From NCBI RefSeq assembly GCF_036226745.1, contig NZ_CP109013.1, forward strand, positions 1 through 64,000: a stretch of DNA of 64,000 nt, written 5' to 3'. The DNA is from Streptomyces sp. NBC_00683 (GTDB lineage: Bacteria; Actinomycetota; Actinomycetes; Streptomycetales; Streptomycetaceae). Of the stretch, positions 1 to 64,000 are shown in pieces. A model generated the notes under the pieces. The model was not told the origin of the DNA and made no database searches. It saw only the letters and a list, made by a program, of their open reading frames with translations. The translations under genes were made by a program, and so were the position numbers. How positions within the stretch are numbered: position 1 is the first letter of the stretch; each line of letters starts with the position of its first letter.

Positions 1-150
1 TGACGCGACGGCCCTACGGGCCGTCAAAGACTCCGGGCGCTCCGCGCCCTCAAGGGCCTCCGGCCCTGATGCCTCATCACCTTCGGTGATGAGGCTGGGC
101 CTTCGGCCCAAAGGTCCGGCCTCCGGCCGGCCCTTGGCTGGCTACAAGCA
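1..150. repeat. Telomere-like array of six trinucleotide-loop hairpins
   Basis: Six perfect inverted repeats are packed side by side at 7-25, 35-49, 53-67, 71-95, 96-110 and 116-130, with stems of 6 to 11 bp and loops of exactly three bases. On the bottom strand the loops read GTA, GGA, GGA, GAA, GAA and GGA, all closed by C-G. They are therefore C(GNA)G mini-hairpins, as described for the 3' overhang of Streptomyces telomeres. The bottom strand is the one whose 3' end would lie at the left edge, so the polarity fits. With the tap gene 2 kb away this suggests a replicon end. Whether base 1 is the true terminus cannot be seen. Confidence 0.65.
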
Positions 151-599
151 AGGGTGACGGGTCATCTGTTCGATTTGCTCTGTCGGGTGTTACTGGTGAT
201 CTTGTGTTCATTCTCAATTTCAGTGTCCGCGGTCCAATCCCACCGCTGGTTCGTGCCGCGCAGCGTGGTTCCGCGTCTGACGTATCGTCAATTTCCTGCT
301 CTTCAAGGACCGTTACCTCCTCCGGAGGTACGTTTCCCGGTGGAGCAAGAGAGGTACGGCAAAGGGAGCCGAATTCCACGCGGACAGATGCGGAAAATGC
401 ATTCGGTGGCGCAGCATCGTTCCTCCAAATAGGGTTTCCGGCCTTTGGGCGTGTCCGGTATCCGTACTCGATGAAGGATCGACCTCGATAAGGACGGGTA
501 CACCGTCTGCCTCCGCCCGATCACCGACGCAAAGTTGAAAATAATGGCCTTCCGATGACTGGAAAGCCACAGTATTTATGCGTCAGCCCTGTGCGAGTT
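151..599. other. Subtelomeric non-coding stretch
   Basis: No convincing gene was found here. Short open frames exist on both strands, but none shows a family motif or a good ribosome binding site. The stretch separates the hairpin array from the terminal-protein-like gene. Confidence 0.4.
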
Positions 600-1187
600 T
601 CACGCGCCGACTCCGATGGAACCCACATATGCGTAAGCCGCATAGTCGGAGTCGAGGTCGGTGATGATGTCGTCCCAGATTTCGTCCAACGTTTCGAGGT
701 CGCGCTTGGCCCAGGCTTCGACCATGTCGTCCCAGACGTAACGGGCTTGTACCGAGCGTTCGCTGAGGTTGGGCCTGCGGTACTGCTCGGGTACCCGTGA
801 CTGGTCGACGGGATAGACCTCGATGCGCCGGCCGCGTCCTTCGTTGTCCAGGAGCCGCTTCAGGGCGCCGGAGCGGACGAGGTTGTGCCGGCGCCGCTCC
901 TGGTATGCGCGGTCGACCGCTTCGAGCTTGCGTCGGCTGGGGCGTGCCCCGTTCTGCCAGGAGCGCAGCAGGCGTGCGCTGATGCCGTGTGAGCGCAGGA
1001 CTTCGCGGCCTGCGCTGCTGGAGAGGTAGCGCAGGCGGGCGGAGAGGCCTCGTTTGGTGGTGACGGGTGAGGTGATTCCGCCTTCGCGGGCGATGCGGTC
1101 GAGTTCGGCGGCGAGGGCTTGGGCTCCGCTGATTCCCTGGGCGCCGTGTTTTTGCCACTCGCCCCACAGGTCTGTTGCTCCGGTCAT
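600..1187 (-). CDS. Putative telomere terminal protein (Tpg/Tpc/Gtp-type role)
   Basis: This 195-residue protein begins 3 bp after the stop of tap, the arrangement of the tap-tpg operons that cap linear Streptomyces replicons. Tpg-type proteins prime end patching and stay covalently bound to telomere 5' ends. The sequence has a helix-turn-helix-like stretch (about residues 50-85, GISARLLRSWQNGARPS), a basic middle, and an acidic C-terminus with DDIITDLDSDYAAYAYV. It does not resemble the archetypal S. coelicolor Tpg, so it may belong to a non-archetypal class such as those of SCP1 or S. griseus. The role rests on size, the DNA-binding motif, tap linkage and the adjacent hairpins. Confidence 0.55.
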   Translation of the reverse strand: MTGATDLWGEWQKHGAQGISGAQALAAELDRIAREGGITSPVTTKRGLSARLRYLSSSAGREVLRSHGISARLLRSWQNGARPSRRKLEAVDRAYQERRRHNLVRSGALKRLLDNEGRGRRIEVYPVDQSRVPEQYRRPNLSERSVQARYVWDDMVEAWAKRDLETLDEIWDDIITDLDSDYAAYAYVGSIGVGA

Positions 1188-1190
1188 GGC

Positions 1191-2540
1191 CTACTCCCCC
1201 AGTGTGTAAAGGGACTTGGCTTTGACCTGGGCGAGGTCGCGGCCTTCGGGGAACACCTGCTGCCAGTCCCCGGCGATGTGGAGTTCGTCGGTTCCGGAGA
1301 TTTGAACCACTGTCAGTCCGGCGGTGTGTGCCTTATAGGCTTTCAGCCATAGGTTCGCGAAGGCTTGGGAGCGGATGATGTGCATCCAGTCTGGGCGCCG
1401 GATTTCGCGATTCGCGCTGCTTTCGCCGATGGTGGACACGAACTTAGAATACATGGATTTCACGTATTCGGTGGTTAGTTCGTCGTTCTGGGTTGTAGCT
1501 TCCCGGCGTACTTCGGTGAGTGCGCGGCGCATTTTTTCGAGGAGTCCTTCGGATGCGCCGGATGTCAGTGATTCGTGAATGACGGGCGCTTCGCAGAACC
1601 CGAGTTTTGCGCAGCGCAGCAGGAGGCGGAGGGTGGGTTCGGTGATCCATAGGGGTCCCGGCTCTTTTCGTGCGCCGAGTGGGGAGGGGAGATCTGGTTC
1701 GTTCCATGGTGCGGGGGTGACTCGGTGGACTCCGGAGCGCTTGGGGTCGTGCGGGTGGCCCTCGGTGTGGACGAGTTTGCCGATCGGTAGCCACGCTTTG
1801 AGTGCGGAGAGGTAGGCCGCGTTCATGTCGAGGACTGTCACCTCGATCGTGACGTGTCCGCTTCGTGCTGCGCGGTACAGGTCCTCGGAGCGCCACTTGG
1901 GTCGGCCTTCCCAGATTTGGTCTGCTCCTTTCTGTGAGGTTTTTTTGAGGATGTCGGCGGTGGGGGGGAATTCGGAGTGTTCGTAGCGGCCGCCGACCCG
2001 GGAGGCTGCGAAGAGTGCCATCACGTCGGGCACTGCTCGTTTGATGAGCGTGGCCCGCGTTGTCTCCAGGTCTCCTCCGTGCGCGGCGAGTTCCTGTTTG
2101 ACGCGCTTGCGGATCTGGTCGGCCAGTGGGCCGGCGGGTGCGGTGACGCGTTTTGGTGCGGCCGGTGGGCCGGGCGTTGTGGGTGCCGGGGTTTCGGCCG
2201 GCTCGGCGGGAGCGGGTTCGGGCTCTGGGGTCGGGGGGGCTGTGGGTGGCGGGGTGTCGATCGGGATGAGGGTCTGCGTTGCGTGGGTCGTGACCCGGTC
2301 GGCGTGCAGTTTCGCCAGGGCGTGTGTGGGCCCTGCGAGGAGGTCGAGTACGGGCATGCCCCAGTGGGCGGCGAGGCGGTCACAGTCCTGGAGGGTCCAT
2401 GCGGCCCTTCCATGCTGCCTGCGGCTGATCTGGCTTTGCGTCAGCCCGAGGGCTGCTGCGAGGTCTGACTGTTGTTCACCGGTGCGGTGTGCGATGGCGG
2501 TGACTGTCACTCGCAGCATTTCTTCGGTGCTCATCGGCAT
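1191..2540 (-). CDS. tap: Telomere-associated protein Tap
   Basis: About 449 residues. An N-terminal Cro/XRE-like helix-turn-helix (about residues 10-60, LAAALGLTQSQISRRQHG) is followed by a Pro/Ala-rich linker (about 90-130). The conserved C-terminal domain includes LDMNAAYLSALKAWLPIGKL, KSMYSKFVSTIGES and RPDWMHIIRSQAFANLW, which I recognise from Streptomyces Tap. Tap binds telomere 3' overhang hairpins and recruits the terminal protein. This copy is shorter than the roughly 740-residue S. coelicolor Tap. ATGs lie at 2540 and 2534 and a GTG at 2546. None has a strong Shine-Dalgarno, so the start is uncertain by a few codons. Confidence 0.75.
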   Translation of the reverse strand: MPMSTEEMLRVTVTAIAHRTGEQQSDLAAALGLTQSQISRRQHGRAAWTLQDCDRLAAHWGMPVLDLLAGPTHALAKLHADRVTTHATQTLIPIDTPPPTAPPTPEPEPAPAEPAETPAPTTPGPPAAPKRVTAPAGPLADQIRKRVKQELAAHGGDLETTRATLIKRAVPDVMALFAASRVGGRYEHSEFPPTADILKKTSQKGADQIWEGRPKWRSEDLYRAARSGHVTIEVTVLDMNAAYLSALKAWLPIGKLVHTEGHPHDPKRSGVHRVTPAPWNEPDLPSPLGARKEPGPLWITEPTLRLLLRCAKLGFCEAPVIHESLTSGASEGLLEKMRRALTEVRREATTQNDELTTEYVKSMYSKFVSTIGESSANREIRRPDWMHIIRSQAFANLWLKAYKAHTAGLTVVQISGTDELHIAGDWQQVFPEGRDLAQVKAKSLYTLGE

Positions 2541-2957
2541 GAACACATACTAATAGGGGATGCGGTTTCCGCATATTCAATGCGAGATTCGCATGCCGTG
2601 AGCGGGTGTCGCAACTTTGCCCATCGCTAGACGGAGACGCTGGCGCCCTATGAAGCAATCGCTTCAGTCACGGGCTCCGCGTCGCCGGACGGCAGCCGCA
2701 GGGTCAGCAGGCCTCGGCCGCTGGTCCCCTCGATCTCGACCTTTTCCAGGAAAGCGATACGAACGTCTTGGCGCTCTCCAGCCGGTCGACGTCCTGCACG
2801 GTCTGCTTGGCCTGCTTGGCAATCATGTGCAGGTCGACCGTGAGGGTTTGTACGCTGCGGCCCAGGAGGCTTCCTCGCCGGGCTGGCACGGTCCTGCGGC
2901 CTGGGCAGCGGCGATCACGAGGCTGTAGTCCACGCATCCCTCGTCGCCTGTGCTGCT
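2541..2957. other. Intergenic region with a possible gene-end remnant
   Basis: No intact gene. On the minus strand, 2648-2776 reads as a plausible C-terminus (FLEKVEIEGTSGRGLLTLRL, ending at a TAG at 2648-2650) with no start and no recognisable family. The divergent promoter of tap is probably in the A+T-richer stretch near 2545-2600. Confidence 0.3.
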
Positions 2958-3066
2958 GACTCCGTTACGATCCATAACATTCTGGATGAAACCATGACCG
3001 GTCTCAAGGTGCGCGCCGCGCAGACCGGCGAGTCCCTCCAGGAATACCTCCTCGAGCTCATCACTC
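2958..3066 (+). pseudogene. VapB/FitA-type antitoxin fragment
   Basis: In frame with the ATG at 2994, the reading SVTIHNILDET-MTGLKVRAAQTGESLQEYLLELI matches the N-terminal ribbon-helix-helix of FitA/VapB-like antitoxins, which have the pattern TIRN..DET...LK.RAA..G.SLQ.YLLELI. The homology stops near 3066 and the frame runs on into unrelated sequence. There is no start codon before 2994 and no toxin gene follows. I read it as a relic of a toxin-antitoxin locus whose 3' half was replaced. Confidence 0.6.
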
Positions 3067-3152
3067 CACGAGGCGCAGCAACGCACCCTGTGGGAAACGG
3101 CCGAACGCACCCAGCGGTAAGCCCGAGTCCTACGCAAGGAGCACGCTTCCCA

Positions 3153-4091
3153 GTGACCGTCAGTGTTGACCTGCCCGACCGCATACGCGCTCGCTGCACG
3201 GAGCTCGGCGACGGTGTCCTGTATGCGGTCAAGACCCTGGCCCGGCAGTTGGCCGGCGATCCACGCCTCGGCGAGCGCGCCGGCAGGCTCGGCCTGTACG
3301 CGGCGACGATCGACAGCGACACCTTCGATGCGTGCCCGCCCCTGATCGTGCGTTACGCCTACGGTCCGCCCCTGCTGGACGTAGACCGGATCGAGATCCG
3401 GGACATCGAGGCGACCGGGCCGCTTCCCGACGCCGGCGACGAGCAGGCTCCCGCGGCCATGCCGGATCCCCGCCTGCAGCAGATCGCCGCGCGGCAGGTG
3501 ACCGAGGCATGGCGGCGGGTCACCAGCTGGCTTGAGCAGCACGCGCCCGCTACCCATGCGGCGCTGCTGCCGGGCGCGTCCACGTACGAGATTGCCGCGC
3601 TGGAGCATTCACTTGGGGTGTGTGTATCCGTGGAGCTGCGGGCGTTGTGGCTGCTGTGCGCGGGGGGCAAAGACACCCCGGGGGCGGGTGTGATGCCCGA
3701 CTACGGCTGGGCGTTGATGCCGCTGGGCACGGTGGCTACGTCCTACCGGTGGCATGGGGAGAACCAGCGGGAGCTAGGAGGCGGGTGGGGCGTTGGCGAT
3801 GCGATGGTGTGGAAGCCGTCATGGATTCCGTTCTGTTCATGGTCGGTGACCGACACGAGCTATGGCCTGTTCGTCGACGCCGAGACGGGCAAGGTCGGGC
3901 ACTGGGACGACACGTCCGTGCGGACTGTCGGGGACCAGACGTTGAGCATGCTGCTGGAGGAGACGGCCGACAAGCTGGAGAATCCGCACCTGGCCACCGG
4001 CCGCCTGCCGGGGCTGATCGGCGGCAGGCTGGTGTGGGGGCCGCCGCTCGCCGCGGATGAGGCTGCCCTGTGGGAGCGGTTCGCGGGCTGA
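3153..4091 (+). CDS. SMI1/KNR4-family protein
   Basis: From GTG 3153 (AAGGAG at 3136-3141) this encodes 312 residues. The open frame extends upstream to 2994, but that part is an antitoxin relic, so the GTG is preferred. The C-terminal 200 residues carry the SMI1/KNR4 pattern: a long helix with W.R(V/I)..WL..HAP, then LPGAS..EI..LE..LGV.(L)P.EL..LW......., and a Trp-rich core near PSWIPFCSWS. SMI1/KNR4 proteins are often immunity or scaffold proteins of polymorphic toxin systems. No toxin gene is visible nearby. The N-terminal 100 residues are not recognised. Confidence 0.7.
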   Translation: MTVSVDLPDRIRARCTELGDGVLYAVKTLARQLAGDPRLGERAGRLGLYAATIDSDTFDACPPLIVRYAYGPPLLDVDRIEIRDIEATGPLPDAGDEQAPAAMPDPRLQQIAARQVTEAWRRVTSWLEQHAPATHAALLPGASTYEIAALEHSLGVCVSVELRALWLLCAGGKDTPGAGVMPDYGWALMPLGTVATSYRWHGENQRELGGGWGVGDAMVWKPSWIPFCSWSVTDTSYGLFVDAETGKVGHWDDTSVRTVGDQTLSMLLEETADKLENPHLATGRLPGLIGGRLVWGPPLAADEAALWERFAG

Positions 4092-4407
4092 CGTGGGGGC
4101 GGACAGGTTGAGGAGATGCAGCCGATCCTGGCCGAGGCGGCTTCGAGCCGGGTGAGGGTGTCGACGGTGGATGGCAACGCTGGAGTCTCCGTACCTCGTC
4201 TCCTCGTCCGTCGGAGGCGTGCCGCGTAGGCGTGGGCAAGCTGGCGGCTGGGGAATGCTGTCGTCCCGTCCGACGAACTCGCCTCCGTCGGTAAGCGCCG
4301 CTCTGGCAGGTGCGTAGGCCCTTGTCTGGCCTCCCGGCGTCCCTGCGGGTTCTGCCCTGTCCGTCTGCCGTCCCCTTCGCCCGTTGTCCCGCTGTCCTGC
4401 TGTCTGC
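4092..4407. other. Intergenic, nothing recognised
   Basis: Region between convergent genes. No motif-bearing frame, no tRNA and no strong terminator hairpin seen. Confidence 0.4.
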
Positions 4408-5001
4408 TCAGTCGTCAAAGTGGAGTTCGGGCCGGGTCCAGAGGGTGAGGTCGCTGCTGGTGGCGACCGCCAGGGTCAGGCCGGAGGGCGAGAAGCCGGC
4501 TGCGCGGAGTTCTGAGTACTCGGAGTGGAAGACGTGCCACCATGTCCCTCCCGCCGGCCCTGTGTGGGACCCGCCGTCGGCGGAGAGGATGACGCGGTCG
4601 TGGGGCCACTCGGGGCTGACGACGTCCAGGGTCCAGCCGTCCGGTGTGGTGCTGTGCAGGCCGCCGCCGAAGAGCCCGGCGATACGCACCGGCCCGCCTT
4701 CGACAGGGCCGAGCCCGGGGCAGGTGAGCTCCGGCGACGCGTCCGGAGTGCTGGTGTCGGGGTCTGGGTCCCTGTCGCGGGCGATCTTCTCGCCCGTGAC
4801 CGCGTCGAAGAGTCCGTGCCCGTCGCTGGACACGACCATGACGAGGTCGTGCCCGCTGTCGGGATGGACGGCGAAGCCGATGCCGAGCAGACCTCCGATG
4901 GGGGTCCTGTGGTCCAGCACCGGCTGCCACGGTTGTGGGGCAGGCATGACGGTGGCGGCGATATAGCGCTCGCGCCGCTTCTGCTGGTACTCGGTGGTCA
5001 A
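4408..5001 (-). CDS. Hypothetical protein
   Basis: About 197 residues from a TTG at 5001, chosen because GGGAGAAGAG lies just before it. The frame is open to 5079, so a longer form is possible. The protein is soluble and rich in Gly, Asp, Pro and Trp. It has short beta-like segments such as GIGFAVHPDSGHDLVMVVS and ends LTLWTRPELHFDD. The alternating VHPD/SPSG-type turns could be repeats of a beta-propeller-like fold, but this is a guess. No known family, signal peptide or membrane segment. The HIT gene lies upstream on the same strand. Confidence 0.5.
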   Translation of the reverse strand: MTTEYQQKRRERYIAATVMPAPQPWQPVLDHRTPIGGLLGIGFAVHPDSGHDLVMVVSSDGHGLFDAVTGEKIARDRDPDPDTSTPDASPELTCPGLGPVEGGPVRIAGLFGGGLHSTTPDGWTLDVVSPEWPHDRVILSADGGSHTGPAGGTWWHVFHSEYSELRAAGFSPSGLTLAVATSSDLTLWTRPELHFDD

Positions 5002-5056
5002 CTCTTCTCCCTTGGGCTGTCTGTGTCGAGGGTCGAGCTCGGATTCCGTGATCTGG

Positions 5057-5524
5057 TTACTGAGCGTTCGGGTGCCCATGAAGTTGAGCTCGGAGCGAGT
5101 GGGCTATTTGGTCTGCCCGGTCAGCCGTTACTCGCTCCTGCTCCGGTCGCCGAAGCAGCTCGAAAATGCCCGGCCCACGATGCTCTGGTTGTAGATCTGC
5201 CATGCGCGGAACGATATGGAAGTGCACGTGCGCGAAGCCTTCGGCTTCGGCGAATTGGATGACGTAGGTCTTGGCACAACCAGTCAGGCTCTGGAGAGCC
5301 CGGGAAAGCTTGACCTGCCACACCCCTAGGGCAGATGCCTCAGCGTTGGTGAGGTCATGAACCGCGGCAACGTGGCGCCGAGGCAGCAGCACCAGCCAGC
5401 CGGGCACTGCGGTGTTGAAGGCGTGGGCCACCCGCCAGTGCTGGTCATATACCACGCACTCGCGTGGTGGGAGGTTGTCGAAATCTGCTTCCTTGCTGCA
5501 TGTGTAGCAGTCGGGAGTCGTCAT
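5057..5524 (-). CDS. HIT-family nucleotide hydrolase/transferase
   Basis: 155 residues. The histidine-triad motif HVHFHIVP is near residue 104, with the upstream core GWLVLLPRRHVAAVHDLT typical of the Fhit/HINT fold. HIT proteins hydrolyse or transfer nucleotide phosphates on substrates such as AMP-lysine or dinucleoside polyphosphates. An N-terminal CYTC...PRECV pair of cysteines may bind zinc, as in HINT-like members. The physiological substrate cannot be told from sequence. It is followed on the same strand by a hypothetical gene, with a possible overlap if that gene uses its long start. Confidence 0.85.
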   Translation of the reverse strand: MTTPDCYTCSKEADFDNLPPRECVVYDQHWRVAHAFNTAVPGWLVLLPRRHVAAVHDLTNAEASALGVWQVKLSRALQSLTGCAKTYVIQFAEAEGFAHVHFHIVPRMADLQPEHRGPGIFELLRRPEQERVTADRADQIAHSLRAQLHGHPNAQ

Positions 5525-5583
5525 GAACTGAGATCGTAGAACTGTCTCTCGAAACGCCTGTCGGCCTCAGTCACCAGTCGCCT

Positions 5584-5636
5584 GTCACCAGTCACCCAGT
5601 CACCCAGTCACCCAGTCACCCAGTCACCCAGTCACG
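5584..5636. repeat. Short tandem repeat, 8-bp unit CCCAGTCA
   Basis: Six to seven tandem copies of the octamer CCCAGTCA lie between the HIT gene and the stop codon of the ISL3 transposase relic. The array runs up to the IS boundary. It may have grown by slippage after insertion. Confidence 0.8.
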
Positions 5637-7134
5637 CCAGGAGAACTCTCTTCCGAAAGAGCTGGAACCCGGCACGTCCGATCATCTGGCGCTTGAACAT
5701 CATGATTCGGTTGACGTGTCCCTCCACGACGCCGGAGTTCCTGGGCAGGGCGAGAGGCCGCCGATGACGACGTCGCGGTCTCGGTCGATGCCTGCGGCGA
5801 GGGTATGGAGGCCGGGCAGGTCGTCTCGGCGGACCGCGTCGAGCCACTCAGGGAGCCGGTGGCCCTGGCGCTCGGTGAGAATCTGGGCGAAGGACCGGGC
5901 CTGTCCGGTGAGCGCATCCAGATCGGGACAGTGGGCCAAGACGGCCTTGAGGCGGAGCTGTTCCACCTCGGTGAGAGAGTCGGGATGCCTCAGTATCCAG
6001 CCGACGACGGTGCGCGGCGATGGCGGGGACGCGGGGAGCGGGACTGCCGAGAGACGCTTGGCGCGGAAGGAGGCGCGAACTCACTGGTAGCTACCGGTGT
6101 AGCCGAGTGGCACGATCTCCTCCCATACCTTCCAGGCGTTGGTGCAGCCATGGTTCCAGCGGTCGTCCAGATAAGGCTTGAACTTATCCAAGACCGAGGG
6201 GCGGCCCTGCCCCTGGCCGTGGAAGAGGTCTTCCGGGGTGGCAGCGTCAGCGAGGAGCTTGACGGTGCGGTAGGTCGTGCCGAGCCGGCGTTGGATCGCG
6301 CGGCGGCTGTGGCCGTCGGCCAGCAGCGCGTGAACGGCGGCTGATTGGCTCTTGTTCCGGTCGGCCGAACCGGTGGCCGGTCGGCACGGGGAGCCAGGTT
6401 CGTGGGTTCTGCTCCTGGACCTGCCCGGGTGGCTCGGGCGCCCTGTTCAGTAGACGGCCGCGGTGGTCTGCAACGCACCGCTCGGCGGCTTCGCCAAGGT
6501 TGTTCCGCAGATGCCCAGCGATCAGCGACCTGCACCGTCTTGGGCGCCCCAATGGTGGCGCCCTCGGCGAAATACGGCGCCCGGTCCCTACAGGCCACCT
6601 CGATGCCTGGCGGCTCGGCCAGCCAAGCCGCCAGGCTCGACGCCTCCCGGTCGGGCAGCAGGTCCGCGGGTCGCCGGGTCTCGACGTCGACCAGTAACGT
6701 GCCGTAATGACGGCCTTTGCGAGTCGCGTTCTCATCGACGACGACCACTTGCGGCGCTGGTGAGTCCGGTTCGGGCAGTGCCGCGACCAGGCGCAGCACG
6801 GTGCTGCGGCTGACGGACACCTCGAAGACGCTGGCCATCCGTGCACGCGCCCGGCCAGCGAGCGTGAGGCCCACCGCTGCCAGCGTTGATCGCAGGCGCT
6901 CGGTCCACTGGCTGTGCAGACAGAGCAGCACCCGCAGCCCCGCGCTAGGCGTCTGGTGGAAACCGCTGGTAGGAGCTTTGGACCCGGGTGGGCCAGCTTC
7001 CGCGACCCGGACAGGCCGAGCCGCCCGTAGTACTACAGGCCTCGGTCCGTGCCGTCTTGTTCATCACGCCCACCGCCAGCACCGACACTGTCCGCGGTCG
7101 GCGGGAACAGCAGCTCCTCCAGCCGGAGCACCAT
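5632..7134 (-). mobile_element. ISL3-family transposase, degenerate
   Basis: On the minus strand the N-terminus MVLRLEELLFPPTAD starts at 7134. A cysteine-bearing stretch (TEACSTTGGSACPG) follows, then the core TERLRSTLAAVGLTLAGRAR and VVVVDENATRKGRHYGTLL, and the C-terminus GHVNRIMMFKRQM...RKRVLLA ending at 5632. These are ISL3-family hallmarks. The segments are in different frames, and the zinc-finger part appears internally deleted near 6935-6990, so the gene is inactive. A second C-terminal copy lies at 16240. The A/T-rich repeat at 7241-7275 may be its upstream end. Confidence 0.75.
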
Positions 7135-7240
7135 CTCTTCCACGGACCCGGACTGTCAGCCACTCGAGATCGCCGCTGGTCGATTTCGGGCGACTTCCCG
7201 AAGGGCCGCACGACGGCCAACTGTCACTCACCGTGGCGAT

Positions 7241-7275
7241 GTCACGGAATCTGAGCCGGAACTCGTTCTCGTGGA
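7241..7275 (-). repeat. IS-end/MITE-family repeat, copy 1
   Basis: On the minus strand it reads TCCACGAGAACGAGTTCCGG, then CTCAGATTCCGTGAC. It is a member of a family with core GTTCTGGCNCANATTTCGTG that recurs through 14.7 kb. It lies about 110 bp upstream of the ISL3 transposase start, so it may be the left end of that element. Confidence 0.6.
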
Positions 7276-7493
7276 CTAAGCCAGGAGGACGGAGTCGGGG
7301 CAGTTGTCGGGTGACGGGTTCCGCACTCAGGCACATCGACCTCGGTACCGGGAGCGGCCACCTGCTCAACAGCGCCCCTGTATCAGCCGCCGGTCTCAGC
7401 AGGGTCGTGTGCCGAGGTTTTCGGGTCGGTGGCTCTGCTCGCCGTTGCTCCTCCGGCTGTGGTTCGTGATGATGCGTGGGGCAAAGTGGGAGC

Positions 7494-7997
7494 ATGACTA
7501 CGTTCGCGACGATGCCGTTCCACCTGGAGACTGAGCGGCTGATACTGCGGCCGTGGGCCGAGTCGGACGCCGCTGAGTTCTGCGCCCTCCTCTCCGAACG
7601 CGGCAAGGGAACCCCCACGGTTGAGCACATCCGGACGTCCATCGCGGAGCTGCTCACCGCGACGGCGACCACGGGGATCGCCCTGTTGCCCATCCAGCGC
7701 CGTGACGAGGGCGACTTCATCGGCTACTGCGGGCTGATCATCGGCCGCTCCACTGTGGAGGAGCCTGAAATCGCGTATGAGCTGTTCCAGCGTGCTCATG
7801 GGCGTGGCTATGCCACCGAGGCGGCCGGCGCGGTGCTCGATGCCGCTGCGGCGACCGGGCGGAAGCGGCTGTGGTCGACGGTCGGTGTGTGGAACACGCC
7901 GTCGCTCCGTGTCCTTGAGAAGGTCGGGTTCGTGCGGGATCACGTTTCCATGGAGGAGAACGGTGAAGTGGTCTGGCTGACACGCTCGTTGCTGTGA
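7494..7997 (+). CDS. RimJ/RimL-type GNAT N-acetyltransferase
   Basis: 167 residues from ATG 7494 (GGGAG just upstream; an in-frame GTG at 7476 is also possible). The N-terminus FHLETERLILRPW is the signature of the ribosomal-protein-alanine acetyltransferase subfamily. The acetyl-CoA loop GRGYATEA is near residue 103, and SLRVLEKVGFV near 143 is the C-terminal GNAT motif. Such proteins acetylate N-termini, amino-sugar antibiotics or small amines. The substrate is unknown. The gene sits alone between repeat copies, like a cargo gene. Confidence 0.85.
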   Translation: MTTFATMPFHLETERLILRPWAESDAAEFCALLSERGKGTPTVEHIRTSIAELLTATATTGIALLPIQRRDEGDFIGYCGLIIGRSTVEEPEIAYELFQRAHGRGYATEAAGAVLDAAAATGRKRLWSTVGVWNTPSLRVLEKVGFVRDHVSMEENGEVVWLTRSLL

Positions 7998-8163
7998 CGC
8001 GGGAGTGTGCTGCCGGGGCTTCGTGCTCAGGGTGATCGAGTGCGTTGCGGCGGAGCGCCGGGCGTGCCGGGGTCGGTTGGTGGTCCGGGTGCAGGTCGTG
8101 ATCTTCGTGTCTGGCCTGCGGCTTGTCGGGGGTGGTGGCTGGCTGGCTACGTTGATGTCTCGT

Positions 8164-8302
8164 GGTTCTGGCACACATTTCGTGAACGCTCCCGAGTTCA
8201 CGTCGTCGGGCTCGTGCAGACTGCGATCCGTGCCGGTAGCGCGCCTGGCTCCTCACCTCGACGCAGGGCCGGCAAGGTCATTCACGGAATGTGCCCCGAA
8301 CC
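8164..8302. repeat. MITE-like element with terminal inverted repeats
   Basis: A 139-bp stretch begins GGTTCTGGCACACATTTCGT and ends with its near inverse (TTCACGGAATGTGCCCCGAACC, 8281-8302). An internal stretch of about 60 bp (GACTGCGATCCGTGCCGGT and on) recurs imperfectly at 9019-9075. It has no coding capacity. It lies between the GNAT and Nudix genes. Confidence 0.6.
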
Positions 8303-8452
8303 TGAGTTTTGACAGCACTCCGGTTCCTGCCAGGGCAACGTCGAGATGTTCCAGGTGAAAGGTGCTGGTCATGCCGCAGATGTAGGGCTGTCTGCGGCGA
8401 TCCGGCGTGACCACCGTGCTGGCGAGGTGATTCGGGCCTCTAGTCTGGCGCG

Positions 8453-8947
8453 GTGACGATACCGGACGAGAGGCTCCCGCTCCGCCTGAGCGCGCGTGTG
8501 GTGTTGCTGGACGATGCCGATCGCCTGCTGCTCTTCTCCGCCAGGAACCAGACGGACGGCTCTCTGCGCTGGTTCACCGTGGGCGGTGGGCTGGGGCCGG
8601 GCGAGACCCATGAGCAGGCGGCCTTGCGCGAGCTGCGGGAGGAGACTGGGTTGGCCAATGTCGACCTGGGCCCCGAAGTCTGGCGCGGGCGTCCTTGGAC
8701 CACGACCCGAGACGGCATCACTTACGAAGTCCGCCAGCGCTACTACCTGGCCCGGGTGCCTTCCTTCACGGTCGACACCTCTGGGTTCGAGGAAGTGGAG
8801 AGAGCCGCCATCACAGGACACCGATGGTGGACCGCCGAGGAACTGGCCACCACGACGGACTTGCTGAGACCGGCGGGGCTTCCATCGCTGCTCGGTGCAC
8901 TCATAGCGGACGGCTCACCAGCTCGGCCGATCACCGTTGCCGGCTAG
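8453..8947 (+). CDS. Nudix hydrolase
   Basis: 164 residues from GTG 8453. The Nudix box GX5EX7REUXEEXGU is complete at about residues 45-67 (GLGPGETHEQAALRELREET, then GL). An N-terminal VVLLDDADRLLLFSARN strand fits the fold. Nudix enzymes hydrolyse nucleoside diphosphate derivatives. The substrate is not predictable here. The gene is bracketed by two diverged copies of the same repeat (8164-8302 and 8984-9108), suggesting it moved or was bounded as a unit. Confidence 0.88.
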   Translation: MTIPDERLPLRLSARVVLLDDADRLLLFSARNQTDGSLRWFTVGGGLGPGETHEQAALRELREETGLANVDLGPEVWRGRPWTTTRDGITYEVRQRYYLARVPSFTVDTSGFEEVERAAITGHRWWTAEELATTTDLLRPAGLPSLLGALIADGSPARPITVAG

Positions 8948-8983
8948 GCAACGGACCGCGGAAGGCACATCTTCCAATGCACG

Positions 8984-9108
8984 GGGCTGGGCCAGAACTC
9001 GTTCACCAATCCGGGGCCTTGCAGTCTTCGATCGGTGCAGGTGGCGCGCCTCGCTCCTCACCCTGACGCAGGACCATGAATATCGTTCGCGGAATGTGTG
9101 CCAGAACC
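8984..9108. repeat. MITE-like element, second copy
   Basis: It shares about 60 bp of interior with 8164-8302 (TGCAGTCTTCGATCGGTGCA and on) and the same right inverted repeat (TTCGCGGAATGTGTGCCAGA at 9086). The left end (CCAGAACTCGTTCACC) is degenerate. With the first copy it flanks the Nudix gene in direct orientation. Confidence 0.55.
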
Positions 9109-9176
9109 TGTCTCGTGACAGCACTTGTGCGCGAGTTCCGGGCGGCTGCCGGTGATCAGCTCACTCCGGATTGTTG

Positions 9177-9200
9177 ACGAGAATTGGGTTCTGGCACAGC
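9177..9200 (+). repeat. IS-end/MITE-family repeat fragment
   Basis: The stretch GAATTGGGTTCTGGCACAGC carries the left part of the family core. The match breaks off after 9200. It lies just before the DUF4262 gene. Confidence 0.45.
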
Positions 9201-9301
9201 TCTTGGGGAGCGGTCGCCGAAGGTGACGATGTTGTTCGATTGAGAGGGTGGCCGTGAACCCCGACTGCCGGACTCAAACGCTCACCTCGTAGCCTCCGCA
9301 C

Positions 9302-9850
9302 ATGCTTGATGATCCGTTCCAGTGCCGCTGTGTCCTCTGTCATGACTACGGTGACCGGGACGAAGCGGACCGCGTGGATCTGACGATCATCGAGAATGTG
9401 CAGCAGCACGGATGGCACGTCGTGATGGTCCCCGAGGACGACATCGGTCCTGGATGCGCCTACACGATCGGCCTCGCGCACACTCACGGCGCGCCTGAAC
9501 TCGCCATGTTCGGACTCGATATCCATGCCATGCACCGCATGCTCAACAGCCTCGGAGCGAAGTCCGCCGCGAGCTCTGTACTGACTGATGGCCAGAGGCA
9601 TCCTGACGTTGTCGACGGTCACCAAGTCGCGCTCAGACAGGTCGATCTTCGCTGGTACCGGACCTTCTTCGGGCAGGCCATCGGATTCTACCGGCGGCCT
9701 CCTTTCCCTGTGCTGCAAGTTGCGTGGCCCGACGCGGATGGCCGCTTCCACTGGGAGGAACAGGCTGAGGAGAGGTATCGGGAGTCGCAGCCTCAGTTGT
9801 GGCTGCCACCGGCTGAGCACCCTGTCGGGGTCTGGTCGACCGAACTGTGA
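9302..9850 (+). CDS. DUF4262 domain protein
   Basis: 182 residues. The DUF4262 pattern is clear: GWHVVMVPEDD..GPGCAYTIGLAHTHGAPELAMFGL (split here by dots), then MLNSLG, and YRTFFGQAIGFYR with QVAWPDADGRFHWEEQ near the end. The N-terminal CRCVLCHDYGD has a CxC..C cluster that could bind metal. The function of the family is unknown. Upstream lies a repeat fragment, and downstream is a 520-bp gap before the permease. Confidence 0.8.
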   Translation: MLDDPFQCRCVLCHDYGDRDEADRVDLTIIENVQQHGWHVVMVPEDDIGPGCAYTIGLAHTHGAPELAMFGLDIHAMHRMLNSLGAKSAASSVLTDGQRHPDVVDGHQVALRQVDLRWYRTFFGQAIGFYRRPPFPVLQVAWPDADGRFHWEEQAEERYRESQPQLWLPPAEHPVGVWSTEL

Positions 9851-10370
9851 CCCCGTGCCGACCAGCGATGGAGCAACACCGTCGCGAAAGCTACTGAAGC
9901 AAGATCATTTCTGTGGGCGCTGCAGCGCCGGCGCGCTCGGACAGCGGTCGGCCCAGCTGCGGCCAGTGGTCGTGTCGTGGTGGCTGAGGGCCCTCGTGTG
10001 GACCTGGGCGGGGGTTTGGGGGCGGCAGGGTGGCGGGCCGCGGAGGTCCTACTGTGCTGGGGAGGAAGGCCGCTCTCGCGTGGAGTGCTTCCAGTGGGGC
10101 TCGGCCGGGGCCGTGAGGATCTCCGGGTTCCGGTAGGGGGCGTAGCGCCGCACCGTCTGGTTGGGCACATCGTTCGTTCGAGCCGGGGGGAGGTGGCGCC
10201 GGCTGACCGGGCCGGTGCCGGTCGACGGTGTCCGCGACGGCGGCGTGGTGGGGGCGGGTTGGCATTCGTACGGGTAATGGTGTGAGCCGGGCGGGGGCAA
10301 AGGTGTGGAAGATGGTGGAATTGGTGCACTGATCGGTCTTTGCCTGCCGTGGCCGCGGCACTGAAGGGCC
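9851..10370. other. Intergenic, possible remnant
   Basis: No intact gene. On the minus strand, a short frame ending near 10053 (NDVPNQTVRRYAPYRNPEI) looks protein-like but is short and unrecognised. The region just before 10371 should hold the permease promoter. I see no clear -35/-10 pair. Confidence 0.3.
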
Positions 10371-11885
10371 ATGGAAGGTGAGGTGACCGCGGTGGTGGAG
10401 TCCTCGTCCGGTACCCAGGGCGATGCGGGGGCCGTGGAGGCGGGTGGCTACCGGCAGGAGTTGAAGCGGACGCTCGGCTCCTTCCAGGTGTTCGCGATCT
10501 CGTTCGCGTTCATCTCGGTGGCGGTGGGTATCTTCGCGACATTCGACGAGGTGCTGCTGACTGCCGGGCCGGTCGGGATCTGGTTGTGGATCGTCGCTGC
10601 GGTGGGTCAGACGCTGGTGGCGCTGGTGGTCGCGCAGTTCGCGGCCCGTATCCCGCTCAGCGGTTCCTCGTATCAATGGGCCTCGCGGCTGGCCAGTCCG
10701 AAGATCGGCTGGTGGTTCGGCTGGCTGACCTTCTGTTACCTGGCGATCGGTGTGGTGGCGGTGGACAATGCGCTGGCGAGCCAGGCGTTCATGCCGCTCG
10801 CCGGGGTTGAGCCGGACGAGGGCACCGCGCGTCTGATCACACTCGTGGTGCTGCTGGTCCAGACCGTGCTGGCCGTGGCCTCCACACGTATCGTCAGCCT
10901 GATCAACAGTGTCGCGGTGGGGCTCGAGCTGGCGCTGGTCGTGGTGGTGGCGGTCGCACTTGTCATCGCTGTGGCGGTCACGGGCGACGGCTCGGTGGGC
11001 AACCTCACCTCGCGCGGTGTCGTCGAGGACGCTCCCGACTACTTCGCGGTCGGCGGCGGGTTGATGCTTGCGATGATCATGGGGCTCGCGACACTCGTCG
11101 GTTTCGACTCGGCGGCGAATCTGGCCGAGGAGGCCAAGGATCCGTTCCGCACGGTTCCCCGCGCGATCGTGGGATCGGTGGTGGCGGCCGGTGTCCTTGG
11201 AATGCTGTTCCTGATCACGCTGACGGTCGCTATCGACGACATCCCCCGTGTCAGCGCCGACGGGTCGCCGGTCGCTGCGATCATGCGTGACCACCTCGGT
11301 CCGGTGACGGAGAAGATCCTGCTGACCGCCATCACCGTCGCGTTCTTCGGCGCCGGGATCGTGGTGATGGTCGCGTGCTCGCGCCTCGTCTTCGCCATGG
11401 CGCGCGACGGGCGTTTTCCTGCCCACCGCCTGATGCGGCGGGTGAACCCCCGTACGAGGACGCCGATCCCGGCAACGGTGCTGGTCTTCGTCCTCGGTCT
11501 CGTCCTGATGATCGCGCTGCCGGGGTCCGCGCTGCTGGAGCTGGTCACTGCATCGACGATCCTGCCCGCGGTGACCTACGGTTCCACGATCGTGCTCTAC
11601 CTGGCGGTACGCGGGCGCCTGAGCCGTAAGAAGGGTGCTTTCGATCTCGGACGGTTCGAGCTGCCGGTCGCGGTCTGCGCCCTGGTATGGACACTCATCG
11701 CGTTGTTCGTGCTGGTGGCCCCCGAAGAGGCGTTCGTCTCCGTCGTGATCGTCGTGGGCCTCCTGTTCCTGGGCGGCCTGTTCTTCATCGTGATGCTGAG
11801 GCTCAACCGCCAGGTCCTGGAGACGGAACCGGGTGAGGGAGACTCCTTCACCGACACCACCGACCCCGCCGGCCTCAAGGACTGA
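10371..11885 (+). CDS. APC-superfamily amino acid permease
   Basis: 504 residues with about twelve hydrophobic segments. The first membrane helix carries the APC substrate loop region (FQVFAISFAFISVAVGIFAT), and a later helix has GFDSAANLAEEAKDPFRTVP, the conserved helix 6 to loop motif of amino acid/GABA-type permeases. It lies in the cytoplasmic membrane and imports amino acids or polyamines by cation coupling. The acidic N-terminus and the soluble C-terminal tail (VLETEPGEGDSF) are cytosolic. It stands alone, with a repeat copy 65 bp after its stop. The substrate cannot be assigned. Confidence 0.88.
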   Translation: MEGEVTAVVESSSGTQGDAGAVEAGGYRQELKRTLGSFQVFAISFAFISVAVGIFATFDEVLLTAGPVGIWLWIVAAVGQTLVALVVAQFAARIPLSGSSYQWASRLASPKIGWWFGWLTFCYLAIGVVAVDNALASQAFMPLAGVEPDEGTARLITLVVLLVQTVLAVASTRIVSLINSVAVGLELALVVVVAVALVIAVAVTGDGSVGNLTSRGVVEDAPDYFAVGGGLMLAMIMGLATLVGFDSAANLAEEAKDPFRTVPRAIVGSVVAAGVLGMLFLITLTVAIDDIPRVSADGSPVAAIMRDHLGPVTEKILLTAITVAFFGAGIVVMVACSRLVFAMARDGRFPAHRLMRRVNPRTRTPIPATVLVFVLGLVLMIALPGSALLELVTASTILPAVTYGSTIVLYLAVRGRLSRKKGAFDLGRFELPVAVCALVWTLIALFVLVAPEEAFVSVVIVVGLLFLGGLFFIVMLRLNRQVLETEPGEGDSFTDTTDPAGLKD

Positions 11886-11950
11886 CACCGGGAAGCGCCG
11901 CCTCTCCCCGGAACGGCCTGCCGGACTCTGTTCGCGCGGCTCGGTGGCTT

Positions 11951-11985
11951 TGTCCACGAGAACGGGTTCTGGCTCAGATTTCGTG
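11951..11985 (+). repeat. IS-end/MITE-family repeat, well-conserved copy
   Basis: This is the clearest copy of the family: TGTCCACGAGAACGGGTTCT, then GGCTCAGATTTCGTG. It contains the near-palindrome GAACGGGTTC. Confidence 0.65.
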
Positions 11986-12087
11986 CAGCAGCGACTGAGG
12001 GTTGCGAGCCGGGAGGCGGCTGCGTCGGTGGTCGGGGCTGGATTTGATACGAGTGCCGTCCGTACGGGGCCAGTTCCGGGTAGACGG

Positions 12088-13083
12088 TCAGTAACGCCGA
12101 CGGCGGCGTCGGAGAGGCTCTGTCCGGGCCGCCGCCTCGAGAGGCGCGAGGCCCTCCAGGAGCCGTCGGTAGGCGTCCGGGTCCCGCTCGAAGTCCGTCC
12201 CGGCCGCGAGGGCGGCCCGGTCGGTGTCCTGCCCCCGGAGCAGGTCGACCGATGCCTGCGCGAACCGCTCCCACAGGCCGTGCCGTTCGGCGTCGGCCAG
12301 CAGCCGGCGCAGCTCGATGACCGCCGCCTCGGCGTCGGCCCGGGCGGCCGGTCCGGCCTGGAGCCTGTTCCGCAGCCCGGCGGCGGGGGCCGCCTCCCTA
12401 AGCAGCGGGCGCAGCCGGTTCGCGAGGTCCCGGGCGTCCGCCGCCGCCCTGTGTGGCTGCGGCCCGGCCTCCCGCAGAACCCAAAGGGAGCGGACCAGTT
12501 CGGGGTCAGGTGCCGCGTCGAGCGACCCGTGGCGCCCGGCGTCCCGCACCGCGTCCACCGCCCGCGCGTAGTCCTCGGCTGCCCACCTGGCAGCCTGGGC
12601 CAGCCGGGTCGCGCGACGCACGAGCCGCGCCTCCACGCCAAGGACCCGGGGGAGGGCGCGGAGGTTGCCGCCGACCAGCCCGATCAGGATGAGCAGTACC
12701 CCCAGTAGCAGGAGGGTGTCCGAGGTGGTGAAGTCCTCCTCCGAGAAGGCTTCGAAATCGTACAGGTCCCCCCGGTTCGGCCCTTTCGTGAACATGAACC
12801 CGGACGCCCAGCCGTAGCCCCGGCTGTCCGGGTAGTTCGGCGCCTTGAGGCTGTCGCTCCGGCCGGCGTCGCAGTGGTACGGCCCCTCCCGCGTCTTCTT
12901 CTCGTACGGGTCGCTCCACCGGACCCGGCAGGTGCCGTCAGCCTTCTCATCGACCACCGCCATGTCGATCTGGCGCGTCGCGGGCAGCTCCGGCCCCGAC
13001 TCGATCGCGTACAGCCCCGCCGAGCACGCGAAGAGCATGAAACCGGCCGTCAGAACCCAGCGAAAGAAAGGTATGTGCTTCAT
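12088..13083 (-). CDS. Membrane-anchored hypothetical protein
   Basis: 331 residues from ATG 13083 (GGGGGA 8 nt upstream; a GTG at 13098 adds five codons). An N-terminal hydrophobic segment (about residues 8-26) acts as signal or anchor. An extracytoplasmic domain follows with a Cys pair (GTCRVRW, YHCDAG) suited to a disulfide, then a second membrane segment (about 127-147, LLLLGVLLILIGLVGG). The C-terminal 180 residues are Ala/Arg/Leu-rich, probably helical or coiled-coil and cytosolic. The family is not recognised. It ends in a run of arginines and Tyr. Confidence 0.6.
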   Translation of the reverse strand: MKHIPFFRWVLTAGFMLFACSAGLYAIESGPELPATRQIDMAVVDEKADGTCRVRWSDPYEKKTREGPYHCDAGRSDSLKAPNYPDSRGYGWASGFMFTKGPNRGDLYDFEAFSEEDFTTSDTLLLLGVLLILIGLVGGNLRALPRVLGVEARLVRRATRLAQAARWAAEDYARAVDAVRDAGRHGSLDAAPDPELVRSLWVLREAGPQPHRAAADARDLANRLRPLLREAAPAAGLRNRLQAGPAARADAEAAVIELRRLLADAERHGLWERFAQASVDLLRGQDTDRAALAAGTDFERDPDAYRRLLEGLAPLEAAARTEPLRRRRRRY

Positions 13084-13417
13084 GTCGTCATCCCCCACCG
13101 TCAGCCTCGCACGGCGCCTGCAGGTGAGCTAGAGGCCAGCTCCGGCAGCGTGTCTCCGCCGTCCCTGCCCGGGTCCGGCAGGGCGCCGCGTCCGGTCCGC
13201 CTCGCTGGCCCTGTCCTGACCTACTGAGCCTGGCCGTCCCTTACGCCGACCACTGCGACTTTCGCGACAGTGGCTGCCGCACCACATGCGCACCAGATAG
13301 GGCAGGGAACATCGGTCAACCACGGTCACAACGGCAAGCCGCCATTAGCCACAGACAGGACCGTTGTCACAGGTCAAGCAGGCTTCAGGTACCCAAGTCC
13401 CCGTGATTCCCAAACTC

Positions 13418-13450
13418 AGAGCGCGAGTTCGATTCTCGTCACCCGCTCCA
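13418..13450 (+). other. tRNA 3'-end fragment, probable attachment-site scar
   Basis: The stretch GCGCGAGTTCGATTCTCGTC then ACCCGCTCCA has a T-arm with the GTTCGATTC loop and an acceptor end finishing in CCA. No 5' half (matching AGCGGGTG, D-arm, anticodon) is present upstream, so it is not a tRNA gene. Integrative elements use such tRNA 3' ends as att sites and leave them behind. Confidence 0.65.
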
Positions 13451-13457
13451 TGAAGAA

Positions 13458-13480
13458 CCCCCAGGGCCAGCGGCCGGGGG
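13458..13480 (+). terminator. Hairpin downstream of the tRNA scar
   Basis: CCCCCAGGGCC-AGC-GGCCGGGGG forms a stem with one bulge and a three-base loop right after the CCA. It probably came with the tRNA fragment as its native terminator. Confidence 0.6.
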
Positions 13481-13590
13481 CTTCCCTATCGTCTGGGCCG
13501 GCTAAGCGTCGCGCACCACAGAACCTGCCTGCCCCTGCGCAATTTCCCGTCTTCTGCGGTGTAGGAACTGCACGCTCCCGGCGGCATCGC

Positions 13591-14501
13591 TCAACAATCT
13601 CGCGAGCAGTTCTCAGATTGCGCGTAGAGGCGTCGGGCGAACGAGCCTAGGGATGTTCCGTAACTGACGGTCTCGTCGCCACTGATGTTCACCGCGACGA
13701 CACTGCCGGCCTCGGCCGCGTCGAGGTCGACGATGTAGGGGCCCCCGCTCGACCCGACGCCCATGACGCAGGGGATCCGCAGCAGGGCACTACCGCGGTA
13801 GTCACGCCCACTGTCGCCTTCGCAGTGCAGGAGCCGGTTCGTGTACGGGTAGCCGAAGAAGTGGGTGCGCGTACCCGATTCAGCCGTGAACGAGATCCGC
13901 TGGACGCCGGTCACTTCGGAAATGGTCCGTCCGTCGTCGCCTGGGTTCATCTCCAGCACGGCGACGTCCAGGCCCTCGTCCTGCCACTCCTCGGCCATCC
14001 GCACCCGGCGCACAGTGAAGCCGCCGTAGGGGCTCTTGCCGTCGTGGTAGCCAGGCACGAAGTAGAGCTGCTGGTCCCACGTCGCCGACCGGGCGGGCTC
14101 TCCGGCCTCCGATGTTCTGACGCAGTGCGCGGCGGTTATCACCGTGTGCGGGTGCCGACCACAGTCGCCGTGCAGGCGCCCAAGTCGCCTCCTGCGTTCT
14201 GGGCATACAGGCGGCCGACAGTACGGGCGGTGACACCGCCCTCCGTCCATTCGGGCTGCACGTGGTCGCCAATGGCGTCTTCGTGGGCCACGTCCGCGAT
14301 GCCCGTGCCGGTCCAGTACGTCTCCACCAGCCTGCGATCCTGTTTCGTGACCGCTGCGTCATGAAAAACGATCTCCGGCCCGGCCGTCGACACACCAACA
14401 CTCCTGTGGCTGTGGCCGATCGTTCCTAGCGTGATCAGTACAACCGCGACCGCACCGGCCCACGCGAGTCTCTTCCCCCTGCCGCTGCCCAGCAGATTCA
14501 T
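13591..14501 (-). pseudogene. Secreted trypsin-like serine protease, frameshifted
   Basis: The first part starts at ATG 14501 (MNLLGSGRGKRLAWAGAV, a signal-anchor) and reads in one frame to GDLGACTATVVGTRT near 14145. There a one-base shift moves the reading to the next frame, which continues HTVITAAHCV and on to the end at 13591. All three catalytic regions exist: His in TAAHC, Asp in LDVAVLEM, Ser in GVGSSGGPY. The protein resembles V8/glutamyl-endopeptidase-type S1 proteases of about 300 residues. The break is a single indel in GCACCCGCACACGG. It could be a real mutation or a sequencing error. Confidence 0.75.
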
Positions 14502-14693
14502 CGGTCTGTCCGCACCAGCCACAAAAACCCCGCAGGTCAAGAAGTCAAGCCCCTGATCCCCGTGACCTGGCGGCTGACGGATCTTGCACCACCAGCCCAT
14601 CCCCAAGCAAGGGCTTCACAAGTTCGCCCACCGTCGCCCCGGCACGAGAAGACTGCATCTATGAACAGCACGAGTAAGGGTGTCCTGGCTCTG

Positions 14694-14726
14694 CACACGA
14701 GAACGGGTTCTGGATCAATTTCTGTG
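14694..14726 (+). repeat. IS-end/MITE-family repeat, copy before the CoA-transferase
   Basis: CACACGAGAACGGGTTCTGG then ATCAATTTCTGTG. It matches the family core with a few changes and lies about 85 bp upstream of the CoA-transferase start. Confidence 0.55.
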
Positions 14727-14809
14727 GTCGATTACGTTGCGTGATCCTTCAGGGGGCAGCCAAGATGCCGGCCAGCAGCGTCATCCTGGTGGTGTCGCAC
14801 AATGAGCGG

Positions 14810-16177
14810 ATGACGTATACGGAGGATGCGGCCACCGCACACGCCTGGGCGGCCCTGGGGGGCCGGAGCCGACTGGTTCAGAGCGTGTCCTTCGAGGGGG
14901 CGGGTGCTGTCCTGCCGTCGCGTCTGCCGGTGAGGGAACTGGCGCGGGCCAGCGTCGGAGTGGCCTCGCTGGCAGCGGCGGAACTGCTGGCGCTGCGCAA
15001 CCGCGTGCCGGTGCCCGCAGTGCGGGTGAACGAGGCGGCGGTGGCCACCGCGTTCGTCAGCGAACGCCACCTGCGAATCGCCGGCCGGGCCCCGACGTCT
15101 TTCGCCCCGCTGTCCGGGTTCTGGCAGGCGGCCGACGGCTGGGTTCGCACCCACGCCAACTACCCGCACCATCGTGCCCGGCTGCTCAGCGCCCTGGATA
15201 TCGCAGACACAGGAGGGGACCAGGTGCTGGTGGGTGTGCTCTCGAAGGAGCTGGCATCGCGACCGGCCGGGGAGGTCCAGGAGAGCGTCTACGCGGCGGG
15301 CGGCCTTGCCGTGGCCGTGGCTTCCGCGCCCGCTGCGGCCGGACCCGCCCTGGTCGAGACGCGGCACGTGGGTCAGAGCAGCCCTCGACTGCTGGCGCCC
15401 GCATCCGTACCGGCCCAGGACGTGCGGGTCCTGGACCTGACCCGCGTCCTCGCCGGCCCCGTCGCCACACGCACACTGGCGCTGCTGGGCGCCGACGTGC
15501 TGCGCGTGGACGCCCCCCAACTCCCCGAGGACCCAGATACTCACACCGACACCGGCATGGGTAAACGCTCCACGTTGCTGGACCTCAGCAGCCCCGGTGA
15601 CCGGCACGCCTTCGAGGACCTTCTCAGCCAGGCGGACGTCGTGGTGACCGGCTACCGCCCCGGCTCCCTGGACCGGCACGGACTGACCCCAGACGTGCTC
15701 ATGGACCGGTACCCGGGTCTCATCGTGGCCCAACTGTGTGCCTGGGGGTGGTCCGGCACCTGGGCCGAGCGTCGCGGCTTCGACAGCCTGGTCCAAGCCG
15801 GTACCGGTATCGCCGCAATCGAGGCCACGGCCGACGGCCGCCCCGGTGTGCTGCCCGCACAGGCGCTGGACCACGGAACCGGGTACCTGCTCGCCGCCGC
15901 CGTCCTACGTGCACTGAGCGACCGTCAGACCACTGGCGGCGGACGGCATCTTCGCCTTTCCCTGGCAGGAACGGCCTCCTGGCTGCTGCACGATATCCAC
16001 CCCACCTCCGGGCAGGGCGAAGCCGACCTCTACGACCCCAGATCCTGGCTCACCGAGACCGAATCGCCCTACGGTCTGCTGCGTCATGCCCTGGCCCCGG
16101 TCCACTACGACGGCGCACCCGCGAACTGGAACCGTGCCCCGACCCGGTGGGGTACCGATCTGCCGAACTGGGCCTGA
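14810..16177 (+). CDS. CaiB/BaiF-type (class III) CoA-transferase family protein
   Basis: 455 residues from ATG 14810. Upstream ATG 14765 or GTG 14741 would add residues not typical of the family. The C-terminal part holds the class III CoA-transferase core: VRVLDLTRVLAGPVATRTLALLGADVLRV (split here), then LDL.SPGDR..FEDLLSQADVVVTGYRPGSL and GLIVAQLCAWGWSG. The N-terminal half is a divergent half-copy, as in two-domain family members. These enzymes move CoA between carboxylic acids, or are racemases. Substrate unknown. No partner enzyme is adjacent, and an ISL3 relic follows. Confidence 0.78.
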   Translation: MTYTEDAATAHAWAALGGRSRLVQSVSFEGAGAVLPSRLPVRELARASVGVASLAAAELLALRNRVPVPAVRVNEAAVATAFVSERHLRIAGRAPTSFAPLSGFWQAADGWVRTHANYPHHRARLLSALDIADTGGDQVLVGVLSKELASRPAGEVQESVYAAGGLAVAVASAPAAAGPALVETRHVGQSSPRLLAPASVPAQDVRVLDLTRVLAGPVATRTLALLGADVLRVDAPQLPEDPDTHTDTGMGKRSTLLDLSSPGDRHAFEDLLSQADVVVTGYRPGSLDRHGLTPDVLMDRYPGLIVAQLCAWGWSGTWAERRGFDSLVQAGTGIAAIEATADGRPGVLPAQALDHGTGYLLAAAVLRALSDRQTTGGGRHLRLSLAGTASWLLHDIHPTSGQGEADLYDPRSWLTETESPYGLLRHALAPVHYDGAPANWNRAPTRWGTDLPNWA

Positions 16178-16239
16178 ACGGGAGCAAGAGGCACGGCCGA
16201 GCCGTTGTGGCTTTTGGTCTCACCTTGGCTGGACCCCCT

Positions 16240-16541
16240 TCACGCCAGGAGGACCCGTTTCCGGAGGAGTGAGAAGCCGGCTCGGCCGTACATCTGACGC
16301 TTGATCATTTTGATCCGGTTGACATGGCCTTCGACGATCCCCGAGTTCCAGGGCAGGGTGAGACCCGCGATGACGGCGTCGAGATCACGTTCAAGGCCGT
16401 TGACGAAGGTGTGCATGCTGGGCAAGTCGTCGGTTCGGACCGCCGCCATCCATTCGCGGAGTCGACCACCCTGGAGCTGAGTGAGCATCTGGGCGAAGGC
16501 ACGAACATGCCTGGTCAAAGCGTCCAGTCCCAGCGGCACAG
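16240..16541 (-). mobile_element. ISL3-family transposase C-terminal remnant
   Basis: The last 100 residues of an ISL3 transposase: VRAFAQMLTQLQGGRLREWM, then WNSGIVEGHVNRIKMIKRQM and LLRKRVLLA with the stop at 16240. Upstream on the minus strand the sequence becomes a G-rich low-complexity run (16545-16612), so the 5' part is gone. It is a different copy from 5632-7134, which diverges at many positions. Confidence 0.8.
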
Positions 16542-16715
16542 GCCAGGCGCGGGGCGCGGCGGGGCCGGGCGGGGCGGGGCGGTACGGGGCAGGACGGGGC
16601 GGTACGACCAGCGCACCAGTCCCCTGCGAAGCCACCGGCCGGATCGCCGGCGTCCATGACTGGCCTCTTGGCCCGTTGAGCCGAACCGGCCCCGGAGCGG
16701 GGGCTGTAGCCGGTG

Positions 16716-17891
16716 TCAGTAGCCGATGGCTTCTCGCAGGAGCAGCACGGTGCCGCGTCCCGGGCGGGGTTCCGCGTTGAGGATGAGCAGGCGGTTGACG
16801 GCGCTGGGCATCCCGTACGCCGCCTGGGCGCGGGCGTTCTCCAGCGGCAGTGCGTGCTCTTGGACGCGGCGCAGCGCGGTACTGAGGTCGGGTACCACTT
16901 TCTGCGCGCCGATGATCCAGACCGCGTGGGCGGCGCCGCCCGCGTTGGCGGGGAGTTGGCTGCCGCTGCCCGAGGCGAGGACGAGTGAGCCGGTCTCGGT
17001 GACCGCGGCGACGCTGTTGATGACGAAGTCGGGGACGGCGGCCAGCTTTCGGATCTCGTCGGCGCCGGTGGCCCGGTCGATGGTGAGGATGCGTGGCCTG
17101 ATGGCGTCGTAGTGGCCGCCGGCGTTGATGTCTTCGTCGATGCCCGACAGCCGGAGGGTTTCGCTGGCTCCGGTGAGCACGCTGGCGCCCTCGGGGACCA
17201 GGGCCTTGATGCGGATGCGCGCGGATGCGGCGTCGTCGAGGATCTCGACGGTGAAGCCGCCTGTGCGCAGCGCGGCGGCTGCCCGGTTGAGTTGTTCGGC
17301 AGGTGCCGGGGCGGTGAAGGATGCGGCCGGGGCCAGGGTGGCCGGGGCCAGGGTGGTCGGAGCCGGGGTGGTCGGAGCCGGGGTGGTCGGGGTGGCTGTC
17401 GTGTCTGCCGGGGGTGTCGTGGTGTCTGCCGGGGTGGTCGTGGGGTCCTGGGTGGTGTGGGGCGCCGTGCCTGCCAGCGGGGAGGTGTCGAGGTACCTGA
17501 CTTCGTACACGCGCTCGGTGAACTTCCAGCCCTCGAGGGTGCGTTGGTAGCGGTCGTGGTAGACGGCGTAGTTCAGGCCCTGGCGTCCGTCGAGGGTGCG
17601 CGCGAGTTCCTGGATGTAGGCGCGGCCGGTCGCGGTGTCGCCGTCGAGCAGGACCGTGCCGGGGTGTGTGGTCTGCACGAAGAAGTCCCACTGGTCCTGC
17701 AGCCGCTCGCCCCCGGTGCGGATCTCCTCGCGGCCGACCAGCTCGATGGGGATGTTGGGCATGCGCAGGGCACCGTCCGGTGTGAACAGCGACGCCAGGC
17801 GGGTCCGGTCGCGCATCATCGCCGCGTCGGTGAACTCGCCGCGCAGTGCCTCGATCTCGACACGGTCCGCGATGGTCTGGAAGGCGTTCAT
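16716..17891 (-). CDS. SnoaL-like domain fused to LUD (LutC-like) domain
   Basis: 391 residues. Residues 1-135 form a SnoaL/NTF2-like domain (FQTIADRVEIEALRGEFTDA, MMRDRTRLASLFTPDGAL, YAVYHDRYQRTLEGWKFTER). A Thr/Pro-rich linker of tandem APTT/APAT-like units follows (about 145-190). Residues 195-391 are a LUD domain of the LutC/YkgG type (GASETLRLSGI, TGADEIRKLAAVPDFVINSVAAVTETGSLVLASGSGSQLP split here, HAVWIIGAQKVVPDL). LUD proteins take part in lactate utilisation, with NTF2-like domains often binding small ligands. The fusion is unusual. It is divergent from the ECF41 sigma gene with a matching promoter, so probably its target. Confidence 0.8.
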   Translation of the reverse strand: MNAFQTIADRVEIEALRGEFTDAAMMRDRTRLASLFTPDGALRMPNIPIELVGREEIRTGGERLQDQWDFFVQTTHPGTVLLDGDTATGRAYIQELARTLDGRQGLNYAVYHDRYQRTLEGWKFTERVYEVRYLDTSPLAGTAPHTTQDPTTTPADTTTPPADTTATPTTPAPTTPAPTTLAPATLAPAASFTAPAPAEQLNRAAAALRTGGFTVEILDDAASARIRIKALVPEGASVLTGASETLRLSGIDEDINAGGHYDAIRPRILTIDRATGADEIRKLAAVPDFVINSVAAVTETGSLVLASGSGSQLPANAGGAAHAVWIIGAQKVVPDLSTALRRVQEHALPLENARAQAAYGMPSAVNRLLILNAEPRPGRGTVLLLREAIGY

Positions 17892-17925
17892 CGGCCTCTC
17901 CCTCTCCCTCTCGTTGTCGTCCTCA

Positions 17926-17960
17926 CCGGTACGACACGACAGCCGTCGGGAATGTGAGGC
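17926..17960 (-). promoter_or_regulatory. Predicted ECF41-type promoter of the SnoaL-LUD gene
   Basis: On the minus strand GCCTCACATT is followed after 17 bp by CGTACC, preceding the gene start by 35 bp. It is a near-exact mirror copy of the site at 17970-18004, with 29 or more of 35 positions shared. Confidence 0.7.
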
Positions 17961-17969
17961 GGCGCGTCG

Positions 17970-18004
17970 GCCTCACATTGCGCAGGGCTGTCCTGTCGTA
18001 CCGG
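17970..18004 (+). promoter_or_regulatory. Predicted autoregulatory ECF41-type promoter
   Basis: GCCTCACATT at 17970, then after a 17-bp spacer CGTACC (17997). The TCACA...CGT pattern resembles the TGTCACA/CGTC promoters reported for ECF41 sigma factors. It lies about 40 bp before the sigma gene start. Confidence 0.7.
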
Positions 18005-18041
18005 GTAGAGGCACAGAACCGAGCGAGGAAGAGGGCCGAGC

Positions 18042-18998
18042 ATGACCACCAGAGCCGGGTTGGGCGACGACCGGAGCGATCCGAACCTCAGCGCGATCAT
18101 GAGCGAGCGGCGCCGGCTGATCAACCTCGCCTACCGGCTCCGGGGGTCCCTTGCCGACGCCGAGGACGTCGTGCAGGAGACCTACGCCCGCTGGTACGCC
18201 ATGTCCGTACCCGAGCAGCGGGCCATCGAGTCGCCCGGCGCCTGGATGATGACGGTCACCGGCCGGATCTGTCTGAACCTGCTCGGCTCGGCACGGGCCA
18301 GGCGGGAGAACTACGTGGGCGAGTGGATCCCGGAACCGCTGCCCGGGCCCACCGGGTCGGTCACCGGGCGCCCGGGGGCCAGCTCGATCGACCCGGCCGA
18401 CCGGGTCACCCTCGACGAGTCGGTGACGATGGCGTTCCTGGTCGTCCTGGATTCGATGACCCCCGCCGAGCGCGTCGCGTTCGTCCTGCACGACGTCTTC
18501 CGCTACCCCTTCGGCGAGGTCGCCGAGATCGTCGGCCGCACTCCGGCGGCGTGCCGCCAGCTGGCCTCGTCCGCCCGCCGCCGCATCCGTACCGCGCAAA
18601 GCCCACAGAGCCCACAGAACCCGAACGGCCCGGGTGCCGGGCGGGCCGGCATCGTCAGGCAGTTCAAAACGGCGTGGGAGGCCAAGGACATCGACGCCCT
18701 GATCGGCCTGCTCGATCCCGACGCCACCGCGACCGCCGACGGCGGCGGGCTGGCCGTCACCCATCTCCACCCGATCGTGGGCGGTGAGCAGATCGCACGT
18801 GCCTACGCCGAGATCGCGCGTGTAACGGGCGACCGCACAACATTCCTGGAATGCTCGGTCAACGGCCTGCCCGGCTTGATGGCCCGGCAGGACGGCAGCA
18901 TCGTGACCGTGTTCGCGTTCGAGATCACAGGCGACCGGATCAGGCACATCTGGGCGGTACGCAACCCCGAAAAGCTCCACCCCTGGCAGAACAACTAA
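18042..18998 (+). CDS. ECF41-family RNA polymerase sigma factor (SigJ-like)
   Basis: 318 residues. Region sigma2 is near residues 20-85 (RRLINLAYRLRGSLADAEDVVQETYARW). Region sigma4 is near 130-185 (LDSMTPAERVAFVLHDVFRYPFGEVAEIVGRTPAACRQLASSAR, split across domains). A C-terminal SnoaL-like extension follows (about 205-318) with the two ECF41 signatures: DGGG (in ATADGGGLAV) and NPEKL (in AVRNPEKLHPW). In this group the extension, not an anti-sigma factor, controls activity. The mirrored promoters at 17926-18004 suggest autoregulation and control of the SnoaL-LUD gene. Confidence 0.9.
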   Translation: MTTRAGLGDDRSDPNLSAIMSERRRLINLAYRLRGSLADAEDVVQETYARWYAMSVPEQRAIESPGAWMMTVTGRICLNLLGSARARRENYVGEWIPEPLPGPTGSVTGRPGASSIDPADRVTLDESVTMAFLVVLDSMTPAERVAFVLHDVFRYPFGEVAEIVGRTPAACRQLASSARRRIRTAQSPQSPQNPNGPGAGRAGIVRQFKTAWEAKDIDALIGLLDPDATATADGGGLAVTHLHPIVGGEQIARAYAEIARVTGDRTTFLECSVNGLPGLMARQDGSIVTVFAFEITGDRIRHIWAVRNPEKLHPWQNN

Positions 18999-19666
18999 GC
19001 CACTCCAACCCCGACCCCGGCAAAGCAGCTGAGCCGCTCCGACCCCGGCAAAGCGGAAGCGGTCCGGACACACCTCAGCGGCCGGGTCGTGACCGGCACC
19101 AGCCCGCACCCGCCCCCGCACCCGCCCCCGCACCCGAGCCCATGTCTCGCACTCTGCGACCGGCCCTGCCGTTCACCCAGGCTGTGCCCCCGGTGGTTTT
19201 GCAGGCCGGTGACGGTCCTGCGTCTGGGAGTGCTCCGTAGCCCTTTCGCCCGTACCGAAGCCGAAGGAGACGGCGTCCGAGCCGTCCCTCAAGCAGCCCG
19301 ACACTCCTGCCGACCGGTCGGGTGGTCCGGGCGCGGGCCCGGTGCGGCGGGCCGTTGCCCGTCTTCGGCCACGACATCATCCGAGGTGTCCTGCCACCGG
19401 CAGCAGAAAGCTCCATGACCGGCGCCCGGTACAGCTCAGGCCGGCGGGCCGCACGGGTGTCGTTTCTGTGGACCGGCGTGCCGTCCGCTTCTTCCCGCCC
19501 GCCGTGTGCCCCGACCGCACGGCCTGCCACATTCTTGGCCGTGGCGGAGCCCAGGGGCTGGATCCGGGGCGGCCGGCCTTCAGGAGTCTGTGGGCGATAA
19601 GTCCCGCAGCGGCGGCCGCCGGTCTGATGTTCCGAAACGCCATCAACCGCACTCGAGGAGAGCGTG
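18999..19666. other. Intergenic, nothing recognised
   Basis: About 670 bp with no frame carrying a motif. It contains a short tandem of CACCCGCCCCCG (about 19107-19137). A promoter for the RibD-like gene should be near the right end. The GAGGAG at 19655 is its ribosome binding site. Confidence 0.35.
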
Positions 19667-20245
19667 ATGACCGCTACCTATACGTTCGATGTCTTCTCCA
19701 GCCTCGACGGCTTCGGCGCCGCCGGCGGCGACTGGACCGGCTACTGGGGCAAGCAGGGCCCCGAGCTCCTGGCTCACCGCCTCGCCCTGTACGGCCAGGA
19801 GCAGCGGATGGTCTTCGGGGCGAACACGTACCGGCTGTTCGCACAAATGCTGGCCTCGAGCACCGAGGAGTCAGAAGTGCGTGACCCGTGGGTCACGCGG
19901 ATGAGGAGCCTGCCTGCGACGGTGGTGTCGACCACACTGGAGGGACCGATCGACTGGCCGGACGGGAGCGTCGCGAGCGGGGATGCGGTCGATGTCGTGG
20001 CCCGGCTGAAGGAGGAGTCCGGGGTGCCGTTGCGCTCGCACGGCAGCCTGTCGATGAACCGGGCGCTGATGGCCGCCGGCCTCGTCGACCGTGTCCAGGT
20101 GACACTGTTCCCCGTGATCACCGGCCGGACCGGGCTGGACCCGGTCTTCCAGGGCGGGGCCGACTTCGACCTCGAGCTGATCGAGCACCGGACGCTCGAC
20201 GGCGATATCCAGGAACTCGTGTACCGGCCCACCCTGCATGTCTGA
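19667..20245 (+). CDS. RibD C-terminal/dihydrofolate-reductase-fold protein
   Basis: 192 residues from ATG 19667 (GAGGAG 7 nt upstream; GTG 19664 adds one codon). The pattern FDVFSSLDGFGA..GDWTGYWGKQGPEL, MVFGANTYRLF and LRSHGSLSMNRALMAAGLVD is that of the single-domain RibD_C/YwjB/YyaP group, NADPH-dependent reductases of unknown substrate. VTLFPVITGRTGLDPVF and a final beta strand close the fold. No riboflavin genes are near, so the role is open. Confidence 0.85.
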   Translation: MTATYTFDVFSSLDGFGAAGGDWTGYWGKQGPELLAHRLALYGQEQRMVFGANTYRLFAQMLASSTEESEVRDPWVTRMRSLPATVVSTTLEGPIDWPDGSVASGDAVDVVARLKEESGVPLRSHGSLSMNRALMAAGLVDRVQVTLFPVITGRTGLDPVFQGGADFDLELIEHRTLDGDIQELVYRPTLHV

Positions 20246-20806
20246 GCCGGCCCGCCCGAGAAATCCCTCCAACAACCACAGCCACAACCACAACCACAAC
20301 CACAGCCACAGCCACAGCAGGCAGGCAGGCAGGCGACGGCGCTCACGGTAACGGGCAGCAGGCCGCCGTGGCCGGGCCGCGCGACCACCCAGCGGGCGAG
20401 GCGGCCATCGCGGCGAGACAGCCGACGGTTCAGGCCGGGCGGCCGGGCAGGGCGGCTGGTCGGCTGGTCGGCCGGCGGGGCAAGGCGGCGGGGCGGCATT
20501 GCGCAGGGGGCGGCTGCGCCGGTTGAGGCCGGAGCCGTCTCCCACGTCGGATCTGTTTAGGCAGCAGCGTGATCCGGCGCATCCACCGTGAGAGGGATCA
20601 ACGGCACTCCGCCTTAGCGACACAACGTCGATGGCACCGCCGAGCGGTGGAGCGCACCCGGTACCGGCGGTCGCAGCGGACACATGACTCAGTGGACGCC
20701 CCTTGCCGGGGAGGAGCCGTCCGCACCCTCAACTGCCGGGCGGATCCAGCCCCCCCACGTTGAACGCCGAGGGCGGCATCGGAGTGCCGGCACGTACTCT
20801 GCGGTC
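20246..20806. other. Intergenic with microsatellite-like repeats
   Basis: 560 bp without a recognisable gene. At 20272-20335 a run of CACAAC/CACAGC hexamers passes into GCAG/GCAGGCAGGC tetramers. This can translate only as low-complexity sequence. Nothing else seen. Confidence 0.4.
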
Positions 20807-21505
20807 ATGGACGACCCCCTGCTCACCTCCCGCGAACTGGTGCGGGACCGCTTCCCCGCGGCCCGAGCGGCCTTCCTGGCCGGCAGCGTGCTGACCGACC
20901 GCCGGACACCGACCTCCGATCTCGACATCGTGGTCCTCCTGGACGGGCCGCCGGCTCCCTGCCGGGAGAACGTGCTGTACCGCGGCTGGCCGGTCGAACT
21001 GTTCGTACAGACCGAGGCTGTCTGGCGTACCTTCGCCGACCAGGAGACCGCGAAGCGGAACTCGCCGCTGCTCGCCATGTGCGCGGATGGTTTGCTCCTC
21101 GCGGACACCGACGGGCTGGGCGCTTCGCTCCAGGCCGAGGCGCGAAGGCGCTGGGCTGCAGGCCCGCCGCCGCTCTCGGACCGCGAGCGGGACTACCAGC
21201 GGTACATCCTGACCGACCTGCTCGATGACCTGCGTGGCTGCGCGGACCCCGCCGAGCGGGTGCACCTGGTCGCGCACATGCTGCAGCGTGCCTCGGAACT
21301 GGCCCTGCTGGCCGGCGGACACTGGCTCGGCAAAGGCAAATGGCTGTCGCGGCGGCTGGCTGCGGCCGACCCCAGGCTGCACCGCGCGTTGACCGAGGCC
21401 GCCGCGCAGGCAATCGCCGAACACACAGACGATTTCGCTGCGGTCGTGGCCGAGGTACTGAACCAGGCCGGCGGCCCGCTGTGGGACGGGTACGCCGTCC
21501 GATGA
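20807..21505 (+). CDS. Nucleotidyltransferase-domain protein
   Basis: 232 residues from ATG 20807. The open frame begins earlier, but that part lacks family residues. The Pol-beta-type nucleotidyltransferase motif GS..........DLDIVVL is at about residues 24-44 (LAGSVLTDRRTPTSDLDIVV). A helical C-terminal half (about 125-230) resembles that of aminoglycoside/lincosamide nucleotidyltransferase-like proteins. Such enzymes transfer a nucleoside monophosphate to antibiotics, tRNA or proteins. A broken phosphotransferase follows 310 bp later, another family typical of antibiotic modification. Confidence 0.8.
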   Translation: MDDPLLTSRELVRDRFPAARAAFLAGSVLTDRRTPTSDLDIVVLLDGPPAPCRENVLYRGWPVELFVQTEAVWRTFADQETAKRNSPLLAMCADGLLLADTDGLGASLQAEARRRWAAGPPPLSDRERDYQRYILTDLLDDLRGCADPAERVHLVAHMLQRASELALLAGGHWLGKGKWLSRRLAAADPRLHRALTEAAAQAIAEHTDDFAAVVAEVLNQAGGPLWDGYAVR

Positions 21506-21815
21506 ACCGGTGGTGGCGCGGCTACCGCCACCGCCACCCCAGAGACATGACCGCTCGTCACCACACCGTTCGGCCCGCCCGTCTCTTCGCCACGGGACAG
21601 CCCTTCCATCCCTCCACCATGCGCCCTCCCCCATGCACCGTGCACCAGCCGTCGGACGGCCGGCCACTGCGGAAACTCAACGACAGCACAGCCGCAGCGC
21701 GGCGCAGCGAAGGCCGGCGGAAAGCAGAGAGGGCGACCTCGAGCGGAATGCGAACGTTGCCACTTCGCACACTCCCGGAGCAGGCCGGGCTGCCACGCGA
21801 CTACGGTTGTTCCGC

Positions 21816-22734
21816 ATGACCCACATCGAGTTGGAGATCACCGCGGAGTTGGTCCGGGATCTGCTGCACGACCAGCACCCCGATCTGGCCGACCGGCCCC
21901 GTGAAGCTCGGAGCGCTGGGCTGGGACAACCAGGTGTGGCGGCTCGGTGACGACCTCGCCGTCCGGCTGCCCTGGGCCACGAGGACTGCGGATGAGCTGC
22001 TGCGCAAGGAACACGCCTGGCTGCCCGTCCTGGCCCCGCGTCTTCCTCTGCAGGTCCCCGTCCCGCAGCGCCTGGGTGAACCCTCCCAACGGTTCCCGCG
22101 GCCCTGGCTGGTGACCACCTGGGTGCCCGGCGAGCCCGCCGACCGCGCCCCCGCGACACGCGGCGCGGAATCAGCCGTCGCCCTGGCCGCCTTCCTGACC
22201 GCTCTTCACCGGCCAGCCCCCGACGGGGCGCCCGCGGGCCGAGACCGCGGGGGCCGACTGGCCGAGACCGCCGACCACTTCATCCAAGGGCTCGCCTCGG
22301 CCGTCGAGCTGGGGCTGGTCCGCAACCCGGATGCCGTCCGCGCGGTCTGGGAAAACGCCGCAGCCGCGCCCGAATGGGCAGGTCCGGCACTGTGGCTTCA
22401 CGGCGACCTGCATCCCGCCAACATCCTGACCACCAACGGCACTTTCTCGGGCGTGATCGATTTCGGTGACCTGTTCGCCGGCGATCCCGCCTGCGACCTC
22501 GCCGCCGCCTGGGTCCTGCTGCCGGACGGCGCCGCCGACCACTTCCATCAGGCCTACCGGCCGCACCCTGACGCCGCGACCCTGCGCCGCGCCCGCGGCT
22601 GGGCGGTACTGCGCGCCCTCAGCGCCCTCCACATCGCAGACGCCGGCGTCCACGGCCGGCCCGGAGGCAAGCCCACCTGGGGCCCGCCCGCCCACGCCGC
22701 ACTGCAACGCCTCACCGCACCGGTACACGAGTGA
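21816..22734 (+). pseudogene. Aminoglycoside phosphotransferase-family protein, one-base frameshift
   Basis: ATG 21816 begins MTHIELEITAELVRDLLHDQ, an APH N-terminus. After DLADRP the frame breaks at a CCCC run (21897-21900). Dropping one C joins it to VKLGALGWDNQVWRLGDDLA in the next frame, which is open to 22734. The kinase core is intact: HGDLHPANIL (catalytic loop, about residue 195), VIDFGDLFAGDPACDLA (DFG-like metal site). The expected full length is about 305 residues. A homopolymer indel could be a sequencing error or a true mutation. Confidence 0.78.
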
Positions 22735-23059
22735 CCAGACACCCCGACGCGGAGTAAAGGACGGGCTCCTGCCTTTCCATGATTGGTCGGTCAGGTATCG
22801 GCGGCAGCCGCCGTGGTCCGGCAAGCGTGACTGTGCCCGCCCCCTTTGGACCGTGGGGGCGGAGGCCGTGCGCTGCGGCAGTTGCGCTGCGGCAGCTGTA
22901 CGTGACTCGTGGCGGGCCGGCCGTCTGACCCGTAACTGGTTGGCGTACGTGTCTCAGCGGGTCAGCCATACCTGTCTCCAGGCAGGCGGCCGTCCCTGTG
23001 TCTCCAGGCAGGCCCGCCGCGGCCCGTAGGAAATCCTGACCAGCAGTTCAGGTTCCGGC
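22735..23059. other. Intergenic, short direct repeats
   Basis: 325 bp without a gene. TGTCTCCAGGCAGGC occurs twice (22973-22987 and about 23000-23014). A block near 22930 (GTAACTGGTTGGCGTACGTG) resembles 24905-24924, so the two may be related copies flanking the arginase-kinase pair. Confidence 0.4.
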
Positions 23060-23956
23060 TCAGGTTCGGTGGTCGGTCCGCGCCGAGAGCCCCCGGTGCA
23101 GGCAGTCGGTGAGGCGGGCAGCGATCGTCCCGTCGGGGTCGAGACGGGGGTTGAAAATCGTGACGTCGAGACCGACAGCCCGGTCGCCGGACAGTGCCGT
23201 GCGCAGCACACTCTCCAGTTCTGCCCAGGTCAGCCCTCCGGGAAGGCGATAGTCGACGGCAGGCATCAGCGCGTCGTCCAGGATGTCGACGTCGAGGTGG
23301 ATCCAGTACCCGGCGGTACCGCCGCCGGTGAGCCGGCCGACCGCGTGGCGCGCTGCCGCGGCGGCACCGGCCGCGCGCACACCCTCCAGGCCGATCGCGT
23401 GCAGGCCCGGCGGAAGAGGCTGCATCCCCGACCCGGCGGACTCCGCACCGTCACGGAACCCGAAAGCGACAACGTCCTCGTCCCGCAGGAGAGGCCCGCG
23501 GCCTTCGAGATCGGTGAGCAGCAAAGGGCCCCGGCCGGTGGCCAGGGCGAGTTCCATCGAGGCCGCCTCGCCGGCCGGCTCCGCGGAGGGCTGGTAGAAG
23601 TCGGTGTGTCCGTCCAGGAACAGCAGGCCGTAGCGTCCGCGGCGGCGCAGGGCGAGGAGATTGCCGAGCAGGATGCTGCAGTCACCGCCCAGGACGACGG
23701 GGAAGTGCCCGGAATCCAGGGCGGCACCGACCGCGTCGGCCAGCCGCACGGAGTACTGCGCGATGCCGGCCGGGTTGAGGATTCCGGTGTCCGGATCCCG
23801 CCTCGGGTCGTACACCGGTGCCCGGACACGGTGGACCCGTACCCCTGCAGGGTGTGCAAGCAGACCCGCGTCAAGCAAAGCCGCAGGAAGATCCTGGACG
23901 CCCGACGGCCACAGGCCGAGCACGGACGGCGCCTCGATCACCACCAGATCCCGCAC
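23060..23956 (-). CDS. Arginase/agmatinase-family (ureohydrolase) protein
   Basis: 298 residues from GTG 23956 (GGGAGGGGCGGGGC upstream). The ureohydrolase metal motifs are all placed: VVLGGDCSILLG near residue 87, LFLDGHTDFY near 112, and HLDVDILDD near 208. In the first motif the usual His of GGDHS is Cys. This occurs in some arginase-family members and may alter the dimanganese site. Substrates in the family include arginine, agmatine, formiminoglutamate and guanidino acids. The Cys change argues against classical arginase. A P-loop kinase gene lies upstream on the same strand, 124 bp away. Confidence 0.82.
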   Translation of the reverse strand: MRDLVVIEAPSVLGLWPSGVQDLPAALLDAGLLAHPAGVRVHRVRAPVYDPRRDPDTGILNPAGIAQYSVRLADAVGAALDSGHFPVVLGGDCSILLGNLLALRRRGRYGLLFLDGHTDFYQPSAEPAGEAASMELALATGRGPLLLTDLEGRGPLLRDEDVVAFGFRDGAESAGSGMQPLPPGLHAIGLEGVRAAGAAAAARHAVGRLTGGGTAGYWIHLDVDILDDALMPAVDYRLPGGLTWAELESVLRTALSGDRAVGLDVTIFNPRLDPDGTIAARLTDCLHRGLSARTDHRT

Positions 23957-24080
23957 GCCCCGCCCCTCCCCTATCCACCCTGCCGAGCAGCACCCGCCCC
24001 TCGTGCCACAGACAGGCGACAACCCTGGGCACCACCAAGGCGTATGCAAAACAACAGGACAGACACTAACGAGTTGGGAA

Positions 24081-24602
24081 CTACTCCTGGACGATGACGC
24101 GCTCGCCCTCTCCGACAGGCTCCTCGAAGTCGGTGACGTAGCGTCCCAGGAGGTCATCGCAGACAGTCACACTGTTCGCGTCGCCCCGCCGGCTACGGGC
24201 AGTCAGCCGGCGACGCAGGGTTGCAAGATCGGCCTTGAGGCGGATCAGCTCCCACCGGCATCCGTGACTCTCGATCGCGGCCTTGTACCGGTTCCGGGTA
24301 GCACGACTCCAAAAACTGTAGTCAATAACAATAGGCAACTTCGCCTCCATCAAGCGGATCAACTCATCCCACAGTTCCTGCTCGACGGCGGACTTGAGTT
24401 GCTCGTAGACCGCCGGGTCGAGGTCAGCCGCGTCCCGACCAACACGCGCCCACACCACCTCGTCGATCGAAAGCCGGCTGTAGCCACGGCGTTCAAGGGC
24501 CTGCGCATACGTGCTCTTACCCGAGCCGGGCAAGCCGCACATCATCACGACAAGGCCGCGCTCCGACCCGTCCAGATGCGGCAGAAGATCCACTTCTTCC
24601 AT
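24081..24602 (-). CDS. P-loop AAA/Zeta-like small-molecule kinase
   Basis: 173 residues from ATG 24602. The Walker A motif is GLPGSGKST near residue 22. A DEVVW element near 47 and basic C-terminal residues (LRRRLTARSRR) form a lid as in nucleotide kinases. The type is that of small cytosolic ATP-dependent phosphotransferases (AAA_33 family), used on tRNA ends, antibiotics or nucleosides. The substrate is unknown. It is co-directional with the arginase-family gene, so both may be one unit. Confidence 0.8.
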   Translation of the reverse strand: MEEVDLLPHLDGSERGLVVMMCGLPGSGKSTYAQALERRGYSRLSIDEVVWARVGRDAADLDPAVYEQLKSAVEQELWDELIRLMEAKLPIVIDYSFWSRATRNRYKAAIESHGCRWELIRLKADLATLRRRLTARSRRGDANSVTVCDDLLGRYVTDFEEPVGEGERVIVQE

Positions 24603-24986
24603 ACGGGCAACGTTAACGCGCAGGCAAGCGACCATGCCCGGCGGTTTCTCACGCACACCCGCCTGATGCACGGCGATCAGCCCGTGACGTAAAGAACGCC
24701 GCACACACTGAGCAAGTCGTACCGCCTGCCTGCCCCCCCGGTGCAGCCTGCCCCCACCCTGCACCGTCCGGCACCCCCACACACACTCCGACAAGCCACA
24801 CGAAAAACACACACCCAAACAGCAAGCCTCACGGGAGTGGCGCTACACGAACAACGAGGCGGGGACCGACGCCGCACAGTCGGGCCGGCCGCCCGCGGCC
24901 GCCCGTAACCGGTTGGCTTACCTGTCCCACTGTCGGGCCGGCCGGCCCGACAGTGCGGCGTCCGGCCGGCCGGATGAAGCCGGAGG
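24603..24986. other. Intergenic region
   Basis: No gene seen. It contains the perfect palindrome at 24928-24955, listed separately, and sequence upstream of the kinase gene that should hold its promoter. Confidence 0.4.
24928..24955. terminator. 28-bp perfect palindrome after the copper oxidase gene
   Basis: CACTGTCGGGCCGG and its exact inverse abut with no spacer. It lies 32 bp after the stop of the oxidase gene (minus strand), where a terminator is expected. As a perfect palindrome it could also bind a dimeric protein. Confidence 0.6.
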
Positions 24987-26816
24987 TCACCGCCCCTTCG
25001 GCTGCGCCCTGAGGGCGACGAACTGGGCGGTGCTGGGCACACCGTCCTCGTCGAGCAGGAACAGCATGTAGTAGCCGGGAGGCGCGTCGTTGGCCGTCGG
25101 CGGGGCCTGGAGGGTCAGCTTGCCACCCCTGCGGGAGGTGATCCGCAGGTCGAGGTGACGCTGGCTGAAGTTCACCGCGTGGGTCGCGGTCGTGGGCGCG
25201 AGCAGCACAGCACGCTTGACGCGGTCCGGCGTCGAGGTGGTGACCTCGAAGCGGGACCGGTGGGCGATGGGGCCATCGGGGACGCGGCTCAGGACGGGGC
25301 GAGGGCCCTGGTGGAGGTAGGCCGGCTCGTAGAGCTCGATGCTGCCGTTCATGTCGTCGCTGATGTTGGGATCGTTGGCGAGCTGCTGGAGTTCGTCGCC
25401 GGTGAGCATGATGCGGCCGTCGGGCAGTACCACTGCATTGGAGTGGTAGCCGCGCGGGAGCCGCTGGACCGGCCCGAGCTTCCACTGTCCGAGGGCGTCA
25501 CGCGTCTCGACCTGGCGGTATTTCAGGTCGGCACTCGGGTTGTACGGCCCGTTGCCGTAATCACGGATGTCGTAGGCCCCGTTGACCGTGAGCAGGTTCC
25601 CGCCGGGCAGGATGACGGTGTCGTCCTGGGTACGGCCGAAAGCCCGGGGCTGCTGGGTCTTCCACTTGCCGTTGGCGAGCCGGTAGGTGTTGGGGTCGTC
25701 CCGGTTGCCGCCGAGGACGAGCACCGAGTCCGGGCCGCGGAACCCGGCGGGCAGGGGCACGGCGGAGCCGTAGTTGCGGCTGAAGTTGTCGGGCCGGGCG
25801 GGCAGATCGGACCGGGTCTCAGCGACCGGGTCGAAGATCCACTGCTGCTTCGGGTCACGTCCGAGGCCGTAGACCTTCCCGTCGCGCAAGGTGAACAGAT
25901 GCGGGTAGTCGCTGGTCGAGCTGAACGGGGCATCCACACGGAGCCTGTCGACAGGGACATTCCGGGGGACGTCCTTCTCGTTCCAGGGGACGGGATGGCT
26001 CTTCGCGGGGAAACGCTCGATGACGGGAGTGGCGGTACCCCACCCGTTCTCGGACTGACCCGACATGATCAGCAGACGTCCGTCCGGGGCAGCGACCACA
26101 GACGGATACCAGCGGCCCACCGACATGTCCTGGTTGACCGCCCAGCTCTCCGTCCACGGATCGAAGACCAGCGAGAGTTTGGCGCCACTGCCGCCCTTGC
26201 CGCCGAGGTTCCCGCCGAACACACCGAGCATGCCGTTGGGCAGGAACGCGTGCCCGGCGCAGAAGAACGGAGCGGGACGGCTCTCCTGCGTCCCGTCCGG
26301 CATGACGACCTCCGGCGGAGTCACCTTCGTGAAGGCCCTCTGGCCTGTCCCCTTGGCGGGATCCCACAGGAACGCGCGGCCGGCGTTGGCGGCGCCGATC
26401 GTGTCGGTGGGCGCCGGCTCCAGCGTGGGATTGGACTCCATCCGCTCGAACGAGAACAGCAACACCTTGCCCGTGGGCAGCTGGGCGACGTGCGCACCGA
26501 AGTCGGGAGAGGCAAAGTACTCGGCGAACTCGCCGTACGCCCTGGGATGGAACAGGGAGTTGGCCTCCGCCTGCGACGCGGCGAGGTTCTGCAGGCTCTG
26601 GACACGGGCCAGCTGGGAGTAGCCGTCCAGGGCCTTGGCCCCGGAGCGGACACGCGCGTGCGCCTCGGCGTGGTCCTGGCCAAGTACGGTGGCCTCCTCG
26701 GCACTGGTATCGGCCGCCCGGCCCGAATCATGGGCGTGGGCCGGAAGTGCCGTGGCCATGAGAGCGCCGACCACGGCACACGCCGAGATCACCGCCGACA
26801 GCTTTGTACGTGACAT
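24987..26816 (-). CDS. Secreted copper radical oxidase (galactose oxidase/GlxA-like)
   Basis: 609 residues from ATG 26816 (GAGGAG upstream). A signal peptide (about residues 1-31, ending AHA) exports it. A kelch beta-propeller follows, with a C-terminal DUF1929 domain. Active-site positions of the galactose oxidase family are present: Cys in FFCAGHAFLPNG and Tyr in VGRWYPSVVA (thioether pair), Tyr-His in RGYHSNAVVLPDG, and His in TTATHAVNFSQR. The C-terminus APPGYYMLFLLDEDGVPS is typical. It should oxidise primary alcohols or aldehydes to give H2O2. In Streptomyces, GlxA acts in hyphal glycan deposition. This may be a paralogue. Confidence 0.87.
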   Translation of the reverse strand: MSRTKLSAVISACAVVGALMATALPAHAHDSGRAADTSAEEATVLGQDHAEAHARVRSGAKALDGYSQLARVQSLQNLAASQAEANSLFHPRAYGEFAEYFASPDFGAHVAQLPTGKVLLFSFERMESNPTLEPAPTDTIGAANAGRAFLWDPAKGTGQRAFTKVTPPEVVMPDGTQESRPAPFFCAGHAFLPNGMLGVFGGNLGGKGGSGAKLSLVFDPWTESWAVNQDMSVGRWYPSVVAAPDGRLLIMSGQSENGWGTATPVIERFPAKSHPVPWNEKDVPRNVPVDRLRVDAPFSSTSDYPHLFTLRDGKVYGLGRDPKQQWIFDPVAETRSDLPARPDNFSRNYGSAVPLPAGFRGPDSVLVLGGNRDDPNTYRLANGKWKTQQPRAFGRTQDDTVILPGGNLLTVNGAYDIRDYGNGPYNPSADLKYRQVETRDALGQWKLGPVQRLPRGYHSNAVVLPDGRIMLTGDELQQLANDPNISDDMNGSIELYEPAYLHQGPRPVLSRVPDGPIAHRSRFEVTTSTPDRVKRAVLLAPTTATHAVNFSQRHLDLRITSRRGGKLTLQAPPTANDAPPGYYMLFLLDEDGVPSTAQFVALRAQPKGR

Positions 26817-27183
26817 GGAGCTCCTCGCAGGAAGAGGTGGCAACGAACCACCAAAGGATCACCGAGAGTGAAATTCCGTGATCAATATCACTCAATGTCA
26901 TATTTATGACCACCTGGCCTCACCCGCACGTCCAGAAAAAACGCACACGCTCGACCGTCCGAATGAGTAGGCCACCACCACTCAGCGACTCCCGGAGTCC
27001 GATCCCACCCCCGCACCGTGGTCCCACGGAAGCCAAACCCTGCCGAAAACACCACCCGAAACCACTCACCGAAAGAGCTTGCTGACAGACGGCCGAACCC
27101 CCACCGCGGCTCAGCACTCCCCGTCGGACGATGACTCGGTGGCGCTACGCCGGCGGGACCCCCTCACGGCATGCCGACACTGA
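26817..27183. other. Upstream region of the copper oxidase gene
   Basis: No gene seen. An unusually A/T-rich stretch (26865-26915) with GTGATCAATATCACTCAATG could hold the promoter and an operator: GTGAT-CAAT-ATCAC is a perfect inverted repeat of five bases per arm. Confidence 0.45.
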
Positions 27184-27693
27184 TTGCGCTCGGGGTTGGA
27201 CTGGGGCAGGAAGGTGTCCACCAGCGCCGGATCTCCGCCACGGCGAGGCAGACGAGGCCGACCGGTTCGCCCCCTGCAGTTTCCCGGCCCGCGGCCCTGG
27301 GCGGCCAGGGCCGCGAAGAAAGACACCAGCAAGCACGGCCAGGATGATGCGCCCAAACCAGCCCGGACACCGACAGACCTCCTACTCGCCCAGACCACAC
27401 CCGCTCCCCCGCGGCCCGGCAGCATTCCTCAACCACCCACCACCCACCGTTGGGGCGAGGACTGGCCCGGGTGGGAGTGGCTCGACTACGTGGCGTCGGA
27501 AGCCCATGGGCTTGTGTCCGGGGACCCCGACGAGTGCGGGGACGCCTTCCATACAGCCGTGAAAGCTCAGCAGGATAAGGAGCTGGTCACCCGTGGGCCG
27601 GCCGGGGAACGCTGGAATGTTCGAGATGAGGACGAAGCAACTCGACGGCTGCCAACGTTGAGCGTCATGTTCCCACTCGGTGCCGACTCATGA
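27184..27693 (+). CDS. Hypothetical protein, uncertain
   Basis: An open frame of 169 residues. The first 85 are low-complexity (Pro/Arg) and not convincing. The last 80 (EDWPGWEWLDYVASEAHGLV and on to LPTLSVMFPLGADS) have a balanced composition and could be the C-terminus of a real protein. No family recognised. The true start may be further in, or the gene may be a fragment. Confidence 0.3.
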   Translation: MRSGLDWGRKVSTSAGSPPRRGRRGRPVRPLQFPGPRPWAARAAKKDTSKHGQDDAPKPARTPTDLLLAQTTPAPPRPGSIPQPPTTHRWGEDWPGWEWLDYVASEAHGLVSGDPDECGDAFHTAVKAQQDKELVTRGPAGERWNVRDEDEATRRLPTLSVMFPLGADS

Positions 27694-27965
27694 GAATCTC
27701 CCAGCTTCGATGAGGCAGAACAACAGTTCGTTGCACCGGGACAGACGGATCCGACTTGATCCGACATCGATCGTGAGACTCCGACACGAAATTTGAGACC
27801 CCCGGATTCTGTACGGCGCTTCCCTGCACACCGAGGCTGTGACATGAGACTTCTCGTGCTGCCTCACGCTGCTTCAACTGCGGCTGTCTCGGCTCGCGGT
27901 GCACCCCCGCCAGGTTCGGCGACGCGGGTGTGGTTCCCCCCGCACCGCGCGGCGCCCTCGTGACG

Positions 27966-28365
27966 TCAGGCGGCGCACTTCGCGTGGCGGACCAACCACA
28001 TCAGCAGGTCATCCAGATCAGCGACAGCCGAAAGAACCTGATCGACTGCCTCGCAAGTGTGCAGCCACTCCTCGCAGCCGAGGGAACGGGCAGCGATCAA
28101 CGAACGGTGGCGCAGCAGGCTCGTACGGGAGTGGTTCGTCGGGTAGCCGCGCGGAGGGCGTTTCATCACGTCCCCGGAGATGTCATAGCCCTTCTTCCGC
28201 ACCTCCTCGACGATGGCGGACAGTTCGCGGCCGCTCCCCTCCGAGGCCACGGCTGTGCGGAACATGTCCACCTGGCCGGGATCGGGAACCCGCTCAACCG
28301 CCCAGATGGCCAACCTCGCAGCCACCGGCTGACACCCCACCAGGCCTGATACGCCCTTCAGCGGG
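27966..28365 (-). pseudogene. DUF2461-family protein, C-terminal part only
   Basis: About 130 residues match the C-terminal half of DUF2461 proteins (about 220 residues): MFRTAVASEGSGRELSAIVE, GYDISGDVMKRPPRGYPTNH, then RTSLLRHRSLIAARSL and WL. The first half is missing, and upstream sequence changes to unrelated G+C-rich DNA. Confidence 0.7.
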
Positions 28366-28449
28366 GCTCCTGGCCGGCTCCTGGCCCCACGAAGCAACTC
28401 ACGGCGCTGCAGCTCCGGTGCGGCGCCGTCTTCGTGCCCCGGATCATGG

Positions 28450-28577
28450 CGGTAGCACTAGGTAAACCGCCTTGTTCTGAAGGAGCAGAACAAGGCCCCC
28501 ACCCTCGCGACGGAGGCCGTAGGTCCTCCGGTAGCACCGGGTAAACCTGGTTGTTCTGGCTCTCCAGAACAACCCGG
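28450..28577. repeat. Tandem pair of hairpins with covarying stems
   Basis: Two copies of CGGTAGCACNNGGTAAAC (28450 and 28529, 79 bp apart) each precede a perfect 11-bp stem: GCCTTGTTCTG...CAGAACAAGGC (28469-28496, 6-nt loop) and GGTTGTTCTGG...CCAGAACAACC (28549-28574, 4-nt loop). The stems differ by changes that keep pairing. No gene overlaps them convincingly. Confidence 0.75.
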
Positions 28578-28816
28578 CGACAACGCGCCCTGCCTCGGGA
28601 TTCACCGATCCCGGCTGCTTCAGTGTCTTTGTCGACGCCACTACCCCGGTAGAGGAACCCACCGCCGAACCGAGCACCCCGCCGTGCGGCAGCACCGGAG
28701 GAGACGGTGGCACCGGCACCACCAGCAGTCCTGACGGCGGCCGTCGTCATCGTCACTCGCAATGACGAAACCGACATCCGCGGCGACGCGGCTGGCCGGG
28801 TCGGCCGGTAGTGGGC

Positions 28817-29383
28817 TCAGCAGCGGAAGAGGTCACCGAGTTCGCCGCGCACGAAGGCCCGGATGATGTCGGCGACCTGGAAGGCTCCGGCCTCGGAGGC
28901 CGGGGCGACGATCGCCGCGACGGGCGCGCCGTACTCGGCGAAGGCGAAGGCCCATCCGCCGTCGACGTAGACGTGGACCTCGATGTCGGCATCGCCGTGG
29001 AAGCCTCCGCGCGGGGTGTCAGGGCCACGGTCGACGATGACGGGGCCGCTGATCCGGGCGGTGAGCCCGACCTCCTCCAGGGCGGCGATCAGGTGGCCCT
29101 GAAGGGAGACGGCTTTCGCCATGGTGCCCTCGGGATCCGAGAACCGCCCGTACTTCTTGGTGACGACGTTGCGCGCGACGACCGCCAGATTGATCACCGA
29201 TGCCCAGTCGGCCGGGGCAACGCCGCGGCGCGCGCCGGCGGCCCACAGGTCGGTCAGCAACTCGGCCGTTTCCGCCAGGACCATGGGCACGTACAGGGAG
29301 CCTTGGGACTCCGCCGCCTTCTCGACTGCGGCGTATGCCTCAGCGGAATAGGCGAGCCCTTCGGCGGCGTCGGTGGTAGGCAT
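28817..29383 (-). CDS. Hypothetical protein
   Basis: 188 residues from ATG 29383 with GAGGAG upstream. No signal peptide or membrane span. The N-terminal 100 residues look helical (ETAELLTDLWAAGARRGVAP, WASVINLAVVARNVVTKKYG). The C-terminal half has alternating strands (ADIEVHVYVDGGWAFAFAEY). The good ribosome site and balanced composition support a real gene. The family is not recognised. Confidence 0.6.
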   Translation of the reverse strand: MPTTDAAEGLAYSAEAYAAVEKAAESQGSLYVPMVLAETAELLTDLWAAGARRGVAPADWASVINLAVVARNVVTKKYGRFSDPEGTMAKAVSLQGHLIAALEEVGLTARISGPVIVDRGPDTPRGGFHGDADIEVHVYVDGGWAFAFAEYGAPVAAIVAPASEAGAFQVADIIRAFVRGELGDLFRC

Positions 29384-30012
29384 GCTCTCCTCTCGTCATA
29401 AGCCCGGGGCAGGTTTCGGCGGCCCCGGGCTCATGCTGTCCTGCCGCACTGACAGTGGGCGCGGGCTTCGGGTTGTTCCTCCCGCTGGTGGCTCTGTCGA
29501 TGACGAAGGGCAGCACTTCTCTGGCAGGTCGGGAGGCGCTGACCGCGCCGAACGTCCACGATTTCGGACAGTAGCTCGATAGTGACCGCCGAAACGCCGT
29601 CGACCGCCCGTCCGGCGCTCGGGGGAAGAGCGCCGGCTACAGGCGCAGGTGGCAGCCGGTGCCGGTCCGCTGTCCGGTCCCGGCGGGTGCCTCCCGTTCT
29701 CCTCGACAACGACATCCCTGCGAGGCAGGTGCCTTCCGCGGTCGGACCTGATCGAGGTCTGGACACTTCAGGATCCGAACCCGGAACAGCCCGGCAGCGC
29801 ACATAGGAAGGCCTGCGCACGCTACGACATCTACCGCACCCCGGCACCCACCGCAGGTGCACTGGATCGCTGACCTGTGCTTTTGCGACAGGGCGCAAAG
29901 GCCTCGCTAGCCATGCTCGCGCCAGCGATGCTCGCTCCCAAGCGGCGCACGTGGTCCGCCCGGGCGCACCGTCGTCCGCTTACGTGCACCATCTCAATGG
30001 GGGAGCAACTGC
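29384..30012. other. Intergenic, nothing recognised
   Basis: About 630 bp. No convincing gene. The final 60 bp carries the GGGGGAGC ribosome site of the next gene. Confidence 0.35.
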
Positions 30013-30609
30013 ATGAACTTCCGTACCAAGCAGGCCCGTATGGCCTCGGCTGCGATCGGCGCCTTGGCGGCGACGATCCTGGCGGTCAGCGCGACGCCCG
30101 CCTCGGCCGCCGCGTCCGACGGGTACATCCGCGGCGCCGGTTCGATGTACGACGACTTCGGTGACGAGGGCACCCTGTCCACAACCTCGTACTCGTCCTC
30201 CAACGCGACCTGCTTCTGGCAGAACGTCCTGTACGCCGAAGGCGCCATGAAGAACACCGAATACCGCTTCGCCAAGTCCGACATCGACGGTGAATTCGGC
30301 TCCACGACCAAGTACGCAACGCGGAACCTGCAGCACCGCTGGGGCCTGACCGTCGACGGCATCGTGGGCAAGAACACCATGAGCAAGCTGGACGCGGAGC
30401 GTGTCTACAATCCGGACCTCGACGGTGGCACCTGGACCGGCCACTTGAAGTACGAGCGCACCACCGACACCGGCCACATCGTGGCCCGGTACTACGGCAA
30501 GTACCACAGCTTCACGATGATGCGGTACGGGTCGGACGGCCGCTGGGCGTTCGAGAACCTGCGGACCGGGGCGCACGAATCGACCTGGTACAACCACACG
30601 GGCTGCTGA
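30013..30609 (+). CDS. Secreted peptidoglycan-binding-domain protein
   Basis: 198 residues with GGGGGAG upstream. Residues 1-35 are a signal peptide ending ATPASAAA. Residues about 55-125 fit the PG_binding_1 fold (FWQNVLYAEG, DIDGEFGSTTKYATRNLQHR, GLTVDGIVGKNTMSKL). The C-terminal 60 residues (YERTTDTGHIVARYYGKYHS, ending HTGC) are unrecognised and contain one of two Cys that can pair. It probably acts in the cell wall. A strong terminator follows. Confidence 0.85.
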   Translation: MNFRTKQARMASAAIGALAATILAVSATPASAAASDGYIRGAGSMYDDFGDEGTLSTTSYSSSNATCFWQNVLYAEGAMKNTEYRFAKSDIDGEFGSTTKYATRNLQHRWGLTVDGIVGKNTMSKLDAERVYNPDLDGGTWTGHLKYERTTDTGHIVARYYGKYHSFTMMRYGSDGRWAFENLRTGAHESTWYNHTGC

Positions 30610-30628
30610 TCTCCCGCCCGCCGCAAAC

Positions 30629-30668
30629 AGGAGGCCGCGGCACCCCCGAAGGAGTACCGCGGCCTCCT
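30629..30668 (+). terminator. Terminator of the peptidoglycan-binding gene
   Basis: AGGAGGCCGCGG pairs perfectly with CCGCGGCCTCCT across a 16-nt loop, 20 bp after the stop codon. Confidence 0.8.
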
Positions 30669-30737
30669 GCTCGTCATCGCAAGCCCGACAGGGACCCCGC
30701 CCTGGCTGCCGCCGGCCGAAGCCGCCCACTGCCTGTA

Positions 30738-30848
30738 AGCCACCGCTTGCGGCCACGGTCGTCGCCCAGGACGGCGGTGTCGGAGTTGTTGTCCCAGACG
30801 TAGGCGCGGCGGTCCTGGAAGAGGTCGGTGCGCGCGTCGCGGCCGATG
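30738..30848 (-). pseudogene. Lamin-tail-domain protein fragment
   Basis: The minus-strand reading RTDLFQDRRAYVWDNNSDTA matches the core of bacterial lamin tail domains (LTD: F....YVWNN.GDTA.L). Only about 35 residues survive. Confidence 0.5.
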
Positions 30849-31271
30849 CCGGTGTGGACTGAACCTCCACACGGCATCCGCCGCCGGGCGAGGTCCGTCG
30901 ATCCTGGGGGTCCGGAGACTGGGCGCGGACACACTCCTGGCCATCGCCCCGGCCAGAACCGCCGCCAGCACCCGCCCGACTCCACGCTCACCGGTGACAA
31001 GGTCGGCCCGGGCCCGGAAGAACCGGGACGGAGGCCGAGCACAGGTACGGCCACGGATCCGTCGTCCCTCTCGGGCAGGACATGGCTCCGCTCAGCCACA
31101 AGCAGCGGGGCCCGGGCCAAGTCGGCCGCCCTGGTGCAAGGCAGCCGAATGTCCGGCCAACGAGAACCCGCCCATCACTCTGCTGGCTCTCCTGCAGGGC
31201 CCTTACGAGCGCGGTCGCTTACGCGAGTCATGCAGACAGACAACCCTCTGAGCGCGTTCTCCTTGAGTCTT

Positions 31272-31302
31272 CACGGGGCGGGAGTGTGACTCCCGCCCCG
31301 TG
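31272..31302. terminator. Strong hairpin, 14-bp stem with 3-nt loop
   Basis: CACGGGGCGGGAGT-gtg-ACTCCCGCCCCGTG. It follows the DnaN-like fragment on the minus strand by 14 bp and is likely its original terminator. Confidence 0.75.
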
Positions 31303-31315
31303 GACACCTACGCAC

Positions 31316-31460
31316 TCAGCCGGCGAGCCGTACGGGCATCAGCAGATGCCCGTATCCAGCTCCGGCCATATCCGGCACCGGCTTGAGCCCATCGGCTCGA
31401 CGGATGTGCAGGGTGATGGTGTCGGAGGTGAACGTGCCGAGACGGGGTTGAGAGTCAGAA
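31316..31460 (-). pseudogene. Sliding-clamp-like (DnaN domain) C-terminal fragment
   Basis: About 45 residues ending GAGYGHLLMPVRLAG, which resembles the (Y)LLMP(V/L)R end of DNA polymerase III beta-like domains, found in Streptomyces also fused to MerR-type regulators. No upstream part is present. The identification is tentative. Confidence 0.35.
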
Positions 31461-31515
31461 GCCCGCCACCCAGGGCATCGGCGCTCCCGCTGCGGAGCGG
31501 CAGCTTGGCAGGGTG

Positions 31516-32076
31516 TCAGAGGACCTCGGCGTCCACTTCCTCCAGGAACTCATTGAGAGCCCGCTGAAAGACTTTCAGGTCTTCGACGATTTCGATGGTG
31601 AACCTCTTCAGGTCTTGCACCGGCTTCCCATACGCACCACTGACCTTGTAGGCAACGGTGCGCCATCCTTCTTCAACCGCGGTGAAGAGAGTCCGGCTTC
31701 TGTCGGTGCCCACTAGGCGGACGGTCATGCCCGCCCGATTCATTCTGTCGATGGCGGGGATGAGCCCTTCCCGAACCTCGCGCCGCCTTTCCTTCTGATC
31801 GAATTCGACACCAACCATCGGCGCGAGCCTGATGACCGCAGTATCGAACGTGTGACAGCTGGTTGCGTATTCCACGTATGCGGTTCGTCTGATGTCAGCT
31901 CGTCGCGCGCTTGCGGTGGCGTTCTGTGCCTTCTCTCCCTGCACGTAGCCGAGCCCACTTCCCAGCAGGCCAGACAGGGCTCCGATCAGAGCTCCTCCAA
32001 GGGCAGCGAGTGCAGTAGACCGATGCATGGACCGTCCAGCATCGCCGCGGCCGGCCGACTCCGTCTCTTGTTCCAT
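31516..32076 (-). CDS. Single-span membrane protein of unknown function
   Basis: 186 residues from ATG 32076. A hydrophobic segment at about residues 22-44 (ALAALGGALIGALSGLLGSG) anchors it. The rest is a charged, mainly helical domain (RTAYVEYATSCHTFDTAVIR, VEEGWRTVAYKVSGAYGK) that ends in an acidic helix. Similar one-span proteins with a coiled domain are common in actinomycetes, but no family name can be given. The frame is clean and complete. Confidence 0.6.
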   Translation of the reverse strand: MEQETESAGRGDAGRSMHRSTALAALGGALIGALSGLLGSGLGYVQGEKAQNATASARRADIRRTAYVEYATSCHTFDTAVIRLAPMVGVEFDQKERRREVREGLIPAIDRMNRAGMTVRLVGTDRSRTLFTAVEEGWRTVAYKVSGAYGKPVQDLKRFTIEIVEDLKVFQRALNEFLEEVDAEVL

Positions 32077-32499
32077 TGAACAGGCGTACCTCGGAATGAC
32101 GTGGTCGTATCGCGCCTCGCTCCGCCACTGCGCACGCCCAGCTCCGCCACGCTCACGTACACCGCAGCAGACACCAGCCCGGCCCGCTCAGAGAGCATGA
32201 TCCGCTGGGCAATGATCGGCATCATGGTGCGCCGTCTCACCCGTGACCGACCAGCGATGCGTCCCGGCCGAAGCCGAACGCGCGCGGCCGGATTCCAAGA
32301 CGGTAAGGGCGTCGTGGCCCTCGCCTACGGAGTGGATCAGGCTGAGGAGCAGGCGGACGGCCTGCCCTGCCGCGGACGGCATCGCAGGCATGTTGTGGCC
32401 CATTTGTCGCCTCATTCTGATGCGTGTGTCTCGGACGGCGCGAGGGGGCCACTCCCCCGCCGCCGGGGCGGGGCGCAGCGGGTCGGCTCCACCCCTTCG
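32077..32499. other. Intergenic mosaic, nothing intact
   Basis: Short frames only. Composition suggests gene debris, but none can be named. Confidence 0.3.
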
Positions 32500-32770
32500 G
32501 TCAGTTCTGGGTGAGGTTCAGGGCGTGTGCCTGTGCGGCGGTGCCGAGCGCCGGGGTGCACCACCGGATGCTGTCCAGCACGATCAGGTCGGTGACGTCG
32601 TCGAACCCCTGGGGAGCGGAGCCGAACCTGCGGACGTAGAGGGTAAACGCGCGAGCATCGAGATCCTCGGTCGGGACATTCGCGGGGCTCTGCGGGTTGG
32701 TGTGCAGGGCGGCGATGTAGGCAAGGGCGAGCGGACCGAAGATGGCCGCCTTAGCTGAGCATGGACATAG
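32500..32770 (-). pseudogene. Unidentified gene, C-terminal fragment
   Basis: The minus strand reads AKAAIFGPLALAYIAALHTN, then VPTEDLDARAFTLYVRRFGS and on to HALNLTQN with the stop at 32500. There is no start codon upstream, so the 5' part is missing. Good protein-like composition, family unknown. Confidence 0.45.
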
Positions 32771-32879
32771 TTAGCGCTTGGTCCCGGACGGGCTGTGGGA
32801 GGTCTTCCAGGACGTGGTGCCGGAGCCGCCGGTCCGCGCTCAAGGTGGAGGCCGCCGGAGGTGCGATGATCGCGCGGTG

Positions 32880-33049
32880 GCCGGCCACCGGGGTTCGACG
32901 AGGAGTGGTACAAGAAGCGCAACACCGTCGAGAGGGCCATCAACAGGCTGAAGAACTCCCGCGCCGTCGCGACCTGTTACGACAAGCGCGGCTACGTCTT
33001 CCTCGGCACCGTCACCGCAGCTGCCCTCGTCATCTGGCTCCGCACCTGA
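32880..33049 (+). mobile_element. IS5-family transposase C-terminal fragment
   Basis: The frame reads EEWYKKRNTVERAINRLKNS, then YDKRGYVFLGTVTAAALVIW and LRT, ending at 33049. This is the conserved C-terminal end (DDE glutamate region YxxR..VER.I..LK) of Streptomyces IS5-family transposases. The rest is gone. Confidence 0.85.
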
Positions 33050-33064
33050 CCGCGTGCCAGGACC

Positions 33065-33310
33065 TCAACTCACCAAGGCACCTGGCGCCAACACCAAGCC
33101 CGCTGCCGCAAGGAAGTCCTCAAGGCCGATGACACCGCTGCCGCTGCCGTCGTCCCATTCGATCAGGATCCCGGAGAGGCTCTCGTTCCAAGACTCCGGC
33201 GTTTCAGCGTCACCCTCAGGGCCGGGATGCCACTCGACGCAGCCCTCGCCATGCCGGTATCGGAGATACAGGTACTGGCCGTCCGCCGTCCAGGCATCCC
33301 ACTGCGACGG
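33065..33310 (-). pseudogene. Unidentified gene, C-terminal fragment
   Basis: Minus-strand reading QWDAWTADGQYLYLRYRHGE, then WHPGPEGDAETPESWNESL and LEDFLAAAGLVLAPGALVS with the stop at 33065. A stop codon precedes the first residues and no start exists. Acidic, protein-like, no family recognised. Confidence 0.45.
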
Positions 33311-33329
33311 GTATGCGGAACACGTCTAC

Positions 33330-33950
33330 ACAACCCGCGTCAGCTTCCCACCCTCATCCGTACTCATCCGACGATGGTCGCGCAGCATCAGGCGCCCGGC
33401 AATCGACTTCACACCGCCGCCGCAGGCGCCCCAAGCAGCAGCCAGACGCACGCCATCAATGATCGGCCGGACAGCTCCTGGTTCGCTCAGGGATGCCTTC
33501 CACGACTCGCCGTGGTCGTCCACGAGCGTGACCCGGCCCAGCTGGGGCAGGCAGGACTGGACGCGCCACGACGCACCACGGATATCAGCTCGGCACCCGG
33601 CTGTAGGTCCCAAGCCGTCTCCACCGTCGTGCTCACCGCTGGAGCTCCCGGTGGTGCTGGGGCGAAGCGAGCCGGACCTGGCTGGCGTCCCCGAACGGCA
33701 CGGAGAGATCCACGCCGAGGTGCCGGTTCCACAGCAGATGGATCGCGTGGGCCCGTCCGATCGCAGGAATGCGGCAGCGCTCCACCAACTCCTTGCACGG
33801 CAGTGGCCCTTGTGCTGTCTCCTCCAGTAATTGCCCCTGAATTCCCAACACATCCGGCAGCGGGCGCCGCTCCGCCGACAACGCATCCACATTCGTCAGC
33901 AGACAAAGAAGCGACCCGCCGGACTCGCCAAACCCCTTGCCGTATCCCTA
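33330..33950 (-). mobile_element. Remnants resembling TnsA/TnsB of a Tn7-like transposon
   Basis: On the minus strand 33633-33950 reads LLTNVDALSAERRPLPDVLG and ALHLLWNRHLGVDLSVPF-like sequence (here AIHLLWNRHLGVDLSVPF), similar to the C-terminal part of actinobacterial TnsA-like endonuclease subunits. Directly after it a new start (STTVETAWDLQPGAELISVV) is followed, one frame over, by LPQLGRVTLVDDHGESWKAS, as expected for the N-terminus of the partner subunit. Both are truncated or frameshifted. The family assignment is moderate. Confidence 0.45.
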
Positions 33951-34343
33951 CGGGCGGAGTGGACCATGAGACCCGGCCAAGACCCCGGAGCCGAGATCCT
34001 TGCCCCAACCTGCGAAGGGAGCGACTCCTGGATCGTTGGGTTGGAGCGAGTTGTCCAGGGTGAGTGATGCCCATCGCGTAGCGACGGCGCAGGCGCCCTT
34101 GACCGCTCGGTACGGTCAGCACATTTTCCGATCGGCGCCCCGACACCCGCCCCGCGTGTAGGTCGGTCGGACCACAGCGGAGCCTGCGCGTGAGTCCGTA
34201 CCAGGTTGCGTACGTGAGCTTGTACCCCCACGAGCCGTACGGGCTGGCCGGTGGAGTCGCCGAGACCCTGATCATGCTCTTGGGCCCGCCATCGCGCTTT
34301 CGTCGCGGCGGCGGGCCCGGGGCCCGGCGGGGTGGACGAGCGC

Positions 34344-35078
34344 TCAGACCGCCGCTGCGGAAGGCTCGCAGGTGTTCGGCAGGTCGATACGGACCGTCCG
34401 GTCGCAGAGCCGTTCCACCTGTGCGGGATCGTGAGAGACGAGCAGGACCGTTCGGTTGCCCCGCAGGGCCGCCACGGACTCCTCGACCGTGTTGCGGCTC
34501 CGCTCGTCCAGGGCGCTTGTCGGTTCGTCGAGCAGGAGGGCCGCCGGTTCGAGGGCCAAGGCCCGGGCCAGGCAGAGCCGTTGGCGCTGGCCGTTGGACA
34601 GTGTCTGGGCCGGCGTGTCCAGCCGGTTGGAGACCTCGCTCCACAGGCCCGCCTCACGCAGTGCCTGCTCGACGCGGTCGTTCAGCTCCGTCCTAGATGC
34701 CCGCACCAGGTGACGGAGGCCGAACAGGGCGTTGTCCAGGATGCTGCCGCCGAAGACCACGGGGGTCTGCGGTACCAGGACGACTGTGCTGCGCAGGCCG
34801 GCGTCGCCTTTGCCGTGCCGGACGGGACGGCCGAGGACCTGCACCTCGCCCTGACGGCGGAGCCCGTGGGGCAGTAGGTCGACCAGAGCGCGGAGCACGG
34901 TGGACTTGCCGGCGCCCGACGGACCGCACAGGCCGGTGGTGGATCCGGCGGCCAGTTCGAACGTCACCGGTCCGACCAGGCGCTTGGTTCCGTTGAGGAT
35001 CTGCAGGTCGCGGACCGCGATGACAGCCCTGTCGACCCTGTTGTCCATGGTCGCGGCACCGGTTGTCACGTCGTCCAT
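34344..35078 (-). CDS. pstB: Phosphate-type ABC transporter ATPase (PstB-like)
   Basis: 244 residues from ATG 35078 (AAGGAG 8 nt upstream). Walker A is GPSGAGKST near residue 45. The signature is LSNGQRQRLCLARALAL near 150, Walker B is LLLDEPTSALD, and the H-loop is VSHD. It energises the fused permease encoded just upstream, whose 3' end overlaps by 13 bp. The context with PstC-PstA and PstS gives phosphate import. In an arsenic island, high-affinity phosphate uptake helps a cell obtain phosphate despite arsenate. The protein is somewhat divergent from housekeeping PstB. Confidence 0.85.
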   Translation of the reverse strand: MDDVTTGAATMDNRVDRAVIAVRDLQILNGTKRLVGPVTFELAAGSTTGLCGPSGAGKSTVLRALVDLLPHGLRRQGEVQVLGRPVRHGKGDAGLRSTVVLVPQTPVVFGGSILDNALFGLRHLVRASRTELNDRVEQALREAGLWSEVSNRLDTPAQTLSNGQRQRLCLARALALEPAALLLDEPTSALDERSRNTVEESVAALRGNRTVLLVSHDPAQVERLCDRTVRIDLPNTCEPSAAAV

Positions 35079-36898
35079 CGTCGTGCTCCTTCGAAGCGGT
35101 TGCGCAGGAAGACCGCCAGGCTGAGCAGGCCCGCGGTGATCAGGACCAGTACGAGGGCGCTGCCCCACGCCTGGGCGATCGCCTCGGGAGCGCCGGAGTC
35201 CTGCGACAGGGTGAAGATGTGCGTGGGCAGGGCCTGGACCGGAGCGTTGACGATGCCGGTCGGGAGGGCGGGGGCTCCGAAGAATACTGTGGCGGTGAAG
35301 ATCAGGGGGGCCGTCTCGCCCGCCGCGCGGGCCAGGCCGAGCAGCAGGCCGGTGAGCGTAGCCGGCCAGGTGTACGGGATGACCACGGAGCGGACGTACT
35401 GGGAGCCGGTGAGGCCCAGCGCGAAGGCGGCCTCGGTGATCTCCGCCGGCATGCTCCGGATCCGGCCTGCGGTGGTGAGTGCGACCACCGGCACCACCAC
35501 GGGCACCAGGACCACGGCGCCGGCCAGCCAGGAACGGCCCCAGCCCATGGTTGTGCAGAAGAGGACGTACCCGGCGAGGCCCAGCAGGATGGTGGGCGTC
35601 CCGCCGACCGCCACGGTCACCGTCTCCAGGACGCGGGCGGTCTTCGCGGAGGCACGTGTACCGATCACGACGCCCGCTCCGTAACCGAGCGGCAGCGCGA
35701 TCAGCGCCGTGGTCGCAAGGAGCAGGAGCGTACCGATGATCTGGTCGCGTATGCCGCCACCCGCCGCGCCTTCGGAGGGCGAGAACCAGAAGACCGGATT
35801 GAGTGCCGCGCCGCCGCGGGTCAGCAGGATGCCGAGCATGCCGAGGAGCAGGGCTCCCGGCAGCAGCAGGGCCCCGAGCCGGACGACGGTGGTGAGCCGG
35901 TCCTTCGGAGTGCGCAGCCACGCGGAGGACCGACGGGTACGCGGAGCGCGCGCGGCCCGTCCCGTGGAGCCGCGGGTGCCCCACACGGTGGCGACGGCGA
36001 CCAGGGTCAGCAGGATGATGCCAAGGCCGCACAGCGCCGCGAAGTACGGGCCGGAGGTGCCCGCGAGCATCGGCTCGGGGCCGGCCAGCTTGGTGGTGAG
36101 CGTCTGACCGGGGCGTACGAGGGAGGAGAAGACGTCCCCCAGCGACTCCGGCAGCCGCCCGTCGGCACGGCCGATGACCATGAAGACCGCGATGGCCTCA
36201 CCCAGTGCCCGGGCCAGGCCGAGGAGGACGCCGGCGCGCATGCCCGACCGGGCCTGGGGCAGGACGGCGGACCGCACGACCTCGCGGCGGGTCAGGCCGA
36301 GGGAGTACGCGGCCTCCCGGTACCGGCCGGGTACGGCGGCCAGCGCGTCCACGCTGACCGCCACGATCGTCGGCATGATCATCACGGCGAGGACGATGCC
36401 GGCGGCGAGCAGGCTGTCGCCGCCCGGTACGTCACCGAGGTCCGCCACGAACGGCCGGATCACCATGATGCCGATCAGGCCGTAGACGATGGAGGGGACC
36501 GCTGCCAGGAGTTCGATGCTCAGGCGCAGAGGCTTGGCGAGGCGGGGCGGCAGGTACTCGGACAGGGCGACGGCCGCCGCCCAGCCGACCGGGACGGCGA
36601 GCACCAGTGCCAGGACGCACACGACCGCTGAGCCGTAGATCATGGCCAGGCCGCCGAAGGCGAGGTTCCCCGGACTCCAGGTGGATGAGGTGAACAGGGT
36701 CGCCCAGTCGACGGTTCCGCTCGCGATGCCCGTGAAGAGATAGCCGAGCAGGATCGTGAGGGTGAGCAGCACGGACAGGACGCCGCTGTACGCCCATCCC
36801 CAGACCCATCTCGCCCGGCTGCCGCGGCCGCTCCCGGAGGAGGGCCGCGACACGGCGGGTCCGGGCGCCTGGGCGGGGCGCTCCAGAGTGAGCCCCAT
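35066..36898 (-). CDS. pstCA: Fused PstC-PstA phosphate permease
   Basis: 610 residues holding two complete ABC permease units. The first (about residues 30-300, PstC-like) has VPSIVYGLIGIMVIRPF and the EAA loop EAAYSLGLTRREVVRSAVLP. The second (about 335-605, PstA-like) has GGTPTILLGLAGYVLFC and EAAFALGLTGSQYVRSVVIP. A hydrophilic Arg-rich joint (about 312-335) links them. Normally pstC and pstA are separate genes. The order pstS-pstCA-pstB (minus strand) has a 2-bp gap after pstS and a 13-bp overlap with pstB. It forms the membrane channel for phosphate. Confidence 0.9.
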   Translation of the reverse strand: MGLTLERPAQAPGPAVSRPSSGSGRGSRARWVWGWAYSGVLSVLLTLTILLGYLFTGIASGTVDWATLFTSSTWSPGNLAFGGLAMIYGSAVVCVLALVLAVPVGWAAAVALSEYLPPRLAKPLRLSIELLAAVPSIVYGLIGIMVIRPFVADLGDVPGGDSLLAAGIVLAVMIMPTIVAVSVDALAAVPGRYREAAYSLGLTRREVVRSAVLPQARSGMRAGVLLGLARALGEAIAVFMVIGRADGRLPESLGDVFSSLVRPGQTLTTKLAGPEPMLAGTSGPYFAALCGLGIILLTLVAVATVWGTRGSTGRAARAPRTRRSSAWLRTPKDRLTTVVRLGALLLPGALLLGMLGILLTRGGAALNPVFWFSPSEGAAGGGIRDQIIGTLLLLATTALIALPLGYGAGVVIGTRASAKTARVLETVTVAVGGTPTILLGLAGYVLFCTTMGWGRSWLAGAVVLVPVVVPVVALTTAGRIRSMPAEITEAAFALGLTGSQYVRSVVIPYTWPATLTGLLLGLARAAGETAPLIFTATVFFGAPALPTGIVNAPVQALPTHIFTLSQDSGAPEAIAQAWGSALVLVLITAGLLSLAVFLRNRFEGARRWTT

Positions 36899-36900
36899 CG

Positions 36901-37821
36901 TCAGAGGCCCATCTGTTCGCGTGTGAGGTAGCCGTGCTCGGGCAGGAGCTTCTGGCCCTCGGGCGAGAGGATGTAGTCGATGTACTGCTTGACGGTGCCC
37001 TTCGGCTTGCCGTTGGTGATCATGTACAGCGGACGGGTCATCGGGTACTTGCCGGACGCCACGTCCGCCAGGGTGGGAGCGACGCCCTCCAGAGGCACGG
37101 CGACCAGCTCAGGGTGGCCCTCGATGAAGCCGGTCGACAGCGGGGCGATGGAACCGCGGGTGGACTTCAGCTTGTTGCGAGTCTCCAGGTTGCCACCGAC
37201 GACGGCGTAGTTCGCGGACTTGGGCGGGGCCGGCGGCTCGCCCTTGCCGTAGATGAACTTGTCGAGCACCTCACGGGTGCCGCGACCGGGCTCCTTGTCG
37301 TACACGAAGACCTGGAGGTCGGGGCCGCCGACCTCCTTCCAATTGGTGATCTTCCCCTCGAACAGGCCCGCCACCTGCGCCTTGGTCAGGCCCTTGACCC
37401 CGCCGTCGGCGACTTCCTTGGTGATGATGACGCCAACGGCGTCCGCACCGATCTGCGTGGTGACGAAGTCCGTGTCGGGGTACGCCTTGTGGTCCTTGTC
37501 GGACAGAGGCTTGGAGCTGAGGGCAATGTTGATCTGGCCGGTGCCGAGCTGGGAGATACCGCCGGCGGAGCCGCCCTGAGTGGCGACGGTGATGTTCAGG
37601 CCCTTGGCCTTCAGCGCCTCGGCGGCGTCGGAGGCGACCGGGGCGACAGTGGTGGAGCCGCTGGCCTGGATGGCGTCCGAGCCGGCGTTCGCGGAGCCGG
37701 CGCAGCCGGTCAGGGCGGCGGAGAGGAGAAGAGCGGCGGAGACGACGGAGGTCCCCTGGCGGACACGCCGTCCGGTGAGGCGCGGTCTTCTACTGCGGAT
37801 TTCGGTGGACATGAAAGACAT
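36901..37821 (-). CDS. pstS: Phosphate-binding lipoprotein PstS
   Basis: 306 residues from ATG 37821 (AAAGG upstream; ATG 37812 also possible). A lipoprotein signal with lipobox ALTGC is near residue 35. The mature protein has the PstS phosphate-site patterns ASGSTTVAPVASDAAEAL, TQGGSAGGISQLGTGQINIA and KEPGRGTREVLDKFI. It is a solute-binding protein for the fused permease. The 470-bp leader and a shared operator motif with arsP (38294-38312) suggest arsenic-linked control. Its ability to discriminate phosphate from arsenate cannot be read from sequence. Confidence 0.92.
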   Translation of the reverse strand: MSFMSTEIRSRRPRLTGRRVRQGTSVVSAALLLSAALTGCAGSANAGSDAIQASGSTTVAPVASDAAEALKAKGLNITVATQGGSAGGISQLGTGQINIALSSKPLSDKDHKAYPDTDFVTTQIGADAVGVIITKEVADGGVKGLTKAQVAGLFEGKITNWKEVGGPDLQVFVYDKEPGRGTREVLDKFIYGKGEPPAPPKSANYAVVGGNLETRNKLKSTRGSIAPLSTGFIEGHPELVAVPLEGVAPTLADVASGKYPMTRPLYMITNGKPKGTVKQYIDYILSPEGQKLLPEHGYLTREQMGL

Positions 37822-38527
37822 GGCGGTGCCTTTGCGGTGATGGGAGGGGCGGGAATCGGGGAACACCGGTGACGGGCGTCGCCCCTGTGGCATGCAGGTC
37901 TGTGGTCGGGACATAGAAGGGGTGCGGCCGTGACTGCCGGTGGCCCCCTGCCCACGTGGACGAAGCGGGCGGACGCCGGGCGAGCCTGCAGGTGCTCCGA
38001 CAAGGCGGCGCGGTGGACACCGGGCGTGCGGATGATGGCTACTCATGGCTTGCAGCCGATGCCCTTGCGATCCTTATCGCGTTCCCCGTTGAACTCGCTC
38101 CGGACCGTAGGGGTTGCCGTGGGGCGCTCAAGCGCTTGAACGATTGGTGCTCGGCCCACTCCCCTTTGAAGGGCCTGAAGCATCAAAGCATCGGTATCCG
38201 TCCACCCGCTGACCCCGGGTGCGGACCGCGATGCCGTGGGCGAACGTTACCGCCTCCGAGTCCCCCTGGCGACACCTTGATTGGTGGAAATCATCGATGA
38301 TCGGCGATTGAATTTGAGTCACACACCGGGGTGGTGGGTGCGCCGCCTGGGGTCGGCCACGAATTCCGAAGCCGCATGGGTCGCCAGTCGAAACCTTCGC
38401 CCTGGACGGCTTCAAGCTGTGTGAACAAACGGATTCAAGCGGATGGCCTCTCTTCGCAACCAGCTACAGAGGGGGACGAATCGGGGCAGCGCCACTTTGT
38501 GGCGACGGAGGATCGGCGAGATGGTCT
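37822..38527. other. Divergent regulatory region between pstS and arsL
   Basis: About 700 bp without a convincing gene. It holds the 12-bp palindrome ATCATCGATGAT (38290-38301) and the operator-like motif at 38294-38312. GTTCAAGCGCTTGAGCG (minus strand, near 38120) is a candidate direct-repeat site of the PHO-box kind, but the match is weak. Confidence 0.45.
38290..38312. promoter_or_regulatory. Predicted ArsR-type operator, pst side
   Basis: ATCATCGATGAT is a perfect palindrome, and TCGATGATNGNCGATTNAA spans 38294-38312. The same 19-bp pattern occurs at 56874-56892 upstream of arsP. In both places a minus-strand transporter operon lies to the left. Confidence 0.6.
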
Positions 38528-38615
38528 TTCAGTCATTCATCGATCTATTGACATACATCGCTCAACGCTGGCAGGGTTCCGGCCGTCGGTCGACAGCGTC
38601 GTTACCGACCTGGGC
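38528..38615 (+). promoter_or_regulatory. 88-bp repeated promoter/operator, arsL copy
   Basis: Nearly identical, with the same length, to 49575-49662 upstream of the ATP-grasp/mtn operon. It includes an inverted repeat CGATCTAT-TGAC-ATACATCG (38541-38560, 7 of 8 arm positions pair) that overlaps a -35 TTGACA (38548-38553). CAGGGT (38572-38577) is a possible -10 at an 18-bp spacing. It lies 57 bp before the arsL start, with conserved leader included. Confidence 0.8.
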
Positions 38616-38672
38616 TCTGACCCGGCCCCATCTCGATCCGTCACGCTCCTTGATCACTCCCTGGGGGGAAGT

Positions 38673-39923
38673 GTGAGTAGTCCCCGTGTTCTGGTTGCCT
38701 CCGCGTTCGAAGCGGAGCTCCAGCCCTTGACGTCCGCGTGCGCGGCTGCCGCTCTGCAGCACCACGGCGCCGACGTCGTCGGCTGGGACGCGCACCTGCT
38801 TCCCGACGCCATTCCGGAAGGCCCCTTCGACCTCACGCTCGTCTCGGTCCAGCAGTTCGAGGGCCTCGAGCGTGGAATCGCCCTGGCCCGCAGGGTCTCG
38901 GAGGCGTACGGCACCACGGTCGTGACCTTCGGCCAGTACGCGCAGATGAACCACCGGGAATTCCTCGACGTCGCCGACGGCATCATCATGGAGGAGCCCG
39001 AGCTCATCAGCGAGGAGCTGGCCCAGCTCGCCGCCGGCACCATCGCGCTGGACGCGGTGCCCGCCCTGATGACCCGCACGGGCATGCGGCCCAAGCCCCC
39101 GCGTCGGCGCATCTCGGTCACCAAGCCCGCCCGGGACCTGTTCCCCTCCCTCGTGCACTACCCGGCGCACCACTCGCCGTTCGGCCTGATGGGCAACATC
39201 GAGACGTCCCGCGGCTGCCACCACAAGTGCACCTACTGCTCCGTGTACGGCGCCTACGACGGCGGGGTCGCCGCGTACGACGCCGACAGCGTCCTGGCCG
39301 ACGCCCTGCAGCTGGCAGAGGAGGGCGTCCGGCACTTCTGCTTCATCGACGCCGAGTTCTTCAACTCCCGCACCATCGGCATCGGTGTGGTCGAGCGGCT
39401 CGTCGAGGCCATCGGCCCCCTCACGTTCGAGTTCACCACCCGCGTCGACCACGTCCTCGACTACACCAAGGAACTGGAGAAGCTCGTCTCGCTCGGGCTG
39501 CGCCGCGTCACCTGCGCCCTCGAGTTCCCGTCCAACCGCATCCTGCGCATCTTCGACAAGCACATCGACGTCGACCACATGCGCGAGGCGGTCGACGAGG
39601 CCGAGCGGATCGGCTTCGAGCTGTACCCGACGTTCATCCCCTTCACCCCGTGGATTGAGTACGAGGAGCTCCTCGGCTTCGAGGACTGGCTGGTCGAGAC
39701 CGGCCTCGCCCGCGTCACCGACCCGACCGCCCTGCAGACCCGACTGCTGCTGTTCAAGGGCTCCCCCCTGCTCTCCTCGCCCTGGATGGAGGACATCGCC
39801 ACCGTCGACCGCGGCTTCTGGGTCGAGTGGACCCACCCCGACAAGCGCGTCGAGGAGCTCTGGCAGGAGCGCCGCACCGACGCCGAGGACGCCGGCAAGA
39901 TCCGCTGCTGCGTGAAGTGCTGA
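38673..39923 (+). CDS. arsL: ArsL-type radical SAM enzyme, As-C bond formation
   Basis: 416 residues from GTG 38673 (GGGGGGAAGT upstream). Residues 1-130 form a cobalamin-binding-like Rossmann domain without a DxHxxG motif. The radical SAM cluster motif is C182-x3-C186-x2-C189 in SRGCHHKCTYCSVYGAY, followed by the barrel with EFPSNRILRIFDKHID. The protein ends in RCCVKC (411-416). A C-terminal RCC-x-KC is what I know from ArsL, which moves the 3-amino-3-carboxypropyl group of SAM to As(III) to form hydroxyarsinothricin. The alternative, a B12 radical methylase, is less likely given the tail, the neighbouring ArsM and the ars genes. It is first in an operon of four genes with short gaps. Confidence 0.85.
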   Translation: MSSPRVLVASAFEAELQPLTSACAAAALQHHGADVVGWDAHLLPDAIPEGPFDLTLVSVQQFEGLERGIALARRVSEAYGTTVVTFGQYAQMNHREFLDVADGIIMEEPELISEELAQLAAGTIALDAVPALMTRTGMRPKPPRRRISVTKPARDLFPSLVHYPAHHSPFGLMGNIETSRGCHHKCTYCSVYGAYDGGVAAYDADSVLADALQLAEEGVRHFCFIDAEFFNSRTIGIGVVERLVEAIGPLTFEFTTRVDHVLDYTKELEKLVSLGLRRVTCALEFPSNRILRIFDKHIDVDHMREAVDEAERIGFELYPTFIPFTPWIEYEELLGFEDWLVETGLARVTDPTALQTRLLLFKGSPLLSSPWMEDIATVDRGFWVEWTHPDKRVEELWQERRTDAEDAGKIRCCVKC

Positions 39924-39953
39924 CCCACCCGCTCACAAGAAAAGGACACTGAC

Positions 39954-41213
39954 ATGGGTGGATCACCCCGCGTCGTCATCTCCACCGGCCAGGCACTCCC
40001 GGACATGGACTGGGCCGGCGAGCTCGCCGGCCTCACCGACTCGTGGCCGTACCTTGGCCCCACCTGGCTGCGGGCCACGGAGAAGGTACTCCCCGACGTC
40101 CAGCCCTGGCACACCCTCGCCCACCGCGCCCGCGGCGAGCTGGCCCTCCTTCCCGGCTACATCCTCACCACCCCGCCGGCCGTCGACCACGAGCCGCGCA
40201 CCTACCTCGGATGGCAGGCGCCCTCGGGCGAAGAGGTGTGCTGTGGCGCCGAGACCGACGCCGCGCGCAGTGCCGAGGTCGACGCGCTGGGAACCGAGCC
40301 CTTCTTCCCGACGCTCCTGCTCGGCTCCCCGCTGGGCTACCGCACCGAGGTCGCCTACAACTTCTGGACCCCCACCCTGATGGGGTCCATCATCGACAAG
40401 CTCGTGCCCGCCGCCTTCGAGGCCGGCATCCGCTGCATCGTGGCCCCCTGGATTCCCAGCCGCCGTGGCAACGACGCCCTCGTCGACGCGCTCGACGCCG
40501 CCGGCGCGTCCAGCACCTTCTGGGGCTACGAGGACTTCATGAGCCTCGACGCGCCGAACTGGGAAGGACACCTCGCCGCCCTGCCGCTGAAGAAGCGCCA
40601 GCGCATCAAGGGCGACGTCCGCCGCGCCGAAGCCGCCGGCGTGACGATCGAGCGCGTCGACGGTACCGACATCCGCCCCTACGTCGCCCGCATCGCCGAA
40701 CTCACCTGTCTCAACCGGGAGAAGAACGGCGCCGGCGAGGAGCCCGAGCACATCGTCGGTGTCCTCTCCGCGCTCATCGACGAGGGCGCGGACGTCCGCG
40801 CCTACCTCGGCTACAAGGACGGCGCTCTGGTCGCCACCTGCGTCACCATCCGAAAGAACCACCGCCTCTTCCCGAAGTGGGCCGGCTTCGACTACGCCGC
40901 GATCGGTGAGCGCAGCGGCATCTACTTCGCCCTCGTCCTGGACGCGCCCGTCCGCGACGCGTACGCCGAGGGCCTACGCACCGTCGAGTTCGGCGCCGGA
41001 GCCCACCAGGCGAAGGCTCTGCGCGGCTGCACCCCGCGCGAAGTCCGTACCTCGATGCTGCTCTCCGACCCGGCGCTGCGCCCGCAGGCGAGCGCCTGGC
41101 TCGACGCCTTCGGAAACAGTCGGCGCGTCGCGTTCGGCGCCGCGTCCCCCGCCCCGGCCCAGCCCGCGAACCTGCCCCTCCTGGGCGGCTCCGGCGACAG
41201 CTGCTGCGGCTGA
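39954..41213 (+). CDS. FemAB/BioF2-like GNAT acyltransferase of the arsenic operon
   Basis: 419 residues from ATG 39954 (AAGGAC upstream), 30 bp after arsL. The C-terminal half has the FemAB-like/GNAT pattern: LPLKKRQRIKGDVRRAEAAG near residue 211, then LGYKDGALVATCVTIRKN and GLRTVEFGAGAHQAKALRGC near 345. Family members add acyl or aminoacyl groups to amines, some from aminoacyl-tRNA. The protein ends GDSCCG, a vicinal Cys pair near the terminus as in ArsL and ArsM of the same operon. It could acylate the amino group of the arsenic product (protection or peptide formation). No such member is known to me in the characterised arsinothricin cluster. Confidence 0.7.
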   Translation: MGGSPRVVISTGQALPDMDWAGELAGLTDSWPYLGPTWLRATEKVLPDVQPWHTLAHRARGELALLPGYILTTPPAVDHEPRTYLGWQAPSGEEVCCGAETDAARSAEVDALGTEPFFPTLLLGSPLGYRTEVAYNFWTPTLMGSIIDKLVPAAFEAGIRCIVAPWIPSRRGNDALVDALDAAGASSTFWGYEDFMSLDAPNWEGHLAALPLKKRQRIKGDVRRAEAAGVTIERVDGTDIRPYVARIAELTCLNREKNGAGEEPEHIVGVLSALIDEGADVRAYLGYKDGALVATCVTIRKNHRLFPKWAGFDYAAIGERSGIYFALVLDAPVRDAYAEGLRTVEFGAGAHQAKALRGCTPREVRTSMLLSDPALRPQASAWLDAFGNSRRVAFGAASPAPAQPANLPLLGGSGDSCCG

Positions 41214-41250
41214 CCCCGCCCGACTCCACGACAAGGACGAGAAGGACCCC

Positions 41251-42357
41251 ATGATCACCTTCATCCCCCTGACCGGATTCCTCGGGGCGGGCAAGACCAC
41301 GACCATGACCGCCGCCGCGCTCGCGCTCCAGGAGCAGGGCCGCAAGGTCGCCGTCATCACCAACGACCAGGGCGTCGAACTGGTCGACACCAAGCTCGTA
41401 CGGAGCAAGCTCGACAGCGTCGCCGAGGTCACCGGCGGCTGTTTCTGCTGCAAGTTCGAGGACCTCGTCGAGGCCATCGTCGCGCTGGTCGCCTCCGACA
41501 GCGTCGACACCGTGATCGCCGAAGCCGTCGGCAGCTGCACGGACCTCCAGGCCACCGTCGTACGACCGCTGCGCCAGTACTACGGCGACGACATGGTCGT
41601 TGCCCCGCTGACCACCGTGGTCGACCCGCTGCGGCACCTGGCGTTCGCCCGCGCCGCCGAGCGGGGCGAGCCGGAGTCGGACCTGTCGTACCTCTTCCGT
41701 CAGCAGGTCACCGAGGCCGACGTCATCGCTGTGAACAAGCTGGACACCATCAATGCGGACCGGGCCGAGGAACTCCTCGCCTCGCTCCGCGCGAGCAACC
41801 CGAAGGCGACCGTCGTCGGATACTCCGCCACCACCGGCGCTCACCTGGAGAACCTGCTCGACGCGTGGCAGGCACCGGCGACGAACGGGGACGTCGTCCT
41901 CGACATCGACTACGACCGCTACGCGGCCGCCGAGGCCCAGCTCGCCTGGATGAACCAGGAGCTCGACCTCACCGCCGCCGGCGACGGTTTCGACGCGACG
42001 GCCTGGGCCCGCACCGTCCTTGAGGAGCTGTCCGCCTGGGCCGCGGAGCACGACGCTGTGATCGGCCACGCCAAGATCACCGTGGAGACGGCCGACGGGG
42101 ACTTCGCCAAGCTCAGCCTCACCGAGTCCGGCGCGCAGCCCACCCTCGACCGCGCCGCCGCCGCGCACGCGCCGACCGGCCGGGCCGTCGTCAACGCCCG
42201 GGTCGCCTGCGAGCCCGACGCCCTGGACGCGGCCGTCACCGAGGCCGTCAAGGCAGCCGACCTCGCCACCGCCGTCACCTCCTCGGCGACCACCCCGGTG
42301 TCGTTCAAGCCCTCCTACCCGCGCCCCGTGCACCGCCTCGCCCCCGCCGGCGCCTGA
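41251..42357 (+). CDS. CobW/COG0523-type P-loop GTPase
   Basis: 368 residues from ATG 41251 (AAGGA upstream). Walker A GFLGAGKT is at residues 9-16. The metal motif GGCFCC has C64-x-C66-C67, as in COG0523 metallochaperones (GCxCC). A VNKLD guanine-specificity motif is near residue 161. These GTPases deliver metals to client proteins. In this operon the client could be ArsL or ArsM and the cargo a metal or As(III), since the Cys triad would also bind a thiophilic arsenic. This is inference. The C-terminal region is long and lacks the CobW_C signature I would look for. Confidence 0.75.
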   Translation: MITFIPLTGFLGAGKTTTMTAAALALQEQGRKVAVITNDQGVELVDTKLVRSKLDSVAEVTGGCFCCKFEDLVEAIVALVASDSVDTVIAEAVGSCTDLQATVVRPLRQYYGDDMVVAPLTTVVDPLRHLAFARAAERGEPESDLSYLFRQQVTEADVIAVNKLDTINADRAEELLASLRASNPKATVVGYSATTGAHLENLLDAWQAPATNGDVVLDIDYDRYAAAEAQLAWMNQELDLTAAGDGFDATAWARTVLEELSAWAAEHDAVIGHAKITVETADGDFAKLSLTESGAQPTLDRAAAAHAPTGRAVVNARVACEPDALDAAVTEAVKAADLATAVTSSATTPVSFKPSYPRPVHRLAPAGA

Positions 42358-42376
42358 CCGAGAAGGACCACCCGTC

Positions 42377-43165
42377 ATGAGCGACACCACCACCGCCGGC
42401 AGCCTGCAGGAAGAGGTCCGGGAGTACTACCGGGCCAAGGCCGCCGAAGCCGAGACGAGCGGCGCCTGCTGCTCGCCCGACCCGCAGACCTTCGGCCCCG
42501 CCGCGTACGACGAGATCGGCCCCGGCACCGCCCCGGACGCGGCCCTCCTCGCCAGCCTCGGCTGCGGCAACCCGAGCGCCGTCGCCGAACTGCGCGAGGG
42601 CGAGACGGTCCTGGACCTCGGCTCCGGCGGCGGCCTGGACGTCATCCTCAGCGCCCGGCGCGTCGGCCCCGACGGCCGCGTCTTCGGCCTGGACTTCCTG
42701 GAGGAGATGCTCGCCCTCGCCGCCCGCAACGTCGAGGACGCCGAGATCGACAACGTCGTCCTCCTCAAGGGCACGATCGAGTCCATCCCGCTGCCGGCCG
42801 ACACCGTCGACGTGATCATCTCCAACTGTGTGATCAACCTGTCGCTGAACAAGCCCGCAGTCTTCGCCGAGATGGCCCGCGTCCTGACCCCCGGTGGCCG
42901 CCTCGGCATCAGCGACGTCGTCGCCGAGGACCGGCTCAGCCCCGAGGAGCGAGCTGAGCGCGGCGGGCACAGCCAGTGCATCGCCGGCGCGCTGTCCGTC
43001 TCCGAGTACAAGGAACTCCTCGACGCGGTCGGCCTGAAGGACGCGGAGGTCGTCTTCACCCAGGAGGCGGCCGACGGCCTCCACGCCGCGATCATCCGTG
43101 CCCACAAGCCCGTCGACAGCATCGCCGGCGCACAGGAGTGCGCGCCCGGCGGCACCTGCTGCTGA
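42377..43165 (+). CDS. arsM: ArsM-type As(III) S-adenosylmethionine methyltransferase
   Basis: 262 residues from ATG 42377 (GAGAAGGA upstream), 19 bp after the GTPase gene. The SAM-binding motif is VLDLGSGGGLD near residue 75. ArsM hallmarks are present: SLGCGNP (C63), NCVINLS (C151) and HSQCIAGALS (C201), the three thiolates that hold arsenic, plus C31-C32. It ends GGTCC. ArsM can methylate inorganic As(III) or, in arsinothricin formation, methylate the hydroxyarsinothricin made by ArsL. The co-operonic ArsL favours the second role. A strong terminator follows 19 bp after the stop. Confidence 0.9.
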   Translation: MSDTTTAGSLQEEVREYYRAKAAEAETSGACCSPDPQTFGPAAYDEIGPGTAPDAALLASLGCGNPSAVAELREGETVLDLGSGGGLDVILSARRVGPDGRVFGLDFLEEMLALAARNVEDAEIDNVVLLKGTIESIPLPADTVDVIISNCVINLSLNKPAVFAEMARVLTPGGRLGISDVVAEDRLSPEERAERGGHSQCIAGALSVSEYKELLDAVGLKDAEVVFTQEAADGLHAAIIRAHKPVDSIAGAQECAPGGTCC

Positions 43166-43184
43166 CCACGACGTCGCACCCGGG

Positions 43185-43214
43185 CCGTGGCCGGAGCCTA
43201 AGCTCCGGCCACGG
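43185..43214 (+). terminator. Terminator of the arsL-arsM operon
   Basis: A 13-bp perfect stem CCGTGGCCGGAGC/GCTCCGGCCACGG with a 4-nt loop (ctaa), 19 bp after arsM. Confidence 0.85.
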
Positions 43215-43415
43215 TTCGCACGGTCATGCGCGTCCGCGTGCTGATCCCGGCGCGCGCAACGGCCGACAGGGGCAAGGACGTCCCCCACGGACTCGTGTCC
43301 CTGATGGACGCCAGAGGGACGCGGCACCGCACAGCCACCGCCCAGGAGACCGTCGCCACACCCCTTGGCTGCCTCTACTCGCTCGCGATCGCGGCCAGAC
43401 GACCAAGCTCCTGAT

Positions 43416-43478
43416 TGCACGGCCGGCCCGTTGCTCGCCGCGGCCGGCGCGGCGGCGGTGATCCTCATGGCCCGCTAA
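43416..43478 (+). pseudogene. Hydrophobic C-terminal remnant of a membrane protein
   Basis: In frame to a TAA at 43478 the sequence reads CTAGPLLAAAGAAAVILMAR, a membrane-helix end. No start or upstream helix in frame remains within the 43215-43415 stretch. It could be the tail of a lost transporter. In the known arsinothricin cluster arsQ encodes a membrane exporter, but the tail is too short to identify. Confidence 0.3.
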
Positions 43479-43486
43479 GGATTTCC

Positions 43487-43822
43487 ATGTCCGAAACGTC
43501 ACTCGACCGGGAGACCGTCGAGGAGTACGCCCGCTGGTTCCGAGCCCTGGCCGACCCCACGCGCATCCGCATCATGCGGTTCCTGAGCGGCCGGCCGGGG
43601 CCCGTGCCGGTGGGCGAGATCGTCGACCATCTTCGACTCAACCAGTCGACCGTCTCCCACCACCTGAAGATCCTTCACACCGTCCGCTTCCTGACCAGGC
43701 GCCGTGCCGGTGCCAGCATCCGGTACGCCATCAACCCCCGCTGCATCACCGAGTTCCCCAGCGCCGCCGACATCCTCATCGGCGCCCCCGTCCACTCCTG
43801 CCGGGAACCGGAATCCAGCTGA
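43487..43822 (+). CDS. arsR: ArsR-family transcriptional repressor
   Basis: 111 residues from ATG 43487 (AAGG 7 nt upstream). The winged-helix core is ALADPTRIRIMRFLSG, then LRLNQSTVSHHLKILHTVRF (recognition helix about residues 50-70). It lacks the CVCD metal motif of classical ArsR, but has Cys in INPRCITEFPSAAD and SCRE near the C-terminus, a layout shared with the repressor at 57159. Such C-terminal Cys could sense As(III) or an organoarsenical. It stands alone after the arsL operon terminator. Confidence 0.85.
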   Translation: MSETSLDRETVEEYARWFRALADPTRIRIMRFLSGRPGPVPVGEIVDHLRLNQSTVSHHLKILHTVRFLTRRRAGASIRYAINPRCITEFPSAADILIGAPVHSCREPESS

Positions 43823-44169
43823 AGAACCTCTTCGGCCACTGCCATGCCGCAATCGTCGGCATCCGTCCGCATTCACCCCGGCAGCAGGTCCTCCTCGGGG
43901 CGTGATCCGGGCGTGGACGCCTGAACATCGAGTGTGGTGGCCTTGTACAGGTCGCAGGTCCGAGCAACGGGCAGAGCAGCCGGCAACGAGTCTCGTTGCC
44001 GGCTCCTTGTGCTCGCTCGTGGCCGAAGAGCAGAGGGAAGGCCGGCTGGAGTACGACTCACCATGCCGACCGGAGCAGAGGGCCAGCTCCTGCCCGTCAG
44101 GTCCGCCAACGTGACGGGCCGGAGCTGGTGTTCATGGGGAGCGTCGACAGCATGGGCCTCGGTGTGGCC
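43823..44169. other. Intergenic between convergent arsR and trxB
   Basis: About 350 bp, no gene or strong hairpin recognised. Confidence 0.35.
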
Positions 44170-45168
44170 TCAGGCTGTGACAGCGACGCTCGCGACGGCC
44201 TTGCTCCTGTCGGCAAGGGCGGCGAGGTATCGCTCCGCGTCGAGGGCGGCCTGGCAGCCGGAGCCTGCCGCGGTGATGGCCTGGCGGTACGTGTGGTCGA
44301 CGACGTCGCCGGCGGCGAAGACTCCCGGCAGGTTCGTGCGGGTGGAGGGCACCTCCACCTGGATGTAGCCCTCGTCGTCGAGGTCGATCTGGCCCGTGAA
44401 GAGTTCGGTGCGCGGGTCGTGGCCGATGGCGATGAAGAGGCCGGTGGCGTCGAGGTCGCGGGTCTTGCCGGTGAAGGTGTCGCGCAGGACGACGCCGGCC
44501 AGGATGCCGCTCTCGGACGTGATCTCCGCGATCTCGCTGTCGAAGGCGAAAGAGATCTTGTCGTCCGCGAAGGCCCGGCTCTGCATGACCTGGGAGGCGC
44601 GCAGGGTCGAGCGGCGGTGGACGACGGTGACCGAGCGGGCAAAGCGGGTGAGGAAGGTGGCTTCCTCCATGGCGGTGTCTCCGCCGCCGACCACGACGAT
44701 GTCGCGGTCGCGGAAGAAGAAGCCGTCGCAGGTCGCGCACCAGGAGACGCCGCGGCCCGAGAGCTCGTCCTCGTTGGGAAGGCCGAGCTTGCGGTAGCCG
44801 GAGCCGGTAGCGATGATCACGGCCTTGGCACGATCAACCGTTCCCTCGCTGTCGGTGACTTCCTTGATGTCTCCCGTCAGGTCGACGGAGATGACGTCGT
44901 CGTCGACCATCTCGGCGCCGAAGCGCTCGGCCTGGGTCCGCATGTTGTCCATGAGGTCGGGGCCGTCGACGCCGGTGGGGAAGCCGGGGAAGTTTTCGAC
45001 CTCGGTCGTCGTGGTCAGGGAGCCGCCGACGAAGATCGAGCTGCCGAAGAGCAGGGGCTTGAGCTGGGCGCGGGCGGTGTACAGGGCGGCGGTGTATCCG
45101 GCGGGGCCGGATCCTATGACGATGACCTCACGGACGTCGTCACCGGTGGTCGCGGTCGGCTCGGCCAC
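44170..45168 (-). CDS. trxB: Thioredoxin reductase
   Basis: 332 residues from GTG 45168, chosen because AGGAGG lies ten bases before it. An upstream GTG at 45177 overlaps the arsC stop. FAD site [16 protein letters not shown] near residue 19, redox pair CATC in [13 protein letters not shown] near 147, NADPH motif [12 protein letters not shown], and C-terminal [24 protein letters not shown] (split) are all typical. It reduces thioredoxin with NADPH. Being co-transcribed with a thioredoxin-coupled ArsC, it probably supplies reducing power for arsenate reduction. No thioredoxin gene is visible in the window. Confidence 0.93.
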
Positions 45169-45173
45169 GGGGC

Positions 45174-45593
45174 TCACGCCTCCTGCCGCGCGTCGATCCC
45201 GGCGACGAGGCCCTCGATGAGGGCCTTGATCTCGTCGCGGATCGGGCGGACGGCCTCGACGCCCTGGCCGGCCGGGTCCTCCAGGGCCCAGTCGAGGTAC
45301 TTCTTGCCGGGGAAGACCGGGCAGGCGTCGCCGCATCCCATGGTGATGACGTAGTCGGACGCCTGGACCGCCTCGGTGGTGAGGACCTGCGGCTTCTGGG
45401 CGGAGATGTCGATGCCGACCTCGGCCATCGCCTCGACGGCTGCCGGGTTGACCCGGTCGCCCGGGACCGAGCCGGCGGAACGGACCTCGATGCGGTCGCC
45501 GGCCAGGTGGCTCAGGAATCCGGCGGCCATCTGGGAGCGGCCGGCGTTGTGGACGCAGACGAAGAGCACGGAGGCGAGCGGTGCGGTGGTCAT
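45174..45593 (-). CDS. arsC: Thioredoxin-coupled arsenate reductase
   Basis: 139 residues. The low-molecular-weight phosphatase P-loop is CVHNAGRSQ (CX5R) near residue 13. A resolving Cys pair in MGCGDACP (about 85-91) matches the Cys relay of Trx-dependent ArsC. DPAG near 108 holds the acid Asp. It reduces arsenate to arsenite. Its stop overlaps the first possible start of trxB by four bases, so the two are translationally linked. It is divergent from an arsR with GTATCAGC direct repeats in between. A second copy lies at 48330. Confidence 0.95.
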
Positions 45594-45630
45594 CGGGTCT
45601 TCCTTGCTACCAAGAGGTCAGCCCTGGCTG

Positions 45631-45662
45631 GTATCAGCTCTGGGTGATGTGAGAGTATCAGC
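45631..45662. promoter_or_regulatory. Candidate ArsR operator between arsC and arsR
   Basis: GTATCAGC occurs twice (45631-45638, 45655-45662) as direct repeats about 24 bp apart in the 70-bp gap between divergent genes. The second copy ends three bases before the arsR ATG, so binding there could block both genes. Confidence 0.5.
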
Positions 45663-45664
45663 AC

Positions 45665-45979
45665 ATGATGACGTCAGTCGATAGTGACCTGATCCGGGTT
45701 CTGGGTGATCCCCTGCGCCTCCAGATCGTGGCCCTGCTCGCCCGCGAGACGCTCTGTACCTCCCACCTCGTGGAGGAGACCGGCGCGAAGCAGACCAACC
45801 TCTCCAACCACCTGAGAGTGCTGCGCGAGGCGGGAGTCGTGGAGACCGAGCCCTGCGGCCGGTTCACCTACTACCGGCTCAAGCCGGACGTCATCGAGCA
45901 GCTCGCCGGGCAGTTCGCCGCACTCGCGCAGACCGCGCGCTTGACCGCCGAGGCGAACTTCAAGCGCTCTTGCCCCTGA
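45665..45979 (+). CDS. arsR: ArsR-family repressor
   Basis: 104 residues (ATG 45665; second ATG 45668). Winged helix: LGDPLRLQIVALLARETLCT then GAKQTNLSNHLRVLREAGVV. Instead of CVCD there is LCTSHL, with another Cys in ETEPCGRFTYYRL. The same pattern is in the paralogue at 48832, with about three quarters of residues shared. It opens an operon with the aquaporin and ArsO genes, 45 bp downstream. It probably controls those and the divergent arsC-trxB. Confidence 0.9.
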   Translation: MMTSVDSDLIRVLGDPLRLQIVALLARETLCTSHLVEETGAKQTNLSNHLRVLREAGVVETEPCGRFTYYRLKPDVIEQLAGQFAALAQTARLTAEANFKRSCP

Positions 45980-46024
45980 CCCCTCCCCCTTTTCTTGCTT
46001 CGCCTGTCCGAGGAGATCCAACCC

Positions 46025-46795
46025 GTGACCGCCACCGAGCCCGCTGCGAGCGACGCCATAGCCACCGACACGTCGCCGCAGCCCGGGCCCGGCGCGACCC
46101 CGCCCCGCACCCCGCTCGTCGCACGTGCGGCCGCCGAACTCGTCGGCACCGCTGCCCTCGTGGCGATCGTCGTCGGCTCCGGCATCCAGGTCACGCAGCT
46201 CACCGACGACGTGGCGCTGCAGCTCCTCGCCAACTCCACCGCCACCGTCTTCGGCCTCGGCGTCCTCATCGCGCTCCTCGGCCCGGTCTCCGGCGCCCAC
46301 TTCAACCCGGCCGTCACCCTGGCCGAGTGGTGGACCGCCCGCCGCGGGGGTGGTGGCGTGAACGCCCGCGAGCTCGCGGTGTACGTCCCCGCCCAGATCG
46401 TCGGCGCGGTTCTCGGCGCGATCCTGGCTGACGCCATGTTCGGCGAGCCGCTGGTGAAGTGGTCCACGCACGACCGCTCGGCGGAAAACCTCCTCCTCGG
46501 CGAGGTCGTGGCGACCGCCGGCCTCATCCTGCTGATCCTCGGCCTGGCCCGTACCGACCGCCTGCGTTTCGCGCCCGTCGCCGTCGCCTCGTACATCGGC
46601 GCCGCCTACTGGTTCACCTCGTCGACCTCGTTCGCGAACCCGGCGGTGACCATCGGCCGGGCGTTCACCGACACCTTCGCCGGCATCGCCCCGGCCTCCG
46701 TCCCGGCGTTCATCGGCATGCAGCTGATCGGCACGGCCGTGGGCCTGGCGCTGGTCGCGGTCATCTTCATGCGCGGCAGGACGACCGGCGAATGA
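46025..46795 (+). CDS. aqpS: AqpS-like aquaglyceroporin
   Basis: 256 residues from GTG 46025 (GAGGAG upstream), chosen over a TTG-type extension. Six membrane helices and two half-helices carry the NPA boxes GAHFNPAVTLAEW (about residue 96) and SFANPAVTIGRAF (about 204), the second with the Arg of the selectivity filter. The first 35 residues are an unusual Pro/Thr-rich N-terminal tail. MIP channels such as rhizobial AqpS let As(III) made by ArsC leave the cell. The window has no ArsB or Acr3, so this may be the arsenite exit, or in this island an entry for As(III) used by ArsL. Confidence 0.88.
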   Translation: MTATEPAASDAIATDTSPQPGPGATPPRTPLVARAAAELVGTAALVAIVVGSGIQVTQLTDDVALQLLANSTATVFGLGVLIALLGPVSGAHFNPAVTLAEWWTARRGGGGVNARELAVYVPAQIVGAVLGAILADAMFGEPLVKWSTHDRSAENLLLGEVVATAGLILLILGLARTDRLRFAPVAVASYIGAAYWFTSSTSFANPAVTIGRAFTDTFAGIAPASVPAFIGMQLIGTAVGLALVAVIFMRGRTTGE

Positions 46796-47850
46796 CGCGG
46801 GTCGTGGACGTGGTGGTGATCGGCGGCGGCCAGGCGGGGCTCGCCGCCGGCTACCACCTGCGCCGCCTCGGCGGTCTCGACTTCGCCGTCCTGGACGCCC
46901 AGCGTGCACCGGGCGGGGCCTGGCAGCACACCTGGGACTCCCTGCGCCTCTTCTCGCCGGCCGCGTACTCCTCCCTGCCCGGCCGCCTCATGCCGCCGCA
47001 GCAGGGGGAGACGTACCCGGACGCCGCCCACGTCGTCAAGTACCTCACCGACTACGAGCAGCGCTACGGACTTCCCGTCCACCGCCCCGTCCGGGCCCGG
47101 GCGGTCCACCGCGACGGCGGGCACCTCCGCGTCGAGACCGACTCCGGCACCTGGCACGCCCGCGCCGTCGTCAGCGCCACCGGAACGTGGTCACGACCGT
47201 TCCTTCCCGCCGTCCCCGGCCGGGACGTGTTCCAGGGGCGGCAGCTGCACACCGTCGACTACGGCGGTCCCGGCGAGTTCGCCGGAATGCGGGTCATCGT
47301 CGCCGGAGGCGGCAACTCCGGAGCACAGATCGCCGCCGACCTCGCGTACGGCGCCGACCTCACCTGGGTCACCCAGCGCCCCGCGCGGTTCCTCGCCGAC
47401 GACATCGACGGCCGCGCCCTCTTCGACCACGCCACCGCCCGCCGCCGGGCCCTCGACGAAGGCCGCACCGATGTCGGCGGAGTGGCCTCGCTCGGCGACA
47501 TCGTCGCCGTGCCGCCGGTGCGTGCGGCCCGTGACGCCGGACTCCTCAAGGCGCGGCCGGTGTTCACGCGCCTGACCGCGACCGGCGCCGAGTGGCCCGA
47601 CGGTACGCGGACCGAGGCCGACGCGATCATCTGGTGCACGGGTTTCCGTCCCGCTCTCGCCCACCTCGCCCCGCTCGGGCTCCGCGGCCCTCGCGGACAC
47701 ATCCCCACCCGGGGTACACAGGCTGTCGGCGAGCCCCGTCTTCATCTGCTCGGTTACGGCGACTGGACCGGCCCAGCCTCGGCCACCCTGATCGGCGTCG
47801 GCCGCCCCGCCCGCGAAGCCGCCCGGGCTGTCGCGGCCCTACCGCGATGA
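46792..47850 (+). CDS. arsO: ArsO-like FAD-dependent monooxygenase
   Basis: 352 residues from ATG 46792, overlapping the aqpS stop by four bases (ATGA). FAD-binding GGGQAGLAAGYHL is near residue 11. NADPH-binding VAGGGNSGAQIAADLA is near 168. The flavin-monooxygenase ATG motif is in IIWCTGFRP near 279. ArsO proteins are found beside arsenic genes and have been linked to oxidation or detoxification of arsenicals. Their reaction is not settled. Its coupling with aqpS suggests a shared task. It could oxidise a trivalent organoarsenical such as R-AST(III). Confidence 0.82.
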   Translation: MTRVVDVVVIGGGQAGLAAGYHLRRLGGLDFAVLDAQRAPGGAWQHTWDSLRLFSPAAYSSLPGRLMPPQQGETYPDAAHVVKYLTDYEQRYGLPVHRPVRARAVHRDGGHLRVETDSGTWHARAVVSATGTWSRPFLPAVPGRDVFQGRQLHTVDYGGPGEFAGMRVIVAGGGNSGAQIAADLAYGADLTWVTQRPARFLADDIDGRALFDHATARRRALDEGRTDVGGVASLGDIVAVPPVRAARDAGLLKARPVFTRLTATGAEWPDGTRTEADAIIWCTGFRPALAHLAPLGLRGPRGHIPTRGTQAVGEPRLHLLGYGDWTGPASATLIGVGRPAREAARAVAALPR

Positions 47851-47938
47851 TGCCGTCCGGGTGAACGAACGGTGAACGCCTGCCGGATATCGATCCTCGG
47901 ATTCGCCGTGCGATCTTGTCAGCTCGTATGGTGTCCGG

Positions 47939-48319
47939 ATGGCAACTCCGTTGGCGGGCGTACCGATTGAGGACGTGAACGAGGAGCGCTGTGTTCCGTG
48001 CTCCCCAGGGCTGCTGATCGACCGCGACGAAGTCGAGCTGGTGACCGCCCAGTTGAAGGCGATGGCCGACCAGACCCGTCTGCAGATCGTCCACCTCATC
48101 GACCAGGCGCCGGCCGGAGAGCTCTGCGTCTGTGACCTGACAGAGTCGCTCGACCTTGCCCAGCCCACGGTGAGCCGTCACCTGAAGATCCTCACCACAG
48201 CAGGGCTGCTGCGCCGCGAACAGCGAGGAACCTGGGCCTGGTTCTCGATCCGCTGGGATGCTCTTCAAGGGCTCAGAAAGCATGCCTTCCCCAGAGGTAT
48301 CGACTGCTCACCGTTCTGA
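47939..48319 (+). CDS. arsR: ArsR-family repressor with CVCD metal site
   Basis: 126 residues from ATG 47939. The classical As(III)-binding motif ELCVCDL is in the DNA-binding helix (about residue 60). The recognition helix is AQPTVSRHLKILTTAGLLRR. An extra N-terminal CVPC motif (about residues 18-21) may add a third ligand. Monocistronic, 88 bp after arsO and 11 bp from the convergent arsC stop. Confidence 0.93.
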   Translation: MATPLAGVPIEDVNEERCVPCSPGLLIDRDEVELVTAQLKAMADQTRLQIVHLIDQAPAGELCVCDLTESLDLAQPTVSRHLKILTTAGLLRREQRGTWAWFSIRWDALQGLRKHAFPRGIDCSPF

Positions 48320-48329
48320 CCGCTCCGGT

Positions 48330-48743
48330 TCAACGCGCCGCCGCAGCGTCCATCTCCACGATGAGGTTCTCGACGAGGCCCCTGATGGCGTCGCGGATGG
48401 GGCGCACCGCCTCCACCCCTTGCCCGGCCGGGTCGTCGAGCTTCCAGTCGAGGTAGCGCTTACCGGGGAAAACCGCGCAGGTGTCCCCACAGCCCATCGT
48501 GACGCACACGTCCGACTCGCCGACGGCTTCTGTGGTGAGGATCTTGGGGACCTCCGCGGACATGTCGATCCCGACTTCGCGCATCGCTTCGACCGCAGCC
48601 GAGTTCACCGCCGAAGCCGGGGCGGAGCCCGCCGAACGGACCTCGATCCGGTCGCCGGCCAAGTGGCGAAGCCACGCGGCGGCCATCTGGGACCGGCCGG
48701 CGTTGTGAATGCAGACGAACAGGACAGAGGGCATCCGGGACAC
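48330..48743 (-). CDS. arsC: Second thioredoxin-coupled arsenate reductase
   Basis: 137 residues. P-loop CIHNAGRSQ and Cys relay MGCGDTCA as in the copy at 45174, with which it shares most of its length ([20 protein letters not shown]). It stands alone and is divergent from its own arsR. The repeated divergent arsC-arsR unit suggests an internal duplication or a second acquired module. Confidence 0.94.
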   Translation of the reverse strand: MSRMPSVLFVCIHNAGRSQMAAAWLRHLAGDRIEVRSAGSAPASAVNSAAVEAMREVGIDMSAEVPKILTTEAVGESDVCVTMGCGDTCAVFPGKRYLDWKLDDPAGQGVEAVRPIRDAIRGLVENLIVEMDAAAAR

Positions 48744-48794
48744 CTACGTCTCCTCAAATGGGTTGCGATACAAGGGCGTTCATAAATCTGGTGG

Positions 48795-48825
48795 TTGACA
48801 CCGGTTGTGCTCGGTGTGTCACGAT
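48795..48825 (+). promoter_or_regulatory. Promoter/operator of arsR (48832)
   Basis: TTGACA at 48795-48800 and a weak -10 (CACGAT, 48820-48825) are separated by 19 bp. An imperfect inverted repeat GACACCG...CGGTGTGTC lies between and over them. The ATG is only 7 nt after the -10, so the mRNA may be nearly leaderless. Confidence 0.5.
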
Positions 48826-48831
48826 CAGGCC

Positions 48832-49140
48832 ATGCTGACGTCGGTGAACGCGGAACTGCTCAGGGCCCTGGCGGACCCTCTGCGGCTTCGCATCGTGTGC
48901 CTGCTTGCCCGTGAGTCGCTGTGTACGACTCATCTCGTCGAGGAGACGGGCGCGCGACAGACGAACCTGTCGAACCATCTCCGGGTTCTCCGGGAAGCGG
49001 GTGTCGTGGAGACCGAGCCCTGCGGGCGTTTCACCTATTACCGGCTGCGCCCCGAGGTGCTGGCCGATCTGTCCACGTTCTTCGGTGATCTGGCCGACGG
49101 GACGCACGAAGCCCCTCCGGCCCGGCGGCCTTGCGGTTAA
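48832..49140 (+). CDS. arsR: ArsR-family repressor
   Basis: 102 residues from ATG 48832. A close paralogue of the protein at 45665: LADPLRLRIVCLLARESLCT, GARQTNLSNHLRVLREAGVV, ETEPCGRFTYYRL. It uses the LCT..H Cys in place of CVCD. Divergent from the second arsC. Located between the two biosynthetic operons. It is one of six ArsR proteins in 15 kb. Confidence 0.9.
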   Translation: MLTSVNAELLRALADPLRLRIVCLLARESLCTTHLVEETGARQTNLSNHLRVLREAGVVETEPCGRFTYYRLRPEVLADLSTFFGDLADGTHEAPPARRPCG

Positions 49141-49574
49141 AAGTCCGGCCGCTTCTCCTTCGGAGCGCCCGCGCCGTCTCGACGTCCGCTCGCCCGTGAC
49201 CCCGCGGGCTGTGGATCGCGATCCGTGCGCGAACGCTACTCCCTTCCCGCCTCTCTGGCGACCCCGGCGCAGGTGACTTGACCGCGCCGGCGACCGCGTT
49301 GGGCGGGGTGAACCCGGAGCCATCCGCCACGCCTGAATCATCGACGGTCACCGATCGATTTTCGCCGCGTTTCGCGCGGCCCAAACGTCACCTTGCAGTC
49401 CTGGCGACGGAGTCCGCAGGAGTTGCAAGTGCGTGGGTGCCCTTGGTCCTTACTGGTCTCATCTGCATGAACGCCCACACTGGGTAACCTGACCGGCTTT
49501 CGCAAGTACCCACAGAGGTGGGTGAATCGGGGCAGGGGCGCCGTGCGGCGGTGACGTCCGGCAAGGGGTGATCC
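49141..49574. other. Region upstream of the ligase/mtn operon
   Basis: About 430 bp without a gene. The last 50 bp (from GAATCGGGGCAG near 49527) still resemble the sequence before the arsL promoter (38479), so the duplication extends left of the 88-bp core with lower identity. Confidence 0.4.
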
Positions 49575-49662
49575 TTCAGCCATTCATCGATCTATTGACA
49601 TACATCGCTCAATGCTGGCAGGGTTCCGGCCGTCGGCCGACAGTGCCGTCGCCGACCTGGGC
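49575..49662 (+). promoter_or_regulatory. 88-bp repeated promoter/operator, ligase/mtn copy
   Basis: A second copy of the arsL promoter (38528-38615), same length, about eight substitutions, none in the inverted repeat CGATCTAT-TGAC-ATACATCG (49588-49607) or in TTGACA (49595-49600). It lies 63 bp before the ATP-grasp gene start. Confidence 0.8.
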
Positions 49663-49724
49663 GCTGCCCCGCTCCGTCGGCCGGCCTCGGCCCCGACCAC
49701 ACGTCGACGCAAAGGTTCCCCACC

Positions 49725-50987
49725 ATGGCCGCCACGCCCCAACCGCACTCGTCTACCACCGAGGCACCGGTCCTGCTCCTCATGGGCAGCGGTGACCGCC
49801 GCTACAGGGAGTACATCGTGGCGGCCGTCTCGCGCCACTTCCGCCTGTGGCTCCTCGACGCCCACGAGCCGAGCTGGCAACTGCCGTACGTGGAGGGGGC
49901 CTCACTCCTCGACACGAAGAACCTCGACGAACTCCTTGCCGAGGCGAAGAAGGTCATGCAACAGCTTCCCGTCGCAGGGGTCTTCACCTACGACGAGTCC
50001 CTCGTGCACGCCGCCGCGCGCCTCGCCGAAGCGCTCGGTATGCCCGGAAGCGCACCCGACGCGGTGCTTGCCTGCCGCGACAAGGCGACCACCCGGGCAC
50101 GGCTGACGGCAGCCGGCGTGCCGCAGCCGGCCTGCACCCCGGTCTCCACGGCGGCCGAGGCGCGCCGTGCGGCCGACGCGACCGGCTACCCCGTGGTGGT
50201 CAAGGCCCGTGGACTCGCCGGCAGCCTCGGTGTCGTCCGGGCCGACCATGGCGACGCTGTCGAAGCGGCCTTCGAGGCGGCCAGCTCCGCCAACTGGCCC
50301 GGAGTACCCCGCTACGAGGCCGACGTCCTGGTCGAGGAGTACCTCACCGGTTCCGAGATCAGCATCGACGCGGTCGTCGTCGACGGCGTGTGCACCCCGA
50401 TGATCGTGGCGCGCAAGCAGGTCGGCATGGACCCGTACTTCGAAGAGACCGGCCACACCGTCGACGCCGCCGACCTCCTCCTCCAGGACTCCGAACTCCT
50501 GGACCAGCTGCACCGCGTCCACAAGGCGCTCGGCTTCGAACACGGCTCCACGCACACCGAGTTCAAACTCACCCCCAAGGGTCCCCGCCTCGTCGAGATC
50601 AACGCGCGCCTCGGCGGTGACTTCATCCCTCTCATCGGGATGCTCGCCACCGGGACCGACCCGGCGGTCGCGGCCGCCCACGTCGCGGCCGGGCTCACCC
50701 CCGAGACCGCACCGAAGGCGCAGAGGACCGCAGCCATCAGGTTCCTCTACCCGGAGGCCGACTGCGAGGCGGTCGAAGTGACCGTCCGCAACGACCTCTT
50801 CGGGCCCACGGTGCACAGCGCGGTCGCGACGGCAGGCCACGGCACCCGGCTGGCCCTCCCGCCCCGGGCGTACATGAACCGGTACGGCTACGTCATCGCC
50901 GTCGGCGAGGACCACGAGCAGGTGACCGCCGACGTGGACGCCGCGCCCGCCCTGGTCGAACTGCGGTCGCGCCCCCTGTCCGACTGA
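49725..50987 (+). CDS. ATP-grasp ligase, L-amino-acid-ligase-like
   Basis: 420 residues from ATG 49725 (AAAGG 11 nt upstream). ATP-grasp elements: CRDKATTRARLTAAGVPQPA (about residue 116), GYPVVVKARGLAGSLGV, VLVEEYLTGSEISIDAVVVD (about 202), and the metal/ATP site HTEFKLTPKGPRLVEINARL (split by one residue) with GGD. This layout is typical of carboxylate-amine ligases that form dipeptides. It heads an operon under the same promoter as arsL and is followed 38 bp later by the mtn genes. It could join an amino acid to the arsenic amino acid, as phosphinothricin occurs in a tripeptide. The substrate is inferred. Confidence 0.8.
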   Translation: MAATPQPHSSTTEAPVLLLMGSGDRRYREYIVAAVSRHFRLWLLDAHEPSWQLPYVEGASLLDTKNLDELLAEAKKVMQQLPVAGVFTYDESLVHAAARLAEALGMPGSAPDAVLACRDKATTRARLTAAGVPQPACTPVSTAAEARRAADATGYPVVVKARGLAGSLGVVRADHGDAVEAAFEAASSANWPGVPRYEADVLVEEYLTGSEISIDAVVVDGVCTPMIVARKQVGMDPYFEETGHTVDAADLLLQDSELLDQLHRVHKALGFEHGSTHTEFKLTPKGPRLVEINARLGGDFIPLIGMLATGTDPAVAAAHVAAGLTPETAPKAQRTAAIRFLYPEADCEAVEVTVRNDLFGPTVHSAVATAGHGTRLALPPRAYMNRYGYVIAVGEDHEQVTADVDAAPALVELRSRPLSD

Positions 50988-51025
50988 CCGGTTCCACCTT
51001 TCAGGCCCCAAAGGAGCCGCCGCCC

Positions 51026-52051
51026 GTGAGCAAGCCCTCCGACCAGCCGTCACTGCGCTGGGACAACAACGCGATCGTCACCCTCGACCAGCGCGCGCTG
51101 CCCCACGAGAGGCGGCTCCTGCGCCTGGACACCGTGGACGACGTCATCACCGCCATCACAACACTCGCGGTACGGGGCGCCCCCTCCATCGGTCTCGCGG
51201 GCGCCCTGGGCGTCGCGCTCTCGGCGTACGCCCACTGCCCACCGGGCATCACCGGCGACGGGCAGGAGGCCGTGCGCGCCGACGCACAGCGGCTCGCCGC
51301 CGCCCGCCCGACGGCCGTCAACCTGGCCTGGGCCGTCGACCGGGCTCTCGCAAAGCTCGCCGACGGCCCGGACGCGGTCCTGGCCGAAGCCACCGCCATG
51401 ATCGACGAGGACCGGGCCGTCAACCGGCAGATGGTCGTTCACGCGGTCCAGGCCGTACTGGACCGTTGCCCGCAGGAGTCCCTGAGGCTCCTGACCCACT
51501 GCAACACCGGCCGGCTCGCGACCGCCGCCGTGGGCACCGCGCTCGGTACGATCCTCGCCCTCGCCGACGCCGGAAGGGTCACCGAGGTCCTCGTCGACGA
51601 GACCCGACCGCTCCTGCAAGGCGCCCGGCTGACGGCCTGGGAACTGGCAGAAGCCGGTGTGCCGCACCGCGTGTGCGTCGACAGTGCGGCCGCCGCGGCC
51701 ATGAGCCAGGGGCTCGTCGACTGCGTCCTCGTCGGAGCCGACCGCATCACCGCGCGCGGGGATGTGGCCAACAAGATCGGTACCTACGCACTGGCGATCG
51801 CCGCCGCCCACCACGGCATCCCGTTCATCGTCGTCGCCCCCGAATCCTCCTGGGACAGGTCCCTCGCCGACGGCCGGGACGTCGTCATCGAGGAACGCGC
51901 CGCCGACGAGGTGACCTCCTACGGCGGGATCCGCACCACCCCGCCCGGTACACGCGCGTACAACCCCGCCTTCGACGTCACCCCCGCCTCCCTGATCACC
52001 GTCATCGTCTCCGAGTACGGTGTCCACCACGCATCCGAGGTGAGCGCATGA
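51026..52051 (+). CDS. mtnA: S-methyl-5-thioribose-1-phosphate isomerase
   Basis: 341 residues from GTG 51026 (AAAGGAG upstream). MtnA signatures: RGAPSIGLAGALG, RPTAVNLAWA, THCNTGRLATA, VDETRPLLQGARLTAWEL and GADRITARGDVANKIGTYAL (split). It converts methylthioribose-1-phosphate to methylthioribulose-1-phosphate, step two of MTA salvage. Its stop overlaps the mtnB start by four bases. Confidence 0.95.
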   Translation: MSKPSDQPSLRWDNNAIVTLDQRALPHERRLLRLDTVDDVITAITTLAVRGAPSIGLAGALGVALSAYAHCPPGITGDGQEAVRADAQRLAAARPTAVNLAWAVDRALAKLADGPDAVLAEATAMIDEDRAVNRQMVVHAVQAVLDRCPQESLRLLTHCNTGRLATAAVGTALGTILALADAGRVTEVLVDETRPLLQGARLTAWELAEAGVPHRVCVDSAAAAAMSQGLVDCVLVGADRITARGDVANKIGTYALAIAAAHHGIPFIVVAPESSWDRSLADGRDVVIEERAADEVTSYGGIRTTPPGTRAYNPAFDVTPASLITVIVSEYGVHHASEVSA

Positions 52052-52740
52052 GTTACGCGCGGTCCACCGCAGCCGGCAAGCAGACCGCCCAGCAGCTGGC
52101 CGACGTCTCCCGCACCCTGTACGAGCGCGGCTGGATGCCGGGCACGGCCGGCAACATCTCCATTCGGCTGCCCGACGATCCCGGCCGGGCACTGATCACG
52201 GCGAGCGGGCGGGACAAGGGCGAGCTGACCGCCCGGGACGTGGTGGAGGTCGACGCCCGCACCGGCGAGGCATCCCATCCCGGCCAGGCCCGCCCCTCGG
52301 CGGAGACCTCCATCCACGCGGCGGTCTACCGCGCCACCGGCGCCCGCGCCGTCATCCACGTCCACTCCCCGTACGCCACCGTCGTCGCCCACCGCGCCGC
52401 TGCCGTGGACGCTGTCTCCTCGGTACGAGTGGATCGCTTCGAGCTGCTCAAGGGCCTGGGACTGAAGGACCCGGCCTTCACGGACCTGCCGGTGTTCCCC
52501 AACTGGCCCCAGGTCGACCGGATCGCCGACGACGTAGCCGCCCACCTCACGGCGGACCGGGAAGGCCCGCCCGGGCTCCTCCTGGCCGATCACGGCATCA
52601 CCGCCTGGGGCGACTCGCTGGGCCAGGCGAAGAACCGGCTCGAATGCCTCGAGTCGCTCTGCCAACTGCTCGTGCTCTCCCACGCCGAGCTGCATGTCTC
52701 CCGTGCCGCGCAGGCACCCGACCACAGGACCGCGCCATGA
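52048..52740 (+). CDS. mtnB: Methylthioribulose-1-phosphate dehydratase
   Basis: 230 residues from ATG 52048 (ATGA overlap with mtnA). Class II aldolase fold: RGWMPGTAGNISIRL near residue 28, zinc ligands in VIHVHSPYA near 106 and LLADHGITAWG near 178. The acidic SAETSIHAAVY precedes the zinc site. It dehydrates methylthioribulose-1-phosphate to a diketone phosphate. It overlaps mtnD by four bases. Confidence 0.93.
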   Translation: MSYARSTAAGKQTAQQLADVSRTLYERGWMPGTAGNISIRLPDDPGRALITASGRDKGELTARDVVEVDARTGEASHPGQARPSAETSIHAAVYRATGARAVIHVHSPYATVVAHRAAAVDAVSSVRVDRFELLKGLGLKDPAFTDLPVFPNWPQVDRIADDVAAHLTADREGPPGLLLADHGITAWGDSLGQAKNRLECLESLCQLLVLSHAELHVSRAAQAPDHRTAP

Positions 52741-53312
52741 CACTGCTGCAGATCATGCCGGACGACGCACCGGACACCGTGCTGCTCCGCACCCGCGACG
52801 AGGAAGCCATCGCGCAGGCCCTGCGCGAACGGTCGGTCTCCTTCACCCGCTGGCCGCTACGCGCAGAGGTGACGCCGCGGACATCGTCCGAGGAACTGCT
52901 CGACGCCTACCGGGCCGAGGTCGACGAGCTGTGCGCCGACCAAGGGCTGCGCCTCGTCGATGTCGCCCGGCTGCACCCCGAGGAGGGAGCGGAGTGGCAG
53001 GAGCGCGCGGCCAAGGCACGGTCGACCTTCCTCGACGAGCACCGGCATGCCGAGGACGAAGTCCGGTTCTTCGCCCAGGGCACCGGCTGCTTCTACCTGC
53101 ACCTGGACGACCGCGTGTACGCCGTGGTGTGCGAGGCCGGTGACCTGCTGTCGGTTCCGGCCGGTACCCGGCACTGGTTCGACATGGGACCCGTACCGGA
53201 CTTCTGCGCCATCCGGTTCTTCGAGAAGGAGGACGGCTGGGTGGGCGACTTCACTCAGGAGTCCATCGCCGAAGGCTTCCCCCGCCTCGACGCGCTCCTG
53301 CGGGAAGGCTGA
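52737..53312 (+). CDS. mtnD: Acireductone dioxygenase
   Basis: 191 residues from ATG 52737 (overlap ATGA with mtnB). Cupin metal ligands HRHAEDEVRFF (HxH...E) near residue 102 and GTRHWFDMG near 142 are those of acireductone dioxygenase. With Fe(II) it makes the methionine precursor KMTB. With Ni(II) it makes an off-pathway product. It is unusual only in standing before mtnC in the operon. Confidence 0.94.
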   Translation: MTLLQIMPDDAPDTVLLRTRDEEAIAQALRERSVSFTRWPLRAEVTPRTSSEELLDAYRAEVDELCADQGLRLVDVARLHPEEGAEWQERAAKARSTFLDEHRHAEDEVRFFAQGTGCFYLHLDDRVYAVVCEAGDLLSVPAGTRHWFDMGPVPDFCAIRFFEKEDGWVGDFTQESIAEGFPRLDALLREG

Positions 53313-54094
53313 TGCCGGGCAGCCGACAGGCCCAAGCCCCCGAGAACGGGCTGCGGGCCGTCGTCCTCGACATCGAGGGAACCACCGGCTCCCTCAGCCA
53401 CGTACGTGACGTCCTCTTCCCCTACGCGCGTGAGCGGTTCGCTCCCTGGCTCGCGGCTCACCGCGACACCGCGCCCTGGAAGCAGATCCTCGACGCGGTC
53501 ACCACCCACACCGGGACGGCCCACGACGAGGCAAGTGCTCTGGCACTCCTGGAACAGTGGGCCGACGCCGATGTGAAGGCGGCGCCGCTGAAGACGCTGC
53601 AAGGACTGATCTGGTCCGGCGGCTACGCGGCGGGCGAGTTGTACGGTCACGTGTACCCGGACGTGCCGCCCGCACTGGAGCACTGGAAGACGCAGGGCAC
53701 AGGCCGCTTCATCTACTCGTCCGGCTCCGTGGCCGCCCAGCAGGACTGGTTCGGCCACACCGCCCACGGGGACCTGCGCCCGCTGCTCGACGGCTACTTC
53801 GATCTGACGACGGCCGGCCCCAAGGCGGACGCCGACTCCTACCGTGCGATCGCGGCGGACCTGGGGCACGCACCCGCCGACCTGCTGTTCGTCAGCGACG
53901 TCGGTGCCGAGCTCGACGCCGCGGCCGAAGCCGGCTGGCAGACGGTGGTCGTACGCCGCCCCGGCGACGAACGCGCGACCGTGCCAGGTCATGAGGCCGT
54001 CGCCTCCCTTGCCCCACTCGTTTCCCGACCCGGCCCGGGCAGACCGACGGTGCCGGTCGACACGCACCCGCAGGAGGACCCAAGCGATGAGTGA
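53312..54094 (+). CDS. mtnC: Enolase-phosphatase E1
   Basis: 260 residues from ATG 53312 (one-base overlap TGATG with mtnD). HAD fold: nucleophile in VVLDIEGTTGSLS near residue 20, IYSSGSVAAQQDWF (motif II) near 134, KADADSY (motif III Lys) near 171, and LFVSDVGAELDAA near 194. It enolises and dephosphorylates diketomethylthiopentyl-1-phosphate. It replaces the MtnW/MtnX pair. The Pro-rich C-terminus overlaps mtnP by eight bases. Confidence 0.93.
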   Translation: MPGSRQAQAPENGLRAVVLDIEGTTGSLSHVRDVLFPYARERFAPWLAAHRDTAPWKQILDAVTTHTGTAHDEASALALLEQWADADVKAAPLKTLQGLIWSGGYAAGELYGHVYPDVPPALEHWKTQGTGRFIYSSGSVAAQQDWFGHTAHGDLRPLLDGYFDLTTAGPKADADSYRAIAADLGHAPADLLFVSDVGAELDAAAEAGWQTVVVRRPGDERATVPGHEAVASLAPLVSRPGPGRPTVPVDTHPQEDPSDE

Positions 54095-54908
54095 TCCGTC
54101 CGACACGGTGCCGAAGGCCGACATCGCGGTCATCGGCGGCAGCGGCTTCTACGAACTCCTGGAGTCGGTACGGCGCGTCGAGGTCACCACCCCGTACGGC
54201 GCGCCCTCCGACGCGGTATCCGTGGGAACCGTCGGCGGCCGCGACGTGGCCTTCCTGCCACGGCACGGTGGCCGCCACGAGCTTCCCCCGCACCGCATCA
54301 ACTACCGCGCCAACATGTGGGCGCTGCGCTCACTGGGGGTACGGCAGATCCTCGCCCCCTGCGCCGTCGGTTCGCTGCGCCGCTCCCTCGGCCCCGGCAG
54401 CGTGGTCCTTCCCGACCAGCTCGTCGACCGGACCACGGGCCGTGCCCAGACGTACTACGACCACGGCGCCACCCACGTCTCCTTCGCCGACCCGTACTGC
54501 GCCGCGGGGCGATCGGCCGTGCTCAAGGCCGCGGGCGAGGCCGGAGCCGACGTTCACGACGGCGGCGTGATGGTGGTCGTCGAGGGGCCCCGCTTCTCCA
54601 CCCGGGCGGAGTCCCAGTGGTACGCGTCGGCCGGCTGGTCGCTGATCAACATGACCGGACACCCGGAAGCCGTCCTCGCGCGCGAACTCGCCCTCTGCTA
54701 CACCTCCATCGCCCTCGTCACCGACTACGACGCCGGCGTGGAGCGAGGGGAGGGCGTCTCCCAGGACGAGGTCTTCCGGGTCTTCGGCGCGAACGTGGAG
54801 CGCCTGAAGGACCTGGTCCTGCAGACGGTCGCCGTCCTGGACCGCGAGAGGCGTTGCGGTTGTGCAGCGGCGCTCAACGGCATGGATCTGCCCTTCGAGC
54901 TTCCCTGA
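54087..54908 (+). CDS. mtnP: 5'-methylthioadenosine phosphorylase
   Basis: 273 residues from ATG 54087 (GGAGG 9 nt upstream). Purine phosphorylase family signatures: IGGSGFYELLE near residue 15, LPRHGGRHELPPHRINYRAN near 57, EGPRFSTRAESQWY near 166, and INMTGHPEAVLARELALCY near 190. It phosphorolyses MTA to adenine and methylthioribose-1-phosphate, the first step of the pathway and the source of MtnA's substrate. Last gene of the operon. MTA is the expected by-product of ArsL. Confidence 0.94.
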   Translation: MSDPSDTVPKADIAVIGGSGFYELLESVRRVEVTTPYGAPSDAVSVGTVGGRDVAFLPRHGGRHELPPHRINYRANMWALRSLGVRQILAPCAVGSLRRSLGPGSVVLPDQLVDRTTGRAQTYYDHGATHVSFADPYCAAGRSAVLKAAGEAGADVHDGGVMVVVEGPRFSTRAESQWYASAGWSLINMTGHPEAVLARELALCYTSIALVTDYDAGVERGEGVSQDEVFRVFGANVERLKDLVLQTVAVLDRERRCGCAAALNGMDLPFELP

Positions 54909-54957
54909 CACCCCGGCCGGTACGGGCACGGTCCGCACCGACCACGAACCTGCGGCC

Positions 54958-54987
54958 CGATGCCGGTCACCACGGTGACCGGCATCG
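54958..54987. terminator. Bidirectional terminator between mtnP and arsN1
   Basis: A stem of 14 bp, CGATGCCGGTCACC and its inverse, with a 2-nt loop. It lies between convergent genes, ending at the arsN1 stop. Confidence 0.8.
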
Positions 54988-55500
54988 TCATTCCACGACC
55001 GGGCTGCGGCGCTCCACCAGCAGGACGTCGCGCCAGACGCCGTGGTGGCGAGCCACGCGTTCCCGTCGGCCGAGGACACGGAACCCGGTGGACTCGTGCA
55101 GGGCGAGGCTCGCACTGTTCTCGGGAAAGATGCCCGCCTGGATCGTCCAGATCCCCGCCTTCTCGGTGGAGACGATCAACGCCTCCAGGAGCGTGCGCCC
55201 CACGCCGGTTCCGCGCGCCGTGGGACTGACGTACACGGAGTGCTCGACGACCCCCGCGTACGCGGGCCGGGTCGAGACACGCGACACCGCAGTCCAGCCG
55301 GCCACCCGCCCCCGCTGACCCAGCGCCACGAGCCGGTGCGCCGCGAGCTTGGAGGTGTCGAACGCGCTCCACGGCGGCGCGGCGGTCTCGAACGTGGCGT
55401 TGCCCTCGTCGATGCCCTGCTGGTAGATCGCCATGACCGCCGACGCGTGGTCGTCGGTCATCGGAGCCAGGGTGACTCCCGGGCGCGGGGGTGTGGTCAT
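54988..55500 (-). CDS. arsN1: ArsN1-type arsinothricin N-acetyltransferase
   Basis: 170 residues. GNAT fold with MAIYQQGIDEGNATFETAAP near residue 23, an ArsN1/phosphinothricin-acetyltransferase-like N-terminus. The core is VEHSVYVSPTARGTGVGRTL near 86, the acetyl-CoA loop, and the C-terminus RRERVARHHGVWRDVLLVER. ArsN1 acetylates arsinothricin and confers resistance, which fits self-protection in a producer. Related PAT enzymes acetylate phosphinothricin. It is transcribed toward the biosynthetic operon, with arsP upstream on the same strand. A truncated second copy lies at 58017. Confidence 0.9.
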   Translation of the reverse strand: MTTPPRPGVTLAPMTDDHASAVMAIYQQGIDEGNATFETAAPPWSAFDTSKLAAHRLVALGQRGRVAGWTAVSRVSTRPAYAGVVEHSVYVSPTARGTGVGRTLLEALIVSTEKAGIWTIQAGIFPENSASLALHESTGFRVLGRRERVARHHGVWRDVLLVERRSPVVE

Positions 55501-55632
55501 GCGTGCTCCTTGCCTCGGTGCGCTCCCGCAGACGGGGGACGCACGGTGTTCGTCAGCGGGTACGGCGACGCTCCTGCGGCGTCGGGGGCCGCCGCAGGAG
55601 CGTGGGTGGGGGTGAGGAGGAGTACTGCGGGG

Positions 55633-56760
55633 TCAGAGCAGGGGCAGCGCGACGAGGCCGATACCCACGCTGCCGAGGAGGCCCACGCCGAGGTAGAAGG
55701 CGAAGACCTTCGTCTTGACGACGCTCTTGACGGCCACCATCGCCGGGATCGTCGTGATGGCACCGCCGAGGAGGAAGGTGACGCCCGCGGCGGCGACCAT
55801 GCCCTGGTCCATGAGGCCCTCGACGACCGGGATGGCACCGACGCCGTTGAGGTACAGCGGGACGCTTATGAGTCCGGCGACCAGAACGGAGAGGACGCCG
55901 TCCGTGCCGAGGATGCCCGAGACGACGTCGGTGGGTACGTAACGGACGATCAGGGCCTCGAGGACGATGGCCAGGAGCAGCCACTTGCCCAGGATCAGCG
56001 AGTCGCTGACGATCTCCTTCAGGATCTCGCCGGCCCGGAGGTTCTTGATGTCGCGCCGCACGAGTACGCGCCATGGGGTGCCGTCGTCGTCAGCGTCGTT
56101 CCGCGCGGCGGTGGAGCAGCCACCGGCCTCAGGAGCGGGCTCGGCTTCTTGGGCGGCACCGCCGCACCCGCCGGCAGCACTGCCACCGCTGCCACTTCCG
56201 CCTCCGACGGCCACGGTCTCGGGCACGGTCGCCTTCGCCGCCGAGCACGCGGTCTCCGGAACGGTCACCGCCTCCTGCGAGCAGCTCTTCGCCGGCGCCT
56301 TCTTCTCCGTGGAGGCGATCAGCGGGTCCGCGAACCGTCCGCGCCGTTCGAGCGCGAGAACGATGAGGCCCGCGCCGAAGCTCAGCACCAGGGCGCCGAT
56401 GAGACGGGCGGTGGCGACGGGGAATCCGAGCTGGGCGGCGGAGAGCGCGTAGATCTCCGGGTCCATGGAGGGGGAGGCGATCCAGAACGCCATCACGGCC
56501 GAGAGCGGGACGCCGGCTATCAGGAAGCGGCGGATCAGGGGGATCACGGTGAAGGAGCAGAAGGGGCTGAACGCTCCGATGGCCGTGACGATGGCGATGC
56601 CGAGGACGCCCTTGCGCCCGTGGGCGAAGCTGCGGCGAGCGACCACGTCGATCGACAGACGCTGTACGGCGATTCCCAGGACGATGGCGACCAGGAACCA
56701 CGGGAGATAGTGCAGCACCTCGAGCAGGATGAACAGGCCAAGGGCCCGCAATTCGTCCAC
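55633..56760 (-). CDS. arsP: ArsP-like permease (trivalent organoarsenical efflux)
   Basis: 375 residues from GTG 56760 (GAGAGG upstream); longer in-frame starts have no ribosome site. About eight membrane helices in two halves. The first half has AFSPFCSFTVIPLIRRFL near residue 60. The second has LISVPLYLNGVGAIPVVEGL. A cytosolic loop at about residues 176-240 carries five Cys in SCSQEAV, ACSAAK, GGCGG and GGCS among Gly/Ser/Glu runs. ArsP permeases export trivalent methyl- and aromatic arsenicals. Here it could export the reduced arsenic product. An operator pair lies 100 bp upstream. Confidence 0.85.
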   Translation of the reverse strand: MDELRALGLFILLEVLHYLPWFLVAIVLGIAVQRLSIDVVARRSFAHGRKGVLGIAIVTAIGAFSPFCSFTVIPLIRRFLIAGVPLSAVMAFWIASPSMDPEIYALSAAQLGFPVATARLIGALVLSFGAGLIVLALERRGRFADPLIASTEKKAPAKSCSQEAVTVPETACSAAKATVPETVAVGGGSGSGGSAAGGCGGAAQEAEPAPEAGGCSTAARNDADDDGTPWRVLVRRDIKNLRAGEILKEIVSDSLILGKWLLLAIVLEALIVRYVPTDVVSGILGTDGVLSVLVAGLISVPLYLNGVGAIPVVEGLMDQGMVAAAGVTFLLGGAITTIPAMVAVKSVVKTKVFAFYLGVGLLGSVGIGLVALPLL

Positions 56761-56865
56761 GGGTGAACCTCTCTGAGACGGTGACACATGAGGGGAGCGG
56801 CGCCGTGAAGGTACGTACGGGGGACGTGGCGAGCCGCGCGGGGAGGCTCGATCAGCATCCCTTTT

Positions 56866-56892
56866 ATCGAATATCGATGATAGACGATTAAA
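56866..56892. promoter_or_regulatory. Predicted ArsR-type operators upstream of arsP
   Basis: ATCGA-ATA-TCGAT (56866-56878) is a perfect inverted repeat. It overlaps TCGATGATNGNCGATTNAA (56874-56892), shared with 38294-38312 beside pstS. Confidence 0.6.
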
Positions 56893-57136
56893 GAGAGGCC
56901 CGGCAATGGGGATCCGATGTCCCTCGTTGCGCCGAAGGGGCCCGTCTCGCACTTTCGGTGGCGGCAGCCAGAGAGTGGAGCCTGTTCCCAGGTCGCACCG
57001 ATGCGACCGCCTTCCATGTGGTGTCTACACAGTCGCTCGTGTCAGCGGTTTCGGGCACGCATGAGGCGCCGACGGGCCTCCGTGGGCCCTCCGCGGGTCT
57101 CCTCTGCGCGGAACGAACCTTGCCGTCGCGGGTGGT

Positions 57137-57154
57137 CATCGAATAACATCGATG
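57137..57154. promoter_or_regulatory. Predicted ArsR operator before the arsR pair
   Basis: CATCGAATAACATCGATG: the ATCGAATA and TCGAT arms match the arsP site (56866-56878) with two extra bases between. It lies five bases before the arsR ATG, typical of autoregulation. Confidence 0.55.
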
Positions 57155-57158
57155 GATC

Positions 57159-57488
57159 ATGAGCGGTACGATGAATGCCCAGCTGATCGACCGAAGCACG
57201 GCCGAGTCCTACGCAACCTGGTTCAAGGCCCTCTCCGATCCCACCCGCGTGCAGATCCTCAATCTCCTCGCGCTGGCGACCGGGCCGATGAGTGTCGGAG
57301 AGATCGTGGACCGGATGGGTGTCGGACAGTCGACGGTGTCCCACCACCTGAAGCTGCTCGCGGACGTGCGGTTCGTCCTGCGCGAGCGCCAGGGGACCTC
57401 CATGCTCTACTCCATCAACGTCGCCTGCGTGGCTTGCTTCCCCAGTGCTGCCGACGCCGTCATGGGCCGCCCCGCGGCCTCGGCGTGA
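57159..57488 (+). CDS. arsR: ArsR-family repressor
   Basis: 109 residues (ATG 57159; internal ATG 57171). Winged helix: FKALSDPTRVQILNLLALA then VGQSTVSHHLKLLADVRFV. Like the protein at 43487 it lacks CVCD and has a C-terminal INVACVACFPSAADAVMG with two Cys. These two form a subgroup within the island. Its stop overlaps the start of the next arsR by four bases (GTGA). Divergent from arsP, with operators between. Confidence 0.87.
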   Translation: MSGTMNAQLIDRSTAESYATWFKALSDPTRVQILNLLALATGPMSVGEIVDRMGVGQSTVSHHLKLLADVRFVLRERQGTSMLYSINVACVACFPSAADAVMGRPAASA

Positions 57489-57895
57489 GGACCGGCCCCT
57501 TGGTCAAGTCGACCCCGCCCATATCCGGTGCGACCGCTACTGCCTGCTGCCCACCCATAGTGACCGCCGCGCTCTCCGAAGGGGACGCCGAGATCATGGC
57601 GGCGATGTTCAAGGCGCTGGCCGACCCCGTCCGGCTCCGCCTCCTGTCCAGAGTGGCCTCACACCCCAACGGTGAGGCATGCGTCTGCGACATAGCCGAC
57701 GTGGGCGTCTCCCAGCCCACGGTCAGCCACCACCTGAAGAAGCTCCGGGAAGCGGGCCTGCTCACCTCCGAGCGGCGCGGCACCTGGGTGTACTACCGCC
57801 CCGCGCCCGGCGTCCTGGCCTCGCTGGGCGCGTTCCTCGCCGACACCGAGAAGGCCGACAAGGAAGAGATCTCCCTGGCGGCCCAGGTCTCCTGA
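57485..57895 (+). CDS. arsR: ArsR-family repressor with CVCD metal site
   Basis: 136 residues from GTG 57485. As(III) motif EACVCDI near residue 60, recognition helix VSQPTVSHHLKKLREAGLLT, and an N-terminal ATACCPPIV Cys pair, a layout seen in some actinobacterial three-Cys ArsR proteins. Co-transcribed with the preceding arsR of a different type, an unusual tandem. A terminator follows. Confidence 0.9.
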   Translation: MRTGPLVKSTPPISGATATACCPPIVTAALSEGDAEIMAAMFKALADPVRLRLLSRVASHPNGEACVCDIADVGVSQPTVSHHLKKLREAGLLTSERRGTWVYYRPAPGVLASLGAFLADTEKADKEEISLAAQVS

Positions 57896-57899
57896 CGTT

Positions 57900-57933
57900 C
57901 GGCGCCGCCACCCCTGAACCCGGGGCGGCGCCG
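57900..57933 (+). terminator. Terminator after the arsR pair
   Basis: A 10-bp stem CGGCGCCGCC/GGCGGCGCCG with a 14-nt loop, followed by TTTCT. Confidence 0.8.
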
Positions 57934-58016
57934 TTTCTGCCGTGGCGTGTCTGCCTGCACGCATCCGTGCGTCCGTGCTCGACTGCGTCAGGCGATGTGC
58001 GTGCTGCGACGCTCCA

Positions 58017-58507
58017 CACTGAATGGTCCAGATCCCCGCCGCCTCAGTGGAGTCAATGAGCGCCTTCAACAGCACCGAGGCGACGCCACGTCCTCGTGCG
58101 TCAGGGTGCACGTACACGGAGTGCTCGACGACTCCGGCGTACGCGCACCGGTCGGAGACCTTCGCGGCCGCCACCCACCCGAGCACCCGGTCGGCCTCGT
58201 CGAGCGCGGCGAATCGGTGCTCGAGCAACCTGGCCGCGTCAAACTGCTCCCAGGTCGGGGCGACGGTCTCGAAGGTGGCGTTGCCCTCATCAATGCCGGC
58301 CTGATATATCGCGACGACCTCGTCGGCGTGCCGCGTCCGGATCAGCTGGGGACGCCGACACGGAGGGGGCGAGGAAGTCGCTGACGGGGCCGTGCGCGAC
58401 TTTGTGTCGTCGCTGCTGCCACAGCCGGTCAGCGCCAGCGCAAGCCCCACAGCACTGCACAGCGCCACCATGTCCCGTCGACGTCGTGTCTGTCGAGGCG
58501 TCACCAT
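58017..58507 (-). pseudogene. Lipoprotein signal joined to a truncated arsN1
   Basis: From ATG 58507 (GGGGGA upstream) the frame encodes a lipoprotein signal (ALCSAVGLALALTGCGSSDD) and a Ser/Thr/Pro linker. It then passes at about 58352 into ArsN1 sequence: AIYQAGIDEGNATFETVAPT, VEHSVYVHPDARGRGVASVL and GIWTIQCG, where homology ends at 58017. The first 20 and last 40 residues of ArsN1 are missing, including the acetyl-CoA end, so it should be inactive as an acetyltransferase. The continuing frame runs antisense into an arsR. It appears to be a recombination product. Confidence 0.75.
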
Positions 58508-58559
58508 CAGGTCCCCCAAGGGTCCACAAACAGAATCCGATCACGTAACCGCCTGCGTA

Positions 58560-58860
58560 TGAGCGGTTACCTGAATTCGGCCAGGCAACGAGCAAACACA
58601 GACACGAAGTGGGCACGGCGGTGCAATTCCGCCCGGTCAGCCCGGCCTCGAATCCGCCGTTGCGGGCGAGCCCGACGTCGGCCGCCTGGGCGGCGCGGGG
58701 CAACGGCGGCCTGGTCCTTCTTCTCCGGGATAACGGCCTTGATGCCGCGCCTGCGCAGGTAAGCGCGGTTGGCGCGGGAGGAGTACGCCTTGTCGCTTCC
58801 AGGGCCTCGCCCCGGACGACCCCACCGGCAGCTGGATCCCCGGCCTCCTCCTCCGCGACG
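58560..58860 (-). mobile_element. IS5-family transposase remnant
   Basis: The minus-strand reading GSDKAYSSRANRAYLRRRGI then KAVIPEKKDQAA is the conserved middle/late part of Streptomyces IS5-family transposases (DKAYSSR...RRRGI..VIP.K.DQ). The rest is out of frame or missing. It marks the right border of the arsenic island. Confidence 0.75.
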
Positions 58861-58986
58861 TCCGGAGTACCCGGTTCCGCTGGTAGCGTCTGACGGCGGC
58901 GGCCCCGGCCCGCCGCCGGTGGGTCATGACATCCGGCAGGTAATTCCGTTGTACGGGGCCGACATTGTGCGAGATCATGCGCGTTT

Positions 58987-60282
58987 GTGATCTCGCGAGC
59001 AGATGAACCCATCCACGACGCGGCCCCGCCCGCGCCCGCTGTGGCCGTCACCCCCTCCACCCCGGTGCACCGGGACGGCAACGTCCTTCGCTGGCTGATC
59101 GCCTACACCTTCTCCGTGGTCGGCGACGCCGCCTACTTCGTGGCGCTCGGCTGGGCCGCGCAGAAGGTGGCCGGACCGGCCCAGGTCGGCCTGGTGATGG
59201 CGGTCGGCGCGATACCCCGGGCGATCCTCATGCTCGGCGGCGGTGTGATCGCCGACCGGTTCGGCCCGCGCAGGGTGGTCATCTCCTCCGACGCGGTCCG
59301 CGCTGTGGTGATCCTCGCGGCCGCCGCAGCGCTAGCGTTCAGCACCCCCGGCCTCTGGTTGCTCGTCGCGCTCGCCCTCGTCTTCGGCGTCGTGGACGCC
59401 CTGTTCATGCCGGCGGTCGGAGCCATGCCGCCCCGGCTCACCGGCCGCGACCAGCTGATGCGGGTGCAGAGCCTGCGCAATCTGGTGCAGCGGTCCGGCC
59501 ACATCGCCGGTCCGCCGCTCGCCGGGTTCTCGATGGGGCTCGGCGGCCCCGCCGCCGCGTTCGCCGTGACCGGCGTCCTCTTCGCCCTCTCGCTGTTTCT
59601 CCTGGTCGCGGTCCGGCTCGCCCCGCTGCCGCTCGAGGAACAGCCCGCCGCAGACTCCACCGCCCGCCGCGACCTGGTCGAAGGCATCGTCTACCTGCGC
59701 CACGAGCCCGTCGTCGGCCCGCTCGTCCTCTCCGGACTGCTCTCCATGATCGGCTGCATCCCGCCGATGGCGATCGGCGTCATCATGCTCGCCGAGGAAC
59801 GCGGCTGGGGCCCCTCCGGCGGTGCCTGGGTGAACGCCGCCCTCAGCACCGGCGTCTGCACGACCTCGCTCCTGCTCATCGTGCGCGGCCGCTTCCCCCG
59901 GGCCGGTCACTGGCACAACATCGCCCTGCTCGTCGCCTCCGCCGGCATCGGCCTGATCGGCGTCATGCCGAACCTCGCCCTCGCGGTCGCCGTGGCGCTC
60001 GTCTCCGGCCTGGTCTCCGGCCTCTGCGGCGGTCTGGCCCTGGCCCTGATGCAGGCCAACACCGCCCTCGCCTTCCAGGGCCGGGTCGCCTCCGTCCAAG
60101 CGCTCAGCGCGGTCGGCATCACCCCGGTGATGTTCCCGCTCTTCGGCCTCCTGGTGGAAGGGTGGGGCGCCGGCCCCACCTTCCTCCTCTTCGGCTGCAT
60201 CAGCATGCTCGGCGCCACGGTCTCCACCGCCTCCCACGCCGTCCGCCATGCCGACCTGGACTTCACGAAGACCGCGGACTGA
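58987..60282 (+). CDS. MFS exporter (EntS/MFS_3-like)
   Basis: 431 residues from GTG 58987. About twelve hydrophobic segments. Motif A-like GGGVIADRFGPRRVVISSDA follows helix 2-3 (about residues 77-97). The family type is that of small-molecule and siderophore exporters. A disordered N-terminus (Ala/Pro, about 30 residues) precedes helix 1. It lies just outside the island behind an IS relic. No exporter like arsQ was otherwise found, so it is a possible but unsupported candidate for product export. Confidence 0.87.
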   Translation: MISRADEPIHDAAPPAPAVAVTPSTPVHRDGNVLRWLIAYTFSVVGDAAYFVALGWAAQKVAGPAQVGLVMAVGAIPRAILMLGGGVIADRFGPRRVVISSDAVRAVVILAAAAALAFSTPGLWLLVALALVFGVVDALFMPAVGAMPPRLTGRDQLMRVQSLRNLVQRSGHIAGPPLAGFSMGLGGPAAAFAVTGVLFALSLFLLVAVRLAPLPLEEQPAADSTARRDLVEGIVYLRHEPVVGPLVLSGLLSMIGCIPPMAIGVIMLAEERGWGPSGGAWVNAALSTGVCTTSLLLIVRGRFPRAGHWHNIALLVASAGIGLIGVMPNLALAVAVALVSGLVSGLCGGLALALMQANTALAFQGRVASVQALSAVGITPVMFPLFGLLVEGWGAGPTFLLFGCISMLGATVSTASHAVRHADLDFTKTAD

Positions 60283-60374
60283 CTCAGGCCCCGGCCGGGG
60301 CCGCTAACTGATCGGTCAGTCACGCGGTGACCGCCCGCAAGATGTGACCGCGGCAGAACACGTATCCGTCGTGG

Positions 60375-60797
60375 TCAGCGGATGCGGCGGGCAAGTGTCA
60401 AAGCCCGCCCGCCCAATGCAGTGCCGGTCAGCCCCAGCAGCAAGGCCACGTAGGCCCCGAGCGACCCGTTGCCGGTGCCCAGACCAGCGTCAGCGGTGGC
60501 CGCGACCAGAGCGCCGAGGGCCATGGCCAACAGCCCCGCGACCACAGCCGCCGTGGCCCCGAGCGACCCGTTGGCGGTGCCGAGACGACCGGTGGGTCGG
60601 GTCAGCGCGAGCACGGCGATGACCACGGCGACCAGCCCCAGCAGCCCGCCGGTGGTGGCGCCGAGCCGTCCGAGGCTGAAGTCGGTGACGCTAGCAGCGA
60701 CGGGCTGAACCGAGGCGCGCGCTGCCGCGGGTGTGGCAGGACCGAGCCCGGCGAGCAGGGCGGTCGCGCAGGCGGCGAACAGGCGACGAGCGGACAT
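60375..60797 (-). CDS. DUF6223-like membrane protein
   Basis: 140 residues from ATG 60797. A signal peptide (about residues 1-26) is followed by three or four membrane segments with a Gly-rich TTGGLLGLVAVVIAVLALTR, two near-identical repeats GTANGSLGATAAVVAGLLAM and GTGNGSLGAYVALLLGLTGT, and a short basic tail LARRIR. The repeat form is that of the DUF6223 family of actinobacterial membrane proteins, function unknown. Confidence 0.7.
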   Translation of the reverse strand: MSARRLFAACATALLAGLGPATPAAARASVQPVAASVTDFSLGRLGATTGGLLGLVAVVIAVLALTRPTGRLGTANGSLGATAAVVAGLLAMALGALVAATADAGLGTGNGSLGAYVALLLGLTGTALGGRALTLARRIR

Positions 60798-61361
60798 CAG
60801 AGTGCTTCTTCTCTTCCCACGACTGGATGTGGTTCGAGCATGGCGGCCGGGCCCATGGCAGGTCGTCCAGCAAGCGCAGACACTTTGCGCTACCGCGGAC
60901 GCGGCAGGTGCCGCCGGGCTACTGCGCGCGTGGTAGTCGCCCGCTCGTCCGCAGGCGGGATTCGGTCGCGACGGTCTCGGGCTACGGTGCGCGCTACTAC
61001 GGCACCCCTGTTCAGGCTGCGGAGCGGCTCCGGTAGAGCTCGTGACCGTTCCGGCAGGATGGAGCGAGTGGTGCGGGTGACTGCTCAGCGCCTCGGCGAC
61101 GCTGGCCCCGGACGCCAGGCCGGGGGTGGGATGGAATCGCGGGCTTGGGCGAGCATCGGCTCGACCGGCGGGCGCAAGACCACAGGTCAGGCGTCCGGGT
61201 GTGCCTGGGTCCGGCATCGCCGCGACGTGCAGGCGGTGGCGTTTGTGACCGGTTGCGATCCGGACCGTGCTTTCGGCCGCCCGATCTCTCGGCGCTCCCC
61301 CGGACATCGTCGCAGTGGCACCGGGTAGGCGAACGGTACACAGTGCGAAGGAGAGGGAATC
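60798..61361. other. Intergenic, nothing recognised
   Basis: About 560 bp with no convincing gene. AAGGAGAGGG at its right end is the ribosome site of the small gene. Confidence 0.35.
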
Positions 61362-61508
61362 ATGTCCGGATTGGTCATGCGCATCAAGCAGTTCACCCGC
61401 AGCCCGCAGGGACGACGGGCCACCATGTCGGCCCGACGAGTCGCCGCCGACCCGCGCAAGCGCTCCCAAGCCCGCGGCCTCCTAGGTCGGCTGCGCGGGC
61501 GCCGGTGA
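61362..61508 (+). CDS. Small basic protein
   Basis: 48 residues with a near-perfect Shine-Dalgarno (AAGGAGAGGG, 6 nt before ATG). MSGLVMRIKQFTRSPQGRRA starts it, and it ends LLGRLRGRR. It is strongly basic with an amphipathic N-terminal helix. Short proteins of this form occur near DUF3662 genes in Streptomyces by my recollection. The role is unknown. It is 24 bp from the next gene, so likely co-transcribed. Confidence 0.65.
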   Translation: MSGLVMRIKQFTRSPQGRRATMSARRVAADPRKRSQARGLLGRLRGRR

Positions 61509-61532
61509 GGGGGTGACTGGGAGGGCAGGCCG

Positions 61533-61937
61533 ATGGCCAAGGGAGGACTGACACGCTGGGAACGAGCCCTGGAGCGCTGGGAAGGTGCTCTGGTCTCCCG
61601 GGCTCGCCGCCATGAACCCGTCGAACTGCTCGAAGCGTTGCGACGTGAGTGCGATTCCCGGGCCATCGTGTGCAGCGAGAGCAGAGTAGTCGCGCCGAAC
61701 GCCTACGACGTGGAACTGGACGCCCGGGTGCACGAGGAGTTGGTGCGGCGGAGCAGTGGCAACGTGGGAGAGGCTCTCACCGATGACCTGGCTCGCCATG
61801 GCGAGCGCATGGGTTACGAGTGGGTGGGGCCGCTCACCCTGCGCGTCAGCACCGCCGATCGCCCGTCGGGCGACCCCTACCGGGTGAGCAGCAGCCCTAT
61901 GCCCCACTTACGCGCGGACGCCTTTCCGGACGACTGA
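61533..61937 (+). CDS. DUF3662 (FhaA N-terminal-like) domain protein
   Basis: 134 residues. The domain pattern RHEPVELLEALRRECDSRAI, RVVAPNAYDVELDARVHEEL and YEWVGPLTLRVS is that of the N-terminal domain of the forkhead-associated protein FhaA. There is no FHA domain, so this is the lone domain version. Its partner is unknown. Confidence 0.8.
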   Translation: MAKGGLTRWERALERWEGALVSRARRHEPVELLEALRRECDSRAIVCSESRVVAPNAYDVELDARVHEELVRRSSGNVGEALTDDLARHGERMGYEWVGPLTLRVSTADRPSGDPYRVSSSPMPHLRADAFPDD

Positions 61938-61989
61938 TAGTGCGGTGGGCGGTCTACTTCGGTTCGGTAACGCGCGCCGGCCGCCTCCT

Positions 61990-62577
61990 CGGCGCCGGTG
62001 GCACCTTGGCGGTGGCTGCTCCGCCTGCGCGGTGCGTGACGGGCGTAGCGTCGACACGACGATGGGCTTTACGCCCTTGGAGGGTCTGGTGATGAGTCGC
62101 CGCAGCGGCAGCGTCGCCCCTGGTGCCCTGACCTGGCTGCTGACGCGGAAGAATGTGTCCGCGGACGAGATCGAGGATGCTCCGAACCACAGGTCCGGTC
62201 TGCTCGCCCTCTCCGGCACTTCGGACGATACGCGCGACCTGGTCCGCAGCCGGGCGGCAGGCGACGAGCGTGCCGCACTCGCTCTTGACGTGTTCACCCA
62301 TCAGTGCCGTCGCGGCATCGCCGGGATGGCCGCATCCTTGAGCCGTCTGGACGCTCTCGTTTTCACCGGCGAGATCGGCGAGGACCAGCCTGAGGTGCGT
62401 GAGGAGGTGTGCGCCGGACTGTCTCTGTTCGGCCTCACGGGCGGACTGCGACCGCTGGTCGCCGAACGTCCCGAAATCATCAGTGAGCCCGGCGCGCGAG
62501 TTCCCGTCGTGGTCGTTCCCACTGGTGAGGCTCAGCAGATCAACGTTGAGACCCGGGCTCTCGTGGCTCACCGCTGA
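61990..62577 (+). pseudogene. Acetate kinase, C-terminal half
   Basis: The frame contains HLGGGCSACAVRDGRSVDTT and MGFTPLEGLVMSRRSGSVAP, the conserved phosphate-binding region of acetate kinase, then DALVFTGEIGEDQPEVREEV near the end. The N-terminal half (about 180 residues) is missing, since sequence before 61990 is unrelated. GGG replaces the usual GNG in HLGNG. It is a truncated ackA-like gene, probably inactive. Confidence 0.8.
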
Positions 62578-62714
62578 GGTGGGCCGACGCCGCCGCCACG
62601 TGCCCCCTGACGCTTGCGAGGGATGTCCGACGCCTTGATGAAGCTTGGGGATCAGGCATGACGAGAGGGCGAGTGCCCGCGGCCCGGCCCGTGGTCCGCG
62701 CCGGCCGCGGGCCC

Positions 62715-64000
62715 TCAGCGCAACGTCAGCAAGCCGTTCTGTTCGACCACGTCCAGGGAGAGCGTGCGGTAGCCGGCCGTCTCGAACAGCACGGTCAGCC
62801 GACGGCCGTCCTGGCTCATCACCGAGCCGTCCCCCCACTGACCGTGCCGGACCCGGGCGCCGAGCCGGAAGGGGTGCGGGGCGTCGTCGGCGCGGCTCAC
62901 CTCCTGCGGGGCCACCGGTCCGCCGGTGCCGGCCAGCACCCTCGCGGCCGCCTTCGGGCCGTCCGGGGAGAGTGCGGCGGCGTCGCAGCGGTCGCAGGAT
63001 CCGCAGGACCCCCCGGCTTCCGGTTCCTGCCCGAAGTAGCCGAGCAGGAACCGCCGCCGGCAGCCCGTGTTCTCCGCGTAGCCCCGCATCATGTCGACCC
63101 GCGATCGCTCCAGCTGCTGGTGTGCGTCGCCGAGTTCGACGGCCTTGCGGGCGGCCTCCGCCGGATCGGCGGCGCCGGTGGTCTCCAGGTCTCCCGATTC
63201 GGTGGTGCGTACCGCTTCGACCTGTTCCAGTAGATTGACGACGGCCGTCAGCCGACTGGCCGTCAGGCCCGTCTCGCTGCGCAGGTCGCTCGGCCGGACC
63301 GGGCCGACGTGTTCCTCCAGTGCGCCGGCTACCTGGGAGACGGTGTCCGGGTCGGGGCGTCCGGCGGCGAAGAACCGCTGCATGCCGAGGTCCTGCGACC
63401 GGTAGGCGAGGATCGCCCGGGCCGGCTTCCCGTCCCGTCCGGCGCGGCCTATCTCCTGGTAGTAGGCGTCCAGGGAGCCGGGCACCGAGGCGTGCAGCAC
63501 GAACCGGACGTCCGGCTTGTCGATGCCCATCCCGAAGGCGGAGGTGGCCACCACCACGTCCAGCTCCCCCGCGAGAAAACGGTCGTGCACCGCGCCGCGT
63601 TCCTTGGCGGGCAGGCCGGCGTGGTACGCCGCCACGCCCAGCCCCAGGTCGCCCAGCTCGCGGGCGTACTCCTCGGACTCCTTGCGGGTCGCCGCGTAGA
63701 CCAGCCCGGGCTTGGGTTCGGCGGCGGCGCGTTCGACCACCGCCCGGCGCTTGTCGGCGGCGCTCCGGAAGGGGATGACCTCCAGGTGGATGTTGGGCCG
63801 GTCGAAGCCGGTGACCACCTCCCGCACGTCGCGCATGCCGAGCCGCTGGACGATGTCCGCCCGCACCGGGGCGGCGGCGCTCGCCGTGAGGGCGAGCACC
63901 GGCGGGCGGCCGATCCGGTCGATCACCTGGCCCAGCCGCAGGTACTCGGGCCGGAAGTCGTGCCCCCAGGTCGACACGCACTGTGCCTCGTCCACGACGA
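62715..64000 (-). CDS. recQ: RecQ-family ATP-dependent DNA helicase, 3' part
   Basis: The gene runs off the right edge. Visible are 428 residues from VVDEAQC (motif II) to the end. SAWGHDF-like STWGHDFRPEYLRLG, LTASAAAPVRADIV (motif III), ATSAFGMGIDKPDVRFVLHA (motif V) and YYQEIGRAGRDGKP (motif VI) are intact. A zinc-binding region has CRRRFLLGYFGQE...CGSCDRCD. The C-terminus has a short beta-domain instead of HRDC. It unwinds DNA in repair or recombination. The ATP-binding part lies outside the window. Confidence 0.93.
   Translation of the reverse strand, partial: VVDEAQCVSTWGHDFRPEYLRLGQVIDRIGRPPVLALTASAAAPVRADIVQRLGMRDVREVVTGFDRPNIHLEVIPFRSAADKRRAVVERAAAEPKPGLVYAATRKESEEYARELGDLGLGVAAYHAGLPAKERGAVHDRFLAGELDVVVATSAFGMGIDKPDVRFVLHASVPGSLDAYYQEIGRAGRDGKPARAILAYRSQDLGMQRFFAAGRPDPDTVSQVAGALEEHVGPVRPSDLRSETGLTASRLTAVVNLLEQVEAVRTTESGDLETTGAADPAEAARKAVELGDAHQQLERSRVDMMRGYAENTGCRRRFLLGYFGQEPEAGGSCGSCDRCDAAALSPDGPKAAARVLAGTGGPVAPQEVSRADDAPHPFRLGARVRHGQWGDGSVMSQDGRRLTVLFETAGYRTLSLDVVEQNGLLTLR

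Follow-up and report, generated by a model that had tools for sequence, protein, structure and literature searches.

Carbon-arsenic bonds are rare among the natural products of bacteria. Phosphinothricin tripeptide (bialaphos), a glutamate-like glutamine synthetase inhibitor hidden in a peptide, enters cells through peptide uptake, and its peptide is made by an NRPS. Its gene clusters, together with N-acetyltransferases, are named in the excerpts of PMC6465285. Among arsenicals, ArsL and ArsM of Burkholderia are enough for arsinothricin to be made in E. coli (excerpts of PMC8552651), and 3-amino-3-carboxypropyl transfers yield methylthioadenosine, or MTA (excerpts of PMC6302742). Bisenarsan (bsn) and bsnMN-type clusters of Streptomyces form the C-As bond via arsenoenolpyruvate without SAM (excerpts of PMC12159101).

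The window, by which we mean the whole stretch of 64,000 nucleotides analysed here, carries an arsenic island with the genes listed below. We find the following reading somewhat probable: the island is predicted to convert arsenic to an amino acid of the arsinothricin type, which would likely be linked with ordinary amino acids into a peptide, and the sulfur by-product of ArsL is likely recycled. This reading is based on gene identities from family models, the operon layout and its conservation, predicted folds, Cys-Cys ends and the finding of no further mtnC or mtnD in the genome.

34344..35078, minus strand: pstB-like ABC ATPase (PF00005)
35066..36898, minus: fused PstC-PstA permease (TIGR02138 292.8 and TIGR00974 287.8 bits, both over cut-off)
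36901..37866, minus: PstS-type phosphate/arsenate binding protein (TIGR02136 166, below 206.6; PBP_like_2 over cut-off)
38673..39923, plus: arsL, radical SAM enzyme (NF040542 488.9 bits, cut-off 450; place in tree; RCCVKC end)
39954..41213, plus: FemAB-CC, Fem-type transferase with C-terminal Cys-Cys (PF13480 and PF04339 over cut-off)
41251..42357, plus: CobW/COG0523-type GTPase with GGCFCCK (PF02492 104.8 bits)
42377..43165, plus: arsM-like arsenic methyltransferase with Cys-Cys end (by nearest solved structures)
43487..43822, plus: arsR 1 (PF01022)
44170..45177, minus: thioredoxin reductase (TIGR01292 378.2, cut-off 343.45)
45174..45593, minus: arsC 1 (PF01451; TIGR02689 92.7, below 157.6)
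45665..45979, plus: arsR 2 (PF01022)
45995..46795, plus: MIP (aquaporin family) channel (PF00230 79.2 bits)
46792..47850, plus: arsO flavin monooxygenase (NF040505 550.5, cut-off 425)
47951..48319, plus: arsR 3 (PF01022)
48330..48743, minus: arsC 2 (PF01451; TIGR02689 83.9, below cut-off)
48814..49140, plus: arsR 4 (PF01022)
49725..50987, plus: ATP-grasp ligase of L-amino acid ligase type, mtn operon gene 1
51026..52051, plus: mtnA, methylthioribose-1-phosphate isomerase (TIGR00512 383.7, cut-off 279)
52048..52740, plus: mtnB, methylthioribulose-1-phosphate dehydratase (TIGR03328 169.5, cut-off 137.05)
52737..53312, plus: mtnD, acireductone dioxygenase (PF03079 102.2, cut-off 27)
53312..54094, plus: mtnC, enolase-phosphatase (TIGR01691 246.5, cut-off 128.1)
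54087..54908, plus: mtnP, methylthioadenosine phosphorylase (TIGR01694 310.1, cut-off 274.85)
54988..55500, minus: ArsN1-like N-acetyltransferase, candidate self-resistance (NF040503 125.6)
55633..56760, minus: ArsP family permease (PF03773, ArsP_1, 137.7 bits)
57159..57488, plus: arsR 5 (PF01022)
57560..57895, plus: arsR 6 (PF01022)
58987..60282, plus: MFS transporter, island membership uncertain (PF07690 96.4 bits)

The radical SAM protein has both the CxxxCxxC motif (CX3CX2C, residues 182-189) and the C-terminal RCCVKC that the preliminary description had seen in it. The phylogenetic check proposed there placed it with ArsL: in a tree of 38 proteins, to be read with caution for the long branches among the ten other Streptomyces radical SAM proteins, it falls inside a single clade of 28 ArsL rows (support 95/82), comprising the window, 22 actinobacterial and five proteobacterial sequences, and a grouping with those ten was rejected. 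All six ArsR were recovered (E 1.3e-13 to 9.4e-16). One site of the ArsR operator form TCAA-N-TTGA lies upstream of arsL (38128); we rejected it as an operator, as the window holds three such sites against 0.99 expected, a count reached in 9 of 100 shuffles, and none of the 22 related loci has one there. Seven intergenic stretches were inspected by eye for inverted repeats, which showed no recurring motif.

We compared the window locus with 22 actinobacterial arsL loci. L030 (22% over 145 residues) was excluded from every count of ArsL loci and the stop-interrupted L029 from the tree, its C-terminal end lying outside the comparison; L020, where the contig ends after cobW, was scored as without arsM, ATP-grasp and mtn genes, and L161 and L162 are outside the analysis. 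The FemAB-CC gene is found in 22 of the 22 loci, cobW in 21 and a pstB-like gene upstream of arsL in 10 (84-94% identical); only 11 have mtn genes at a distance of up to 20 kb from arsL. All such associations are inflated among Streptomyces by kinship. The acyltransferase (39954) and the GTPase (41251, CobW type) are present as first described; by the survey they are actinobacterial core and not additions to it, and we rejected their being specific to this strain.

FemAB-CC was modelled from an alignment of the window protein with 55 of its 120 listed homologues (the best 120 of 153), chosen to spread over identity. The AlphaFold model (pLDDT 92.3) is a tandem GNAT fold for which FemX and FemA are closest, and the hits at structural ranks 1-22 all belong to the Fem, Sbb17 and MprF/PGS types. 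Such a likeness between a predicted fold and the Fem types shows no donor. A sequence search of solved structures returned only two rows, at chance level, and PADLOC nothing for this protein or the ATP-grasp one. In Foldseek's own ranking tandem GNATs of the acetyl-CoA type are mixed in from rank 11, and the protein also passes Acetyltransf_6, both of which would suit a pathway ending in free arsinothricin, with FemAB-CC N-acylating a protected intermediate from acetyl- or acyl-CoA and the ATP-grasp enzyme acting elsewhere; N-acetylation is, moreover, a known neutralisation of arsinothricin (excerpts of PMC6465285). We consider this unlikely, given the first 22 structural ranks, the ArsN1-like acetyltransferase already in the island, and an ATP-grasp orthologue (at least 70%) confined to ArsL carriers among 392 genomes. 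In the peptide reading that we prefer, aminoacyl-tRNA would be the donor of FemAB-CC, and the Cys-Cys ends would hold trivalent arsenic. The Lentzea FemAB has no Cys-Cys end and that of S. zaomyceticus ends in CDSACGS.

The GGCFCCK motif of the CobW-type GTPase is present in 21 of the 21 loci that carry cobW; since GCxCC occurs in 119 of the 120 homologues listed (the best 120 of 1470), it is no marker of arsenic. G398, the tenth ArsL carrier, falls outside the CobW matches; its cobW (as G010) is 92% identical, and we took it as not drawn. We infer that this GTPase serves ArsL, by delivering As(III) or a metal, and the excerpts of open-licence PMC literature on COG0523 metallochaperones and arsenic held nothing on arsenic delivery.

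The ATP-grasp gene is present at 49725, as had been reported. Its product, modelled from the window protein, 39 of the 120 listed homologues (the best 120 of 1292) and a Vogesella homologue, has both an L-amino acid ligase fold and an ATP-grasp domain; its LAL_C2 match (24.3 bits) is below the cut-off of 29.4, the Vogesella homologue reaching 38.6. The family is broad, with a member at E 1e-40 in 165 of the 392 genomes and a second one (41%) in this genome.

The MTA recycling noted earlier is represented by five methionine-salvage genes (51026-54908), MtnP, MtnA, MtnB, MtnD and MtnC all scoring over curated cut-offs. They form a tight operon with the ATP-grasp gene, and in this genome the island mtnD is the only PF03079 match and no further mtnC passes the cut-off. 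These facts, and the separate mtn sets that two further genera have next to arsL, speak against the operon being a passenger salvage set that wanders between clusters, unrelated to ArsL. For this part of the reading we regard such an origin as rather improbable, even if half of the arsL loci are without mtn genes and the related operon of G034 has as neighbours a SAM synthetase gene and a methyltransferase, away from ars genes. The mtn genes are not essential, because S. gardneri and S. filamentosus, both closely related, carry the same island but lack them. A. pretoriensis and Lentzea have a further mtn set elsewhere and therefore the arsL-side genes are not their sole copies. The Lentzea MtnD could not be placed in the MtnD tree, which, like those of MtnC and FemAB, is a quick tree with weak inner forks.

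Among solved structures, arsenic methyltransferases come closest to ArsM (E 7e-30). The three arsenic-binding Cys regions claimed for it hold as the Cys pattern of the 98% identical L002 orthologue (63, 151, 201), with the Cys-Cys end, but the label is weaker than first stated, the scores being below cut-off for the arsenite methyltransferase model PRK11873 (245.7, cut-off 263) and for the arsinothricin ArsM models NF040538 (112.7, cut-off 500) and NF040539 (60.1, cut-off 240). Similarly, an ArsN1-like gene is present but scores below the curated cut-off of ArsN1 family A (170). Both ArsC genes were found again, as was the ArsP family permease, which is under the NCBIfam arsenic efflux cut-off. 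The pst phosphate-type transporter adjoins the island directly upstream, and the MFS transporter gene lies 1091 bases from arsR 6; these two, ArsO, the aquaporin-type channel and the thioredoxin reductase were absent from the preliminary description. Simple detoxification, with arsenic turned into low-toxicity organoarsenicals for export and no antibiotic role, would fit the surrounding six ArsR, two ArsC, ArsO and ArsP family permease, but it is distinctly improbable, since neither a pair of peptide-ligase-like enzymes nor an operon for MTA recycling is required for it, and the ArsN1-like gene suits self-protection.

In the pathway that we propose, whose peptide product and order of steps are conjectural, arsenate would enter through Pst and be reduced by ArsC, and ArsL, helped by the CobW-type GTPase handing it As(III) or metal, would transfer 3-amino-3-carboxypropyl from SAM onto As(III), leaving MTA for the mtn operon to clear. 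The Cys-Cys tail of FemAB-CC would bind the trivalent arsenical amino acid and the enzyme join it to a tRNA-borne amino acid, the ATP-grasp enzyme may be the second ligase-type enzyme for peptide formation, and free amino acid of the arsinothricin type would either be neutralised by the ArsN1-like enzyme or leave the cell by export. The strain may make arsinothricin or a derivative, as was suggested earlier. The preliminary description drew no link between the MTA genes and ArsL chemistry, or between peptide formation and the pair of ligase-like enzymes. Searches of open-licence PMC literature gave no match for arsinothricin with methylthioadenosine or with peptide and ligase, nor, judged by listing, for arsenic with Fem or aminoacyl-tRNA peptide clusters. 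More tentatively, and with less than even trust, we suggest that Actinobacteria share an arsenical-peptide route, in which a dithiol-armed FemAB-CC serves two unrelated carbon-arsenic chemistries, those of ArsL and BsnMN, CobW hands over As(III) and mtn clears MTA.

If true, Streptomyces and other actinobacteria build arsinothricin-type chemistry into a peptide, for which peptide uptake could be the way into cells, and peptides containing arsenic would, as natural products, form a new antibiotic class. The proposal assigns a function that can be tested to an uncharacterised Cys-Cys-ended transferase, also found in bsnMN-type clusters, gives in FemAB-CC a handle for mining further arsenical peptides and, if it holds, ties a by-product-recycling operon to a SAM cleavage of a rare kind.

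With arsQML of Burkholderia gladioli GSRB05 (excerpts of PMC8552651) the island has in common an ArsL with CX3CX2C, an ArsM and ars regulation, both being predicted for transfer of SAM-derived 3-amino-3-carboxypropyl to As(III). The window ArsL is 36-38% identical to those of the proteobacterial loci compared, which end in RCCLKC and not RCCVKC, and the island's ArsM, under the arsinothricin ArsM cut-offs, has 262 aa against 378. Scans of the 27 genes called in 34344-60282, each with Pfam or NCBIfam, matched no GntP-type permease (ArsQ), and the island adds FemAB-CC, CobW, ATP-grasp and mtn genes. The bsn and bsnMN-type clusters (excerpts of PMC12159101) are likewise actinobacterial arsenic islands, and the nine bsnMN-type ones examined also have ArsR, Pst genes and a homologous FemAB-CC, but no ArsL and, in their 20-kb stretches, no CobW match. 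Sbb17 and Sba18 (PDB 9wqw-9wqy) are aminoacyl-tRNA-dependent peptide synthases acting on a different substrate, streptothrisamine, with 14% identity to FemAB-CC. Phosphinothricin tripeptide shares the glutamate-like inhibitor within a peptide, here predicted, and the N-acetyltransferase for self-protection; it contains phosphorus where this product would contain arsenic, and in place of its NRPS we predict Fem-type and L-amino acid ligase-type enzymes.

The window represents the first 64,000 bases of a single 8,519,659-base contig; gene calls came from a codon-usage script, and all 27 of those between 34344 and 60282 were scanned with Pfam or NCBIfam. The radical SAM protein at 38673, for which an ArsL role had been suggested, is indeed an ArsL (488.9 bits with the NCBIfam model, cut-off 450), the second-best family, radical SAM proteins with a CUAEP/CCAEP tail, reaching only 202.7 bits. 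The phylogeny proposed as a check agrees: in a tree of 38 sequences it falls inside a clade of 28 ArsL (support 95/82), five of them proteobacterial, and within this in an actinobacterial clade of 23 (100/100); ten other Streptomyces radical SAM proteins lie outside, on long branches that call for caution. Two members of the ArsL clade (L026 and L027) are contigs named as arsQML carriers in passages of PMC8552651. The nine nearest arsL loci in a scan of genome contigs are all from Streptomyces (97-99% identity). An ArsL-like gene of Candidatus Spongiihabitans (L029, G028:C42:2750-3772) is broken by one in-frame TGA. The scans also recovered the six ArsR, two ArsC and ArsP family permease of the preliminary description, alongside ArsO; its ArsN1 held in part, an ArsN1-like protein being present but scoring under the curated cut-off.

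Four further features accompany these genes:
39954..41213 (+), FemAB-CC, the acyltransferase of that description, a Fem-type transferase ending in Cys-Cys
41251..42357 (+), CobW/COG0523-type GTPase
49725..50987 (+), ATP-grasp gene of L-amino acid ligase type
51026..54908 (+), mtnA, B, D, C and P, for methionine salvage from MTA

A single scan across genome contigs yielded 29 loci; 22 were counted as actinobacterial ArsL and 6 as proteobacterial, and L030 was dropped. FemAB-CC follows arsL in all 22 actinobacterial loci; CobW is found in 21. An arsM stands at +3.6 to +3.8 kb in 19 loci, 17 have an ATP-grasp gene no more than 12 kb away, and 11 have mtn genes no further off than 20 kb. The search for the same genes in other Streptomyces, as had been recommended, detected ArsL over the cut-off in 10 of 392 genomes, our strain included. 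By raw counts, uncorrected for kinship, all ten carry FemAB-CC (at least 86%) and an ATP-grasp orthologue (at least 70%), the latter absent from every non-carrier among the 392 (next best 60%). CobW at 86% or more occurs in 9 of 362 genomes, each an ArsL carrier (again uncorrected), and at 53-54% in 3 further ones. Locus L012 has a PHO4 (PitA-type) transporter gene between arsM and arsR (14565-15647), with a similar-looking gene at this position in L014, L016, L017 and L019; the window has none there, and pst genes upstream instead. Near arsL, Vogesella (L028:3502-4536) and Actibacterium (L026:11307-12353) each encode a protein (344 and 348 aa, respectively); the two share 34% identity over 241 residues and match no Pfam family at E 0.001. 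In P0261, P0264, P0267 and P0268 an ArsR domain is naturally fused to an ATP-grasp ligase.

Of the 392 Streptomyces genomes, nine that lack ArsL have FemAB-CC homologues at 46-51%, and 17 others have matches no better than 25-32%. The clusters of all nine, opened as 20-kb stretches (L150-L158), share an aminotransferase-like gene, an ArsP-like permease, ArsR, FemAB-CC and a regulator-like gene, together with EPSP-synthase-like, phosphoglycerate-mutase-like and CTP-synthase-C-terminal-like genes. Family models, run on L152, gave 411.2 (TIGR01356) and 409.5 bits (TIGR01307), each above cut-off, and 255.4 for NF004836, just short of 260. BsnM and BsnN, described in PMC12159101, are EPSP synthase and phosphoglycerate mutase homologues proposed to convert arsenate to arsonopyruvate. 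All nine FemAB-CC homologues of these bsnMN-type clusters have Cys-Cys at both ends and form a separate clade, and CobW had zero matches at E 1e-5 in the nine stretches. We infer that an arsenical amino acid is the substrate type common to both homes of FemAB-CC: an arsinothricin-like one would be used in ArsL islands, and arsonoalanine, from arsonopyruvate via the aminotransferase, in bsnMN clusters. Each of the nine stretches has pst genes at its edge, 71-90% identical to the window's. In the window, PstC and PstA are fused in one 610-aa protein (35066-36898), with relatives beside both arsL and bsnMN islands; pst genes flanking arsL in ten Streptomyces loci are 84-96% identical to the window's.

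The CobW of all 21 arsL loci that have it carries GGCFCC[KR]. This Cys motif is not an arsenic marker, because GCxCC is found in 119 of the best 120 of 1470 homologues. Among the ArsL-less relatives, one (53%) is part of a different arsenic island, with radical SAM/SPASM-like and ArsM-like proteins encoded upstream of it, and two adjoin a large gene, of glycoside hydrolase family 116 type in the one scanned. Our guess is that the GTPase might supply the radical SAM enzyme with As(III) or a metal. The genome G096 has an arsenic island without ArsL (C1:3646074-3668368; L166:14075-20000 plus L163:1-18369), with an OPT oligopeptide transporter, a TldD/PmbA pair, FAD monooxygenase, ArsR, CobW-type GTPase, ArsC, SBF-family (Acr3-like) and ArsN1-like genes. 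It also encodes a radical SAM/SPASM peptide-maturase-like protein that reaches 127.7 bits at best, under cut-offs, and an ArsM-like protein ending in PPETPCC; the island is a candidate cluster for a ribosomal-peptide organoarsenical.

MtnA, B, C and P scored above NCBIfam cut-offs and MtnD above that of Pfam ARD, and the spacings from the ATP-grasp gene through mtnA, B, D, C and P are 38, -4, -4, -1 and -8 bases. The genome has extra copies of mtnP (65%) and mtnA (50%). Because a whole-genome search, which covered mtnA, C, D and P, gave no further mtnC over the cut-off and no further mtnD, the complete route from MTA seems confined to the window operon in this genome. Transfer of 3-amino-3-carboxypropyl yields MTA (passages of PMC6302742), and ArsL has been proposed to transfer this group via SAM C-gamma cleavage (PMC8552651); a term count of PMC8552651 returned zero for both MTA and word-initial methionine. 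Nine of the ten ArsL carriers have mtnC, against 59 of 382 other Streptomyces genomes, and eight of the ten have it no more than 20 kb from arsL, as judged from coordinates. The arsL locus of Amycolatopsis pretoriensis has mtnA-C-B-D, in a different order and at 35-51% identity, with an acyl-CoA-dehydrogenase-like gene in front; the set stands between arsC and a 398-aa gene, the counterparts of these two being adjacent in the sister A. iheyensis, and its MtnC and MtnD cluster with A. anabasis and Lentzea sets, apart from Streptomyces islands. In Lentzea, an MtnA-MtnB fusion gene and mtnD adjoin arsP. The mtn-arsL pairing thus arose at least twice, and probably three times. Against the link, however, the islands of S. 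gardneri and S. filamentosus lack mtn genes, 11 of the 22 loci have none near arsL, and A. pretoriensis and Lentzea each have another mtn set elsewhere. An operon related to the island's mtnABDCP (L109, G034; 59-75%) lies away from ars genes, with a SAM synthetase gene and a methyltransferase as neighbours. Lone mtnC genes, 74-76% to the island's, occur in S. gardneri (G332, L100) and G349 (L105), with no ars gene match within 14 kb.

We propose that an arsinothricin-type amino acid, predicted to be made by ArsL, would be joined into a peptide and the MTA recycled by the mtn operon, the peptide product being the boldest and least proven part of this reading. The island shares its predicted carbon-arsenic step with the arsinothricin kind, but the partner genes differ.
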